In this document: positions 1-64,000 of the stretch, piece by piece
How positions within the stretch are numbered: position 1 is the stretch's first letter
Layout of the letters: every line of letters starts with the position of its first letter
Notes under the pieces: model-generated
Databases searched by the model: none
Told to the model about the DNA's origin: nothing
What the model saw: only the letters and a program-made list of their open reading frames with translations
Made by a program: the position numbers and the translations under genes
Origin: Odontocerum albicorne
Lineage: Eukaryota > Arthropoda > Insecta > Trichoptera > Odontoceridae
Length of the DNA: 64,000 nt
Direction: 5' to 3'
Assembly (NCBI GenBank): GCA_949825065.1
Contig: OX463859.1
Coordinates: forward strand, 29,033,847-29,097,846

Positions 1-375
1 ATTTTTAATATAAGTATACCATATATAATATTCGCCAGAATATCACAACCATATTTAGAAATAGTTCCTTACTTTGTACTTTCTTTTATCAATATAAACA
101 AAATATATGAGGACAATACTTTGCCCCTTTGAGTAACCCTGCATTAACATGTGGTATGTTTCGGTTTTGCAAAGTAACTTGTATCTCCTGCTGCAAGTGA
201 GTGCATGAGTTTTTTAAAATTTTAAGATATATCCATTAAAATTCTCGATAAATCCAATTCTTCTTGTTCTATGTAAGCGTTGTTCCACTAATAACAAATC
301 TAAGTTCTTTATCACTATAAAAGATGTGCTCCACAAATTATACGTAAGTCTACTTGGCTAAATTTGGTAATATTT
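1..375. other. No recognisable feature
   Basis: AT-rich sequence without a coding signal or a repeat that I can match elsewhere in the window. Confidence 0.5.
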
Positions 376-857
376 TGTAATTACTCCTATTGTAATTACT
401 TCTATTGTAATTACTCCTATTGTAATTACTTCTATTGTAATTACTGCTATTGTAATTACTCCTATTGTAATTACTTCTATTATAATTACTCCTATAGTAA
501 TTACTTATATTGTAATTACTATAGGAGTAATTACTCCTATTGTAATTATTGTACTTCTATTGTAATTATTGTACTTCTATTGTAATTACTCCTAATGTAA
601 TTACTTCTATTATAATTACTCCTATAGTAATTACTCATATTGTAATTACTTCTATTGTAATTACTCCTATTGTAATTATTGCACTTCTATTGTAATTACT
701 TCTAGTGTAATTACTCCTATTGTAATTACTCCTATTGTAATTACTTCTATTGTAATTACTCCTATTGTAATTACTCCTATTGTAATTACTCCTATTGTAA
801 TTACTTCTATTGTAATTACTCCTATTGTAATTACTTCTATTGTAATTACTCCTATTG
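376..857. repeat. 15-bp minisatellite, about 32 copies
   Basis: The unit is TGTAATTACTCCTAT with a CTTCTAT variant. A few copies are stretched by an ATTGTACT or ATTGCACT segment. The open frame at 364-585 is only the translated repeat (Tyr/Asn/Cys/Ser-rich) and is not a gene. Confidence 0.97.
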
Positions 858-1690
858 CTTTTTGTATCTACATGATAGTTTAAGTTTTCGTAATTTTGTG
901 AATAATTTTAAGTATTTGTTTTAACTTGTATTATGTGTATTTGTTTATAAAACACACTTTATGTCGTAAATTAAATAAAGAATAATAATATCTTAGAGAA
1001 AAAATCCACTTTTTTACAGAACACAGAAATTCTCTTTGATCGGGCGATGTGAGCCTCTTTTGTACACCAACTCACCATACCTCATTTTAATTTAATGTCT
1101 TATACTTCCATTACTTGATTACCGTGACGTATATGATTCGGATGCCAACGAGGAGATGTTGGATAAGTTGGAAATTGTAACCTAAAGAAGTATGACCACG
1201 TGTCAGAGTTTCAGAACTGACATCAATGCCTTAAAATCAGTTAGCGAAGGAATCTTCAGGCTCTGTCGGCATTATGCTTAACAATCTCAACTCTGCTTGA
1301 TATCTTCCAGAAAAATTCCAGTTTCGTTTCAGAACATGAACATTCTCTTCGATCAGGCGATGAGAGACTCCTTTGCATACTAACACATAACACAAAATTT
1401 TACAAATCTTCATTTACGGTCCACTCGGCGCAGTTGTGGAACAAACTTTCAAGAGTTATCATATGTGCACTATCCTTATTTATATTTAGGGGAGAAATAA
1501 AAAAATATTATATTACTCATAAAAAATATTATAAACTATTAATTATCCTTTTCTGCCTTCCTTATCCTAGAACGAATTTCTTTTCTCTAGTCAAAATATT
1601 ATTTTGGTAGAATCTATCATGAATTCTAAGATTAGCTGGTTGTTTGGAAGAAATTGCTGTATAGTAAATACGTCCACTAAATGTACCATG
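858..1690. other. Unassigned stretch with a 62-bp internal duplication
   Basis: About 62 bases at 1010-1073 recur in diverged form at 1325-1387 (shared core ATTCTCTT.GATC.GGCGATG). No open frame or family is recognisable, so this is probably an old repeat. Confidence 0.4.
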
Positions 1691-1698
1691 TGTAACAA

Positions 1699-1906
1699 TT
1701 GTATTGTATTAAATTTTCGTTGTATATAGTACAACCTGACGGGGCTATTGTCACGTGGCAATATCTTTTAACCAACCAGAAAGATGTTCAAGATACCATA
1801 TGTGAAAACGAAACTAGATTTTTTTTTAATCGGGGTACCAACGGGAATCGACCCCGCAACCTCCGGGAGACAATCGTCCTACCAACTAAGCCACGAAAGT
1901 CGTCTA
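1699..1906 (-). mobile_element. tRNA-derived SINE (family S1)
   Basis: On the minus strand the 5' part (about 1906-1830) looks like a tRNA. It has an A-box-like GTGGCTTAGTTGGTAGGA, an anticodon-arm-like stretch and a B-box-like GGGTCGATTCCC. The part after it (about 1800-1700) has the motif TCTGGTTGGTT, a CCACGTGACAATAGCCCCG block and a TTGTA..TATACAAC end. A diverged form of this end terminates the LINE at 4503-5165. A second copy is at 59836-60360. Confidence 0.65.
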
Positions 1907-2112
1907 TAATGTATAACAATATACACAAACATAAATAAATAAATAAATAAGACGTTGGTCTTTAACCCAGAGGTGCCGGTTCGATTTCCTATAATCCCCA
2001 AAAATAAACGATTAAAAAATTGGTCCCAGTCTGATAAGTAACGTAAGTTAACATCACTCGCAGGCGATAGACGTAGGCGAGTGTCGTTGCCTGCCCACGT
2101 GCGGTGGTATAA

Positions 2113-2999
2113 CTCTTCGCTTCCAGTGCTAAAAAAATCCGCCCGTTCCGGTGTTGTGTATTGAATACACAACATATACATGTAAAAATGAGCGATTTAA
2201 AATTGGAAAAATAAGAATATTCACAGCTAATCGCTAAAATTAATTAAATTTGAAGTCAAAAGATATAATAATTGAAATTTAACGGCCAACGTTCACAAAA
2301 CCACCGACCGAAAGCCGCCGACCTACTGACCGAGAGAAGCGAGCGAACTGATATTCTATCTCTTGCATTCCCATATACCGAAATAGAGTAAGAGTGAGAC
2401 GTGAATAGCGTCGCTTCCTCACCCATAGCGGTTTTTTAGAATGAATATACCTACGACACACACTGGCACACGTTTGATTGTATTGATGAATTTATTCCCG
2501 ATTTTCACAAAATATCTCTGATGTGGCCGATAAGTGCTAATTATTATTAACTAGTTGCAACCCGTGAAATATTCACGGAAGTAAAACAAAATCTACATTT
2601 ATGAAAATATTTATTCATAAATGTAAAATTCTTTCATATATATCATTTATACATCGTCCCCTTTTACACCGGTTCAAAAATTGCTAGCTAGGTATTTAAA
2701 ATTCGTTCAGTATCACGGACCCAACGAGATTCAAATTTTGAACTACTTTCGGAGAGAATCCAAGTATTCCTCCCTCGCTCTCTTGTATTCAAAATTCAAT
2801 TCTCGTATTCTTTCTTTGGCGACAATCGTCGAACGGGCTTTGGCCTATTTATATTATGATATTATTTTTTTCATTCAATACGTAAATGTATTACGGAGGA
2901 ATACCTAAAAACTGAACCCAGTATTTATTATATTTTTAGAGATATTAAAGTTTTTAGAAGCAATGTGTACTAGTTACACATCACAGGGAAGGAAGGGTT
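2113..2999 (+). mobile_element. piggyBac-like non-autonomous element P1, copy 1
   Basis: This copy matches 12125-12671 over most of its length (AGTGCTAAAAAAATCCGC near the left end, GAAGCAATGTGTACTAG near the right) and ends GGAAGGAAGGG followed by TTAA. It carries about 310 bases at roughly 2551-2865 that the 12-kb copy lacks, which is either an insertion here or a deletion there. No transposase is visible. Confidence 0.65.
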
Positions 3000-3063
3000 A
3001 AACATGTACGTGACTTGTCTACTCCAGAAGTTCTTTACTCGAAAGTTCGTTTACTAGAGTCGA

Positions 3064-3136
3064 AGATACATTCTTTAATTGCCGTTCCGGCTACATTCTT
3101 TAATCGTCGTTCCGGCTACATTCTTTAATCGTCGTT
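3064..3136. repeat. Short tandem repeat, 25 bp x 3
   Basis: Three near-identical copies of a unit beginning TACATTCTTTAATCGTCG. Confidence 0.8.
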
Positions 3137-3639
3137 AATTCGGATATGTTGAGGAGAACCATGGAAGTTAAAGAAAATGAGGATCTCCATATATTTTATT
3201 ACAACATAAAAAACCAAATCAATTAATAACTTTCATTTATCTATAATGTTACTTTTGCTCGTTACACGTTTTTAATTGATCTCAATTCGAACATTGAAAA
3301 GGTATAATTTAAGGGCTATTATAATCTACCAGTTTATTGAATTTCTATATTTGGTACAATTCATTACTACCTTAGACCATTATCTACCTTTAATATTTTC
3401 TCTTTTCGTGCTTTAAACTTGTTTTTTTATAGCTTTACACATATTATATATTACTACACACATATATCTTCATTGCAGAGCCGATACAAGCGTGGAACAA
3501 ACGAGGCACTGGCACCATGCGCGATACATGAAGGGCGCCACAATCACTCACTCGGCAAAAAAAGAAAACGATATTAAGAAAAGCATTAAAAATAACCAAA
3601 TACGCTGTCAATATTTATGGCTCGTGAAAGAAGTTTTAA

Positions 3640-4500
3640 AATTTTTTTATTTTTTTTATTAAACAAAGTAAATAATTGTATAAACATTTGTCAAGGCCTA
3701 TACCTTTATACAAATTTATTACTTAACTAATCTTAATTATATGTTATAATTTATGAAATTACTTAATCTTATTTTCCTACATATCATTTTATTTTATTTA
3801 TTCAATCTTAATATATGAGATCTTAGAAATAATTAACACCTACATACTACTTATAACTAGATAACAATTCTTACACTAATTATTTAGCAAAAACATGTCC
3901 ACTCGTTCAGGCTACTTGTATTCCATCACATTCACTCAGACCTTGGTCGTCCCAGCTAATACTGTAGGTGGACTAGTCAAGCAACAGATAATGCTTCGGG
4001 AGCTTGTGCTTATAACGGAAGGGTAGGTCGGATTTACTCTTGTAAGCCCCCAGGGCAGCGACTAAGGGATTTCTGTGATTTTGTTGGCTTTTATAGAACT
4101 TCACGGTCCAAGCGAGGATGTGGTGTTGTAGGGTTTCTTCTCGCTGTTCAGCGTGAAGTCGGATAAGATTTGTTTTGGGATGGGTGTTAAAATATATCTT
4201 GAATGCCTTGTTCTGCACTCTCTGGAGTTTCAGGTGATCCGTGTTGCTCACACTACCCCAAACGGGTGCAGCATAGGTCAAGATAGGACGAATAAGGGTT
4301 TTATAGAGGAGGAGCTTATTTTTGGGGGAAAGGAAGCTGCGTCGATGAAATATCGAACGGATAGCCCCTATGCCCTTGTGACCCTTCTGTCTGATGGTAT
4401 TCAAATGGGTTTTCCACATCAGTCGCCGGTCAAGGTGCAGGCCGAGGTATTATTTAACCACGTCCTGCCACTCAACCAGGCAACCACCGATGAATAATGT
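3640..4500 (-). mobile_element. 5'-truncated Jockey-like non-LTR retrotransposon
   Basis: Minus-strand 3' end of a LINE: a reverse transcriptase C-terminal frame (4419-3973), then about 300 bases of AT-rich 3' UTR and an A-rich tail near 3650. The same 3' UTR recurs on the plus strand at 60740-61053 and, more diverged, at 55190-55355, which defines the family's 3' end. Confidence 0.75.
3973..4419 (-). pseudogene. Jockey-type reverse transcriptase C-terminus (truncated)
   Basis: A 148-residue open frame. It begins MWKTHLNT and has the stretch LLYKTLIRPILTYAAPVWG, followed by KLQRVQNKAFK. These are hallmarks of the region after the polymerase palm in Jockey-clade ORF2 proteins. Reading continues upstream in frame to about 4500 without a Met. 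The endonuclease and catalytic FADD motifs are missing, so this is a dead 5' truncation. Confidence 0.85.
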
Positions 4501-4502
4501 AT

Positions 4503-5165
4503 TTATTTATTTAACGCTTTTATTGTAAATACAATCTGGCGGGATTATTGCCAGGCGGAAATCTCTTCCAAACAACCAGACGAAAATAAATGAAACAAGT
4601 TACACGGTCGCATAAATCATTCAAATGACTATCCATTCTCACGAAATTCATCAACACATACATGAGCATATACCCACGAACCCCACAAAGACGGACAAGC
4701 ACCCGAACATTATTTTTCATATAAAGTGAGATATCATCAATCAAAAGGAAAGGAAGGGATGGTGGAGAGGAAACGAAAAGAAAAATCAGGAATGAAACAT
4801 GTTATTTTACTGACTAGAAATTAAGAGTTTTTTCAGTCGCTTCTTAAAGCATGCCAAGGACGGAGCGAGTCTTACATTGGTTTGTAACTGATTCCAGATT
4901 ATCACTGCATGGATAGTCAAGGATGACACGTAAAAAAAGAGAAGCGGTGAACTGGAAAGGCCAATACACAATCTGTTTGAGCGTAGCGCTAATCCACGAT
5001 TGGAAAGACGCTGACAATTTTCGGTGAAATAAGAGGAGGTGGCGGCACAGTTAAGGATATTATACAATAGATACAGTATGGGAATTTGGCGTCTATTTCT
5101 AACATTCAACCAATTCAATGCAATATAGTCTTGGGCAAGAGAGATACTATGATTGTATTCTATGA
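4503..5165 (-). mobile_element. 5'-truncated non-LTR LINE (second family), 3' end
   Basis: The frame 5118-4807 resembles the extreme C-terminus of CR1/L2-like ORF2 proteins (FFYVSSLTIHAVIIWNQL then LAPSLACFKKRLKKLL). It is followed by a 3' UTR and an end with AATAAA and TAAATAAATAAATA (minus strand, about 4530-4500). The last 80 bases resemble the tail of SINE S1. Clade assignment is tentative. Confidence 0.65.
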
Positions 5166-5211
5166 TAGTGAATATTAGATTTGAAACAAAGTTTATTACG
5201 ATAAAGTTATA

Positions 5212-6140
5212 CTACTTTGATCAAAAAGTTTTAGGACTTTATTCATAAAATCGAAAATATAAGTTTATTCATCAAAATCGATATGGTCCCCTTCAAAGTA
5301 CTCCCCATCGACTGCAACGCACTTACGCCAGCGCTTGATCCAATCCTCGAAACAACGCTGGTACCTACTCAATTTTCGGTATGTCCATAAGAGCCGTCTT
5401 CGATTTTTTCATGACATTCTCTCGGGTGCTGTAACGCGTTCCGCGAAGCGGTTTTTTAAGTCGGTTGAACAGGAAAAAGTCGCAGGGAGCCATATCAGGT
5501 GAATTCGAAGGCTGCTGGATATTAATCGTCTTGTTTTTGGTCAAAAACTCATGGAAATCATGTCTTTCGCGATTTCAACGCGGTCCTTTTTTTTCATGAA
5601 ATTGAGGGCTTTCGGCACCAGTTTTGCAGCGACACGTCTGAGGCCCAAATCACTAACCAAAATGTCTTGAGCGGATCCATAAGCGATGTTCAAGTCCTCT
5701 GCCAGCTCTCTGATGGTCAATTTGTGGTTTTCGGCCAACATTCCTTTGATTTTATCGATGTTTTCATCGGTTTTGGACTGCCACTGCGTTCGTCATCCTC
5801 GACCGACTCACGACCACTTCTGAAGCGTTCGTGCCACCGAAAAACACTTCTCCAACATTTCCAAGGTCTGCGGACCGTTAAATTCGTTTTTCACACAAAA
5901 TGTAATGCAAACTCGTTGACGCACAGTTGATGGCATTTTCAAACTTGTAAAAAATCGAAAACACGCACAAAGGTAGATGTACTTAGTACAGCGTAACTTT
6001 TACAAATGTCAAACTATGACGCTGAAATTTGGAGGGAAGTGTCAATGATAGATGTGGTAATCTAACAAAAAAAAGAATTCCAATCGGGTGACTGACAGCG
6101 CCACACGGTGGCCGGTCCTAAAACTTTTTGATCAAGGTAG
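5212..6140 (-). mobile_element. mariner element, internally deleted (929 bp)
   Basis: Terminal inverted repeats of 26 bp (CTACTTTGATCAAAAAGTTT at the left, one mismatch at the right), each flanked by the target TA (5210-5211 and 6141-6142). The minus strand encodes the start of a mariner transposase from about 5935. The helix-turn-helix part is in the frame 5741-5541 (LTIRELAEDLNIAYGSAQDI). The catalytic region is deleted, and the sequence resumes near the transposase C-terminus (about 5440-5260: QRCFEDWIKRW, then CVAVDGEYFEGD). The clean ends suggest a fairly recent insertion. Confidence 0.93.
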
Positions 6141-6144
6141 TAGA

Positions 6145-6890
6145 TGATTTCGAGAGTAAAAGCTTGAAAAATAAAGTTATAAATGTTTTACATTTTGATT
6201 TTCATCTATTTATTTATATCGTGGGTTTTCGTAGTTCCAATTTTTACCTTTTTTAAAACAACGAGGTAAGCGATTAGATAGAAAAGTCAGCCATTTTAAA
6301 ATAAGGGGAAAATATTACAAAAGTTTTATCCATTCTCGACAGTTTTGAGGAAAAAAATAGCACCTTATTGTGGGGGCGCGTTTACAAATAGGTGTCCCAG
6401 GTGCCCAAATATCTCGTTAAGGCTCTGTTTCGTCGGTACTCACTCAGCTTTCAAATGTTGAACTTATGAAACATACATCCGACAGCAATCCAGTTTTCAG
6501 TTGATTTAAATTTGATTTGAATGGTTTTTTGACGTTGATTTAGTTTTTTTTTGTACCGGATGCGTATCATTAAGTTGGACCAGTTATATTCCCGATTTAA
6601 CTTGGGCAACAACTTTGCGGTAGTTGTCCGGTGGACAGAGCCGCGTTTGCTAATAAGTAAATCTAGAAACGCAAAGCCAAAGGGGGTCGCCAAAAAAACG
6701 CTAAACAGGCTACACAAATATTTACAAAAATAAACAATGAATAAACACTTCACCGACATTGTAGACGCAATACATAAACTGTAATGGTTTGTTGTGTGAT
6801 TTGAAAAACATCATCATCAAAAATGGAAAGGATACGCATTATTTTATTACACATAAGGGGAGGATAGGGGCTGGGAAAGTTGTAAACTAC
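6145..6890. other. No recognisable feature
   Basis: Frames at 6451-6759 (minus) and 6551-6733 (plus) overlap each other, have no family signature and sit in low-complexity DNA. I see no gene. Confidence 0.4.
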
Positions 6891-6894
6891 TTAA

Positions 6895-7969
6895 CCCTTA
6901 AATGCATCTGGATGCATATCTGCAACAGTTTTTTCTGACATCTATAAATGTCAGTGGGAACTAAAACTAAATGTTTGAATCATTGATTTAGCTAAGATGC
7001 AAACTAATAATAATTTTTTAAACAATTTTTTTCGTCAGATATCATTGCCTACTTCAAAAAATTAATTTATAGCCGTCAAACGGGGGACGCCGCACCACTA
7101 TAATGTTTCGCAATTTAATATGTTGCCTGAAATACTCTACTTTGTGGTGACACGTCAAGACGTTGAAATTAACTACAAATATGCGTGTCCAGCTGCAAAA
7201 CGATCGATCAGCTGAGATATTCTCACAATTGCTGGAAATTGGGAACGGAAAGGTGCCGGTTGATATGACCTCAGGACGAATTTCATTGTTTCATATCTTC
7301 TGCAATTTAGTGATGTCAAAAGAAGAATTGGTTGAAAAAGTATTTCCCAATATTCAAATCAATTATAAGAATCACGATTGGCTGAGTGAACGAGCTATTG
7401 TTACCGCCAATAACAAAGACGTCTACGAACTTACCAATATTATTTAGTTCCTTTTTTAATGTTTCGCAATTTTATATGTTCTTGTTACAACTTTCTTTCT
7501 TCTTTTTCAGTGCAATCGATCTTTCATTTGAATTCAAATCATATCGTGAATTGACCTCTTGGAGTGACGCGATCATTTGCGAGCACGGCGATGAACGCGA
7601 CACACTGAGAGTGGCTGAAAGACATCAAAAATATTGTATACCCACAAGCATTGTGAAATTCAACATATTAGAAACGTGTGCTTTCTCTTTTCTTTCTTTT
7701 CCATTTAACCAGACTGAGCCACAGCAACGCGTGGCCGGGTACAGCTGAAAAGCTAGAGAAGTATTTAAACCAAATTTTGGATGAATCTGCGTAAAACTTT
7801 GTTTACTCCTTAATGCATGATGATTTCTGCAAAATATGATTTTTATTCAATAAAAAATGGAAAAAATGTATTGGGATTTTTAAAATTATTTTTCCCTTTA
7901 TCTACAGGTTAATATGCACCATAATTATATTTTTTAAAGGGAATTAAAAAAAAATCATGCATTTAAGGG
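6895..7969. mobile_element. TTAA-flanked piggyBac-like element (1.08 kb) with a Helitron fragment inside
   Basis: Flanked by TTAA at 6891-6894 and 7970-7973. Terminal repeats begin CCCTTAAATGCAT on both sides (perfect over 13 bp). TTAA targets plus CCC-starting ends are the piggyBac signature. There is no piggyBac transposase. The interior instead carries Helitron helicase sequence. Confidence 0.7.
7080..7775 (+). pseudogene. Helitron PIF1-type helicase fragments and 3' flank
   Basis: The frame 7163-7447 is a 94-residue piece of the PIF1-like helicase of Helitron Rep/Hel proteins (LTTNMRVQLQNDRSAEIF, then VMSKEELVEKVFPNI, then NYKNHDWLSERAIV). A second frame near 7620-7665 reads KDIKNIVYPQAL then stop, the typical C-terminal end of that protein. 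The helicase core between them is missing. Downstream GCAACGCGTGGCCGGGTACA (7724-7743) is sequence I recall as usual after this stop codon in Helitrons. Clearly non-functional. Confidence 0.85.
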
Positions 7970-8074
7970 TTAAGGGTGTCGTCTTTACAAATGCTGTAAT
8001 GCTTGTTGTACAGAAGGACCGAAACAACAAGGTTATTCACAGTCTTTGAGCTGCCCTGGAAGGAGTAATTTTAT

Positions 8075-8205
8075 TCTCCTTACATTTGGAAAGATGTAGG
8101 CTTCCACCTACGGATATACCGCCAATACTTGGTCGTCAGGGCCTCGTTAGTTCACTAGCAAATCTACCGCGTGAAGGTAAGGTTGACTTTTGGGTTGCAG
8201 GGATG
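8075..8205. mobile_element. Fragment of the SINE-like family found at 50885
   Basis: Diverged match to 51060-51170 (shared ATACCGCC, GGTCGTCAG/GGTCGCCAG, TCGTTAGTT, CTAGCA). No ends are visible here. Confidence 0.5.
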
Positions 8206-8544
8206 GTATAACATACCCTTACACCGTAAGGTTTTTTTATAAATATTTTACAAAATCTAGATTCACGTGAAAGAAAAGCGTGAAAGGGAAAGTAAATGTG
8301 ATATGTGGGTGAGTAATATGATATACTATATACTCCTTCACATTCATGCCGTTCTTTCGAACCGTTGACTTGTAAATTTTCATTTTTAAAAATTGTATTT
8401 AATTTGTGCAAATATACTTTATTTGGTATTCCTCTATCATGACTTTGTCTTCTACGAGTATATAAGTTCAATGAAAGAAAAAACTACGAAATAAAAAAAA
8501 TGTATTACGTAAGAGGAGCATTTCTTTTACTACCCCGGGGGGTA

Positions 8545-8887
8545 GGAAGGCGCTATGGGTGAGGAAGCGACGCTATTCACATCTCACTCTACTTCGGTAT
8601 ATGGGAACGCAAGAAATAGAATCTCAGTTCGCTCGGTTCTCTCGCTTCAGTAGCTCACGGGCTTTCATTTGAGGTGGTCGCTTCGCCCATTTTGTGAACG
8701 TCGGCCAATTTTTTTTTCATGTTTTCAGCAATTAAATTTTAATTATTATCATTTTTGGCTTCAAATTTAATTAATTTAAGCGATTGGCTATGAATATTCT
8801 AATTTTTCCGATTTTAAATCGCTCATTTTGACATGTGTACACATAGCACCGGAACGCGCGGATTTTTTTAGCACAGGCAGGGAAAGG
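8545..8887 (-). mobile_element. piggyBac-like element P1, truncated copy
   Basis: Reverse-oriented match to the left half of 12125-12671. The outer end reads (minus strand) CCTTTCCCTGCCTGTGC, next to TTAT, probably a mutated TTAA (8888-8891). The other half is lost. Confidence 0.65.
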
Positions 8888-8964
8888 TTATTCAATTGCT
8901 AGATGACGTCCCCTTCTCAACCAGGATTTAACACGCGGAATAATGTGAAAGAAGGAAATATCAT

Positions 8965-9379
8965 ACTTATAGTGGGTGTGTGTCTCGGCTGGGATGGTGT
9001 TGTGGGATGAACCCAGACCTTTTGGTGACATCTCTCTTGAATGTATTTTTTCCCTTTGTCTCTAAATGTGTGATTGCAAAATATATATTGTATTTTGATG
9101 ATATATTTTATCGGCGACCTATTATTTTATTAACTGAATTGATTGCGTATTTATTGTCATTTATAATTTTTTGTTTTTTTAGTCTATGTGAACGAGGGTG
9201 TAGGCTGAAAAACATCTGATGTCTTTCCTTTCGCCCTCTATTGGTGGGGATGTACCTCTACTGGAGGTATGTTGTAAGATGAGCCAAGACATTTTGATAG
9301 CTTTTGTGTTAAATGTATTTTCTTTGCCATTATATTGACATATGTGTGTGTACATGCAATTTCAGAATATGTTTACAAT
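8965..9379 (+). mobile_element. Retroelement 3' end, family Y
   Basis: Contains the family-Y core (GGCTGAAAAACATCTG near 9206, then a GGTGGGG..GTA block, then TTTTGATAGC and AAATGTATT). Other copies are at 55590-55890, 58965-59820 (minus) and 61056-61250, with a tail at 52310-52395. Their 3' tail reads ATGTACATACT.TGTTG. The copy here runs without a break into the 37-bp satellite. No protein is coded, so the element class is uncertain (LINE 3' UTR or SINE). Confidence 0.6.
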
Positions 9380-11690
9380 CATATATGTACATACTATGTT
9401 GATATAGATAGACCAACATATATGTACATACTATGTTGACATAGATAGACCAACATATATGTACATACTATGTTGACATAGATAGACCAACATATATGTA
9501 CATACTATGTTGATATAGATAGACCAACATATATGTACATACTATGTTGACATAGATAGACCAACATATATGTACATACTATGTTGATATAGATAGACCA
9601 ACATATATGTACATACTATGTTGACATAGATAGACCAACATATATGTACATACTATGTTGATATAGATAGACCAACATATATGTACATACTATGTTGATA
9701 TAGATAGACCAACATATATGTACATACTATGTTGATATAGATAGACCAACATATATGTACATACTATGTTGACATAGATAGACCAACATATATGTACATA
9801 CTATGTTGATATAGATAGACCAACATATATGTACATACTATGTTGATATAGATAGACCAACATATATGTACATACTATGTTGACATAGATAGACCAACAT
9901 ATATGTACATACTATGTTGATATAGATAGACCAACATATATGTACATACTATGTTGACATAGATAGACCAACATATATGTACATACTATGTTGATATAGA
10001 TAGACCAACATATATGTACATACTATGTTGACATAGATAGACCAACATATATGTACATACTATGTTGACATAGATAGACCAACATATATGTACATACTAT
10101 GTTGACATAGATAGACCAACATATATGTACATACTATGTTGACATAGATAGACCAACATATATGTACATACTATGTTGACATAGATAGACCAACATATAT
10201 GTACATACTATGTTGATATAGATAGACCAACATATATGTACATACTATGTTGATATAGATAGACCAACATATATGTACATACTATGTTGATATAGATAGA
10301 CCAACATATATGTACATACTATGTTGATATAGATAGACCAACATATATGTACATACTATGTTGATATAGATAGACCAACATATATGTACATACTATGTTG
10401 ATATAGATAGACCAACATATATGTACATACTATGTTGATATAGATAGACCAAAATATATGTACCTACTATGTTGATATAGATAGACCAACATATATGTAC
10501 ATACTATGTTGATATAGATAGACCAAACTATATGTACATACTATGTTGATATAGATAGACCAACATATATGTACATACTATGTTGATATAGATAGACCAA
10601 CATATATGTACATACTATGTTGATATAGATAGACCAACATATATGTACATACTATGTTGATATAGATAGACCAAAATATATGTACATACTATGTTGATAT
10701 AGATAGACCAACATATATGTACATACTATGTTGATATAGATAGACCAACATATATGTACATACTATGTTGATATAGATAGACCAACATATATGTACATAC
10801 TATGTTGATATAGATAGACCAAAATATATGTACATACTATGTTGACATAGATAGACCAACATATATGTACATACTATGTTGATATAGATAGACCAACATA
10901 TATGTACATACTATGTTGACATAGATAGACCAACATATATGTACATACTATGTTGATATAGATAGACCAACATATATGTACATACTATGTTGATATAGAT
11001 AGACCAACATATATGTACATACTATGTTGATATAGATAGACCAACATATATGTACATACTATGTTGATATAGATAGACCAACATATATGTACATACTATG
11101 TTGATATAGATAGACCAAAATATATGTACATACTATGTTGATATAGATAGACCAACATATATGTACATACTATGTTGATATAGATAGACCAACATATATG
11201 TACATACTATGTTGATATAGATAGACCAACATATATGTACATACTATGTTGATATAGATAGACCAAAATATATGTACATACTATGTTGATATAGATAGAC
11301 CAACATATATGTACATACTATGTTGATATAGATAGACCAACATATATGTACATACTATGTTGACATAGATAGACCAACATATATGTACATACTATGTTGA
11401 TATAGATAGACCAACATATATGTACATACTATGTTGATATAGATAGACCAACATATATGTACATACTATGTTGATATAGATAGACCAACATATATGTACA
11501 TACTATGTTGATATAGATAGACCAAAATATATGTACCTACTATGTTGATATAGATAGACCAACATATATGTACATACTATGTTGATATAGATAGACCAAA
11601 ATATATGTACATACTATGTTGATATAGATAGACCAACATATATGTACATACTATGTTGATATAGATAGACCAACATATATGTACATACTA
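9380..11690. repeat. 2.3-kb satellite, 37-bp unit, about 62 copies
   Basis: Unit of 37 bp containing CATATATGTACATACTATG then TTGATATAGATAGACCAA. Variation is patterned. GACATAG instead of GATATAG is common in the left third. CCAAAATAT instead of CCAACATAT recurs at distances that are multiples of 37 (several of 148). The rare GTACCTAC variant appears twice, 29 units apart. This implies block duplications inside the array. Units are far too alike to be old. Confidence 0.98.
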
Positions 11691-11790
11691 AAAAGTAGTC
11701 GGAGTCGCTCGTTTTTTACGACTCCTACTCCGACTCCGGCCCAAACACCGCGACTCCGACTCCACAGCCCTGCTTTTAACGCCTATCTAC
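11691..11790. repeat. Degenerate GACTCC repeat
   Basis: AGTCGGAGTCG and CGACTCC(TA/G)CTCCGACTCC blocks in opposite senses around a T-run. This resembles an SSR-type end seen in arthropod interspersed repeats. It begins where the 37-bp array ends. Confidence 0.6.
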
Positions 11791-12124
11791 CCGCTCTCCC
11801 CTTATTAGCCACTTCTCCCCTTCCCTTTCTTGTACCTGTTATAATTAGAAAAAATATATTTTAGATATAATTTAGTTCAACTTCACCTGACAAGGAATAC
11901 GGAGGTCATTGAAACCGGTAGTGAACTCAAATAAAACAGTGGTGAATAAGAAATAAAAAATGTTTTATTTATTGTATTAAAAAAATTATAAACATGACAC
12001 CACAATGTAAAAATGCTATAAATAAGGTGCACATCCTCGCTAGTATATTTGTTTTCTTAGTCTTTCTTCATTTTTCCATTCTATGTCTAAACCATCTCAG
12101 ATCGCTCTTTTTGATCTTACTTAA

Positions 12125-12671
12125 CCTTTCACTTTCTGTGCTAAAAAAAACCGCATGTTCCGGTGCTGTGTACACATGTAAAAATGAGTTATTTAAAATA
12201 GGAAAAATAAGAATATTCATAGCCAATCGCTTAAATTAATTGAATTTGAAGTCAAAAGTGATAATTTTAATTTAATTGCTGAAAACATGAAAAAAACATC
12301 GGCTGACGTTCACAAAACGGGTGAAGAGATCACCTCAAACAGATGCCCGAGAGCTACTGAAGCGAGCTAATTGAGATTCTATTTCTTGCGTTCCCATATA
12401 CCGAAGTAGAGTGATACATGAATAGCATCTCTTCCTCACCCATAGTGATATTTTAGAATGAATATACCTACGTCACACATTTGATTGTATTGGTGAATTT
12501 ATTTGATGTGGCCGATGTGCTAATTATTATTGATTTTATTTTATTCATTTAATGCGTAAATGTATTACGGAGGAATACCTAAAATCTGAACCCAGTATTT
12601 ATTATATTTATAGAGATATTAAAGTTTTTAGAAGCAATGTGTACTAGTTACACATCACAGGGAGGGAAGGG
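12125..12671 (+). mobile_element. piggyBac-like non-autonomous element P1, most complete copy (547 bp)
   Basis: Flanked by TTAA (12121-12124 and 12672-12675). The left end CCTTTCACTTTCTGTG and the right end (reverse) CCCTTCCCTCCCTGTG are imperfect inverted repeats. Copies at 2113-2999 and 8545-8887 share the interior. No coding capacity. Confidence 0.72.
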
Positions 12672-12679
12672 TTAATACA

Positions 12680-13105
12680 TTAGTTTTAAGTTCACATTCA
12701 TCCCTGATTACTTCATTCCATATTTTGTCATACGAGTATATTATCCCCCCATGATTTCTTCTCAGTGCACACATTTCTACAACGTTTATTTGGCTCCTTT
12801 CGATCTTTCATTACCATCAAGACTAAGAAGAAAGGTAATTCTTATTATATAAAAAATATAACAGTAAATGGACATTGATTTTATTAAAATTGTAAAACAT
12901 TACATAGAAAAATACAAATATGATATGATATAATTTATAATAAGCTTAAACTTAACAAGTAAATAAATGTGAAAATTTCATAATTTAAAAAGTACGATAG
13001 ACAATAAGTATTAAAAATAGACATTACGAGGTAGGAATAATCATTAGTGAGGTGTAAAACAGTGGCGTGGCGACCATAGATGCTGTGGAAGTGCCACATC
13101 CCATA
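12680..13105. other. Unassigned AT-rich stretch
   Basis: No gene signal. The frame 12935-13138 (minus) runs into the MITE at 13112 and has no family feature. A TACGAGTA octamer lies at 12731-12738. Confidence 0.4.
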
Positions 13106-13111
13106 ATGGTA

Positions 13112-13597
13112 CCGTATTTTACGGACTATAAGACGCACCTTAATTTAAAGGCAATTTAAAAAAAAAATTACATTTTTACCATTTTTATTATTAGATTGCA
13201 AAGCCAGACTTTACTTTTTACTACTTTATAGCCCGCATCATATGAATACCTTTTATTTTTTCCCATTGCGAAACTAGCTACTAACAAAAATATTGTACTG
13301 TTACCGATAACACAAATCACTTTCAATCCAAGTTCACTGGCACCGTAGACTGCAATGACGCATCATAGCATAGGCTAAACAATGTTCTGGGTTTGTGATG
13401 GCGGGGCGGGAGGGAGACAGTGTTAGCAAGCTTGTGAATCCCCGCAACTCATGTTCGTCGCGTCATTTTTAAGACTGGCGGGAATTTTAAATCAAACACT
13501 GGACATTTTTATATTAATTTCGAGTATAAGACGCACCTGAATTTTGGAGGCAGCTTTTTGAAGAAAAAAAGTGCGTCTTATAGTCCGTAAAATACGG
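13112..13597. mobile_element. MITE, 486 bp, TA target
   Basis: Perfect 27-bp terminal inverted repeats (CCGTATTTTACGGACTATAA then GACGCAC), each bordered by TA (13110-13111, 13598-13599). No coding capacity. A TA target points to the Tc1/mariner/pogo superfamily, but I have no transposase to prove it. Confidence 0.85.
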
Positions 13598-13947
13598 TAT
13601 ATGCTTTTACGTGAAAACAACAACACGCAGTCATTTTTAATTTGTCTTCATATAAGCAAGTTTAATCAAAGCCCGGCTTTTAACTAGTGTATTATGGCCT
13701 GGCTTTTAGACTAATGCTTTTCAGATATGTGCAAGCGTTAATAGTCAACTCTAAAATTATTAAAAATTGTGTTCAAGGCTCTATATAAGATTTAATTTAC
13801 GTAAAATGTGTAAAAAATACATACATAAAGTGGAGATTTAAATTGTATTCTAAAAATTCCACAGTTTCCGTTAACAATTGATCCCTGAATAATTTCTTTT
13901 AAAATCACGGTAGTGCTCAAAAGTTTATCCCAACTTCAAAGTCTTAA

Positions 13948-14455
13948 CCCTTATCTTGGCAAAGTTCAATTTATCTAAATATTAACGTTTTCCTTGTTAT
14001 ATGGGAAGTTATTAATGAAAATTGAGGAAAAAAATTCACAACTTTTCCTTAGTTTTTTTTATATGTAACACCCACGTTACATTGCCAAAATATCAATTTT
14101 TATAAAACACAAAAAGGGCTATAAAATGATTCTATAATCTAAAACATGAACAACATTTACATAGATGAATTATCAACAAATAAAATTTTCTCTACATGTA
14201 GTGATTAACCAGATATTTAGATTATTTACCCCAATTTTCAAAATGCACCCACGCTGTCCAGACATGTTGACCCGATGTTGTTTGAAAGGTTGTAGCGTTG
14301 TCAATATTTATCCCCAGATGATACCACTGCACACAATAGTGCATGTATAGTATTTGAATGTGTTGCCATATTTGAAATTACGTTACAGTTTCTGGATTTA
14401 AAAAAAAAAATCCCTAAATTAGTGTAACATCTGTATTACAATGACATGATAAGGG
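13948..14455. mobile_element. piggyBac-like MITE, 508 bp
   Basis: TTAA at 13944-13947 and 14456-14459. Short inverted ends CCCTTATC...GATAAGGG. The interior has no frame (14165-14350 is spurious). Confidence 0.6.
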
Positions 14456-14819
14456 TTAAAAATAGTACCGTTGAGAGTAGGTAAAATTCATTATAATATA
14501 CCCTTACAAACCCTATCAGAATTGTTAGGTCAGTCAGGTTCACTGTTTTTTAATTAATTTTATCCCTACAAGGAATGGGGTAGATGGTGTGTACCTGTAG
14601 GCTAGACTGTTTTTGACATATTAATTATGTTTTAAAAAATATTTAAACAATGATTTTGTCTGAAAGTTAAATTCAGGGTTGTCACTATGTATGCAAACTA
14701 TATAACACAATGCACAAATTTCATTTCATTCTTTATATATAACACAAATATCATTTATATATATCACTGATGTAAAAGGAATATGTGCTTATGCTGTACG
14801 AGCATTAACAAAGGTTTTA

Positions 14820-15475
14820 AATATAAAAGACAAAATAATATTAAATTAGTGTTAAAATCACAATTTTAAATAAACTTTTACGACATATAAGTTAAATGAT
14901 GCCTAAAAACAATGCGACACAAATAATTAGTAAATTATGGGAATTCACTTAAAAAAAAACTACTGGCGCGCTAACCCTACCGACATATAACAACAGTCAA
15001 AGGGATTACTTCAGAAAAATGCCAATATCTCGATCAAAAATCACTTCTAAAGGAGTATGGCCGTACGGCGAGCGAATTTTTACTTCAAGAGAGTATGCAC
15101 GTACACGGTACGTCCAATGTTTTTATTCCCGAATATATGAATGTATCCATAAAACGGACATGGCTCAAATGTTATTATCTATTCTATTATTTTGTATATG
15201 GCGGCCGCAATTACCTTATTTATATTACTTACAAAATAAATTTTTTATTTTACTTACAAAATCTCACTCGTTTAGAGGTTAAAAAATTATTAAAAAATTC
15301 ATAATTTTCTACAGAGATGGCAGTATCTGTACTAATTATAAATTATAGCATAACGATATGTCACATTGGTAATATAATCTCAACAATATGAACGTGGATA
15401 TAACTGTACATGGCCCGTGTGGTTCGGATTAACCATGAAGATAATTCCGTCTTTGGCAAATCAACAGTTTATCAA
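14820..15475 (+). mobile_element. Interspersed repeat Z, copy 1
   Basis: Matches 25565-26145 in reverse orientation over about 500 bases (for example ACAGAGATGGCAGTATCTGT, AATATCTCGATCA). This copy is interrupted by element W at 15044-15278. Class unknown. Confidence 0.7.
15044..15278 (+). mobile_element. TTAA-target element W, inserted in repeat Z
   Basis: Shares GGCCGTACGGCG, GCGAATTTTTAC and the right end CTCGTTTAGAGG with 59883-60219. TTAA follows at 15279-15282. The uninterrupted Z copy on the minus strand near 25750 has TTAA at the same place. Confidence 0.7.
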
Positions 15476-15780
15476 AATAAATTAGTTAGATTGTTTTTCA
15501 ATATAAATTATTATTTTATTGGTCTTGAGTAGGACTGAGATATAATTACAATTAATTTTTTTAGACAGTCAGTTTTTCCTTATATGTTATAAATATTTTG
15601 TGTATTTAAAATAAATGTGCAATTGTATTTATAAATAAAAAAAGTATTTTCCTTACTCACTAAATTTATAAAAATCTATTTCAAATTATATAAAAAATCA
15701 CTTAACTTAAAGCTATTTTATGTATTTTACATGATATAATAATATGTGTATGTAAAATATTGTTGTTTTTGAATATATTA

Positions 15781-16691
15781 AGGGGACCGAAAAGAAATCA
15801 AAATATTTTGACCCCCTATTTTACAGTCAGTTTATGTTGAGACACAGTGCAGTGCAGTGCAGTGAACATGTATTTTTTGTTGCTAGTGAATTAAGACTGT
15901 TGTAAATTTATTGTTTTTATGTTATTTTTTTACCGTTATTTAAATAAACAATGTCGAGACCAACAATTGATGAAGAACACTTGCGTCATTGCATGATATT
16001 TTTGTTTGATCAAATAATGAAAGAGAATGAAGTGACGCAGAAAATTAACGAAACGTATGGAGATGTATTGACACTTGATAAGTGTCATAGGTGGATAAAA
16101 AATTTTAAAATGGTGACAGGAACCTTAAAGGTGCTCCTAAAACGGGAAGACCTTTAAAAAAATATGATGATGATCTAACGTCTTTGGTGGAGTCTGATCC
16201 TCGACAATCCATCTCAGAATTATTAAGCGAGCTTAGCTGTCCATGGTCAACTATACGGGATCACCTTCATCGCATAGGAAAAAGTTACAGACAATTTGGA
16301 TTCCTCGTGAATTATCATTAACTGTACTAGAACAGCGACATATTATCTGTGCGTCTCTTTTATCCAGGCATGAATTTGAACCCTGTTTGCGGCGAATTGT
16401 TACCTGTGACGAAAAATGGGTTGTATAAATAATTATACACGAAAAAGACAATGGCTTTCACTAGGTCAGGTAGCTATCCCTACTCCAAAACCGTCTCTAA
16501 CGGTAAAAAAAGTACTTCTTTGTGTGTGGTGGGATAGCGCCGGAGTTATTTACATTGCACTTCTGAAACCAGTCGAAACAATTACTGCCGACATATGTCA
16601 ACAATTAGGCATTATTTTGTAGATTAGTTTTTTTTAAAATAAACTTTTTATTTGTAATTGAATGAATTTTTTTATTTCTTTTTGGTCCCCT
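15781..16691 (+). mobile_element. mariner element, degenerate (about 0.9 kb)
   Basis: Inverted ends AGGGGACCGAAAAGAAAT and (reverse) AGGGGACCAAAAAGAAAT in a TA context. The transposase starts at 15951 (MSRPTIDEEHLRHCMIFLF), with a first helix-turn-helix typical of mariner. A frameshift follows near 16110. The second HTH reads on in another frame (SLVESDPRQSISELL), then comes CDEKW-like sequence near 16409. The catalytic and C-terminal portion is truncated. Confidence 0.85.
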
Positions 16692-16849
16692 AATATAAAT
16701 AAAATATTTATTAACACATAGAACGAAAATATATATTCTTTTTGTTATTGTAAAAAATAATATATAGAAAAATCAAAATGGAACACTTTGGTAGTTCGGT
16801 AAACACTGTTTATATTTAATTAAATTTAATTAGTGACAGGTGACCCTCA

Positions 16850-17200
16850 AGGTGAACGCTATGAACCGATTGGAAGCATTTGAAATATGGATCCATAGGA
16901 GAATGCTTCAAATTTCTTATCAGTATTGTTCTGAACAATGTCGAAATTAGGAAGACATCACACTTGGTACACGTTCTGTGTGGTTTTAAACACCAAGTGC
17001 TGCAGTTCATGCATAATGATAAAATTGAGGGTTGTCACGGTGCTGGAAGAAGACAGATGTCCTGGTTCCCCAATGTTTGAGAGTAGACAGGAATATCAGG
17101 AGTCCAAGAGCTGTTCTATAAGGCACAGGACAGAGAGGCTTGGCCCGAGTGACAGCCGATGTCGGAGGGACCTGACATACCACGAGAAGAAGTGACAGCT
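16850..17200 (+). mobile_element. Non-LTR retrotransposon fragment (N2)
   Basis: Frame-broken match to the endonuclease/reverse-transcriptase C-terminal region: MNRLEAFEIWIHRRML at about 16861, then RQMSWFPN and a GPDIPREE-like end, close to an ACGAGAAGAAG tail (17181-17191). It is related to, but distinct from, family N1. Confidence 0.7.
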
Positions 17201-17530
17201 GTTTCACCATACGATGGCGTTGTCCAATTCTCGGTGAAGCATCACATTGTTAAAAATCAGCTACGACAAGTTAAGATATCAATTAACCGTTTCATACTCG
17301 GAAGAAACAAAAGCCATCTAGTTAAATTTCTAGTATTCTCTATAGCACCGTATGGAGTGGAAGAAACATGGGCGAGATTACTGAAACACTTTCGACAACA
17401 GGCAGGAAGAGGATCCTTACATACTTTGGGTATATTGCCAGAAAGAATAACAAAAGTTTTGAGAAACTTGTGATCACAGGAACAGTTAAAACGGTCTAAG
17501 AGTAAAACCAGTTGAAAAATGAATCTAATG
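17200..17530. other. Unassigned stretch
   Basis: The frame 17159-17473 (104 aa) starts inside the LINE tail and has no recognisable domain. I do not call it a gene. Confidence 0.4.
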
Positions 17531-18098
17531 GTTCAGAAATTCTAGGATGGGTCCTGTGGCGTTTTAAACGTCATGTCTCAAAGGGATGGGATAAAATCGT
17601 TTTATTTTTACAAATCGAAGAGTTTTTTATAAATCGAAAAATTGTTTTTCTCTAAACTGACGTTTTAATTCCTAATTTTCATTATACTGACTTTTTAATG
17701 TATTGTATGATTTGTATCTATGTTTAAATAGATCAAGATCCACTATGAATTAATACTAATTACGAACATTTCATTTTAGGTATAAAAAAATCGAAAATCC
17801 AATTATCGAATATCCCATCCCTAGCCAATGCAGACTAACGTAGTGACTTTTGACAAACGTCACCAAATATTATTTGATTTTAACAAACTGCCACATTTTT
17901 GCTAATTTGTAACAAGATGTATTAATTTGTCATTATTGTTAATTTTTTGTAATGTATTTACCTAAATAACTTGCTATTTATTAGAATCGAGGCTTATATT
18001 AAAGTTGATAAAATTATTGAAATTACTGAACGTCGTTACAAGGTTGTATTGGGGCAAATTTGTGAACTGTCACAGGACTCATCCGAGAATTTCCGAAG
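17531..18098. mobile_element. MITE related to 34286-34496, with a nested MITE
   Basis: Ends GTTCAGAAATTCTAGGATG and (reverse) TTCGGAAATTCTCGGATG match the short MITE at 34286. Inside it, 17579-17823 has its own inverted ends (AAGGGATGGGATA and reverse TAGGGATGGGATA, hAT-like), so one element jumped into the other. Confidence 0.65.
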
Positions 18099-18442
18099 TA
18101 AAGGAATCGAATCTAGGAAGCCTGTTTGCTTACTGTGAATGCTAACTGTTAAGTCATGGTCGAAGACTTGAACCAACGAGAAAGATATTATAGAGGTCTA
18201 AGTCGATGCTTTTCATATTTTAGGGAACTCGATGATTTGAAGTGCAAAAGGCAAATCATCCATATTGCATTGGTGAGCATCTCGATACTATTAACGTACT
18301 GATCAAAAGAATCAATAAATTAACGCTTAATTATAACAAAACTGGAGACTAAATTTGAAATAATATTTATGCAGAATCTAATATCAAATATTATGGCGTA
18401 TAAAAAAAAACTACTATACAGTCTTAAAAATGGGATCACTAA

Positions 18443-18637
18443 CTAATAATGCTTCTCATGAGGCTGCAACTTGACACATTCCTCACTTATCTCCCACACT
18501 TTCTTGGCAAACTCCTCATCTTCGGCTTGGTCGGACATGGCGGCTTTCTTGCAATCTACAAAATACTCTCCGGAGACATTCTCCACGTCAGGTGAGACTG
18601 CAAGGTAAATTGTAGTTTGTGCTCCTTCTTCCGGTGT
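18443..18637 (-). CDS. RDH-like gene, exon 6 (last)
   Basis: Acceptor TTCCAG, then TPEEGAQTTIYLAVSPDVEN and a C-terminal acidic helix. Stop TAG at 18443-18445. Confidence 0.94.
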   Translation of the reverse strand, partial: TPEEGAQTTIYLAVSPDVENVSGEYFVDCKKAAMSDQAEDEEFAKKVWEISEECVKLQPHEKHY

Positions 18638-21600
18638 CTGGAAAATTGAAAAAAAAAAATCAGAAATAATCATCAATCAAAAAAAATTCACTCGACTGTG
18701 GTCATCAAGCGAGGTAGCATGCGTGAACTTCAAAATGATCAAACAATAGTAAAAGGATGCAGGCAGGCAACTTAACAATCTAACTTGACATTTTCTCTCC
18801 ATGTTTATTTTTATTTCCCTCTCTCACTTCTGATTTCTTTTTATGTTTTAGCTTCTTGTGATGTTGTGGTCAATACTTGTGATTGCGCGCTTAAACTATG
18901 AATAAGTTGTTTTTTTTAAACTATTATTTAGTTTTTATACAACTGTACTTTACTTTCCCCAATGTCAAGAGTGACACTTGGTATGTTATGTGCGAGCCAT
19001 CTGCACTGGCGTAGCGGCATTTTACCAACCATAATTTATTTGTCTTAGCCTGCCTGCGTCACTCATTTTGGTTTAGTCGATCTTCATCGGAGATCTGCGC
19101 ATTAAGATATTGTTTTTGTTCAACGTTGATAATTTATCACCGTAGCCATAGTTGTTATGTTTTTCTTCACTTTGCAGTTTCAATCTGGGTCTACCAGGTA
19201 TTTTAAAACTTTTTTTTTTATAATATTTAAAATTTAATGGTCGCACCGAAAGTAACTCATTTTATGCATTCAATACATAAGAAAAATAATAGTTTTTTCA
19301 CACTGAAATACGAGGGTCACCCAAAAAGTAAGGTTACAACATTTATGTAGGATCGAAAAATGTTTGTATTTAATTGAAATTCATAGGATACTTCACAAAT
19401 ATATCAAACTATTTTTCAACGTAATCGCCGTCGAGATCAAGACATTTCTGTAGTCGGGGCACCAGCTTTTGTGTGCCAGTGTCATAGACCTCCGCCGCCA
19501 GCTCTTTCAGCCCCTTCTTCACAGCTTCCTCGACCTTCTGATCGTTAAAAAATTGTTGGGGTGTAGTGACACACCCACGTCTCATCCCCCGTCACGATAG
19601 AGTCCAGAAAAGCTTCTCCCTCCTGTGCAAAATGATCCAAAAATTCACACGCGGCGGTCACGCGATTTTGACGGTGCTCCGGTGTGAGCATTATGGGCAC
19701 CCATCTCGCACACAACTTCCTGTAACCAAGTTTTTCCGACACAATATTACCAAGGAGACTTCGAGAAATGTCAAGAAATTCTTCGTGAAGATTGTCAAGC
19801 GTCACACGGCGGTCATTTAGCACTTGATCTACAATTTTTTGCACAAATTCATCAGAAATCACTGCCTCGTGAGTATCAGTACGGCCTTCTCTGAACAACC
19901 TAACCCACTTCGTGACATGTTGTCGACTCATCACATCACTACCATAAACTTCCACGAGCTTCCAATGGATATTCGCTGCAGTATTGTTCTGCAAAGTCCA
20001 AAAACTGATGACCGCGTGGGTCTCGCACGGACGAGAGTTGACGGAAGCGCGCGACGACCTCTCCATCGGAAGAATTTACTGGGACTGAACAAAATGACCG
20101 ACAAACATGTGGGACCAAACAAACTGATCGTTAGGATCCCCCCTATACGCCAGGTGCACTAACTTTGAAACAAAAAAACTCTCCCGGCCTCAGGAGCCCT
20201 TGTAACCTTAGTTTCTGGATGACCCTCGTACATTCTCAAATTGCGTGATATTTCACTTAATAACTACCTTGTTTTTTAATGCACATGTACTCGAAATGTA
20301 CAAATGACAACAAATGTATTTTCATTTGTTTTGTAAAAAATTATATAAATATGGATTATTTGAGAATTGAATTAAGTAATTGAAGCATACCTTGTAGAAG
20401 ACTTTAATGAGACATTGTAGAGGCATCCTGAACCAGTCAGGCAAGTTCCTGAAGATCTCTGTCATCACCACACCAGGGTGGTTGGAGTTGGCGATCACGC
20501 CTGGAATTAATAGATAAAATAAATTATTTCCACGTGTCTACATGACATGCTATCATTGTGTATTGGTATTCCCTACCCTTCTCTGACTCCGTTTAGATCC
20601 AGACAAACTTTCTGGATGGAGGGACAATGATTGGCTGAGAGGAATGGGAACTTGCTATATAGAAAACAGCAGGAGTGGAATTGGTCCATAGTTGGAAATT
20701 CATATGACATGATTGGAATGAAATGAAACAGGTAAATTCTTAAGATTCTTGGGACAGACAATGCTTTAACCCTTTAAGTGCCGGAAGTTATTAGTATGGC
20801 CGCACCCAGCAGGCCGGGATTTTTTCAACAAAAATAAAACCTAAAAATTTTATATTTTTTGTATACAGATATAAAGGATATTATGAAAACTTACTAAATA
20901 TATACACCGTGGGGCGTTTGAGCTGCCGTTCACTCAGAAAAACACAGTTTAAATATTCACAAAATGTCAGGGTTGTCACAACTTGACACAGAAAACACGT
21001 TTACTCATAAATATAGTGGAATATAATATACTTTGTAAACTAAAATCAACAAATTATCTGTATGATGTATAATAAAGCGCAAAAGGTAAATAAACTATAA
21101 AATAAAACCGTAAAGTCTATATAAACGTCGTATTATGCCGCAAAACTTTTTGAGCTTTCACAGTAATGGGAGTTAGTTGTTTAGACTCAACAAATATTTC
21201 TTATTTATTAATTATTATTTCTTGTTACTGTATATAATTATCTTTAACCTTTGTATGAAATTGGGTTTAACCTGTATATGTAAGCTTTATAAAATAAATA
21301 AATGAGAAAAAAACATACAATAAAACACAATTGATCATTCCATGAAAATAAATGGTTTAAGTAGAGGAAGATTCCACATGTCTTGTTCAGGAATCTGCGT
21401 AAATGGTTTGGAGTTGTACAAGGCTGCAGTCAATTAAGTGAAGATTGCCGTGATGGTGTTGGCAGATCAATAGCTGATGTCACTCGCTATTTAAATGCAA
21501 TGAAAGCGATTGTAATTTGTTTTATCGAACACTGTTTATTCCACTTTATGTAATGGTATAACCCTACCGGTTTCAAGGCTTTCACTTCATCATCAGTCTT

Positions 21601-24600
21601 GTTTGTGCTCCCCTGAAGATGCGGTGAAAGCCTTGAAACCTTTATTATACCGTTACAAAAATAGTTTGATAAAACAAATTACAATACCTTTAAACCTCTA
21701 CAATATTAATGCCTTAACTATAAATAACATACAATGAAAGTGAGTTTTTTTACCAACGAGTCATCACTGGCGATTAAAAGTGGATTATTTATAACATCAG
21801 TTGAAAATATGATGGTCTCAGCAGGGCGAGCCAGTACAGGCGATTGTAAAGGCTGGAATGTGTCCAAAGATATGCTGTATCTGGTGGGATTGGAAGGGTA
21901 TCGTTTACTTATGAGCTGTTACCACTAAACCAAACTATTGATTCCAATAATCACTACTAACAGTTGGCTTTATTGAAGCAAGTAATCAATAAGAGACCAG
22001 GGTTGGCCGATAGAAAAGGCATTGTGTTTCAGTATAACAGCACCAGATCACACGTTTCTATGATCATTTGTCAAAAATTGTTACAACTTGGCTATGATGT
22101 TTTAGTGCATCCACCATGTATGTTGTCCGGATCTAGCACCTTCTGTCCATCATTCGTTTTGCTCTTTTCAAAACACTCTTATGGTGTAAATTTACCAAGT
22201 TTTACGCTATTAAGTCTCAGTAATTCTGCAAGAGCGGAATCATTCAGTTACTTACTAGAAAGATGGAAAAAGGTCACTGATCAAAATGACATATAATTGA
22301 TAAAAAATATTTTTGAATTTACAAGTGGACAAAATGGACAAATATATGTTGCAATCATTGTATTATATATTGGGTGTTAACATAAGTTGTGTCCGTTTTT
22401 TTTTTCAATTTAAAAATGAGCACCAAAAGTAAAACAAAATGGTAAAGGTTATATGTCATTCGAAAGAAAATTTTATGCTCTACAAGATATTGTGTTTGCT
22501 TTTACGTTACATATATTATTTTATTTAACTACAAGACTTCAAAATGGAATGTCAAGTAGATGAAAGTGAGCATTTTCGACACTTCCTTCTGTTCGCGTTC
22601 AATCGAGGGAATAAAGCTGCCAAAGCTGCTCACAATATTTACGAAGTGTACGGTGAATATGCTATGAATTAAAAGACATCTCGTCGATGGTTTTTACGTT
22701 TCAAAGACGGTAATTTTGACCTGAAAGACATGGAGCGTTCCGGACGACCAGTGGACTTTGATAAGGACTGCTTAAACTATATTATTCATGAAGATCCCCT
22801 TCAAACCACCATAGAATTGGCTGAGCAGATGAATTGTAGTCGCATGACAGTATACCGCCATCTTAAATCAATGGGAAAATTCCAGAAGTTCGGCGCTAGG
22901 GTTCCACATGTTTTGAGTGAAAACAAAAAAAATCAACGTTCGACAATTTCTCCTGGTTTGTTCGCGCGTCATCGAGCTACGCATGGCCACAAGCAAAGGT
23001 TCCTTTACCGCATCATTACGGGTGATGAAAAATGGTTTGAAAATGGTGATAAAAAAAAATGGTGATGAAAAATGTTTGAAGGGGATCTTCACGAATAATA
23101 TGGTTTAAGCGGTCTTCATCGAAGTCCACTGATCGTCCGGAATGCTCCGTGTTTCAGGTGGAAATTACCGTCTTTGAAACGCAAAAACCATCGACGAGCT
23201 GTCCTTTCATTCATAGCATCTTCACCGTACACTTCGCAAATATCGCGAGCAGCTTTGGCAGCTTATTTCCTCGATTGAACGCGAACAGAAGGCGGTGTCG
23301 AAAATGCTCACTTTCGTCTAGTTGACATTCCATTTTGAAGGCCTGTAATCAAATAAAATAATATATGTAACGTAAAAGCAAACACAGTATCTTGTAGAGC
23401 AGAAAATTTTCTTTCGAATGACGTATAACCTTTATCATTTTGTTTTACTTTTGGTGCTCATTTTAAATTTGGAACAAAACGGACACAACTTATGTTTACA
23501 CCCAATATATAAAAAAAAAACTAATTCTTTAAATGTGGTCAAACCATTTAAATTATAATGAAACCCTTCAAAGCATTGCGTATAATTAAATTTACTTTTG
23601 GTACGAATAAACAGCGAAGAGCGTATACATAAAAATTTAGGACACCTATTGGACGACCGATACTTCAATGGCGGGATGTAAAGAATCTAGTAGCTTGTGC
23701 ATTACCCTACTAGAGAGAATGTGTCCAACGAACTACATATCTCAAAGGGCCTTGATGCCTTTTTCTTCTTCAAAGTTTCTCCTCTTTATATTAGGTGTAC
23801 AAATAAGTTTCCGCCGTTTTTTATAAAAAAATGGGCATTTATTGTGAAAGAACGAAACCTCATGTTTTATTCGAAGTAGTACCCATCGCTTGCCACTACT
23901 TTTCCCCATCTTTCTGTCAGCATACGAATACCGCGTCAGTCATCATCATCATCTTTTGAGGCTATCCACGAATCGACTCAATTTTTGGTATCTTCATATG
24001 ATGTGAAGTGCTGCTCAGACAGGCCATGCGTCATCGATCAAAACAAGTGGTAATCAGAAGGAGCAATGTCTGGTGAATACAGCGGGTGGGGTAAAACTTC
24101 TCAATTGAGTGTTTCCAAATAGGTTTTGACCGGTGCCGCAACATATGGACTAGCATTATCATGCAGGAGAATAATTTTGTCGTGTCTGGCGTAGTAGTGG
24201 GCGCGCTTTTCCTCGAGTGCTCGACTCAATCTCATCAATTATGTTCGGTAGACAGCCCCAGCAATGGTTTCATTCGGTTTGAGCAACTCATAATACACGA
24301 CACCAAGCTGATCCCACCAAATACACAACAAGAGTTTTTTTCCATGAATATTTGGCTTAGCCGTAGATGTTGAAGCATGACCAGGGGATCCCCATGATTT
24401 CTTCCTTTTTGGATTCACATGGATGCATTTTTCATCACCAGTGACTATATGGTGCAGAAAACCCTTTCGTTTATGCCTGGCAAGCAGCATTTCACATGTG
24501 GAAAATTGGCATTCAAAGTTTCTCCGTGTCAGTTCATATGAATCCCAATTTCTTTGTTTTTGAATCATTCCCAATGATTTCAACCCATGTGAAATTGCTT

Positions 24601-27600
24601 GTTGAGTCACTCCTAATGTAAGTGCAAGTTCTTCTTGCGTTTGGCACGAATCTTGATCCAATAATACTTCCAATTCCGCGTCTTCGTACACTTTCGGCCT
24701 TCCGCTACGTTCTTTGTCTTCGATGTCAAATTCACCGTTCTTAAACTTTTGAAACCACTCACGACAACTTCTCTCACTTAAGGCAGCCTCACCATATGCT
24801 TCTACAAGCAATCGATGCGCCTCAGCTGCAGATTTCTTCAAATTGAAGAAGTAAATCAAAAGTTCCCGCAAATGACGCTTATTCGGCTCAAAACTTGACA
24901 TTTTCGAACACAAAAAAATATGTTATACTGATAAAAATTCACTAATATTTCAAGGTCATGTTGTTGACAGATGTCCAACCTTACGATAATGACATTTTAC
25001 ATCTGACAATTTTAACCATAACTTACTGGTGGCGCCAACTTTTGTCAAACAGCGGTGACTTATTTGTACACCCAATAGATTGGAGATTAAAATCATCTTG
25101 ACTTTACGAGGCATCAACTCTGAACATAGATATCCTACTACATTGAAACCACTCTGTACTACATTGAACCCATGTTGTTCTCCTGCGTTTCCTTTGCCCT
25201 GAAATTTGAGAGGTATTTTTAAACCATATTCTACAATGGTGATCAACCGACATTACGTTACATTGAAGATTTGGATAAAATATTCTTAAATGTCAAATAT
25301 TTATCTAATTATGATATGTAAAATGATAAGATAAAATATATTTGACATTACATGCGATATTCTGACTTTTACGATGATTGAATTTAGGTATGGATAAAAT
25401 ATCTATTACGTAATAGAATTTAGGTATAGATAAAATATATTTGACATTACATGCGATATTCTGACTTTTAAGATGATTGAATTTAGGTATGGATAAAATA
25501 TCTATTACGTAAGGGAAGTGCTGTAATCTTTATAATCTAAGAAATATTACGAAGAAATAATATTGACAATGTGATTGTTAACCGTTTCATTCTGAGGATG
25601 GAATTATATCCGCATAATTAAACCGTACCGCACAGGTCACTTGCGATTATATCTGCATTTATATTACCAATTTGACATACGGTTATGCTATATTTTACAA
25701 ATAGTACAGATACTGCCATCTCTGTAGAAGATTATGAATACTTTTGTCACTTGTTAATATAATTTCTGATCGAGATATTGTTATTTTTGTGAAGTGATCC
25801 AATTAACAGCCGTTATATGTCGCTAGAGATGTTGGCAGGCCGAAGAGGTGTTGGCAGCAGGCAAGTCTCCTGGCTCCGCAATATACGTGATTGGACTGGC
25901 AAAAGGGGCGTTGGAGATCTTTTTCGGGCTGCCGGGGACAAAAATATCTACTCTCAAGTGATATTCAACGTTGGGGGGACCTGACGTGACACTGAGAAGA
26001 AGAAGAATATGTCGCTAGGATTGGCAAGTCAGTAGTTTTTAACAAATTTTATTAATTTGGTGTCACAATATTATTTGGCATCATTTATATGTCATAAAAG
26101 TTCATTTAAAATTGGGAATTTTAACGCTAATTTAATATTTTTTGGCTTCTTATAATAGATCAAAGAAGAGAATAAATATTTTGAGGAGGTTAAAAGTCTC
26201 GTGAAGGCTTCTCTAAGACCTCAGTCATCTAACACTCCAGAAGAGGTCTATATTAAACTAGCCCTTCTAAAGGCATTTGTGAATTTAGTATTTTGACAAT
26301 CCTCTGATTTCGAATGCTTATCAGATATTAATCTCTTCACTGGAATCAATCCTAACATATGTGGCATATCAGAGGAAATAGCATGAAGGACAAAACCAGC
26401 ATGGAGCTCATTTGGACGTTTTAAGAACATCTTCAAAAGCGATCTCCCAATATCTTTGAGGCGAAAGGTCTACAATCAGTGTATTCTCCCAGAACCTACG
26501 TATGGCTGTTAGACATGGACGCTTACAGCAATAAACACACTGAATCTTCAGACCTCACACAGAGAAGTATAAAAAGATGTATGTTGGGATATACTAATAG
26601 AAACTGTAAACGAAACTCTTGGATTCACAACAAAACAAAGATAGATGTAATAAAGGTGTGCAATAAGATGAAGTGGTAATGGGCAGGGGACATAGCCAGA
26701 ATGTCAGATTCCTGATGGACGTCCGAAATAATCCAGTGGCACACAAGATCCATAAAGAGCCTCAGAAAAAGACCCAAAGTATGCTGGATGGATGAAATCA
26801 GGAAGCCTGGTAGCATCACATGGCCCCAATGAACACAAAACGGAATTATTGGGAGTCGACTTGGGGAGCCTTTTATTTAGCATTGGATTGACCCAGGTTG
26901 ACCATGTTATAAAATGAAGATTTTAAGATTGTCAAAATTGTCTCACCGGTTCCTTTGAATCTCCTGGCGATCTCATTGGCCATCAGGATGTTGCAAAGCT
27001 TGCTGTTGCAATATACCATCGTAGCTTTGTAGTTCTTCTCCATGTTGATATCTTCCAAGTCTATCTTGGCAAACTTGTGTCCCATGGCTGACACAACCAC
27101 AATTCTGGCCGGGGCTGACTTTTTGATGCGACCTAATGAAGAAAATAATTACATTATTTTTACAAAATCAGTTAATGCCAAAAGTCTTACAGACTTGTCT
27201 TACACACATACATCTCATCACGCCGTGTCCCTCGCAGGATAGTCAGAGAGAACAGATCTACAAACTGTTCTAAACATTCATACAACTTTAGTCTCCTCCT
27301 CATTAAAGGCAGTATCAAAATCCGCCAATATGATATTCCACAATAGTATTTTAGTACCAAGTTTGATGTACTATATGTGAGTGATGAAACATGAATGTGG
27401 AACCAGACTGAAAAGAATCGAATATATAGTATGCTGTATGTTCGCCAACCTCCGAAGAGCAGAGGAAAGCTAAAAAAGAACAATAAAACTATACTTGCTC
27501 ATAAACTGTCTTACGAGGGTAGTCCCAAAAGTACCCGACCTAACAAAGAAAACACAAAAAATTTGGGAAAAAATATTTTTATTTCTCAACATAGTCTCCT

Positions 27601-30600
27601 TTCAGCTCGACACACTTTTCCCAGCTATGTTCAATAGCTTCGATACCCTGTTTATAGTGAGAACCGTCGAGCGCCTCAAAATAGTCATCAACCGCAGATT
27701 CCACCTCTTCATTGTTGGCAAATCTTTTACCACCGAGCCATTCTTTCAAGTTTGAAAAAAGAAAATAATCCGAGGGGGCTAAATCTGTCGAATAAGGTGC
27801 GTGAAGAAGCAATTCGAACTTAAATTCATTGATTTTGGCCACCGCGATAACGGATGTGTGAACTGGTGCATTGTCTTGATGAAACAACACTTTCTTTTTC
27901 AGTCCATTGTTTTGACTGTTCTTTCATCTCAGGTGTGAAGTGATGGACCCATGTTTCATCCATGGTTATGAATCGACGCAAAAACTCGGCTTTATTGCTG
28001 TGAAACATAGCCAAACACTCGATTGAAACATCCTCACGACGCTGTTTTTGTTCCATTGTGAGCAAACGCGGCACCCATCTTGCGCACAGCTTTATCATGT
28101 CCAAATTTTCAGTCAATATGCGATGCACAACACTTTTTGAAATGCCTACCATGTCTGCTAGCTCGCGCGCTTTAATCAGCGGTCATCCAATGCCATTTTG
28201 TGGATTTTCTTTACCATTTCTGGCGTGGTCACCTCATTTGGTCGACCACTACGATGTACGTCTTGGCAGCTCGTACGGCCTCGTTTAAACTCTGCCATCC
28301 AATATTTTACTGTTGTAAACGAAGGAGCAGACTCTCCCAGAGTAGAATCTAGCTCGGCTTTGATATTGATTGGACTTAGATCTTTCAAATGAAAGTATTG
28401 TATCACATAACGATGACCAATTTTTTCCATGTTTACAAATTCACTGAGAGCGTTCACTATTGATGGCTGCCAAACAAATACTAAACAACGTAGTGTTTTA
28501 AAACTTGAAACTCAAGCTTTATAAGTTAAGTACTTTCTACCATAGTAATTTTTTAAAGCAACAACCACCATCTATATGTCAGGTCGGGTACTTCTGGGAC
28601 CACCCTCGTAGTATAAACCATAAGCTAACCAAAATAAGCCTTCTTGATGGCAAGCATGCATACAAATATTTCTGACAGCGTGTCAAGTCACATCAGTATG
28701 TTACGAGGCGTACTTTGAAAATTTTGGTAAATTTCCATGAGATCGCGGCGCCACAATTCATAAAGTGACATCATTGCTGGCAAGTACCATTCCACAAGTG
28801 ACCTCTGTCAAAATTTGGGTAAGACGCGACGCACAGTTTGACAGCCATCTGAATTGATCACTTTGACATTTGCCGCAACAATGGAAAAAAATCAAGTCTC
28901 ATACCATCATAAAACATTTTCATTTGAAGAATTTAACGGCAGCGTAGATCAAAGCCGGGTTGGATGAAGACTCTGTACCAGTGTTGAAGACTGTTTATTG
29001 CAGGAGAAATGAGTTTAAATGTGGCTGTACTATGTACCAAAGATGAATTGCTCTCCGGATGCCCAATTGCATCTACATTGAAATCATTGAAAAAGAGACA
29101 TGGTGTCATAATGGAAGACCAAGTGATTGCTGATGCTGTGGACATCTCAAGTGAACTGGTGCATAATACCCTACATCATTAAATATGAAAAAGCAATCTG
29201 TGTGTGGTTGGGCGATTATTGACTAAACCAAAAACGCGTTTGGAAGGACATTTCAACACAGTGTTTGGCTATGTTTGATTGCAATCCAAAAGATCCACCA
29301 CTACACACCAGAGTTTAAACAATAGATAACAACTGGTGAAAGTATGCCGAAGAAGACAAAGACCATTTTGTCGGCTGTGAAGGTGATGCTCACTGTTTTT
29401 TGCGATTATCAAATAATCATCATGATTGACTACTTGGAAAAGGGCAAGATAACAATGGGAGCCGTTATTGGATAGTTTGAAAGACAAATTGAAGGAAAAA
29501 CGGTCAAGATTAGCGTGTAAAAAAGTTATCATTTACAAGGGCACTGTCACATTGTCAAAATTGCATGAATTGTTTCCTCATCCACCATACTCTCCGGACT
29601 TGACCCAGTGCCACGTCTTGTTCCCGAAATTTAAAGAATGGCTCGGTGGGAAGAAATTTTCGTCAAATCAGGATGTCATCATCGCAGTAAACTCTTCAAA
29701 AAGTTTAGTATATTTTTTTTCCATTTATTTGGGTACCATCAGAAAACGAACCCGAAAACCCCAGGTAGAAGACCAGCATCTTATCAACTAGTCCATGGAG
29801 GACATCCAATATGTATTTATATTTAATTAAAAAGATTCAACACATACCTAATAACAAATTAGTGAGAAGGAATGGTCCAAAATGATTGACTTGCAGTCCC
29901 AGCTGGAGTCCATCTTCAGACTTGACATTATCGAGACCAGCCGCTCCAGCATTGTTGACCAAGATATTGATCTTTCTCTCAGTTTTCAGAATGTCTTTGG
30001 CAAAGGAGCGCACTGATGCTAATGAGGCAAAATCAATCTTTTTTATCTGAAAAAAAGTCACAAAATAATATTACATATTTTGCAAACACATTACTATAAC
30101 CAGTGCTTTTTTTAAAAAAAAAAAAGGTGCCGGAGCTCACTTCTTGTCAAGCTTTTTGTAAACCATAAAAAAGGTGGTGGAGCGCCATTTCACTGTGCTC
30201 TACTACAAAAAAAGCACTGACAGTGCTTTTTTTAAAAAAAAAAAAAAAGGTACTGGAGCTCACTTCTTAAGCTTTTTGCATACCGTAAAAAACGTGGTGG
30301 AGCACCGCCCCACCTCAAAAAAAGTACTGACTATAATATATACATATCATCACACTGTGTCCCTTACGGGGTAAGTAGAGAGAACAGATTTCCAAATTTT
30401 TCTACCTAAGCACACAACTTTTGCCTCCTCAACATATCTCATCATGCACAATCTTATATATCTCACCTAACCTTCATACTTCTTACCTAACCTTCTTTCA
30501 AAATCTGATCCATTTGGTCCAGCCATGTTTTCCTCAGTCTACCTATCCACGCAAACCTTGCACATTTGACTTGTACATTCGCTTAGTTATTCTTTCATCA

Positions 30601-33600
30601 TTCATTCTCCCCATATGTCCAAACCATCTTAAAGCTCCTTTCTTTATCTTACTTAAAACATTCATTTTATCCATGCATTCATTTCTGATGTCTTCATTCC
30701 CCGCCTTCTTTTAAACATTGACACTCCACAAATTTTCCTTTCCTTATTTTCCTCGGTGGAAGAAAGCAGCGGAAACAGTTGTAAACTAAGATGACCATCA
30801 TTGATATTAGCCACGACCATTCTGCCGAGAATTGGGTGAACAAGACGATAAAGAACACAAGTATGTAAGAATTACTTACAAAAACTTGATTGTTTTCCGT
30901 TTCTTCGATAATAGTATCCTTGGCTACTTTTGCCTTGTTCATATCCCGACACGCCAGGATAACTTTCGCACCACGCATTGCAAAATCTTTAGCTGTTTCA
31001 TATCCAATACCTGGAATAAGACATTAAAATGCAACAGAAATATTGTAATAAAAAGGACAATTCATTTAATATTATTGTGTAGAATTAAAGTTTAATTTAA
31101 ACATTCTGTTTAAAAATGGAGTTCTACAATATAACACCAAATCAGTTAATCATTAATTGTTTATTTTCATTAAAAAATCAATGGAGGCAATGTTTTTACA
31201 ATTATAGTAAATTCACGGAGACAATGTTTTTACAATTATAGTAAATTCACGGAGACAATGTTTTAACAATTATAGTAAATTCACGGAGACAATGTTTTTA
31301 CAATTATAGTAAATCCATGGAGACAATGTTATTACAATTATAGTAAATCCATGGAGGCAATGTTTTTACAATTATAGTAAGTCCACGGAGACAATGTTTT
31401 TATAATTACAGTAAATCCATAGAGGCAATGTTTTTTACAGTTATAGTAAATCCACGGAGACAATGTTTTTACAATTATAGTAAATCCATGGAGGCAATGT
31501 TTTTACAATTATAAGTAAATCCATGGAGGCAATGTTTTTACAATTATAAGTAAATCCATGGAGGCAATGTTTTTACAATTATAAGTAAATCCATGGAGGC
31601 AATGTTTTTACAATTATAAGTAAATCCATGGAGGCAATGTTTTTACAATTCAAAAATATTTAAAAAAAATCCAATTTACTTATGTGGACTCAAACAATTG
31701 AATGAATTTGAAGTGTGATTTCAATCCTAATAACAATTTAATAAGATTAGATAACATAACACATATTTGTAATAAAACTGTTATTTTATCAATATATTAA
31801 CATGACTAACACTATGACTCATAATTATGTCACTTTAAATAATTCATGTTGTATAATATTTAAAATATACTGCAGTATTGATTACGTATCAGGAATTATT
31901 ATAAATCAGTAAAAAGTAACAACACAAATTGTAAATAATCAAAAGTCTAATGAGTAAATTATACAATTTGATTATATTCAAATTTTATTAAATTTCAACA
32001 TTGAAGTATAGGAGTAAAACATGGACGTAGAAAATTAATGAAAAGAGTGAGTAAATGTAGTCTACCAGGTCTATAAATATGAAACTAGAATATGCTCATA
32101 GATGGCTCTGGTTGACAATGTAGTGACTGTCAAACCGCGTCATTGGCGCCTTTTCCTTGTGTTTACATTTGTCAAAGACTTTTAACTTACAACAATACAA
32201 GTTTAATACAACTACATATGTTTTCATAGCGTTGAACATGTCTGTTTTTATGCCTGAAAACTACGATTTGCGGACAGCATTGATTTTCTGTTACCATTTG
32301 AAGAAAACTGCTGTAGAATCATATCGAATGCTTGTTGAAGCTTACGGTGAGCATGCTCTTGGTAAATCACAGTGCTTTGAGTGGTGGCGATTTTGATGTG
32401 AGAAACGAGAAAGTTGGAGGTCACCGAGAAAGTTTGAAGACGCCGAATTGCAAGCATTGTTGGATGAGGATGACGCTCAAACGCAACAACTCGCAGATCA
32501 ATTAAATGTGACACGAGAAGCCGTCTCCATACATTTGAAAGCCATGGGAAAGATCCAGAAGATGGGAAAATGAGTTCCACATGAACTGAATGAAAGACAG
32601 CAGGAAAACTGAAAAATCACTTGCGAAATGCTGCTCGTCAGGTAGAAAAGAAAATCATTTCTCCATTGAATTGTGACTGGCGATGAAAATGGATATATTT
32701 CGAGAATCCTTAGTGTAAAAGATCATGGATAACTCCAAGCAAACCAGCGACATCGACTGCAAGGCCAAATCGCTATGGACAGAAGACAATGCTCTGTGTT
32801 TGGTGGAATCAGAAGGATGTTAACTATTATCAGCTGCTAAAACCGTTAATACTGAACGCAACCGACAACAAATATGGATTTGAACCTAGCCTTGCGTGAA
32901 AAATGACCAGAATATCAAAAAAGGCAACACAAAGTGATTTTGCTTCATGATAATGCACCATCGCACACAGCAAAACTGGTCAAGGAAACGATTGAGGCAT
33001 TTAGTTGGCAAATACTTTCGCATGCGGCTTACTCACCAGACTTGGCTCCATCCGATTACTACTTATTTGCATCGATGGGACACGCATTTGCTGAGCAGCG
33101 CTTCACTTCTTACGAAAATGGCTCGATGATTGGTTTGCCTGAAAAGAGCAATATTTTTTTTGGCGTGGCATCCACAAATTGCCAGAAAGATGGGAAAAAT
33201 GTGTAGCTAGCGATGGGCAATACTTTGAATAAAATATTTTTTACCATTTTGTAGGCCACGGAGGTCATTATTACATGCAGGGGATGGTTTTTTAAATTAG
33301 GATACAAAAACAGCATTTTTGAAGCGCCATTTTTTTTAAATATCAGGAGGTGAATTATAAAAAAATATTAAAATATTACGGCCCTACTTTGTTATTTCTA
33401 AGTGTTCAATCAAGTCGAGTCACAAATACCACAAAAATGTAACGGGATTGGAATATTATTAGATTTAATTTCACGGTTATTTTCCAGCAAATGTTTCGTG
33501 AATTGTGATATCTCTAATTTATCTGTTAGAAAAAATAAACAAGTAAATAGTTAAATGACGCAACAAGTTGCTCACTAAAATATTTAAATTAAAACTAGTT

Positions 33601-33836
33601 TTATGTCCTATTAGGATATTTAACACAACAATAATGGTAACTTTATAATACTTAAAAAAAACTTCTGAGTTAAAATCACAATAACTTTAAAAGTAAAAAA
33701 AAATGTCATTGTTTACATTGCTGCGTATCGTTACGACTGATGAAAATATGTAACAAAACTAACCTGTATTGGCCCCCGTAACGATGGCCGTTTTCCCATC
33801 TAGACGCAAGGATCTATGGCACTTTCCTGATGGCAT
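18443..33836 (-). CDS. Retinol dehydrogenase 11-14-like short-chain dehydrogenase (six exons, 297 aa)
   Basis: NAD(P)-dependent oxidoreductase of the RDH11/12/13/14 branch of the SDR family. Vertebrate members interconvert retinaldehyde and retinol, and the insect substrate is not known from sequence. Exons: 33836-33764, 31010-30880, 30046-29848, 27132-26947, 20500-20391, 18637-18443. All introns are GT-AG and the phases join without a break. Cofactor motif TGANTGIG at residues 20-27 (split by intron 1), NNAG at 99-102, catalytic Ser149, Tyr175 and Lys179 (YCNSK), and the HPGVV motif in exon 5. Exon 6 gives the family's TPEEGAQT..YLAVSP stretch. The length is near the family norm. The N-terminus lacks an obvious membrane anchor. 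Introns are swollen with mariners, a 34-bp minisatellite and LINE debris, but no element interrupts an exon. Membership is secure; the exact orthologue is not. Confidence 0.94.
19311..20228 (-). mobile_element. mariner element with CGAGGG ends, internally deleted (918 bp)
   Basis: Inverted ends CGAGGGTCACCCAAAAAGTA and reverse CGAGGGTCATCCAGAAACTA, flanked by TA (19309-19310, 20229-20230). It lies in RDH intron 5. The long frame 20066-19545 encodes 173 residues of transposase: HTH parts (WKLVEVYGSDVMSRQHVTKW), the WVPIMLTPEHRQ linker and TGDETWV with the first catalytic Asp. It then jumps by an internal deletion to the C-terminal FNDQKVEEAVKKGLKE region. The second and third catalytic Asp are missing. 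Confidence 0.94.
19545..20066 (-). pseudogene. mariner transposase, catalytic core deleted
   Basis: A 173-aa frame with the N-terminal paired HTH and the first catalytic Asp (TGDETW). The remainder is lost by the element's deletion, so it cannot transpose itself. It could at most be a DNA-binding product. Confidence 0.9.
20391..20500 (-). CDS. RDH-like gene, exon 5
   Basis: Acceptor TTCCAG. Encodes the NHPGVVMTE segment and a hydrophobic substrate-loop region. Donor GTATGC. Confidence 0.93.
20510..21330. other. Unassigned intron sequence
   Basis: RDH intron 4. A possible one-sided piggyBac-like end (TTAACCCTTTAAGTGCCGG) lies at about 20766-20784. No partner end or coding sequence was found. 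Confidence 0.4.
21330..22330 (+). mobile_element. Decayed mariner relic interrupted by a MITE
   Basis: The frame 21964-22296 keeps the transposase tail: VINKRPGLADRKGIVFQ, a degraded QDNARPH equivalent (YNSTRSHVS), LLQLGYDVLVHPP and LLERWKKVTDQND. Upstream pieces near 21330-21510 and 21734-21928 resemble transposase parts. Many substitutions make this one of the older mariners here. Confidence 0.65.
21512..21725. mobile_element. Foldback MITE (family V), copy 1
   Basis: GTAATTTGTTTTATCGAACA at the left is inverted at the right as TGATAAAACAAATTAC. An inner inverted pair GGTTTCAAGGCTTTCAC / GTGAAAGCCTTGAAACC gives a strong hairpin. A related end is at 61852-61984. Confidence 0.7.
22370..23505. 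mobile_element. mariner foldback derivative with two 5' halves (family M)
   Basis: TA-flanked (22368-22369, 23506-23507). From the left it reads the 5' end and transposase N-terminus on the plus strand (start at about 22543, MECQVDESEHFRHFLLFAFN, HTH, then TGDEKW near 23020). At about 23077 it switches to an inverted second copy of the same 5' end running to 23505. The result is about 430-bp inverted repeats in place of a normal 3' end. Relatives are 54287-54576 and 59000-59619. Confidence 0.9.
23791..25075 (-). mobile_element. Full-length mariner (1285 bp), inactivated by point mutations
   Basis: TA-flanked (23789-23790, 25076-25077). Inverted ends TTAGGTGTACAAATAAGT and reverse TTGGGTGTACAAATAAGT. 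The length is that of an intact mariner. Transposase on the minus strand starts at about 24901 (MSSFEPNKRHLRELLIYFF). The frame stays open through TGDEK to a stop after AVYRT (24239). It then reads on through LLHDNASPYVAAP and YSPDIAPSDYHLF before further stops. It looks mauritiana-like, but I have not run a tree. It is in RDH intron 4. Confidence 0.94.
24239..24913 (-). pseudogene. mariner transposase, N-terminal two thirds (premature stop)
   Basis: A 224-residue frame with both HTH motifs (AAEAHRLLVEAYGEAALSER; TQEELALTLGVTQQAIS) and the first Asp in TGDEK. TAA at the 24239 end lies where related proteins continue, most simply a CAA-to-TAA change. The downstream DNASP and SPDIAPSD segments survive in frame but carry at least three more stops. 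Confidence 0.92.
25329..25520. repeat. Tandem duplication of about 98 bp
   Basis: A block containing AATATATTTGACATTACATG and GGTATGGATAAAATATCTAT is repeated twice, with a partial third copy at the left. Confidence 0.85.
25565..26145 (-). mobile_element. Interspersed repeat Z, copy 2 (with non-LTR insert)
   Basis: Reverse complement of 14820-15475. It lacks element W, so it shows the empty target, and it contains the retrotransposon fragment 25827-26006. Confidence 0.7.
25827..26006 (+). mobile_element. 5'-truncated non-LTR element N1 with a 12-bp target duplication
   Basis: 180-bp 3' end of family N1, flanked by ATATGTCGCTAG on both sides (25815-25826, 26007-26018). It encodes RRGVGSRQVSWLRNIRDWTG and ends in (GAA)n. 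Repeat Z copy 1 gives the unoccupied site. This is a clear target-primed insertion and fixes the family's 3' end. Confidence 0.93.
26385..26850 (+). mobile_element. Non-LTR reverse transcriptase C-terminal fragment
   Basis: Stop-broken frame reading RTKPAWSSFGRFKNIFKSDL, then RRKVYNQCILPEPTYGC and TWTL, then RPKYAGWM-like sequence. This is the region after the RT palm in the endonuclease-RT type common in insect genomes. It is in RDH intron 4. Confidence 0.75.
26947..27132 (-). CDS. RDH-like gene, exon 4 (catalytic)
   Basis: Acceptor CATTAG. Carries Ser149 in RIVVVSAMGH and the YCNSK active site. Donor GTGAGA. Confidence 0.94.
27180..27300 (-). mobile_element. Short non-LTR tail fragment
   Basis: Shares the CGTGTCCCTCGCAGG..AG.CAGAGAGAACAGAT block with 30350-30400 (TGTGTCCCTTACGGGGTAAG), the 3' coding end of an RT family. 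Confidence 0.45.
27514..28608 (-). mobile_element. mariner element with CGAGGG ends, deleted (1095 bp)
   Basis: TA-flanked (27512-27513, 28609-28610). Ends CGAGGGTAGTCCCAAAAGTA and reverse CGAGGGTGGTCCCAGAAGTA. Transposase on the minus strand starts at about 28457 (MNALSEFVNMEKIGHRYVI) and is open to 28176. It resumes in 28152-27826 with MVGISKSVVHRILTENLDM, WVPRLLTMEQKQR and TMDETWVHHFTPE. The catalytic middle is deleted, and the last part is in 27890-27579 with FHQDNAPVHTSVI, the APSDYFLF box and the C-terminus. It is in RDH intron 3, with high similarity between the ends. Confidence 0.94.
28700..29790 (+). mobile_element. Old mariner relic
   Basis: Plus-strand pieces of a mariner transposase are scattered over three frames: IKHFHLKNLTAA near 28910, VLKTVYCRRNEF near 28980, YTPEFKQ near 29305, YLEKGKITMGAVI near 29430, then PHPPYSPDLTQCHVLF and KEWLGGKKFSSNQDV in 29468-29791. 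It is a sister of the 27514 family but heavily decayed. A possible left end (TTACGAGGCGTACTTTGAAA) is near 28700. Confidence 0.75.
29848..30046 (-). CDS. RDH-like gene, exon 3
   Basis: Acceptor TTTCAG. Encodes DFASLASVRSFA, the structural NNAG motif and LQVNHFGPFLLTNLLL. Donor GTATGT. Confidence 0.94.
30101..30219. mobile_element. hAT-like MITE, tandem copy 1
   Basis: CAGTGCTTTTTTT ... AAAAAAAGCACTG inverted ends. It is directly followed by a second copy, with one TG/GA junction base between them. Confidence 0.65.
30221..30329. mobile_element. hAT-like MITE, tandem copy 2
   Basis: Same ends and interior (GGAGCTCACTTCTT, CTTTTTGCATACCGTAAAAA), diverged by about 10-15%. Tandem arrangement implies duplication or insertion into the end of the first copy. 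Confidence 0.65.
30350..30715 (-). mobile_element. Non-LTR reverse transcriptase C-terminal fragment
   Basis: Minus strand, stops interspersed: SFKMVWTYGEN, then WIGRLRKTWLDQMDQILKEG, then VRSMKVR and VEEAKVVCLGRKIWKSVLS. This is a known pattern at the C-terminal end of insect endonuclease-RT ORFs. Confidence 0.65.
30880..31010 (-). CDS. RDH-like gene, exon 2
   Basis: Acceptor TTCCAG. Encodes GIGYETAKDFAMRGAKVILA and the CRD motif that binds the cofactor. Donor GTAAGT. Confidence 0.93.
31181..31650. repeat. 34-35-bp minisatellite, about 14 copies
   Basis: Unit AATGTTTTTACAATTATAGT plus AAATCCATGGAGGC. The left copies read TTCACGGAGAC. The right copies have one extra base (ATAAGTAAATCC) and are nearly identical, so the array is growing from that side. 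It is in RDH intron 1. Confidence 0.95.
31660..32085. other. Unassigned intron sequence
   Basis: AT-rich DNA in RDH intron 1 with no frame or repeat that I recognise. Confidence 0.4.
32090..33300 (+). mobile_element. mariner (Mos1-like), near full length but broken
   Basis: Transposase begins at about 32238 (MSVFMPENYDLRTALIFCYH). It is interrupted by a stop after the first HTH at 32396, then EDAELQALLDEDDAQTQQLA, MGKIQKMGK, VPHELNERQQEN, HxIVTGDE near 32675, LLHDNAPSHTAKLVKETIEA (32934 on), AYSPDLAPSDYYLFASMGHA and a C-terminal ASDGQYFE equivalent near 33210. All three catalytic Asp positions remain, but several stops and frameshifts kill it. Terminal repeats are not clear to me. It is in RDH intron 1. 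Confidence 0.85.
33764..33836 (-). CDS. RDH-like gene, exon 1
   Basis: Start codon at 33836-33834 (MPSGKCHRSLRLDGKTAI). It ends inside the TGANTGIG cofactor loop, with donor GTTAGT. Confidence 0.9.
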
Positions 33837-34285
33837 CCTGAGATAAACCGTAACCGTAATCCGTAAACCGGCGAATTGAATAGCGCTAACGGAGCAATAA
33901 TGCGTGATGACATTTCGAAGTTGTTATCTTTTTTGTTTTTTTTTTTAATAAAAATGTATGGCATGGAAATATAATCTTTATTGCCAGGTTCGTATTCTTC
34001 TCTCGTTACTGAGAGTTCTTTCTGTAAAATGGCGACGTGCTCTCTCAGAGGGGAAAATAACTTCCTCACGTAACTTAAAAAATCCTTACCTATAGCACCA
34101 GGTAAATTTTTTCTACTTAAACAATAACACCATCCAGTGAGAAGGCAGAACGGTGCCTCTCTCACCCTACCACGAAAAATATAAAAGGATCTTCAAAAAT
34201 TTTAACAAAAACGTCATCCTATCCCACTGATCTTTAATAAAAACGTCATCCTAGCCTCGCCTCGCCGCAGTTGTTATCAATTATA

Positions 34286-34496
34286 GTTCGGAAATTCTAG
34301 GATGAGTCCTGTGACAGCTCAAAAATTTGCCCTAATACAACCTTTTAACGATGTTCCGTAATTTTAATTGTTTTATCAACTTAAATATAAGCCTCATTTT
34401 TAATAAATAGCAAGTTATTTAGGTAAATACATTACAAAAGGTTGTATTGGAGCAAATTTGCGAGATGTCACAGGACTCATCTTAGAATTTCCGAAC
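34286..34496. mobile_element. Short palindromic MITE, 211 bp
   Basis: About 60-bp inverted repeats (outer GTTCGGAAATTCTAGGATGA, inner AATACAACCTTTT / AAAAGGTTGTATT), flanked by TATA on both sides. A longer relative is at 17531-18098. Confidence 0.85.
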
Positions 34497-35094
34497 TATA
34501 GTAGTGCTGCAATTAATAAAATTATCCAGTGAGTGAAAGTAAGTGCAAAGAAAATTTAAACATGGTATAAACGATACAATATTTTTGACATTGTAGCATT
34601 TTTTAATAATTTGATCAAATTTAAAATGATTTATTTCTAACCCTTTATTTAAATCGTAATAAAGTTGAACTGTGTTCCTGGTAGACAATTAAATATTTAT
34701 ACTAAGCCTGTATTTGAGTATGTTGGGGTTGACAATTAAAATAATCATGTTAAAGTGATTGATCGTGCAATTTAGTGATCTGAAAAAAATACTATAGAAA
34801 TTTTGTATAGTGTTATGTTTATAATACAATTTGCCTAATGCAGTGAGGCTGAAAGTTATATAGAACATACTGTGACTATGAATCAAAAATGAAACAGAAT
34901 ATGTGTGGAAATTATTGCGTAACATAAGTATTCAGAAACACATGATATCAAAGTAAAAACAAGTCGGTAATTGGAAGTTAAGTACTTTCAATACTAAATT
35001 AGGTTGTTAATTTTTTAAACTAAAAATTATTTTGTAATTTTTTACAAAACAAATAAAAATATATTTATGAAAAGATTGATAAATAAAGTTAGGG

Positions 35095-35340
35095 ATGTTA
35101 CAATAAGGAAATAATCCGGATGCGAGAGAGAGGACTGAGGATCACATGACCGAAAATATATATATGACTGAACGAAGAGAAGCTAGGAAAAAAGGAAATC
35201 CAAGAGTTACGTGAAGGAAGCATATTAGTCAACTATTGAAAGAGAGTAAGGTGAAAACTATGGACGGGGCTATGAATGTCTGTAAGGACCGAAATGTATA
35301 GTGCTTGATCCTCTCTGCCTAAGGGTTTGTTTGATGGGAT
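35095..35340 (+). mobile_element. Non-LTR RT C-terminal fragment
   Basis: Reads EDHMTENIYMTERREARKKG, then ISQLLKESKVKTMDGAM and VCKDRN, with stops. Same protein region as 30350-30715 on the other strand. Confidence 0.6.
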
Positions 35341-35889
35341 ATAACGAAAGTAGGTGTAACAATTAACAAGTATTTGGTAATTGTTTTCACATATCCTTGA
35401 TTGAACTTTTCAGGTAGTATATAATATAATTTATAACAAAAATATTTTAATTGTTCGAACTTGCAATGTACAATAACTTCAAAAAATCGGTATTGCATTA
35501 TTTTTCTCTCAAACAGTTTTATTAGCTGACATATTTTAATGACAATGATGTTTCAACATTTTGATCGTATAATCTTCATAAATACATACATTTTTGGCAT
35601 ATGGCTATAAATTGTAACCATGGCAACCATTTTCAAAACAAATAAAATTTAAATTCCATACCTTTTCACTGTGAAAATAATTCATCATTTCTAATCGAGG
35701 TGGGAAATTTAGTTTGTGGAGAAGCAACTAAGTGAACAAATGTTTTTAAATGATTTAATTAATATTTTTAATAATTTTTATCTTTGAGTGATTGAGTCCA
35801 ATACATTAGCTGTCTACAAGTATGAAATTATATTTTATTATCAACATTTGACATTTGTTTTATTGACTTAACGAAATTTAAAAGAATCT

Positions 35890-36420
35890 TATTCATCGTG
35901 TGTTCAATGCTAAGTGTCGTGGTCCACTACTGTTTCGAATTCGGCACATCACGTCTCCATTCCACCCGGCTCTGGATCATGTTGAATGCAACGCTTAAAG
36001 AAGATCCTGCCAACTCCTTTATTTGATCTGTCGATCTCATAGAACACCTTTCTCTTGATCGCCTTTCCTCAAATGTCCCCATAATCATCAGCTTCTCTCG
36101 ACTTTTATATTTTTTTTCTAACATTATGCTCAACGTACGTTATGATTCTTTTGTCGTGTTGTCGAAATTCTTACGGTAATTTTTTAATTTTTGAATGATA
36201 GAGACGTTGGTGTGCTTTGTGGTCCATGAGATACGAAGCGTCTTCGTCCAACACTACATTTCGAAGGCATCTATCATTTCTGTTTCCTTCCTTCTCATCG
36301 TTTATGTATCCATTACATACAGTGCTATGGATAATACTAGATACCTAACCAGAAGGATTTTGTATAGACTCAGCATAGACCGGTTAGTCTATATCTTTGT
36401 CAAACTTATCATAGCTTCTT
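35890..36420 (-). mobile_element. Non-LTR RT C-terminal fragment
   Basis: Minus strand. The frame 36133-35927 reads KYKSREKLMIMGTFEERRSR and TDQIKELAGSSLSVAFNMIQ, the post-RT pattern of RTE/endonuclease-RT elements. Upstream parts are frame-broken. Confidence 0.65.
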
Positions 36421-36431
36421 TTGCCATTTCA

Positions 36432-36605
36432 TTTCAGTGAGGTGCATTACCACGCGGTAATGGACTGGACTTCTGTGCGGAAGGTCGTCGGTTCGAACCT
36501 CGTGCTGTGCTACTCCCCTCGAATGACACAGGCACTTATTCCGACTAGTGTTCGAGGGTATAAGGATAACTATGACTTCGGTCATATATATTCTTTAAAA
36601 AAAAT
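36432..36605 (+). mobile_element. tRNA-derived SINE (family S2), copy 1
   Basis: tRNA-like head with B-box GGTTCGAACC near 36490 and A-box-like GCATTACCACGCGGTAATGG. The body has GTTCGAGGGTATAAGGATA and ends ATGACTTCGGTCATAT plus an A-rich tail. Copies at 39798-39962 and, reversed, 52640-52790. Confidence 0.8.
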
Positions 36606-36748
36606 CTTCAAATTTCCGTTTCACATTCTTCATTCATCATAATAAGAGCACATAGGGTAGACAAACTTGTTGACCTCTTCGTAATCCCTTAGAGAGTAAT
36701 TTCTTATGTCTAGAAAAAAAATAAACAAAGTTTTTTTCGTTTGTATTT

Positions 36749-37135
36749 CAATTAAACCAGTAGATAACCCTTATTATAATATAACCAATTTGAATTGAAC
36801 CGGTAGATAGTCCTTATTCTAACACCATCAATTTGAATTTAACCTGTAGATAACCCTTATTCGAATACTATCAATTTCAATTGAACCGGTAGATAATCCT
36901 TATTCTAATATTATCAATTTGAATTAAACCGGTAGATAGCCCTTGTTCTAACACTATCAATTTGAATTTAATCTGTAGATAACCCTTCTTCGAATACAAT
37001 CAACTTCAATTAAACCGGTAGATAACCTTTATTCCAACACCATCAATTTGAATTAAACCAGTAGATAATCCTTATTCAAATACTATCAATTTGAATTATA
37101 CTGTTAGATAACCCTTATTATAATACTATCAATTC
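36749..37135. repeat. 43-bp minisatellite, 9 copies
   Basis: Unit AACCGGTAGATAACCCTTAT plus TCTAATACTATCAATTTGAATTA. It ends about 190 bases before the IFT46 start codon. Confidence 0.93.
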
Positions 37136-37328
37136 TGTGTCATTATTCAAAAAAAAAATTGTTGTAAATATTATGTGAAAATTTGTGTTTTATACATTAT
37201 TCCACTATTATTGAAAGAAATATATATGTTTATTAATTCTCTTCCGGTCTAGGTATATGAACCAAAGGAAAATGAAGCAAAAAATAAAACATTGCCTTTG
37301 AAGATATTCCTTTTGAATTGAGCAAGTC

Positions 37329-37532
37329 ATGTTCGATGAATCTGTCGAGGTTTTGGACGCGGCAGAAGTGAAAAGTTCCAGTAATTCTGATCAAGACGAG
37401 GTCGTGGAGATAATGGCGAAAAGCAACAAACCTCTTATGAAACACGAGAAGACGATGGACATGTACGATATGAGTGATTCGGACTCCCCAGAGCCTGAGA
37501 GATTTATCAATGATTTACCTTCTCAAAGAAAG
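37329..37532 (+). CDS. IFT46: IFT46 exon 1
   Basis: Starts MFDESVEVLDAAEV. Acidic, Ser-rich segment with MYDMSDSDSPEPERF. Donor GTGAAT. Phase 0. Confidence 0.88.
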
Positions 37533-40500
37533 GTGAATTTAATTTATTTTCTTTCATTATTTGATTTAATTTTTATCTTCTTCATCCCAGTGTCATGTCA
37601 GGTCCCCCCAACGTTGAATATCACCTGAGAGTAGGTATCTTTGTCCCCGGCAGTCCGAAAAAGATCCCCGACGCTCCTTATACCAGTCCAATCACGTATA
37701 TTGCGGAGCCAGGAGATTTGCCTCGTGCCATAACCTCTTCGACCTTTTTTGCCTTGGATGATCAGGTGCAGTAATTTGTACTCTGCTCCTCTAAGTACAT
37801 GACGTAAATAGGACACCTTTCGGATTTTAATATTAGTCAGTAACTCTACTCGTATCAACTTTGGCTCTTTGAAGAACCCTTGTGTTGCTAACCATATCCG
37901 TTCAGGGTATCCGTAGCATTCTCCGGTGTATCCACATTTCGAATGCTTCCTGTCGGTTCATACAACCAACTTTGAGGGTCCATGATTCCACTCTATGCAA
38001 TAACACTGACCAAACGTAGCATTTATCGAAGTTTTAAGTTTAGATTATCATTGCAGAATACTGTATAATTATTATAATAATAAATTTTTATAATGCTGCT
38101 AAATTTTGATGGAATACACCACTATGAAAAAAGCTCTTGGCTAAGGTGTTCTAAAAAGACAGAGTTAAATTAAGACGGAAGCAACATCTATTCCTACTAT
38201 TTTGGAATACATATGGTTTTATGTTCTTGATAACCATTTAAGATATAGAAATATTCATTTGTTTAGAATAACTTCCTAAATGCTCTTCCTTTGTTTCACG
38301 GGCTGTCACTTGTAAATAAGGCCACGGATATTAACATCTTCAACATTTCAGAAAATGTTATTAAATAAAGTATTTAGAGCTTTCTTAGTAATGGGAGTTA
38401 GCTGTTTTGGCAAAACAATTGTCATTTTATTATAATTATCAGAGTTGCAGTTTCAATGTTTATTATTTGTGTCAAGATTTCAAACTTAAAGCTTTGAAAA
38501 TATTATTATATTATATTGGACCTTTTTTGTTAGTTCCATTTCAGGCCCCTCTACACCTTGGGCCCTTTGCCTGAGAATTTATTACATCTGTATAGTTGAT
38601 GCACTGGCTATAAAGAAACGATTTTGAGGGGATGTAACTCACTAAATGCACTTTATGAAAATAACTTATCATTTTAGTCTCCAGAGAAGTCTCAAAATAT
38701 CACGCGCATGACTGAAAGGAGACCCCAGCTTTCCCAGCAAGTATCGAGAGAGAGGAGTGAAGGCAAACAGTCAAATAAGATCACCGATTCTTCAGACAAC
38801 TCAGGTATTACTTATAAAATTTTATTGCTCAAGATACACATTAAAGACAATATTGTAGATCGTTCAGCCAGAAGAGTAATTTTGCAATAGTGTGAGTAAC
38901 AGTGCGTTTACAAAAACTTGTCACTTGACATTTTTAATGAAGTGAAAAAGCAAAAAAGTATCAAAATAAAATTTTATATTCAAACATTGAAATGAATACA
39001 CGTTTTGTAAATAAAAAATGCTGTCAGCTTAAATTGTAATAATCATAAAAATAAAATGAAAGTAAGTTTATTTCACATATTACTTATTTAGGTATGACAG
39101 ATTCTAGGAAATATTAAATAACAATAATAAAATTTTTCAAGATTAAAAATAAATATAAGTACAAGTATTATAAAGTAAAAATGTTCGTCAGCTTTAATTA
39201 GATTGCACATAAAAATACAATTATTATTGTATGTAAGATTATATAACATATTAATGTATCATAATTACAATGCCAAATAATAGTGGATGGAGTGATACTA
39301 AATTCTAGGAAACTTTAAGTTATAACAAAGTACATTCTAAGCTTTCGAAAAAAATTGAATTATACATTACATTAGACAAAACTCGCACTCCTAATTTCGA
39401 CATGGTAGTGTTTTTCTAACTACCGAGTATTTTAATAACAATTCAAACGTGCGCTCTGCGCGAACCAATCGTGTGGCATTCTAAAACCAATACCACTACA
39501 TAAGTTGTGTAATAGAGAGAGTGTTCCTCACACTATTGCAAAATGACTTCTGTCTGAACGATCTATGATATACCTTCTTCTTGGTATAAATCTTGGATCT
39601 ATTCCTGGAAGGCTGAGTACCAGTTGTCTTTAAGGCTGCCTCTCTGGTATTCGATGACCTATTTTATGTTGATCTCGTGTGTTCCTATGTATGGAATTCT
39701 ATCCCTGCTCATCCTATCCACATTGTTACGCTAGTACGACATTTTCTACCTGCTCAATCGAACTATATCATCTACGCAGCAGGTTTATTGGGTGTTGAGG
39801 CGCATGGCCGCGCGGTAAAGCACTGGACATCCTTTCGAAAGGTCGCCGGATCGAACCCCACGCTGTGCTATTCCTTTCGAACAACACATACATTTTCGGC
39901 CTAGTATTCGGGGGTGTAAGGATACCTATGACTTCGGTCATATCTACTCGTATTATTAAAAAAAAAAGAAAAACATGCCAGTAAAATATTACATTTCTCA
40001 GAATATCATCTCGTCCTTCTTAACCTTTGTTTCCCTGTCTTACCTACCCTAACGAATTTTTCCTCCTGTTCTATTATTGATAGATATTGGTAATTTATTT
40101 GTTTTTTAAATTATATTTCAACGAATATTAAAAAATATCTGTCATGGATTAAAAAGTTTCATGCATCGAAGATGAACTGGTTGGTTGAAAAAAAACTGCT
40201 GTATAGCAATCGTCTTCTTCTTCCCAGTGTCATGTCAGGACCCCCCAACGTTGAATATCACTTGAGAGTAGACATCTTTGTCCCTGGCAGCCCGAAAAAA
40301 ATCTCCAACGCCCCTTATGCCAGTCCAATCACGTGTTATATTGCGGAGCCAGGAGATTTTCCTCCTGCCAACACCTCTTCGGCCCTCCACTTTGCCTTGG
40401 ATGATCAGGTGCAGCAACTTGCACTTTGCTCCTCCAAGCACACGACCCAAGTAGGACTCCAAGCTCCAAGCACTGTAGGACTCCAAGCACACGACCAAAG

Positions 40501-43500
40501 TGTATAGCAATAAGCTCGTAAAATATACCATGTGTACAAGAAAATTGAAAATTAAATAAATTTGGTCATCCGTCATTTTTCTAGGTCTTCCCAAATTTCT
40601 TGTACCTTCTATACAACTCGTATAGATTATTTTTGTAAAAATCACTCATTTTTTCGACCTGGCCAAACCATCTCGACGCTTCTTTCTTCACCTTAATCAC
40701 TGGAATTTTTTTTGCCCAATATTTATCCATAATGGTACCAAACATGCCACTGTGCTCCGATTGTCTTACCCTGATGTGCCATTGTATCGAGTGCCATGGA
40801 ATGGATAGTGAGTTTGCGGTGTGCAACAGTTCACTCTCTTTAAATAAACTCCACAGCACAGAATGGATTTCCAACCGTACTAAACCTTCCAACGCAAAGT
40901 CGCTGACTTTGTGTACGGTGCCTGAGGACCAGGCGCAGGTGGCTCAAGATCGTGGGATCTGAAGAGTTATCTATTTTCGAACTGATGTCGCCTCAACACC
41001 TTGACGTAAAGGAGCAAATCGACTGAGGCAACACTGAACGACATGATGCATGTGACATGTTTCCTAGTGTTGCCTGTCCCTAGGTGTGCGACTATATGCC
41101 ACAAATTTTAACAATGTCGCATGCGGATTTCGACTCCCCGAGTCGTATGCGCTTTGTCGTCAATACGTGTAGCATGCGTCTTAAACAATTCCACGGAAGC
41201 AACGTCAGTTTGGTACATTATGTCTTTACAAACAATCGAGGTCGTCGCATATTTGGTAATAGTTTTGAATTGAAAAAAAAAAAAAAAAGCTACGGTGCTG
41301 GAGAAGAGAATTATACGTTGGTAGTCAAGAAGCTCAGAATGATGAAAAGCTGAACACAAATTGTGATTTTTTTTCCACATCGATTACAGTGCAATCGTAT
41401 TTACTTGCTAACTGCTTCAGTTTATAATTTTTTATCTTGTTGTCTTTATAATCACCTATTTTATTATTCCATAACTCCGGTGAATTATGATAATCTTCAA
41501 TAAACAAGGTAGTTTTAGCAATATTCAACTCCATGTCGCACGCTACAAGCCGCACCGATCCGCTGACTTTCGGATAACGGCGACATTGTTCGACATGTCA
41601 AAACATGTCGAGAGGGGACGCATGCGTCCCGGCAACAACAATCAACATGTAGTGTAGTATACTACAAAGATACTTGCTTCGTGTCGCTTCGTGTTCCTTC
41701 GATTGAAAAGCTGTGTATAGCATGCGTCAATGCCGCATGCTACATGTTGCCTCGGTGGAATTGCGCCTTAAGATACATATTATGTTAGCGTGCTGCGAAT
41801 ATGCGTCTGCGTGACCAGGAAACTTAGCGGGATCTACATGGCTGTGATGTCTGCGAAGGGGATGTGCATCTAGGATCGGACTGTTCTCTCGCAGAAGATC
41901 ACACAATTGTTGTGGATGAGCAGCATAAGATTGACGACGGAATGGCGAGGGTATCCTTGACTATGAGGCACAGCAAGGACTACGACGACATCTGTACATC
42001 TACAGACCGATTGGCTATGATGTAGTGACGTCAAAGTTTTACTGCTTTTTATGATAGCACTGGCAACTTGCTAGTCTGAAGAAATCTTCTATTCTTCTTC
42101 TTCCTGGCACTGTCCCAACTCATTGCCTAGGTAGGCTGTTGGGGTCGGCTCTTCTCGTTCTCAGGCTGTATATTTTGGAGCATTGAGTCATCCAGGAATT
42201 CTTTGGTCTTCCTCTTGACGGCTGTCGAGGAAGATCCACAGACATTGCCTGATTTACAGTATGGTCTGGTGGTCTCCGTCTTATGTGCCCGTACCATCTC
42301 AGCTGTCGCTCTTCCCGCTTACTGTTTATGTCAGTGACCCCCAGGCTACCACGAATGTGTGAGCTCTTAATTTTATCTTTCAGTGATACTCCTGCCGACC
42401 AACTAAGCCTGAAGTAATCTGATGAAATTAAAAATGAGTGATTTTATTCCAGATTCAGACAGTAATGATCTGGATGAGATAGGGGTGGGGCGTAGCAGAG
42501 CGCGGGGTCGGAGCACCGTGGTGATACCCACAGAAGGGGCGTACGACCCGCAGCAGTACTCGGATCTGGATGTTTCTCCGGATATGGCCGAAGTATTTCA
42601 GCATATTCTGAGGTACCCCCATTTATACTAACTACCAATAAGACCCAAAAGTTTCCGGCGTGAACAACTGAACAAATTAGAGCGTGTATGTCCATATACC
42701 ATGCCAGCCATGCCCATCACATGATTAGGTATTGTAACAGTTAAAATTTGATACCTCTACCTTGTGTCATGTCAGGTCACCCCAACGTTGAATATCACCT
42801 GAGAGTAGACATCTTTGTCCCCGACAGCCCGAAAAAGATCTCCAACGCCCCTTATGCAAGTTCAATCAGGTATATTGCGGAGTCAGAAAACTTGCCTCCT
42901 GCCAACACCTCTTCGGCCTTCTATTTTGCCTTGGATGATGCAGTAATTTGTACTTTGCTCCTCTAAGTACGTGACTCAAGTAGGACACCTTTCGGATTTT
43001 AATATTAGTCAGCAGCTCTCTATCAACTTTGGCTCTTTGAAGAACCCTTGTGTAACTGACCATATCCGTCCAGGGTATCCGTAGCATTCTCCGGTGCATC
43101 CACATTTCGAATGCTTCCAGTCGGTTCATACTTACCAACCTTTAGTTATATGTCAACTAAAATCAGTGAAAGACGTGATGTTTCGTTATATTTTGAAATG
43201 TCACTATAAATTTATTCCGTCTTAGGGATGCGCTATCAAAAAAGTTTGGAGACCACTGTTCTAATAGAACTTCGTTGCATTGCAAATCAATAAATTTTAG
43301 TCGAATATTCATTGGAGAAAAATCAACATTTTTGGAAAAAGGCCGAGTGATAAAATGCTTTCAATGTCTCGAAATTTTCATTTCAAAAACTCAAAAATTG
43401 ACCCGCGAGCCGTAGTTGGGCCATTCTTGAACAAGACCATGGAAGTCTTGCGAATTAAGCCAGAGTAATCTAATAATTGATTATAAAGGGTCTTTCAAAT

Positions 43501-46500
43501 TTAGCGGTTTTTTTAATTCATTTTTTTTTAATTCTTGTATAAAATACACAATTTGCTTTGATTTCAATTTTTTTTCTTGCTCATTGAAGTATAATATATG
43601 AAATATAAAACATAAAAAAACAATATCCGCCAAATGTCCACCTCTTACAGCTCCACAGATGTCCACTCTTTTGTCAAAAATTTCGATGACATTTTGGCAT
43701 AATTGCGGTTCTAACTCACCAATAATGCGAATAATTGATTGGGAGTCATCCTTATAGACTTAGCTTTTCACGTACCCCCAGAGAATATAGTCCAACGGTG
43801 TCAGATCACATGATCTTGGTGGTCAATTAACATCACCGTTTCCGGAGATTACAATACATAAAATAATTCTCAATTTGAACGAGTTGTTGTATTGTATACG
43901 ACTCCATTTTTATAAATGTCATACATTACACTTCTCAAATATTACAAGATGCAGGCAAGTTCACGACGCCATCTGTGTTTTATCCAAGAATTAAAAAAAA
44001 AACCGCTCAATTTGAAAGACCCTTTATAACTTTTTTTCTTCAGTTTTGATATCAATTAAAATGTTGTCTCAGGTATGCTCCGCAGAAGATAGACATAGAC
44101 TTCAAACTGAAGCCTTTTTTGCCGGACTACATCCCCGCGGTGGGGGATATCGACGCCTTTATCAAGGTAGCCACCCCTCAGTGCAACGTGCGCGGTGAAA
44201 AGTTACTGCAGAAGACACAGGATAAGATTGCCGAGCTTGGTAAGTTAAGAAATGTTAACGCTTTAAAGCCCAGAAAAAAATTTGAAAATTATTTTTTATT
44301 TAGATAATCACGCAAATTGGTTTGGTACATATTTTTGTGCTGATTTACAGCTCTTTCGATCTTATAAATCGATAAGAAAGTTTCGTCTTGTACATATTCA
44401 ATGCTAGTAAAGTAGCTTTTAAGGCCCTCAATATGCCTCATAGCATCTTCTTTTGTTGGAATTGGATGGATTAAGTTTACCTCTTCTTCACCAGATAATT
44501 CTTCGTCGGATAAGTTTTCATGGATGTGACTGTCCACTATATCATCGATATCCATAACTTCAGATGTCATCACAATTAGAGTAGGAACATCCGTCTGCTT
44601 CCAATCTTCAGCGGTCTCCAAATCAACACTTCGAGATTCCTCGCAAACTGATCTATATACCACTGAGGGCCTTTTCTTGAAACCATCTATCCAGCCATTT
44701 GATGTAGTAAATCCTTAGATATTTAATCGAGACGCAATGTGCAGGGCCTTATCTCAAATGAATGGACCGTTGACTGGCATATTGCTGGAACGTGAGCTGT
44801 CAAACCATTCTTTAAGGATTTCTTCCATTTCATCGTATTTTGAAGATCGTATGTAACATACATGCGTTTTTTCGCCATGGGACCACATTGCATCGCACTT
44901 TTTTTCAATCGATTTGTGATTTTTTACTATCGTAGCCAAAGTTGTAATGGGTATCCCCAAATCACGCGCGAGCGAAACACGTGAACCAACGTGTTTATTC
45001 ATTTTTTAAAGAATTTTCCTTTTCTCTTGAATCGGTAATGTTTTTCTTCGCTAAGACATTATTTGAAGGGATTCAACGAAAAATTAAAAGAAATGAAAAA
45101 AATGTAAATTGACACACGAAATACACGACAATTGACAATTAAAATTGTATGTACACGTCCGACACGTTTAAAACACAATCACAGATTGACCTGCCTATAC
45201 AGTCTGCCTCCCTCTGATTCGCTAAATTTCTCACCAATTGCATCGTATTACACGACTCGTGTAACCTTGACCATGAGCGCTGCAGGTGCACACGTGTCTA
45301 TAAATAGAAACAAAATATTTCTGCTTCCTAATATTCATTTCAAATATTTTAAATCGTCGCGCATTTAATTAAATGTGTTTATAAATTGATTTGCATTTTA
45401 AATATTTCAAACGTAAATTGCGGGAAATAAAAACGTAAAAGCGGGTACTAAATGTACTAAAATAAAACGGGATTGTAAAAATTGAACGCAAATAGCGGGA
45501 AAACGTGAATTCCGGGTACGTAAAAACGGGGTTTCACTGTACTTTAATAATTTATTTTAGTGTAGTGAATTTGCACACATTTTGCTTTGTGGAGAGCTAT
45601 ATCACATTCATTACACATGTACCGGGTCTCGCTTTTCTTCTTTTGCTTAGCACACACCTTGCAAGTTCGGCAAGGTTTTCCTTTTTCGTAATTTGATGGA
45701 ATGTATGTTTAGAAACATTCTTTAACAACCTGTTTGGAGGGTCCTGCTAATTCATTATTCAATTTGGTCCCGGAGACTGTAGTTGGTCTCCAGATTCATA
45801 TGTCAAAATCTTTAAGATTTAACACTTTATTGCTCACTAATGACGTGACGTAAGAATCTTCATAATAAACCAATTCATGCTGTACGCCACTGGTACAAAG
45901 AACTGTAACAATAGGTGGATGACTGCTGCTCGATGCTCGGAGAATTCAGCTCACGTTGAAAAGTGGTAGATCGGTGAAAGGTAGAAGAGATTCCTCTCAG
46001 GCAGGTAGTAGATGGTCTCAAGTAAAACACAGTAGGCAGAGTGAACTGAAAATTATTTATTTTTGGTTTTGGCGGTTCTTATGTGCAGCTAATCGCTCAT
46101 CGCAAGCGCCTGTTTTCGCCTGTGCATGTCGTCACACCTCGTGTAATATCACAATTTTCGCCAGTTTTGCGCATGCAGAGGCCGGCCGACTTGCGATACT
46201 GTCTCGCGATGACCGCGCACAAGGTACATTTCCGTTACGGTCGCGACACAGCGCGGATCCCAACAATCATAAAATTATTAAATATAACAAAAATACACAT
46301 ACAAATATTTCACAAAATCAGTAATTTATATATGTAAACCTGAAAACAAACGTCAATGTTTTAGGTGACGTCCGTACGTCCGATACACATGCATATTTTC
46401 ATTATTTAGGATATCTATTGTCCATGCTAGAAATCAGTATGATAAATCAGGAGACTATCGTTTAAGGACTGAATTGTTAGCAAAAATATTTGCAAGATGC

Positions 46501-49500
46501 CAGTAAACTATCGTTTAAAGATTGAATTGTTTACCAAAATATTTACTAGATTGAGTAATACCAAATTGTGCAAAGAGCACGTATATAGTATAATATATTC
46601 ACATGTTTATCAATCCCTCAGTATTTATTTATTTAAAATATTTATCTTATAAAGTCACACCGTTACCTTCTGCCACTCCCCCATATTCGTAATGTATTAT
46701 AATGTAAAATATCCATATTTGTGCATATATTTCTATTATTTCTCTCCATATTTGTGCATATATCTCTATTATTTCTCTCCATATTTGTACATATATCTCT
46801 ATTATTTCTCTCCATATTTGTGCATATATCTCTATTATTTCTCTCCATTTTGTGCATATATCTATTATTTCTCTCCATATTTGTGCATATATCTCTATAG
46901 AAATATACACGCGTGTGACATAAAAATATAAGTATATTAATATTTAATATGTATGTATTAGTGTACTTAATATAATATATATTAAATTATAAAAAACCTG
47001 TACGAACCAAGAAGCTGTCATTAAATTGGAAAATAACAAATCGAAAGGCATACCAATTCAACGTGGAGTCTGACAAGGTTGTATTTTGTCACCTATATTA
47101 TTCAATCTGTACTCTGAAGTATTCGAAATGTGAATGCACCGGAGAATGCTACGGATACCCTGGACGGATATGGTCAGAAACACAAGGGTTCTTCAAAGAG
47201 CCAAAGTTGATAGAGAGTTGCTGACTAATATTAAAATCTGAAAGGTGTCCTATTTGGGTCATGTACTTAAAGGAGTAAAGTACAAATTACTGCACCTGAT
47301 CATCCAACGCAAAATAGAGAGTCGAAGAGGTGTTGGCAGAAGGCAAATCTCCTGGCTCCGCAATATATCATACGTGATTGGACTGGTATAAGGAGCGTCG
47401 GGGATCTTTTTCAGTCTGCCGGGGACAAAGATGCCTACTCTCAAGTGATATTCAACGTTGGGGGGACCTGACATGATACTGAGAAGAAAAAGAAGAATGT
47501 CTTTAAAAATAACTCACGTCCGTCTCACAATGTCCGCTGAAGGAGTAAGGTGTATTAAAGTCGGATCGATACTCCGACCAAAAAAATCATCAACTAGTGT
47601 GGAGGATACTGATGCGTTATCTTTGTTAATTTTAAGTTTTATTGTGTTATGTAAGAGACATTTAAGTGTTATTTATTGTGTTATGTAAGAGACATTTGAG
47701 TGTTATTTTCTGTGTTATGTAAGATACATTTGAGTGTTATTTATTGTGTTATGTAAGAGACATTTGAGTGTTATTTATTATGTTATGTAAGAGATATTTG
47801 AGTATTCTTTATTGTGTTATGTAAGATACATTTCAGTGTTATTTATTGTGTTATGTAAGAGACATTTGAGTGTTATTTATTGTGTTGATAAGTAAATAAA
47901 TATAGGAGCGATCTGGATGGAGGCATACGGATGGATCTGGATGGAGCCGTGATGTGATATCCTTGTGATGATGATGGAGCTTATATAGGGATGATCGTGA
48001 TAATTGTATACATTTCATACTTCTCAGGTCTGGTTGTTTTGGATGAGCCTGCACCGAACCAGAGCGATCCAGCCTTGCTTCATCTACAGCTAAGGGCGGC
48101 TTCTAAGTCAAACTCGGACAAGCAGACTATGGTGCGTAATATCCATTTACATGCTTCTACCACTCGTGTAACTTGGTCAGTTATGGCAGCGCTGATGCTC
48201 CTGAAAATGATCTATAATATGTGTACAGTACCCGGCGGTAAGTAATACACATCGGGTTTAAGAAGGAGACTGTCGACCATAATCGGCTAACTTCGGCTTT
48301 GTAGAGCATCGTCTCTGTCATTCATACACGTGTTCCGTCGTGATTTGTCAGTTTTTTCAAGCGTTCTAGGGACAAAGACGACGCTCTATAAATCCAAAGT
48401 TAGCCGATTATGGCCGAAAGTCTCTTTCTTAAGCCCGATGTGATTACTTACCGCTGGGTGCTGTAACTAATTATTCCGCTATTGTAAACAAAAAAACAGT
48501 AACTGCATGTCAAAGTATAATGCGGTATCATTTTAACTGCTTCAATGAATTTATTTATTTATATCGTACCCTAAACACAAAATTAATATTTGTTAAGTTG
48601 AAGTAAAAGTGTGATATGTTCTTGGTGATTCTATGCTAGATAAAACGCTATTTGTATGCTAGATAAAACGCTGATTGTATGCTAGATGAAACGCTAATTA
48701 TATCCTAGATAAAACATGGATTGTATGATATGTTGGACCAAATGCTGATTGTATACTGGACAGAACGCTGATCGTATGCTGGAAAAGGCGTTGATTGTAC
48801 GTTGGACAAAACGTTAATTGTATTCTGGACAAAACGCTGATTGTATGATGAATAAAACACTCATTGTGTGCTGGACAAAACACTGATCGTATACTGAATA
48901 CAACGCTGATTGTATTCTGAATAAAACGCTGATTGTATGCTGAATAAAACGCTGATTTTACGCTGAATAAAACGCTGATTGAATGCTGTACAAAACAAAA
49001 ATGTACAAAACCATTTAAATGGAAATATGCCTCATCGTTCATCATTAATTTGCAGCGGAATTCAGGGCGTAAGAATTATTCGAGACGTAATGGTATATCG
49101 TAGGTATTAAGTTGTTACCCCCGACTGGATCTTACAAATAAAGGAATGCAAATCAGTAAAAAAATATCGCTGTGGCGTGCGTCGAAAGAGCTGTAATTGA
49201 ATAGCGCGTTTTCTGGTCAACGTTTCTGGTTGTTCTTCAACACTCTCCGTTCCGCGTACAATATTGATGTTAGATTCACTGAATTGTGATCTTCCTGTTC
49301 GTCTTGCATTTGCCATACATCCCTGTTGTTCAAAAATTTGAAACAAATTTCAATTTGTTGGCGCTGTAAGAGCTGTTGCTATGTTGGCGCTGTAGTAGCT
49401 GTTGCTATGTTGGCGCTGTAGGAGCTGTTGCTTTGTTGGTCCTGTAGGAGCTGTTGCTATGTTGGCGCTGTAGTAGCTGTTGCTATGTTGGCGCTGTTTC

Positions 49501-51526
49501 TACTCGTATGTTGGCGCTGTAGGAGCTGTTGCTATGTTGGCACTGTAGGAGCTGTTTCTATGTTGGCGATGTAGTAGTTGTTGCTATGTTGGCGCTGTAA
49601 GAGCTGTTTCTATGTTGGCGCTGTAGGAGCTGTTGCTATGTTGGCGCTGTATGAGCTGTTGCTATGTTGGCGCTGTAGGAGCTGTTTCTATGTTTACGCT
49701 GTAGGATCTGTTGCTATGTTGGCGCTGTATGAGCTGTTGCTATGTTGGCGCTGTAGGAGCTGTTGCTATGTTGGCGCTGTATGAGCTGTTGCTATGTTGG
49801 CACTGTAGGAGCTGTTTCTATGTTGACGCTGTAGAAGCTGTTGCTATGTTGGCGCTGTATGAGCTGTTGCTATGTTGGCGTTGTAGGAACTGTTGCTATG
49901 TTGGCGCTGTAGGAGCTGTTTCTATGTTGGCGATGTAGGAGCTGTTTTTGTGTTGGCGCTGTGGGAGCTGTTGCTATGTTGTCACTGTAGGGGCTGTTGC
50001 TATGTTGGCGCTGCAGGAGCTGTTGCTATGTAAAAAATTCGCCCGTATTATCTTTGACTTTGGATGATTAATTTATTATTTTGTTAATTTATTACGTTGT
50101 TTTTGCTCAAATTATACGTATATTAATCGTGTAAATAAAATCAAATTTAACAGAGTACTTATTTTTTTTCAGGTTGTCAAAAAAATAGAAAACGCAGAAA
50201 AGAACGGCAAAGCTATAGAGCGATGGGTGAGAGACGTGAGTGAACTTCATCAATCCAAACCACCACCAAATGTACATTATACCAGGTAATACTACAGTTT
50301 ATTTGATTTTTTTCAACTCCCACAAGCTATCATGGTACAAGAATGAATCGTATATTAAGCCATATAAATATATTTTATTTGATTTTTTCAACTCCCACCG
50401 GCTATTATGGTACAATAATGAATCGTACATTATGCAAGAAATGTACATTATGCCAGGTCACTACAGTTTATTTGTTTTTTTTTCAACTCCCACCAGCTAT
50501 GTATCGTACATTATGTACATAAATGTACATTATGCCAGGTCACTACGGTTTATTTGATTTTTTTCAACTTTCACCAGCTATTATGGAACAAGAATGAATC
50601 GTACATACATTATACCAGAAATGTACATTATGACAGGTCACTACGGTTTATTTGACTTTTTTCAACTTCCACCAGCTATTATGGAACAAGAATGATTTTT
50701 TATTACAAACTTTACTCACATTTATTTTCTTTCACTTTTAATTTGACACTCATAATAATTTGATTGTGTTTTACCATTATAATTATAACCCAGAAAAGTG
50801 TGGTACGGTTAAATATCTTTCAGATTGGTTGCACGAAATTGCTACATGCCAATAAACCCACGAGGTTGTATTGCATACAACAACTTCTTCTTTTTCAGCC
50901 GTTCTGGCTCCATCCCTGGATATAGGCCTCCCCTTCGGTCCTACTGTCCATTTGGGGGTAATTTGGACACTACTGGTAGTACTCGTAGTTCCATGTCACG
51001 CTGTCCAAATGCGGGTTGACATGGGGATTTCAAGGTTTCCTTCCTGGGGGATCTGGCACATGCATTTCTGCCTGTGCAGATGTTACGGTTATACCGCCGA
51101 TGCTCGGTCGCCAGAGCATCGTTAGTTATCTAGCAGGGGATACCGCGTGCAGGTGGGGTTGACATTTGGGTTGGCTATGTGTTGTTTGCCATCACCCCTA
51201 ACACCCCTTGCATACAACAACAGTGTAATGAAATACAAACACTCTTGATATTTGTTCTTGTTTTTAGGCTAATGCCAGACATAGATACGTTGATGCAAGA
51301 ATGGCCCGAAGCACTGGAAACGAAGCTGAACGAGGTGGGTTTCCCTCCAGCGACTCTCGACTGCTCGCTGGGACAATATGTAGACGTGGTGTGCACCCTC
51401 TTCAGCATACCATTGCATCCGGAGTTGGGGTTAAACGGCCGGGTGCAGGCTCTGCATGTCCTCTTCACGTTGTACGAGGCCATCAAGAACTCGCAGCTCT
51501 ATAGAGAGGGACAGAACTCAGCTTAG
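37329..51526 (+). CDS. IFT46: Intraflagellar transport protein 46 (IFT46), seven exons, 377 aa
   Basis: IFT-B core subunit that, in other organisms, works with IFT52 and helps carry cargo into cilia. In insects, cilia are limited to sensory neurons and sperm. Exons: 37329-37532, 38678-38804, 42453-42612, 44073-44239, 48028-48131, 50173-50285, 51268-51526. All introns are GT-AG with matching phases. An in-frame TGA five codons upstream supports the ATG at 37329. The N-terminal 140 residues are acidic and low-complexity, as in orthologues. The conserved part starts at GAYDPQQYSDLDVSPDM and continues FLPDYIPAVGDIDAFIKV, LVVLDEPAPNQSDP, ENAEKNGKAIERW, SELHQSKPPPNVHYTR and LMPDIDTLMQEWP, then the C-terminal helices. 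It is longer than human IFT46 (304 aa), mainly at the N-terminus and by an exon-4 tail (CNVRGEKLLQKTQDKIAELG) that human IFT46 lacks. Introns carry many repeats; no exon is broken. Confidence 0.96.
37577..38030 (-). mobile_element. Non-LTR element N1, 3' fragment in IFT46 intron 1
   Basis: Antisense to IFT46. The minus strand reads VESWTLKVGCMNRQEAFEMW, then RMLRIPWTDMV-like, ELLTNIKIRKVSYLRHVL, RQISWLRNIRDWTG and VIFNVGGT, with a GAA-type tail at 37577. It carries an exact CTCGTA insertion at 37849-37854 relative to other copies. Confidence 0.85.
37847..37854. other. TACTCGTA scar in N1 copy
   Basis: ACTCTA-CTCGTA-TCAACTTTGG; the 43.0-kb copy reads CTCTATCAACTTTGG. Confidence 0.8.
38678..38804 (+). 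CDS. IFT46: IFT46 exon 2
   Basis: Acceptor ATTTTAG. Polar, disordered segment (RMTERRPQLSQQVSRERSEG). Donor GTATTA. Ends in phase 1. Confidence 0.82.
38810..39555. other. Unassigned intron sequence
   Basis: AT-rich DNA in IFT46 intron 2. The frame continuing from exon 2 to 38890 is intron read-through, not coding. Confidence 0.5.
39798..39962 (+). mobile_element. tRNA-derived SINE (family S2), copy 2
   Basis: A-box TGGCCGCGCGGTAAAGC, B-box GGATCGAACCCC, body GTATTCGGGGGTGTAAGGAT, 3' ATGACTTCGGTCATAT then an A-run. It contains TACTCGTA at 39945-39952, where copy 1 reads TATATATT. Confidence 0.82.
39945..39952. other. TACTCGTA in SINE S2 copy 2
   Basis: CATATCTA-CTCGTA-TTATTAAA; SINE copy 1 reads CATATATATTCTTTAAA, compatible with insertion at a TA. 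Confidence 0.6.
40211..40462 (-). mobile_element. Non-LTR element N1, 3' fragment in IFT46 intron 2
   Basis: Minus strand RRGVGRRKISWLRNITRDWT, GDFFRAARDKDVYSQVIFNV and a (GAA)n tail (TCTTCTTCTTCCC on the plus strand). A short tandem duplication of CTCCAAGC.AC follows at 40458-40500. Confidence 0.82.
40585..40735 (-). mobile_element. Short RT C-terminal fragment
   Basis: Minus strand: KVKKEASRWFGQVEKMSDFY then LYELYRRYKKFG, the RWFGHVERM-type motif found near the end of endonuclease-RT ORFs. Confidence 0.55.
41050..41775 (-). mobile_element. PIF/Harbinger-like remnant with MADF frame
   Basis: Contains the MADF frame 41555-41334 between blocks related by inversion: TGTAGCATGCGTCTTAAACA and AATTCCACGGAAGCAACG at the left, GCATGCTACATGTTGCC and CGGTGGAATTGCG at the right. 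MADF/Myb proteins are the usual second ORF of PIF/Harbinger transposons. The transposase itself is absent. Confidence 0.5.
41334..41555 (-). pseudogene. MADF-domain fragment
   Basis: TTLFIEDYHNSPELWNNKIG, then NYKLKQLASKYDCTVIDVEK, matches the first helices of a MADF DNA-binding domain. The frame then ends in low-complexity sequence, so the domain is cut off. Confidence 0.65.
42085..42420 (-). mobile_element. Non-LTR fragment ending near IFT46 exon 3
   Basis: Minus strand: REERQLRWYGHIRRRPPDHT, then SRGRPKNSWMTQCSK and a GAAGAAGAAGAATA tail at 42090. RT C-terminal pattern with a 3' GAA tail. Confidence 0.7.
42453..42612 (+). CDS. IFT46: IFT46 exon 3
   Basis: Acceptor ATTCCAG. Encodes DSDSNDLDEIG and the start of the conserved domain GAYDPQQYSDLDVSPDMAEV. 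Donor GTACCC. A retroelement remnant ends about 33 bases before the exon. Confidence 0.94.
42764..43142 (-). mobile_element. Non-LTR element N1, 3' fragment in IFT46 intron 3
   Basis: The frame 43138-42866 reads MNRLEAFEMWMHRRMLRIPW, TDMVSYTRVLQRAKVDRELL and KVSYLSHVLRGAKYKLL. This copy has the uninterrupted CTCTATCAAC sequence (43018-43027), where the 37.8-kb copy has an extra CTCGTA. Confidence 0.85.
43484..44026 (-). mobile_element. Tc1/mariner-superfamily deletion derivative, 543 bp
   Basis: TA-flanked (43482-43483, 44027-44028). Ends TAAAGGGTCTTTCAAATTTA and reverse TAAAGGGTCTTTCAAATTGA. The minus strand keeps only the transposase C-terminus (CDLTPLDYILWGY-like, LEPQLCQNVIEIF, VDICGAVRGGHLADIVF). 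It ends 46 bases before IFT46 exon 4. Sister copy at 56057-56585. Confidence 0.88.
44073..44239 (+). CDS. IFT46: IFT46 exon 4
   Basis: Acceptor TCTCAG. Encodes RYAPQKIDIDFKLKPFLPDY and IPAVGDIDAFIKV. The last 25 residues after FIKV are poorly conserved. Donor GTAAGT. Confidence 0.95.
44289..44663 (-). pseudogene. Tigger transposase, HTH end joined to C-terminus
   Basis: 124 residues. The DDE catalytic domain between the HTH end and the acidic C-terminus has been deleted, so there is no catalytic potential. Confidence 0.8.
44754..45002 (-). pseudogene. Tigger transposase N-terminus
   Basis: 82 residues: HTH_psq/CENP-B type domain and part of the second HTH (YDEMEEILKEWFDSSRSSNM). It ends at a stop where Tigger proteins continue; a frameshift separates it from 44663-44289. 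Confidence 0.85.
45541..45830 (-). pseudogene. piggyBac-like transposase C-terminus (Cys-rich domain)
   Basis: The minus strand at about 45690-45545 reads GKPCRTCKVCAKQKKKSETR, then YMCNECDIALHKAKCVQIHY. This is the cross-brace zinc domain at the end of piggyBac transposases. Upstream sequence (RPTTVSGTKLNNELAGPSKQ) fits the linker but has stops. The Tigger end lies directly beside it. Confidence 0.75.
45840..46705. other. Unassigned intron sequence
   Basis: IFT46 intron 4. The frame 45956-46324 has no recognisable domain and overlaps another frame. No feature is supported. Confidence 0.4.
46713..46896. repeat. 33-bp minisatellite, about 5.5 copies
   Basis: Unit CCATATTTGTGCATATATCT plus CTATTATTTCTCT. 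The overlapping frames on both strands are repeat translations. It is in IFT46 intron 4. Confidence 0.95.
46995..47497 (+). mobile_element. Non-LTR element N1 with RT core joined to C-terminus
   Basis: Starts in the RT palm (NNKSKGIPIQRGV, stop, QGCILSPILFNLYSEVFEM), then passes directly to MHRRMLRIPWTDMVRNTRVL and the usual N1 3' end with a GAAGAAAAAGAAGAA tail. The YADD-containing part is deleted. This copy ties family N1 to the non-LTR RT superfamily. Confidence 0.85.
47640..47887. repeat. 34-bp minisatellite, about 7 copies
   Basis: Unit TGTGTTATGTAAGAGACATT plus TGAGTGTTATTTAT. It is in IFT46 intron 4, about 140 bases before exon 5. Confidence 0.95.
48028..48131 (+). CDS. IFT46: IFT46 exon 5
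   Basis: Acceptor TTCTCAG. Encodes GLVVLDEPAPNQSDPALLHL. Donor GTGCGT. A MITE begins 94 bases downstream. Confidence 0.95.
48226..48463. mobile_element. Foldback MITE, 238 bp, TA target
   Basis: Inverted repeats of about 95 bp (CAGTACCCGGCGGTAAGTAA ... reverse CAGCACCCAGCGGTAAGTAA), TA on both sides (48224-48225, 48464-48465). The CAGT start suggests a pogo-related origin. It is 94 bases after IFT46 exon 5. A partial copy lies at 62079-62195. Confidence 0.88.
48632..48999. repeat. 23-bp minisatellite, about 16 copies
   Basis: Unit AAAACGCTGATTGTATGCTG plus GAT/AAT. Copies are rather diverged (older than neighbouring arrays). It is in IFT46 intron 5. Confidence 0.93.
49357..50030. repeat. 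26-bp minisatellite, about 26 copies
   Basis: Unit GTTGGCGCTGTAGGAGCTGT plus TGCTAT. GC-richer than its surroundings. One copy has an extra CTCGTA at 49503-49508. It is in IFT46 intron 5; frames through it (49578-49938) are not genes. Confidence 0.96.
49501..49508. other. TACTCGTA scar in 26-bp array
   Basis: GCTGTTTCTA-CTCGTA-TGTTGGCG; other units read GCTGTTTCTATGTTGGCG. Confidence 0.85.
50173..50285 (+). CDS. IFT46: IFT46 exon 6
   Basis: T-rich acceptor TTTTCAG. Encodes ENAEKNGKAIERWVRDVSEL and HQSKPPPNVHYTR. Donor GTAATA. The last 18 exon bases are copied into the following intron by a tandem repeat (50268-50700). Confidence 0.95.
50268..50700 (+). repeat. Tandem repeat that copies the IFT46 exon 6 donor site
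   Basis: The end of exon 6 plus its donor (AAATGTACATTATACCAG then GTAATA) recurs in the intron as AAATGTACATTATGCCAG then GTCACT at 50439 and 50521, and as AAATGTACATTATGACAG then GTCACT at 50619. Between copies the unit has a T-run and CAACTCCCACCAG, which looks like an acceptor. Some copies therefore have both acceptor-like and donor-like ends. Confidence 0.85.
50885..51207 (-). mobile_element. SINE-like retroelement with 14-bp target duplication
   Basis: Flanked by TTGCATACAACAAC at 50871-50884 and 51208-51221. The minus-strand 3' end is a GAAAAAGAAGAA tail, as in the LINEs here, suggesting shared machinery. No protein is coded. It is in IFT46 intron 6, ending about 45 bases before exon 7. 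A fragment of the family is at 8075-8205. Confidence 0.88.
51268..51526 (+). CDS. IFT46: IFT46 exon 7 (last)
   Basis: Acceptor TTTTTAG. Encodes LMPDIDTLMQEWPEALETKL, DCSLGQYVDVVCTLFSIPLH and the final helix RVQALHVLFTLYEAIKNSQL. Stop TAG at 51524-51526. Confidence 0.96.
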
Positions 51527-51606
51527 ATCTGGAGCACAAGGTGAAAGGTGTTATCAGAAAGATTATATAAGAAAAGCGTTATCAGAAAGATGATATCAGA
51601 TAGAAG

Positions 51607-51612
51607 AATAAA
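51607..51612 (+). terminator. Candidate IFT46 polyadenylation signal
   Basis: AATAAA 80 bases after the stop codon. The only evidence is motif and position. Confidence 0.5.
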
Positions 51613-51959
51613 AACAAACAGCTGGTTTCAAGAAGATATAAGGAATAGAATCGATCGATCGATCGATGAATTTCAAGATCGTTTCTATACCTATATATGT
51701 ATGTTATGTATATACGTTTTTACAAGGCACGTAAACTTGTGTTAGGTATATTAATTTATTTTGACACTTTATTGTAAAATATACAAATGGCGAGCTCATT
51801 GTCACACGGTAATTAATCCCTTCCAACCAACCAGATAGTTAAACAGATTCGTGTTAATTGTTTGGTGAAAGGATACGAGTTTTATGTTAAGGGCCGATGT
51901 TTTTTTTTAATAACTTTTAAATGAAACACAATTTTATAGTTTATGTTTAATTGATTGAT

Positions 51960-52300
51960 TATATGGTATTTACCATTATGTATGGAATATACTGTCGGCC
52001 AAGTGGCCACCTCTGGCCGTGGCGCAAACGCGAGCCCTTTCAAGCATATATTTCATAACATTCTCGCAGACTTCTGGTGTTATTTCAGCAATTTATTTTC
52101 GAATGTTGTCTTTAAGCATCGGGATTGTGGTTGGTTTATTGGTGTACACCTTTCCCTTCAAGTACCCTCATAAGAAATAATCGGGGGCGGTCAAATCAGG
52201 GGATCGTCTGGGCCAGTCGACATTACCACTTTTTGACATTATTCGGTCGGGAAAAGTTTCTCGCAAAATTTGCATCGTAGTTGCACTTTTCAATGTGCTT
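51960..52300 (-). mobile_element. Tc1/mariner-superfamily transposase C-terminal remnant
   Basis: Minus strand: GNVDWPRRSPDLTAPDYFL, stop, GYLKGKVYTNKPTTIPMLKD, then ARVCATARGGHLADSIFHT. Same protein type as 43484-44026 but a different family. Ends not found. Confidence 0.75.
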
Positions 52301-52309
52301 TCTGATATT

Positions 52310-52395
52310 TATCTGAGATATATGTGTGATTTTGGAATGTATTTAATTATGTATATATTATGTTGCTATGAATAAAACTATATTGATAATTTATT
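52310..52395 (+). mobile_element. Family Y 3' tail
   Basis: GTATATATTATGTTGCTATGAATAAAACTATATT matches the Y tail, with an ATTTATTTATG end. The body is absent. Confidence 0.5.
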
Positions 52396-52639
52396 TATGA
52401 GGACTTTAATCTTCGTTGTCGTTGCTGGGCTTCGAAGTCGAGGAGCCCCTCGCCATTGCAACGTCAGTTTAGTTGAAAACCGAAGCTGTGCCGTGAAGTT
52501 AATTTTTTTCTTCCTTTCTTCCTTTTAAGTGAGTGAGTCATTGCACACCAGCAAACTGACTGGCCACACCGCTGTTCTGGACCCGATTACACACCGAAGT
52601 AATGTGATCGGAGTGTACCGTCATTATTTTTCCTTAATT

Positions 52640-52790
52640 TTGAAAGGGTATCCTTATACCCCGAAGGTATCCTAGGTATCCTTATACTCCGAATACTACC
52701 TGTGTCATTCGAGGGTAGAGCACAGAGAGGGATTTGAACCGGCGACCTTCCAAAATGAAGTCCAGTGCGGTCATGTACCTCAAATGAGGA
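52640..52790 (-). mobile_element. tRNA-derived SINE (family S2), copy 3
   Basis: Reverse orientation. B-box GGTTCAAATCC and AAGGTCGCC at the head, GAGTATAAGGATACC in the body. The 3' end is eroded. It lies just left of a 28-bp minisatellite. Confidence 0.75.
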
Positions 52791-52838
52791 CTTCAATACA
52801 AACAAAGCGAAGACAAAGCTGATGTACAGCAGCTCATG

Positions 52839-53482
52839 CCTTGATGAGTACCTTATCATGTAAACCTTGATGAGAATACCTTATTACGTAAATCTTGATG
52901 AGAATACCTTATCATGTAAACCTTGATGAGAATACCTTATCACGTAAATCTTGATGATAATGCCTTATCATGTAAACCTTTATGATAATACCTTATCATG
53001 TAAACCTTGATGAGAATACCTTATCACGTAAATCTTGATGATAATGCCTTATCATGTAAACCTTGATGATAATACCTTATCATGTAAACCTTGATGAGAA
53101 TACCTTATCATGTAAACCTTGATGAGAATACCTTATCATGTAAACCTTGATGAGAATACCTTATCATATAAACCTTGATGAGAATACCTTATCATGTAAA
53201 CCTTGATGAGAATACCTTATCATGTAAACCTTGATGAGAATACCTTATCATGTAAACCTTGATGAGAATACCTTATCATGTAAACCTTGATGAGAATACC
53301 TTATCATGTAAACCTTGATGAGAATACCTTATAATGTAAACCTTGATGAGAATACCTTATCATGTAAACCTTGATGAGAATACCTTATCATGTAAACCTT
53401 GATGAGAATACCTTATCATGTAAACCTTGATGAGAATACCTTATCATGTGAACCTTGATGAGAATACCTTATCATGTAAACC
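52839..53482. repeat. 28-bp minisatellite, 23 copies
   Basis: Unit CCTTGATGAGAATACCTTAT plus CATGTAAA. The right half is almost homogeneous; the left half alternates CACGTAAAT and GATAATG variants. Confidence 0.97.
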
Positions 53483-53489
53483 AACAGCA

Positions 53490-54285
53490 TCTCTATTAAT
53501 AGAGTATGGTAAATATAAGTATTAGAGTGCCACTCTTGCTGGGGATGGCGTCTCAGAGAGGGGCATTAAGAGGGTCTATGGACAATATGAGTGTCCTGTG
53601 CGCCTTAAGTCTTAAGATAGAGGGTTGATCTGCATTCGGTCTATTTGGATCTTGGCATGTTTTCTAAGTCAAACTTAAAACAAGACCTTCAATAAAAGGA
53701 AGAAAGAGTAAAAACTAAAAGTATATTTATAAAAAAAATTGTTGTCAAATACATACAAAATATTACAAACTAAAAATGAATTTAAACAATCTAACATTTT
53801 AATCTATATTATTTCTTTGGAGTATCACATATTGAAAAACATCCTTTAACTTGAATGTGAATTCAAGTTGAAAGATATCAAAGCATTTAATACTTAATTC
53901 AGTAATGTTAAAGCTACCTTCGTCCTTTTAACCTCAACCCTTTTTATCAATATATATTTAATTACCCATACATTGTGATAAAAATATGTACATAAATATT
54001 GGAATATCTAGTGCCCTTTGCGAGACAGATTTGATTTATTTAAGGCCGTATCATTGTCGCCATCAAATAATGTTGCGTTTTTTCTTTCTTAGTGGAACTT
54101 TTCCACTTATAGATCGATTGTTAAATTTTTGAAGATTAATCAGCAGAACCTTTAAATTGTCTAGAATTGTCATGTTAAAAAAATGTATTGTTATATTGAC
54201 TCGTATAATTGAAAAATAACTCACACTTACGAAAAAAATTCAGATTTGACCAATATAGTTTTTTTTTCCGTGAGTACTCTTATGT
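53490..54285. other. No recognisable feature
   Basis: AT-rich intergenic DNA; nothing supported. Confidence 0.5.
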
Positions 54286-54286
54286 A

Positions 54287-54576
54287 TTTTGTGTTAACAT
54301 AAGTTGTGTCCTTTTTTTTCCAAATTTAAAAATGAGCACCAAAAGTAAAACAAAATGGTAAAGGTTATACGTCATTCGAAAGAAAATTTTCTGCTCTACA
54401 AGATATTGTGTTTGCTTTTACGTTACATATATTATTTTATTTGATTATGATTTGTCATATCTTGTAGAGCAGAAAATTTTCTTTCGAATGAAGTATAACA
54501 TTTACCATTTTGTTTGACTTTTGGTGCTCATTTTTAAATTTGGAAAAAAACGGGCACAACTTATGTTAACACCTAA
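54287..54576. mobile_element. Palindromic mariner MITE (family M), 290 bp
   Basis: TA-flanked (54285-54286, 54577-54578). Two inverted copies of the family-M 5' end (GTGTTAACATAAGTTGTGTC, GAGCACCAAAAGTAAAACAA, CGAAAGAAAATTTTCTGCTC), each about 140 bp, with a short unpaired centre (GATTATGATTTGT). No transposase sequence and no 3' half remain. Confidence 0.92.
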
Positions 54577-54764
54577 TACAATACATTATTTAGTATAACA
54601 AAGACTATTTAGTATAACAAAGACACGCCAATAGATCGGCGTATGATTTGAACGCGATTCGTGCAGAAACATAAACTCACAAGAAAATTGATTGAGTTTA
54701 ATATTAACTATTTATTTCGTCTCCCTGTGTTAAATTATATCATATATTAAGAATATTGCCCCCC

Positions 54765-55165
54765 TTAAAGTTGGTAGTATGAGCCGAATGGAAGCATTCG
54801 AAATGTGGATACACCGGAGAATGCTACGGATACCCTGGACGGATATGGTCAGCAACACAAGGGTTCTTCAAAGAGCCAAAGTTGATAGAGAGTTGCTGAC
54901 TAATATTAAAATCCGAAAGGTGTCCTACTTGGGTCATGTACTTAGAGGAGAAAAGTACAAATTACTGCACCTGATCATTCTAGTCAAAATAGAGGGTCGA
55001 AGAGGTGTTGGCAGGAGGCAAATCTCATAACTCCGCAATATACGTTAATGGACTGGGAGCTTTTTTTCGGGATCTTTTTCGGGCTGCCGGGGACAAAGAT
55101 GCCTACTCTCAGGTGATATTCAACGTTTGGGGGGACCCGACATGACACTAGGAAGAAGAATTAAA
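54765..55165 (+). mobile_element. Non-LTR element N1, cleanest 3' copy
   Basis: The frame 54779-55030 is open for 83 residues: MSRMEAFEMWIHRRMLRIPW, TDMVSNTRVLQRAKVDRELL, KIRKVSYLGHVLRGEKYKLL, GRRGVGRRQIS. The tail reads GACATGACACTAGGAAGAAGAA. 5'-truncated. Confidence 0.88.
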
Positions 55166-55189
55166 AATATTTAAAATAAAATGATATAT

Positions 55190-55355
55190 ACAAAATTGAA
55201 ATGAAGTTAGTTCGTAGTTATAGTCGTAATTATATATATATTAGATTAGTTTTTAAGATATACATTTGTAATTGTATATCTGTATTATAGCCTTTGGTAA
55301 ATGTTTGTACTACGAGTATACATATATTACTCTATTAAATAAAAAAAAATATACA
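55190..55355 (+). mobile_element. Jockey-like 3' UTR, diverged copy
   Basis: Resembles 60895-61053 (ATAGCCTT.G.AAAT.TTTGTA, TTAAATAAAAAAAAATATA). It carries TACGAGTA at 55311-55318, where the 61-kb copy has no such insertion. Confidence 0.6.
55311..55318. other. TACGAGTA in Jockey-like 3' UTR copy
   Basis: TTTGTACTA-CGAGTA-TACATATATTACT; the 61-kb copy reads TTTGTACAATATTACT. Confidence 0.55.
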
Positions 55356-55589
55356 GGCAAAAGCTTAGTTTATTGGGAATATGAAAAATAAAGTCAACAA
55401 CCATTGTCTTTTCTGTTTGTTTTGTTTTTCATGTTAGATATGCAGTACAGTGGAGTAAGTGTTTTGTATAATATGAACTGTTACATTGTGGGTATTAAAG
55501 TTCCTCAAATCCATGCTGTTTCATAGGGTAACTACCCCTGGGGGGCGGGGCGAGGCTCTTCCAACGGGAATTCACTGGAAGGAGGAGCC

Positions 55590-55890
55590 TTACTTTCTCT
55601 CTCTCTCTTGAATGTATTTTTTTCTCATCTATTTATTTTCTGTGTTTTTTTTTATCTTCTTGTTCTACGTGTTCAAGAGTGTGGGCTGAAAAACATCTGG
55701 TGTTCCCGTGGCTGGACTCACCCTATATTGGTGGGGTGTATCTTGGCCGGGGGGATGTTATTAGATGAACCCAGACCTTTTGATAGCTTCTGTTTTTTAA
55801 AGTATTCTCTTTTTAATGTGTTCTTGAAATGTGTCTAAATTTATTATGTACATACTTTGTTGCTATCAATAAACCTGTATTTATTTGTAA
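55590..55890 (+). mobile_element. Family Y, copy with complete 3' tail
   Basis: GTGGGCTGAAAAACATCTGG, CCCTATATTGGTGGGGTGTA, GGGGGGATGTTATTAGATGA, ACCTTTTGATAGCTTC, then ATGTACATACTTTGTTGCTA and TCAATAAACCTGTATTTATT. The tail defines the sequence from which the 37-bp satellite appears derived. Confidence 0.7.
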
Positions 55891-56056
55891 TTATAGTGAA
55901 ACGTGTGAGGCTTTGTTGCTGCCATATTCAAAGAATATTATTTTTTTGTTAAAAACATTTAGTTTTTCTTTCTTAACATAATTTTTGTTACCATACACGT
56001 ACTATCCAAAATGCTATATTTTGACTTTATGTGTATATGTAAAAAATAAACCAACC

Positions 56057-56585
56057 TAAAGAGTCCTTCAAATTGAGCGGTTTATTTAATTCTTGCATAA
56101 AACACAGATGGCGTCGCGAACTAGCCTGGGTTCTGTGACATTTGATAAGTGTAACGTATGACATTTATAAAAATTGAGTCGTATACAATACAACAACGCG
56201 TTCAAATTATTGAATTATTTTATGTATTGTAATCTCCGGAAACGGTGATGTTAATTGGCCACCAAGATCATGTGATCTGACACAGTTGGACTATTTTCTC
56301 TGAGGTTACGTAAAAAGCCAGGTCTGTAAGAATGACCCCCAATCAACTTCTGAGCTGAAGGACGAAATTATTCGCGTTATTGGTGAGTTAGAACCGCAAT
56401 TATGCCAAAATGTTGACTAAAGAGTGGACATCTGTGAAGCTGGAAGAGGTGAACATTTGGCGGATATTATTTTTCATGTTTAAATGTCACACATTTTAAT
56501 GACCAATAAAAAAAAATTTAAATCAAAGCAAATTGTATATTTTATTCAATAATAAAAAAAAACACTCAATTTGAAAAACCCTTTA
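56057..56585 (+). mobile_element. Tc1/mariner-superfamily deletion derivative (sister of 43484)
   Basis: Ends TAAAGAGTCCTTCAAATTGA and reverse TAAAGGGTTTTTCAAATTGA. The interior encodes the transposase tail (CDLTQLDYFLxGYVKSQ, SELKDEIIRVIGELEPQLCQ, RGEHLADIIFHV). The left TA duplication is mutated or absent. Confidence 0.85.
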
Positions 56586-56855
56586 CAAAACATATTTTTA
56601 TTGTAGTTTATTCATAGATAACATACATATGGTATACACGTCATTTCCCTGTCGGGATAGGCGGAGGAACCATCATCCAACCATAATTTCCTTGGTCTTC
56701 ATCTCACACGTCTTCTACACATATTTGCACTATAGGTATATCTGTTTTTTGCCCTTTTTCATGCCTTCGTTCTACGAGTATATTTTTTTTTTTTTTATAC
56801 CCACTTTGCACGGATTTCTCCTGTTACACAAAGAGGGTTTGCTTCTAGCGTTAGC

Positions 56856-57640
56856 TTATTCGTTAGGAATAATATCAGCCAGGATTCTTCTCATACTGCT
56901 AGACGGTACCGAGAATATATCAACCGTGTCATTCAGTTGGTTCAATATCTCTATACCACGCGTGACTGAGTGTTTAGCCATGATATTCGTCCTGTAAGTT
57001 GGTATGTAGAACAGAGGGTGATTCCTTGCACGGATATATTTATTGGGTACATATAAACTTAGTGCTTCTAGAATCGCGGGACAGTTAAAGGAACCTTGGA
57101 AAACCTTTATTAGGAATATCGCAATGGATTCTTGCCTTCTTGTTTCAAGGCTTCTATAGTTACACACCGTGAGAAGTTCGGCATGGTGAGCATATTTTGG
57201 GTAATCGCCCTTTGTTCTGTACCATAGATATCTGAGGAATTTTTTTTGTATTTGTTCTATATTGTTTTTGTATTTGAGCTGGTGAGGAGCCCAAACCGTA
57301 GATGCATATTCTAATTTGGTTCTAATTAGATAATTATATAAGTTCCGGAGGATATCGGTGCTGTTAAATTCTCTTGATATTCTCATTACAAAACCGAGTA
57401 GTTTGTAACAGTCCGATATCAAACGTGAGACATGGTTAACGAACGTGAGTCCGACATCGAAGGTTACGCCCAAATCCTTGAATTCAGAAACTCTGTTTAG
57501 TGCCACTCCCTGTATAGTATACTGATGGTGGATTGGTGAAAACGATCGACTATAAGATACACAGACACATTTGTTAATGTTGAACAGAAGATGATTATTT
57601 AATAAGCGTACATCAATCATGTACTTGCAAATATATTAAC
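56856..57640 (-). pseudogene. Non-LTR reverse transcriptase C-terminal half (254-aa open frame)
   Basis: The longest uninterrupted frame in the window: LLNNHLLFNINKCVCVSYSR, FKDLGVTFDVGLTFVNHVSR, YNYLIRTKLEYASTVWAPHQ, IEQIQKKFLRYLWYR and SLETRRQES. These mark the part of CR1/Daphne/Jockey-like ORF2 just after the palm and through the thumb. The N-terminal endonuclease and catalytic aspartates are missing. The open frame suggests a fairly recent 5' truncation. Confidence 0.85.
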
Positions 57641-57959
57641 CGAGTTAAATTAACATTTAATAGTTAATGTTTCCTTTGAGTTAAGTTTATATTAAATTCT
57701 ATATTAAACATACTTTTGTTGCATACAAACCCATACAAATCAGCGTGACGTTTTCTCGGTTGGACATAACAAAACAGGCAGGATACACTCAATCTTCAGA
57801 CTTAAGGATAAGGAATCCCAAGGATATTTATCAGGACATCCATTGTAAGAATATATATTTCATGCTGAAAATCATTATTGAAATTGTTGATTCATACAAA
57901 GGAATGTTCCAATAATATCTCGAAATTAAAAAAAATTTACAATATTTGGATCCTTTTTT

Positions 57960-58560
57960 ACAGATGTATTTCTAATAACGAATTTAGATGCCATTTAGAG
58001 CCAATTGAACAAGCAACCCAGTTCAGATATCTTGGCAGTGAACTGCTCAGCTCTCATGACCTCCCCAGAGAAGTAAGGCCTCAGGTAGGAAAAGCTGCAT
58101 TTGTGGCGGGTAGCCTGAGAGATGTCATACGGAGGAATAAAGATATGACGCATTTATAAGACCTGTGTGCGACCTATCCTCACATATGGTATCAAAGCGA
58201 GGGCTGACACTGTCAGGACAAAAAGTATGCTAAGGACAACGGAAATGAGAACTCTACGCGCTATAGCTGGGAAGATTTTGCGTGATCTTGTAAGGAACAC
58301 CACGATCCGAGAGGTCTGTGAGGTCCAAGATGTGGTCAGATGGGGACGACAGCGCCGACAATACTGGTACCAACATGTACAGAGAATGAATTCCACTAGA
58401 ATCCCATACATAGCTCTGCATGGGGTGCAGGATGGACGGCATCCACCAGGGAGACCACCGAAACGATGGAGAGATAGCTGGAGCTCAGCATCATAGGAGG
58501 ACAATCCTGCAGTAACAGACTCTTGAGTCTATAGAAAGTTTAAGAAGAAGAAGAAGGGGA
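57960..58560 (+). mobile_element. Non-LTR element N3, 3' fragment with GAA tail
   Basis: QATQFRYLGSELLSSHDLPR, EVRPQVGKAAFVAGSLRDVI, a frameshift near 58160, then RPILTYGIKARADT, EMRTLRAIAGKILRDLVRNT and WGRQRRQYWYQHVQRMNSTR (58167-58496). Ends AAGAAGAAGAAGAAGG. Same type of endonuclease-RT tail as N1 but a different family. Confidence 0.82.
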
Positions 58561-58964
58561 TTTAGATGGAATACGTCTAAGCATGTATTAATTGAGCGCT
58601 GCTGTTAAAGCTGTTGAGCTTCAGCAAGTACACAATCTTGAGATATCAAATTTAAAGACAAGTGTTACACCACTAAGCCATACAGATTTTTTAATTAAGA
58701 TTATAAAGATTTCGTCAAATCATTTGATTATAAATAATAAATATTAACTCCCGAAGTTCCTGAATATAAACTACTCCTGATACGTCACTGTGTTTTTCCA
58801 TTGTTCTCACTTCTCTTAGTGATTTTTCTCAGCTGGTAACCTGGAAATAAATTTAAAAAATGTAGAAATGGTTTTTGTAAAATAAAAAATATTTTAACTG
58901 ACATTTATATACGTCATAATCTATGCCAGTAGCGCTACTACGCCAATGTGCCGCAGTGAATAAA

Positions 58965-59820
58965 TAAATATAGGTTTATTGATAGCAACACAGTATGTAT
59001 TGGGTATTAACATAAATTGTGTCCATTTTTTTCAAATTTAATTGTCGAACGTTGATTTTTGTTGTTTTCACTCAAAACATGTGGAACCCAAGCGCTGAAC
59101 TTCTGAACATTTCCCATTGATTTAAGATGGCGGTATACAGTCATGTGATTACAAGTCATCTGCTCAGCCAATTCTACGGTGGTTTGAAGGGGATCTTCAT
59201 GAATAATATGGTTTGAGCGGTTCTCACCGAAGTCAACTGGTCGTCCGGAACGCTCCATGTCTTTCAGGTCGAAATTACCGTCTATGAAACGCAAAAACCA
59301 TCGACAACTGTCCTTTCATTCATATCATCTTCATCGTACACTTCGCAAATATCGCGAGCAGCTTTGGCCGCTTTATTCCCTCGATTGATCGCGAACAGAA
59401 GATGGTGTCGAAAATGCTCACTTTCGTCTACTTGATATTCCACTGTGAAGGCTTGTAATCAAATAAAATAATATGTATAACGTAAAAGTAAACACAACAT
59501 CTTGTAGAGAAGAAAATTGACTTTCGAATGACGTATGATCTTTACCATTTTGTTTCACTTTTGATGCTCATTTTTAAATTTGAAAAAAAAAAACGGACAT
59601 AACTTATGTTAACACCTAATACATATATATAAATACATTTAAAAATCGGATATGTATCTCAAGATAAATAGCAGAAAATACATTTAAAAGAAAAGCTATT
59701 TATTAAAATGTCTGAGGTCACCTCATAACATCCCCCGGCCGAGATACACCCCATTGATATAGAACGAGCCCGGCCGCGAGGACACCAAATGTTTTTCAGT
59801 TCACACCCTTGTACATATAA
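58965..59820 (-). mobile_element. Family Y, minus copy interrupted by a mariner
   Basis: The 3' tail (58995-58965: TGTTGCTATCAATAAACC) and body (59820-59705: GGTGTGAACTGAAAAACATT, GGGGTGTATCTCGGCCGGGG) are separated by the 620-bp mariner 59000-59619, with TA on both sides. Confidence 0.75.
59000..59619 (-). mobile_element. mariner family M, deletion derivative (620 bp)
   Basis: TA-flanked (58998-58999, 59620-59621). Ends TTGGGTATTAACATAAATTG and reverse TTAGGTGTTAACATAAGTTA. On the minus strand the transposase N-terminus is recognisable (frame 59294-59007: MERSGRPVDFGENRSNHIIH, TVELAEQMTCNHMTVYRHLK, WVPHVLSENNKNQRS). All catalytic sequence is deleted. Confidence 0.92.
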
Positions 59821-59835
59821 GTGCTTCTAATATTA

Positions 59836-60360
59836 CATTGTATTAAACTTTCGTTGTATACAGTATAACCTGGCATGCTAAACCTCTAAACGAGTTTGGC
59901 CGTACGGCGTATGACGAGCGAATTTTTACCTCAAGAGAGTATGGAGGTACACGGCACATCCGTTGGTTGGTTTCGAAGCAATGATTTCGAACCACTGGTT
60001 TCGAACCAATGGTTTCGAACACGTGGCTCAAATGTTTTTATCTATTCAATTATTTTGTATATGATGACCGCAATTTCGTTTTTTATTTGTGAAAAATATT
60101 TGTTAGTAGAACACTAACAATTTGGTGAAAAAAAAACCAATTCAGATAATTTTTAAATGTTAAAAAAAAACTCACTCCTTTATACATATTTTACTTACAA
60201 AATCTCACTCGCTTAGAGGTTAATGCCATATTGAAATCTCGTCCCACCAACCAGAAAGATGTAAAAGTTGAAAAAAAAACAATCAGGGTTTCAGTGGGAT
60301 TTGAACACGCAACCTCCGGAATGGGAGACGGGCGTCTTACCAACTAGACCACGGAGTTTG
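59836..60360 (-). mobile_element. SINE S1, copy 2, split by element W
   Basis: The tRNA-like head on the minus strand at 60360-60290 has GTGGTCTAGTTGGTAAGACG and GGTTGCGTGTTCAAATCCC. Body TCTTTCTGGTTGGTGGGACG follows, then element W. The SINE end (59878-59836) continues on the far side of W. Confidence 0.75.
59883..60219 (+). mobile_element. TTAA-target element W (337 bp), inserted in a SINE
   Basis: Inverted ends CCTCTAAACGAG and reverse CCTCTAAGCGAG. TTAA at 60220-60223 and TAAA (probably mutated TTAA) at 59879-59882. The interior has a triple TTTCGAA(C/G) motif (59963-60020). No transposase; piggyBac-like by target site. Confidence 0.75.
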
Positions 60361-60364
60361 CCAC

Positions 60365-60735
60365 ATGTTCAAGAATAATATTGCGGAACAATTGACTTCA
60401 AATTGCAGTACTTTTAGTATGAATAACGCGATGGAACCTTCTTGTTTCGAAATTTCTGTATTTGCATACCAGATCAGTCGTTATTTACTTGAAAATCTTG
60501 AGATCATCAGTAAACAGCTAACAAGATGAGTGATTCAAGGAGTTTTGGATATAATTAATGAAAGTTAGAAATAATAAGGGATCTAGATTTGATCCGTGAG
60601 GTAAACCTGTGAATGAATAGAACACATAGTTTAGAGCTCAATAAATATGTATGACAGAAATTAATGGAGAACTGAATAGGCTGAAGGAAGAAAATGTAGA
60701 TAGTTGGAAAGATTTAAATTATTGAATTAGTAAAT
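60365..60735. other. Unassigned stretch
   Basis: Possibly degraded LINE coding sequence leading into the Jockey-like 3' end (LENLEIISKQLTR near 60492; GLKPVNE near 60600), but stops are too frequent for a firm call. Confidence 0.35.
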
Positions 60736-60739
60736 TATA

Positions 60740-61053
60740 TGAGAAAAAAGGTCTGAGTGAATGTGATGGAATACAAGTAGCCTGAACGAGTGGACTTGTT
60801 CTTGCTACATAATTAGTTGTAAGAATTGTTATCTAGTTATAAGTAGTATGTAGGTGTTAATTATTTCTAAGAAATCATATATTAAGATTATAAAAAATAA
60901 AAATAAAATGACATGTAGGAAAATAAGATTAAGTAAGTTCATAAATTATAATATATAAATAAGATTAGTTAAGTAATAAATGTGTATATATAGTAGGTAT
61001 AGCCTTGACAAATATTTGTACAATATTACTTAGTTTAATAAAAAAAAATATAT
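60740..61053 (+). mobile_element. Jockey-like 3' UTR with poly(A)
   Basis: Reverse-complement match to 3640-3930 (GAATGTGATGGAATACAAGT, GTAGGTGTTAATTATTTCT, TAGTTAAGTAATAAATG). Ends AATAAAAAAAAATAT. 3' end only. Confidence 0.75.
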
Positions 61054-61055
61054 GT

Positions 61056-61250
61056 GAAAAAAGTGTGGGCTGAAAAACATCTGATATCCTCGTGGTGGGG
61101 CTCGCCCTATATTGATGGGGTGTATCTCAGTCGGGGGAATGTTATGAGATGAGCCCAGACCTTTTGATAGATAGATATATGTATGTGCGATTTCAGAATG
61201 TATTTATATATCTACATTCCATGTTGATACTGTAGGATACCTACCTAAAT
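61056..61250 (+). mobile_element. Family Y, copy 4
   Basis: GTGTGGGCTGAAAAACATCT, CTCGCCCTATATTGATGGGG, GAGATGAGCCCAGACCTTTT, a degraded tail CATTCCATGTTGATACTG, then (TAAA)n. It sits directly after the Jockey-like poly(A). Confidence 0.7.
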
Positions 61251-61259
61251 AAATAAATA

Positions 61260-61850
61260 AATAAATAATTGTCAAAATAAATAAGTGAATTGTTAAACAT
61301 AATTAAATTAAATTAATTATTGTTGAAATGGTAAACATACAGGGTCAATGACCGATGAAGTATTCATAGAATGTTACACGCTAAGAACAACAATAATGTT
61401 TACTATTTTTATAGTATCTGCGATTTGTCTAGCCATCTCAAAATACAAATAAATAAGCTACCGCCAAATTCACGCGCCAGAGTAAGACAGAACATGTAGC
61501 GCGAACTGGCTCACTCATTTGTATAAATTACTCGCGCGCCGAGAAATAAACATATTAGTATTGTCATTCACTCAGCTGTCAAGACTTGTATTATTTACCC
61601 GCTGTCACTTTCATTTCTTATCCGCATTCCTGAGTATTTATAAATAAACAAATATAAATCAAGATCATCACGACATATCAAGACAAGCAACACGCTATAT
61701 TGATGACCCTGAACAAAAGGGAACGCAGAATTCAACTAAAACGAAGATAGCGATGTCGATATCAACATCATCAGCACATCCTAGTAGGATACATGCTACA
61801 TAGATAACGACCATCGCTATAATACTAATAAACATATATTTATATAATAT
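61260..61850. other. No recognisable feature
   Basis: AT-rich; no frame, repeat or terminal structure that I can support. Confidence 0.4.
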
Positions 61851-61851
61851 T

Positions 61852-61984
61852 TATGGTTAAGGCATTAACATTGTGGAAATTTAAAGACATTGTAATTTGT
61901 TTAATCAAACACTTTATTCCAGTGCATAGAGTGTTATATAAAAATAAATAAATAGTGTTTATTAAACAAATTACAAACATTGTT
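61852..61984. mobile_element. MITE family V, copy 2
   Basis: GTAATTTGTTTAATCAAACA inverted as GTGTTTATTAAACAAATTAC around a short spacer. The left flank GTTAAGGCATTAACATTGTG matches the right flank of copy 1 (21725) in reverse. Confidence 0.6.
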
Positions 61985-62078
61985 TATTTATTTAAATGTT
62001 TGAATGTTGAGGAGGTAAAAGTGTGTGCATGATTGAAAAGGTGAGGAGATCTGAACTCTCTGTATACGTTGATAGGAG

Positions 62079-62195
62079 CATAGAGTGATGGTATTCATAC
62101 ACGTGTTTCGTCGCGTTGTCGCGTACCGGACTGTTAGCGTATCGTGCGACAGAGACGATGCTCTACAAAGCCATGTGTATTACTTACCACCGGGT
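62079..62195. mobile_element. Partial copy of the 48226 foldback MITE
   Basis: GAGACGATGCTCTACAAAGC and GTGTATTACTTACCACCGGG then TACTG match one arm of 48226-48463. The other arm is missing. Confidence 0.7.
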
Positions 62196-62325
62196 ACTGT
62201 AACTAATAACCCAATGAATGATTAATGTGCACTTAAGTGACTGCAAAATCTGGTTACCACAAATGGACTTCACATAGTACCATATCTTTATGGGTGGCTA
62301 TGTAACTCATGATATGAAAGTGTTA

Positions 62326-62508
62326 TTAACCTGGTCTCCTATTAAGAGGGCAGTATTTAATGGTGTGTGCAATAGGTCCAGTAGCTCCGCATAGGGGGCA
62401 GATGTACCTCCTCAGGACGGGGCACAGCAGGGCTCCAGAATCGTCCCTGAGGCGGTGGTTGCTGTATACGTTGGGCTTCTGCTTTACGTTCTTGCAAAAT
62501 GCGCAATT
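62326..62508 (-). CDS. nanos: nanos-family protein, last exon (zinc-finger domain)
   Basis: Nanos proteins are translational repressors. With Pumilio they bind mRNA and recruit deadenylation machinery, and they protect germ-cell fate. The exon opens after acceptor ATTTTCAG and encodes NCAFCKNVKQKPNVYSNHRL, then a DDSG linker, CPVLRRYICPLCGATG and AHTIKYCPLNRRPG, stop TAA at 62326-62328. Both CCHC zinc knuckles are complete with family spacing (C-x2-C-x12-H-x10-C, then C-x2-C-x7-H-x4-C). The conserved VYSxH and CPVLRxYxCPxCGATG signatures are present. This exon holds almost only the zinc domain. The start codon and upstream exons must lie right of 62508; I cannot find them before the window ends. 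A nanos paralogue rather than the orthologue is possible. Confidence 0.93.
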   Translation of the reverse strand, partial: NCAFCKNVKQKPNVYSNHRLRDDSGALLCPVLRRYICPLCGATGPIAHTIKYCPLNRRPG

Positions 62509-63229
62509 CTGAAAATTGTACAATTGTCGAAATGAAAAAAATATAATAATGCTAGCGTAGCTCTGTTACTGATACTCGTATATGTCGTATTCTTGCCTTC
62601 AGTACCTGCGCAACATTCAACTCTTATACAATATACGGCAGAGTTAAGTGACTGTTGAGCACTAAAATGTGTTTTGTTAATATTGTGGAACCAAAACTCC
62701 ATTTCATTTAAATAAAATTAAAACACGGTTACTTTTTTGGTTCCTTTTTATTTATTGCAAATCATAATGCATTTCAACACTGGCTGTGTCATCATCAGAT
62801 GAGTTGTCAAGAACTGATGTATATCATATATCATATACTGGCTATGTCAACACTGGCTGTGTCATCATCAGATGAGTTGTCAAGAACGGATGCATATATC
62901 ATATACTGGCTGTGTCAACACTGGATGTGTTATCATTAGGTGAGTTGTCAAGAACTGATGTATATCATATACTGGCTATGTCAACACTGGCTGTGCCATC
63001 ATCAGATGAGTTGTCAAGAACGGATGTATATATACTGGCTGTGTCAACACTGGCTGTGTCGTCATTAGGTGAGTTGTCAAGAACTGATGTATATCATATA
63101 TCATATACTGGCTATGTCAACACTAGCTGTGTCATCATCAGATGAGTTGTCACGAACGGATTTATACATATATACTGACTGTGTCAACACTGGCTGTGTC
63201 ATCATTAGGTGAGTTGTCAAGAACTGATG

Positions 63230-63237
63230 TACGAGTA
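63230..63237. other. TACGAGTA scar in terminal minisatellite
   Basis: GATGTA-CGAGTA-TATCATATATC; other units read GATGTATATCATATATC. Confidence 0.88.
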
Positions 63238-63308
63238 TATCATATATCATATACTGACTATGTCAACACTGGCTGTATCATCATCAGATAAGTTGTCAAG
63301 AACGGATG

Positions 63309-63316
63309 TACTCGTA
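63309..63316. other. TACTCGTA scar in terminal minisatellite
   Basis: GATGTA-CTCGTA-TATATACTGG; another unit (63014-63029) reads GATGTATATATACTGG. Confidence 0.88.
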
Positions 63317-63384
63317 TATATACTGGCTGTGTCAACACTGGATGTGTCATCATTAGGTGAGTTGTCAAGAACTGATGTATATCA

Positions 63385-63392
63385 TACTCGTA
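63385..63392. other. TACTCGTA scar in terminal minisatellite
   Basis: ATATCATA-CTCGTA-TATCATATACTG; other units read ATATCATATATCATATACTG. Confidence 0.88.
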
Positions 63393-63458
63393 TATCATAT
63401 ACTGACTATGTCAACACTGGCTGTGTCATCATCAGATGATTTGTCAAGAACGGATGTA

Positions 63459-63466
63459 TACGAGTA
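63459..63466. other. TACGAGTA scar in terminal minisatellite
   Basis: GATGTATA-CGAGTA-TATACTGG; another unit reads GATGTATATATACTGG. Confidence 0.88.
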
Positions 63467-63579
63467 TATACTGGCTGTGTCAACACTGGCTGTGTCATCA
63501 TTAGGTGAGTTGTCAAGAACTGATGTATATCATATATCATATACTGGCTATGTCAACACTGGCTGTGTATTGTTCTTGA

Positions 63580-64000
63580 TAAAATAGAGAAAAGGTGTCT
63601 ATGCTCTTTGTTGTTTATGGTACTAAGGGGGAATAGGATTAGAAGTCAATTTATATTAATTTTGGAGTTTCACAAAGTGACGCTCGAGTTATTTAAACAA
63701 CTATCCATTTGATTTATTTAAATTAAATTATATAAGGTAGTTCTTCTTAATTTTAAAGTAACGTTCAAGTGACGCTACTGAAACTGGAAAATATTCGTAA
63801 CATAATTTCATTGTTTAGAAAAGGTTCCATTTATGTTTATATGGAGAAGCTTCAGATAAATAAAATGCGATCCAGATTCTCCAATAGTTATTGGAATTTG
63901 AAACTCCCAATTTCATTGAAGTACAGTTGCGTGCAGCCACAGAGTATGCATAAGGAAAGCGGGGACGGGAAGCAGTATTTTAAAAATTATCAATTCTTTT
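63580..64000. other. No recognisable feature
   Basis: No nanos upstream exon, repeat or promoter that I can support. Confidence 0.4.

Follow-up and report, generated by a model that had tools for sequence, protein, structure and literature searches.

Octamer abundance in the window and in the genome

The stretch of the Odontocerum albicorne genome analysed here (64,000 nt, hereafter the window) contains repeats that differ from their siblings by six bases inserted at a TA, which raises the question of whether such insertions record mariner elements that have come and gone. The resulting octamer, TACGAGTA in one orientation and TACTCGTA in the other, occurs 13 times in the window (split 7/6 between the orientations), and all 13 positions given by an earlier sequence-only reading are confirmed. 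That reading estimated two to three occurrences by chance; dinucleotide shuffles give a lower expectation of 1.47 (sd 1.26, maximum 6), and none of the 100 shuffles reaches 13, a disparity that rules out chance as the origin of the octamers.

The excess postulated for the whole genome is strong in unselected sequence, where it exceeds that of the window. Fourteen 10-kb stretches (140 kb) of the same 1.29-Gb genome, left from 20 requested because six lay on contigs too short to contain them, hold 62 octamers against 3.75 expected, with the two orientations about equal (35 and 27), as in the window. Among 136 words of the form TA-NNNN-TA in this sample, the octamer ranks first. Dropping tandem near-duplicates reduces the 62 copies to 54 distinct loci, and comparison of the sample loci rejects the octamer as a piece of a longer motif. 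The samples suggest that the genome carries several hundred thousand scars. At the sample density, about three octamers would be expected in the 8,114 bases of nineteen further LINE copies, which contain none; these copies have a low TA content (5.6% vs 9.1%) and were chosen as best matches.

Insertions relative to sibling repeats

When sibling-repeat alignments were scanned without bias, indels lacking good flanks being dropped, all seven differences of the type TA-NNNN-TA versus TA have the core CGAG or CTCG. The 6-bp indels are TA-centred, as the sequence-only reading had supposed, and the net insertion consists of one TA and a few terminal element bases, located at a TA.

Four of the octamers lie in an AT-rich tandem array (62774..63568), the recipient of four separate scars, each an exact 6-bp insertion relative to the array siblings: TACGAGTA at 63230..63237 and 63459..63466 (plus strand), and minus-strand scars, reading TACTCGTA on the plus strand, at 63309..63316 and 63385..63392. 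Amplification of one scar within the array is rejected as their origin because they occupy different TAs within the unit and occur in either orientation. A further scar, in a LINE copy (37847..37854, minus strand), is also present in contig C263. Its comparators were 19 LINE copies from elsewhere in the genome, four of which were dropped; the insertion is exact against two of the 15 with a readable motif (L030 and L035), but not against three siblings within the window, where the net difference is 4 bp because those siblings carry one extra CT. The octamer of a 26-bp array (49501..49508, minus strand) has a clean junction in a unit that is additionally 9 bp short. Exact restoration of the sibling sequence, previously described for six sites, holds at five of them, in the case of 37847 only by comparison with copies from elsewhere in the genome; at the sixth, 49501, it holds for the junction but not over the unit.

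Two other octamers, in a SINE (39945..39952, minus strand) and in a LINE tail (55311..55318, plus strand), were thought to fit the same pattern, a view that finds no clean comparator among the siblings examined. Five more were described as lacking a comparator. One of them (12731..12738, plus strand) does have three diverged siblings, sharing 71-80% identity, without the 6 bp at that point, while 8453..8460 (plus), 50980..50987 (minus), 56773..56780 (plus) and 62573..62580 (minus) have none; for the octamer at 56773, which adjoins the end of a high-copy repeat, a genome search returned only a repeat starting just past it.

Scars are also copied by tandem duplication: those shared within arrays have one orientation per array (three in L012, five in L016, and three in L020), and one L016 unit carries a mutated scar.

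Resident CGAGGG mariners and their target sites

Two CGAGGG-ended mariner relics lie between TAs in the window, both on the minus strand: one at 19311..20228, internally deleted and with an HTH_48 domain, and the other at 27514..28608. The arrangement CGAGGG...CCCTCG between TAs is shared by these two and by 18 of 20 resident copies read (one with the left end CAAGGG; the remaining two, dropped, have no readable TA-C(G/A)AGGG left end), and the footprint bases correspond to both ends of such a resident element. Elsewhere in the genome, copies of the family are 94-97% identical, and about 109 of its 141 scored protein matches are stop-free (rows counted by hand). The copy in C263 contains HTH_48 and Transposase_1 domains and matches the Mos1-type transposase structure 3hos (E 2.2e-35). 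The resident elements are a young Mos1-like mariner family with many open transposase frames. The two window elements had been proposed as the source of the scars; they indeed carry CGAGGG ends at a TA, but they are broken relics, and the younger family elsewhere in the genome is a likelier source.

Two CGAGGG elements are present or absent between the window and C263, the absence being a single TA (as at 27514..28608), so that CGAGGG-ended mariners at TA are seen in both present and absent states. Filled/empty pairs are seen for the CGAGGG elements and scar/empty pairs for sibling repeats and LINE copies. The two alternative alleles that are informative show pristine empty sites instead of scars, and the comparisons made include no site both filled and scarred. 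Window and sample together (204 kb) contain 75 octamers, beside which three mariners were noted: two carry CGAGGG at both ends, and the third has CGAGG at its left end. The figures of 83,838 and 2,222 for CGAG-ended elements are first-look candidates.

The scars show the same target preference as resident CGAGGG mariner insertions. Their flanks, ATA-TA-TAT, agree with those of the 18 readable copies out of 20, with no difference at any of the six outer positions (Fisher p 0.10 to 1.0), and both sets lie above the 0.36-0.37 background calculated over all TAs. Octamers with three to four matching flank bases number 35 against 0.77 simulated.

A proposed model of excision

The sample excess, the restriction of the indels to CGAG/CTCG cores, and the CGAGGG mariners present or absent at TA support the excision-scar reading, and the octamers probably represent heritable footprints left by the excision of TA-targeting mariners ending CGAG(GG)...(CC)CTCG. 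The element would insert at a TA within an ATA-TA-TAT-like target, with duplication of the TA. At excision, the cut in one strand would fall at the element end and that in the other strand four bases into the element; with this putative four-nucleotide stagger, each flank would retain CGAG as a 3' overhang. Pairing between the overhangs, 5'-CGAG and 3'-GAGC, could then involve the outer C:G and G:C positions and leave two mismatches between them, and repair retaining the letters of one strand would add 6 bp net, as either TA-CGAG-TA or TA-CTCG-TA. Germ-line end joining presumably closes the excision sites, and the scars are probably made by these mariners rather than by a related CGAG-ended element.

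The footprint comprises four terminal bases in addition to the duplicated TA, where the sequence-only reading had expected about three. A three-base footprint is rejected, as TACGATA and TATCGTA are enriched neither in the window (4 vs 4.7 and 4 vs 4.8 expected) nor in the 140-kb sample (6 vs 10.9 and 5 vs 9.9). Repair of each central mismatch independently of the other, giving TACGCGTA or TACTAGTA, is likewise rejected: the window contains neither word, and the sample shows no clear enrichment of them (4 vs 2.3 and 8 vs 2.8, both strands counted).

Mos1, the best studied mariner, belongs to the same transposase family (by the 3hos match) and shares the TA target, but is described as leaving a three-base overhang (PMC4505599), against four bases here. 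The Sleeping Beauty footprint, given as TAC(A/T)GTA with the table entry C(A/T)GTA (PMC3878927), resembles the present one in the TA duplication around terminal bases, with pairing outer letters and a mismatched middle; it differs in comprising three terminal bases instead of four. CGAGG(G) ends and TA duplication as found here are reported for mariners of Rhodnius prolixus, and CGAGG ends for other insect mariners, in a paper whose main text contains neither "footprint" nor "excision" (PMC4678618). A genome-wide excision survey of rice DNA transposons, mariner included, describes joins of various kinds, 8 of 94 being perfect while the others contain deletions or filler (PMC4423477), in contrast to the one uniform footprint here. 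Genome-wide counts of mariner scars did not appear in the literature surveyed by title and abstract opening, nor did the two papers containing the octamers as text concern footprints, by title and abstract.

Alternative origins of the octamers

The scars might instead derive from a Minos-like Tc1 element, with the CGAGGG mariners merely sharing its first four bases. The ends of Minos are CGAGCCCC; its footprint letters are reportedly the two octamers (Arca et al. 1997), with the same heteroduplex model as here. Minos (Tc1 family, Drosophila hydei) is described as producing a characteristic footprint of six bp in Drosophila (PMC3386967), matching the six-bp insertion found here, and the three nucleotides left by Mos1 (PMC4505599) point in the same direction. 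Against this origin, the resident elements are Mos1-like mariners ending CGAGGG, not CGAGCCCC; CGAGG-ended mariners are present in both window and sample, whereas the end TACGAGCC is absent from the window and from the other TACGAG sites listed in the 140-kb sample; and another Minos study gives insertions of +4, +6, and +8 (PMC6980720). On the sequence covered, a Minos-like source appears unlikely.

The age of the scars bears on another possibility. The 24 one-base variants of the octamer sum to 96 in the 140-kb sample against 96.9 expected; over sample and window, they number 130 vs 139.7 in all flank classes and 16 vs 17.9 simulated with three to four matching flank bases, with a small surplus at two matching bases (52 vs 40.8, sd 6.7). 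Decayed scars are almost absent, and long accumulation is therefore not visible; a rough bound on the mean scar age would be about 0.03 substitutions per site. Such freshness would also follow from programmed or somatic excision, in which the germ line would retain the elements while their removal in the sequenced body would leave fresh scars in the assembly, and end-joined empty sites in Caenorhabditis elegans are described as arising mainly in the soma (PMC13148408). This is very improbable for O. albicorne: the chance that independent excisions would produce the single orientation per array of L012, L016, and L020 is roughly 1 in 256, and the scar at 37847 is common to the window and C263. 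The tandem-array scars, with their shared orientation and the mutated L016 copy, reject a purely somatic origin.

Least credible of all is that the octamer constitutes a short functional or repeat-borne motif without any insertion. A number of octamers are indeed located in repeats or codons (by reading of the sequence, L014:2230 and L044:2172 are codons of another mariner), but the 54 distinct loci among 62 sample copies, flanks whose transposase-like target preference matches that of the resident elements, and the TA-centred presence/absence in the indel scan, which already contradicts such a motif, speak against it. An Rfam search returned nothing useful.

Possible implications for mariner biology

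Assemblies do not normally reveal cut-and-paste excision. If mariner excision is the origin of the octamers, they would provide an example of a mariner cutting four bases inside its own end, and the process would have generated several hundred thousand 6-bp indels, which preserve the frame in coding sequence. In the germ line of C. elegans, excision is described as mostly masked by homologous repair (PMC13148408); a genome full of end-joined scars would contrast with it. On balance, the O. albicorne genome appears to constitute a readable tally of some 460,000 heritable scars (extrapolated), far above the number of resident CGAG-ended mariners, in which most insertions would have been excised again and closed by germ-line end joining after a four-nucleotide stagger not reported for Mos1, such that one 8-base word may measure excision history from a single assembly. 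If the word does count excision, then excision rates, the choice of germ-line repair, and family turnover would become measurable from single genomes.

Octamer frequency in the window and across the genome

The words TACGAGTA and TACTCGTA, mutual reverse complements with CGAG or CTCG between two TAs, occur exactly 13 times in the window, and all 13 lie where the sequence-only reading had placed them. In dinucleotide-preserving shuffles the mean is 1.47, and 13 is reached in none of 100. TA-TA is the commonest flank pair of the CTCG cores (13 of 218; the runner-up pair accounts for 5). The other enriched word with the octamer's base content, TACTCCTA, constitutes the repeat unit of a 15-bp array at 375-857.

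The excess extends beyond the window. Fourteen 10-kb stretches of the assembly (1,287,057,991 bases, 1,241 contigs) were picked by position alone (position 5,000,001 of each long contig in C1-C20, the six short ones yielding no sequence). This 140-kb sample contains 62 octamers, representing 54 distinct loci, versus an order-2 Markov expectation of 3.75; the octamer ranks first among 136 strand-collapsed TA-NNNN-TA words (16.5-fold; the second word reaches 3.3-fold). It is present in 13 of the 14 stretches, with none in L015. If the 140 kb is typical, the extrapolated excess in the whole genome is about 460,000. The effect is larger than a single window could reveal.

Six-base insertions among repeat copies

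All repeats of the window and the fourteen stretches (204 kb) were aligned mutually, and indels with good flanks were listed. Seven of the 21 six-base entries can be written as TA-NNNN-TA versus TA, and all seven have a CGAG or CTCG core (L013:3852, L020:3161, L020:3214 with weaker flanks, and four in the window array), in agreement with the proposed TA-centred indel. In the same scan, TA-to-TA spacings of 2, 3 or 5 bases show mixed cores, a spacing of 1 base is found in two indels (A in both), and a few longer indels correspond to the same octamer with adjoining bases.

The claim that removal of the six bases restores the sibling exactly holds for four units of the array at 62774-63568, each with exactly six extra bases; as these insertions occupy different TAs of the unit in both orientations, they represent separate events. 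The octamer at 37847, in a LINE copy, is exact only against copies from elsewhere in the genome (2 of 15 readable ones), the three in-window siblings showing one extra CT. At 49501 the junction is clean, yet the unit is without nine further bases. For 39945 and 55311, assigned to the same pattern, a clean insertion relative to siblings was looked for and none was confirmed. Among the five octamers considered to be without a comparator, 12731 proved to have a 6-bp gap at the same place in three diverged siblings; the other four still have none. Nineteen further LINE copies (8,114 bases), TA-poor and chosen as best matches, contain no octamer, about three being expected at sample density, a result that counts against the excision reading.

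One array unit carries an inserted CATA after TA at 63163-63172, a single case; TA-CA-TA is the form of Tc1 footprints.

Candidate source elements

Both ends were read in 20 copies of a resident CGAGGG-ended mariner family, 18 of which have the form TA, C(G/A)AGGG...CCCTCG, TA. The 54 sample octamer loci have a symmetrical ATA-octamer-TAT context, and the outer flank preference of the 18 elements is that of the scars, with no difference at any of six flank positions (Fisher p from 0.10 to 1.0); the background for the same flank letters at all TAs of the sample is 0.36-0.37. At L080 (C32:7060996-7061066), one resident CGAGGG mariner has an octamer some 10 bases outside its right end.

Contig C263 (28 kb) is a second version of window 12.8-42 kb (about 89-99% identity, partly rearranged), either an unplaced second haplotype or a rearranged duplicate. 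Across its pieces L043, L023, L044, L046 and L045, the stretch matching window 12816-14397 is out of order. The CGAGGG mariner at 27514-28608 is not in C263, which has a single TA there. At a place where the window has a single TA, C263 contains another mariner of 1.3 kb, with CGAGGG at the left end and CCCTTG at the right. No site was found to hold an element in one copy and a scar in a different copy, and the two informative window/C263 sites are empty without a scar; this counts against the excision reading. The C263 mariner is Mos1-like (PDB ID: 3hos, E 2.2e-35; Transposase_1 and HTH_48), and its family is young: of the 40 copies scored among 2,222 first-look candidates nearly all are full length, and those other than the C263 copy itself are 94-97% identical to it. 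By our own row count, about 109 of 141 protein matches scored among 83,838 candidates are stop-free, and in many of them the frame stays open for about 362 codons; the copy at C2:36489260 combines such a frame with CGAGGG...CCCTCG ends between TAs. Both CGAGGG mariners of the window (19311-20228 and 27514-28608) are broken relics.

Other elements occur nearby. A mariner whose ends differ (TTAGGTC...), and which in our reading has a long open transposase frame, is located at L014:1165-2455 and L044:1950-3250, the latter C263 copy being absent from the window near 35421-35426. The octamers at L014:2230 and L044:2172 are, again in our reading, codons of a mariner other than the CGAGGG-ended ones, which also counts against the excision reading. 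TACGAGGCGTACTTTG starts another mariner remnant from 28702, 90 bases past the element at 27514-28608. A TA-flanked element at 22366-23511 has long inverted repeats (TTGGGTGTTAACATAAG) and a mariner-like reading frame, with relatives near 54280 and 59040-59625. A reading frame at 51134-51526 presumably resembles intraflagellar transport protein 46.

Proposed mechanism and known footprints

An element ending CGAG...CTCG would leave flanks with CGAG overhangs if one strand were cut right at the terminus and the opposite strand four bases further in. The outer bases of these overhangs could pair around a mismatched middle, and resolution to one strand would yield either octamer. The two orientations are near-equal in number (CTCG to CGAG 7 to 6 on the window's + strand, 35 to 27 in the sample). 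The footprint here would be a TA duplication plus four terminal bases instead of the about three expected for mariner; three-base footprint words show no enrichment in the window or the sample.

The letters of the Minos footprint are reportedly those of the two octamers. A Minos-like source would also fit the six-bp footprint given for this Tc1 element in PMC3386967, and Mos1 leaves three bases according to a figure legend of PMC4505599, unlike the four here; however, PMC6980720 describes +4, +6 and +8 insertions for Minos. From the window and the 140-kb sample, we regard such a source as unlikely. The resident CGAGGG-ended Mos1-like mariner family is the likely source of the scars. The same logic of pairing and mismatch applies to Sleeping Beauty, whose footprint is C(A/T)GTA in PMC3878927, the octamer footprint being one base longer.

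Inheritance and age of the probable scars

Scars common to tandem copies have one orientation per array (3 in L012, 5 in L016, and 3 in L020), and a mutated form is found in one unit of L016, so these scars were copied as DNA. At L016:7602-7650, the final unit of a scar-bearing array reads TACTCTTA, apparently a decayed scar. The 37847 scar is common to C263 and the window. One-base octamer variants are at expectation (96 vs 96.9 in the sample; in sample plus window, 16 vs 17.9 for those with 3-4 flank bases matching). Judged by substitutions, most scars therefore look young. Variants with two matching flank bases show a small surplus in sample plus window (52 vs 40.8, sd 6.7), so some scars may have decayed. 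At 56773-56783, a repeat of high copy number (1,955 first-look candidates) starts within about 3 bases of an octamer and may have inserted at the scar.

The sequence-only observation and its interpretation were right in substance, with details corrected. This kind of event is already known; what is new is the four-base mariner footprint and its apparent scale.
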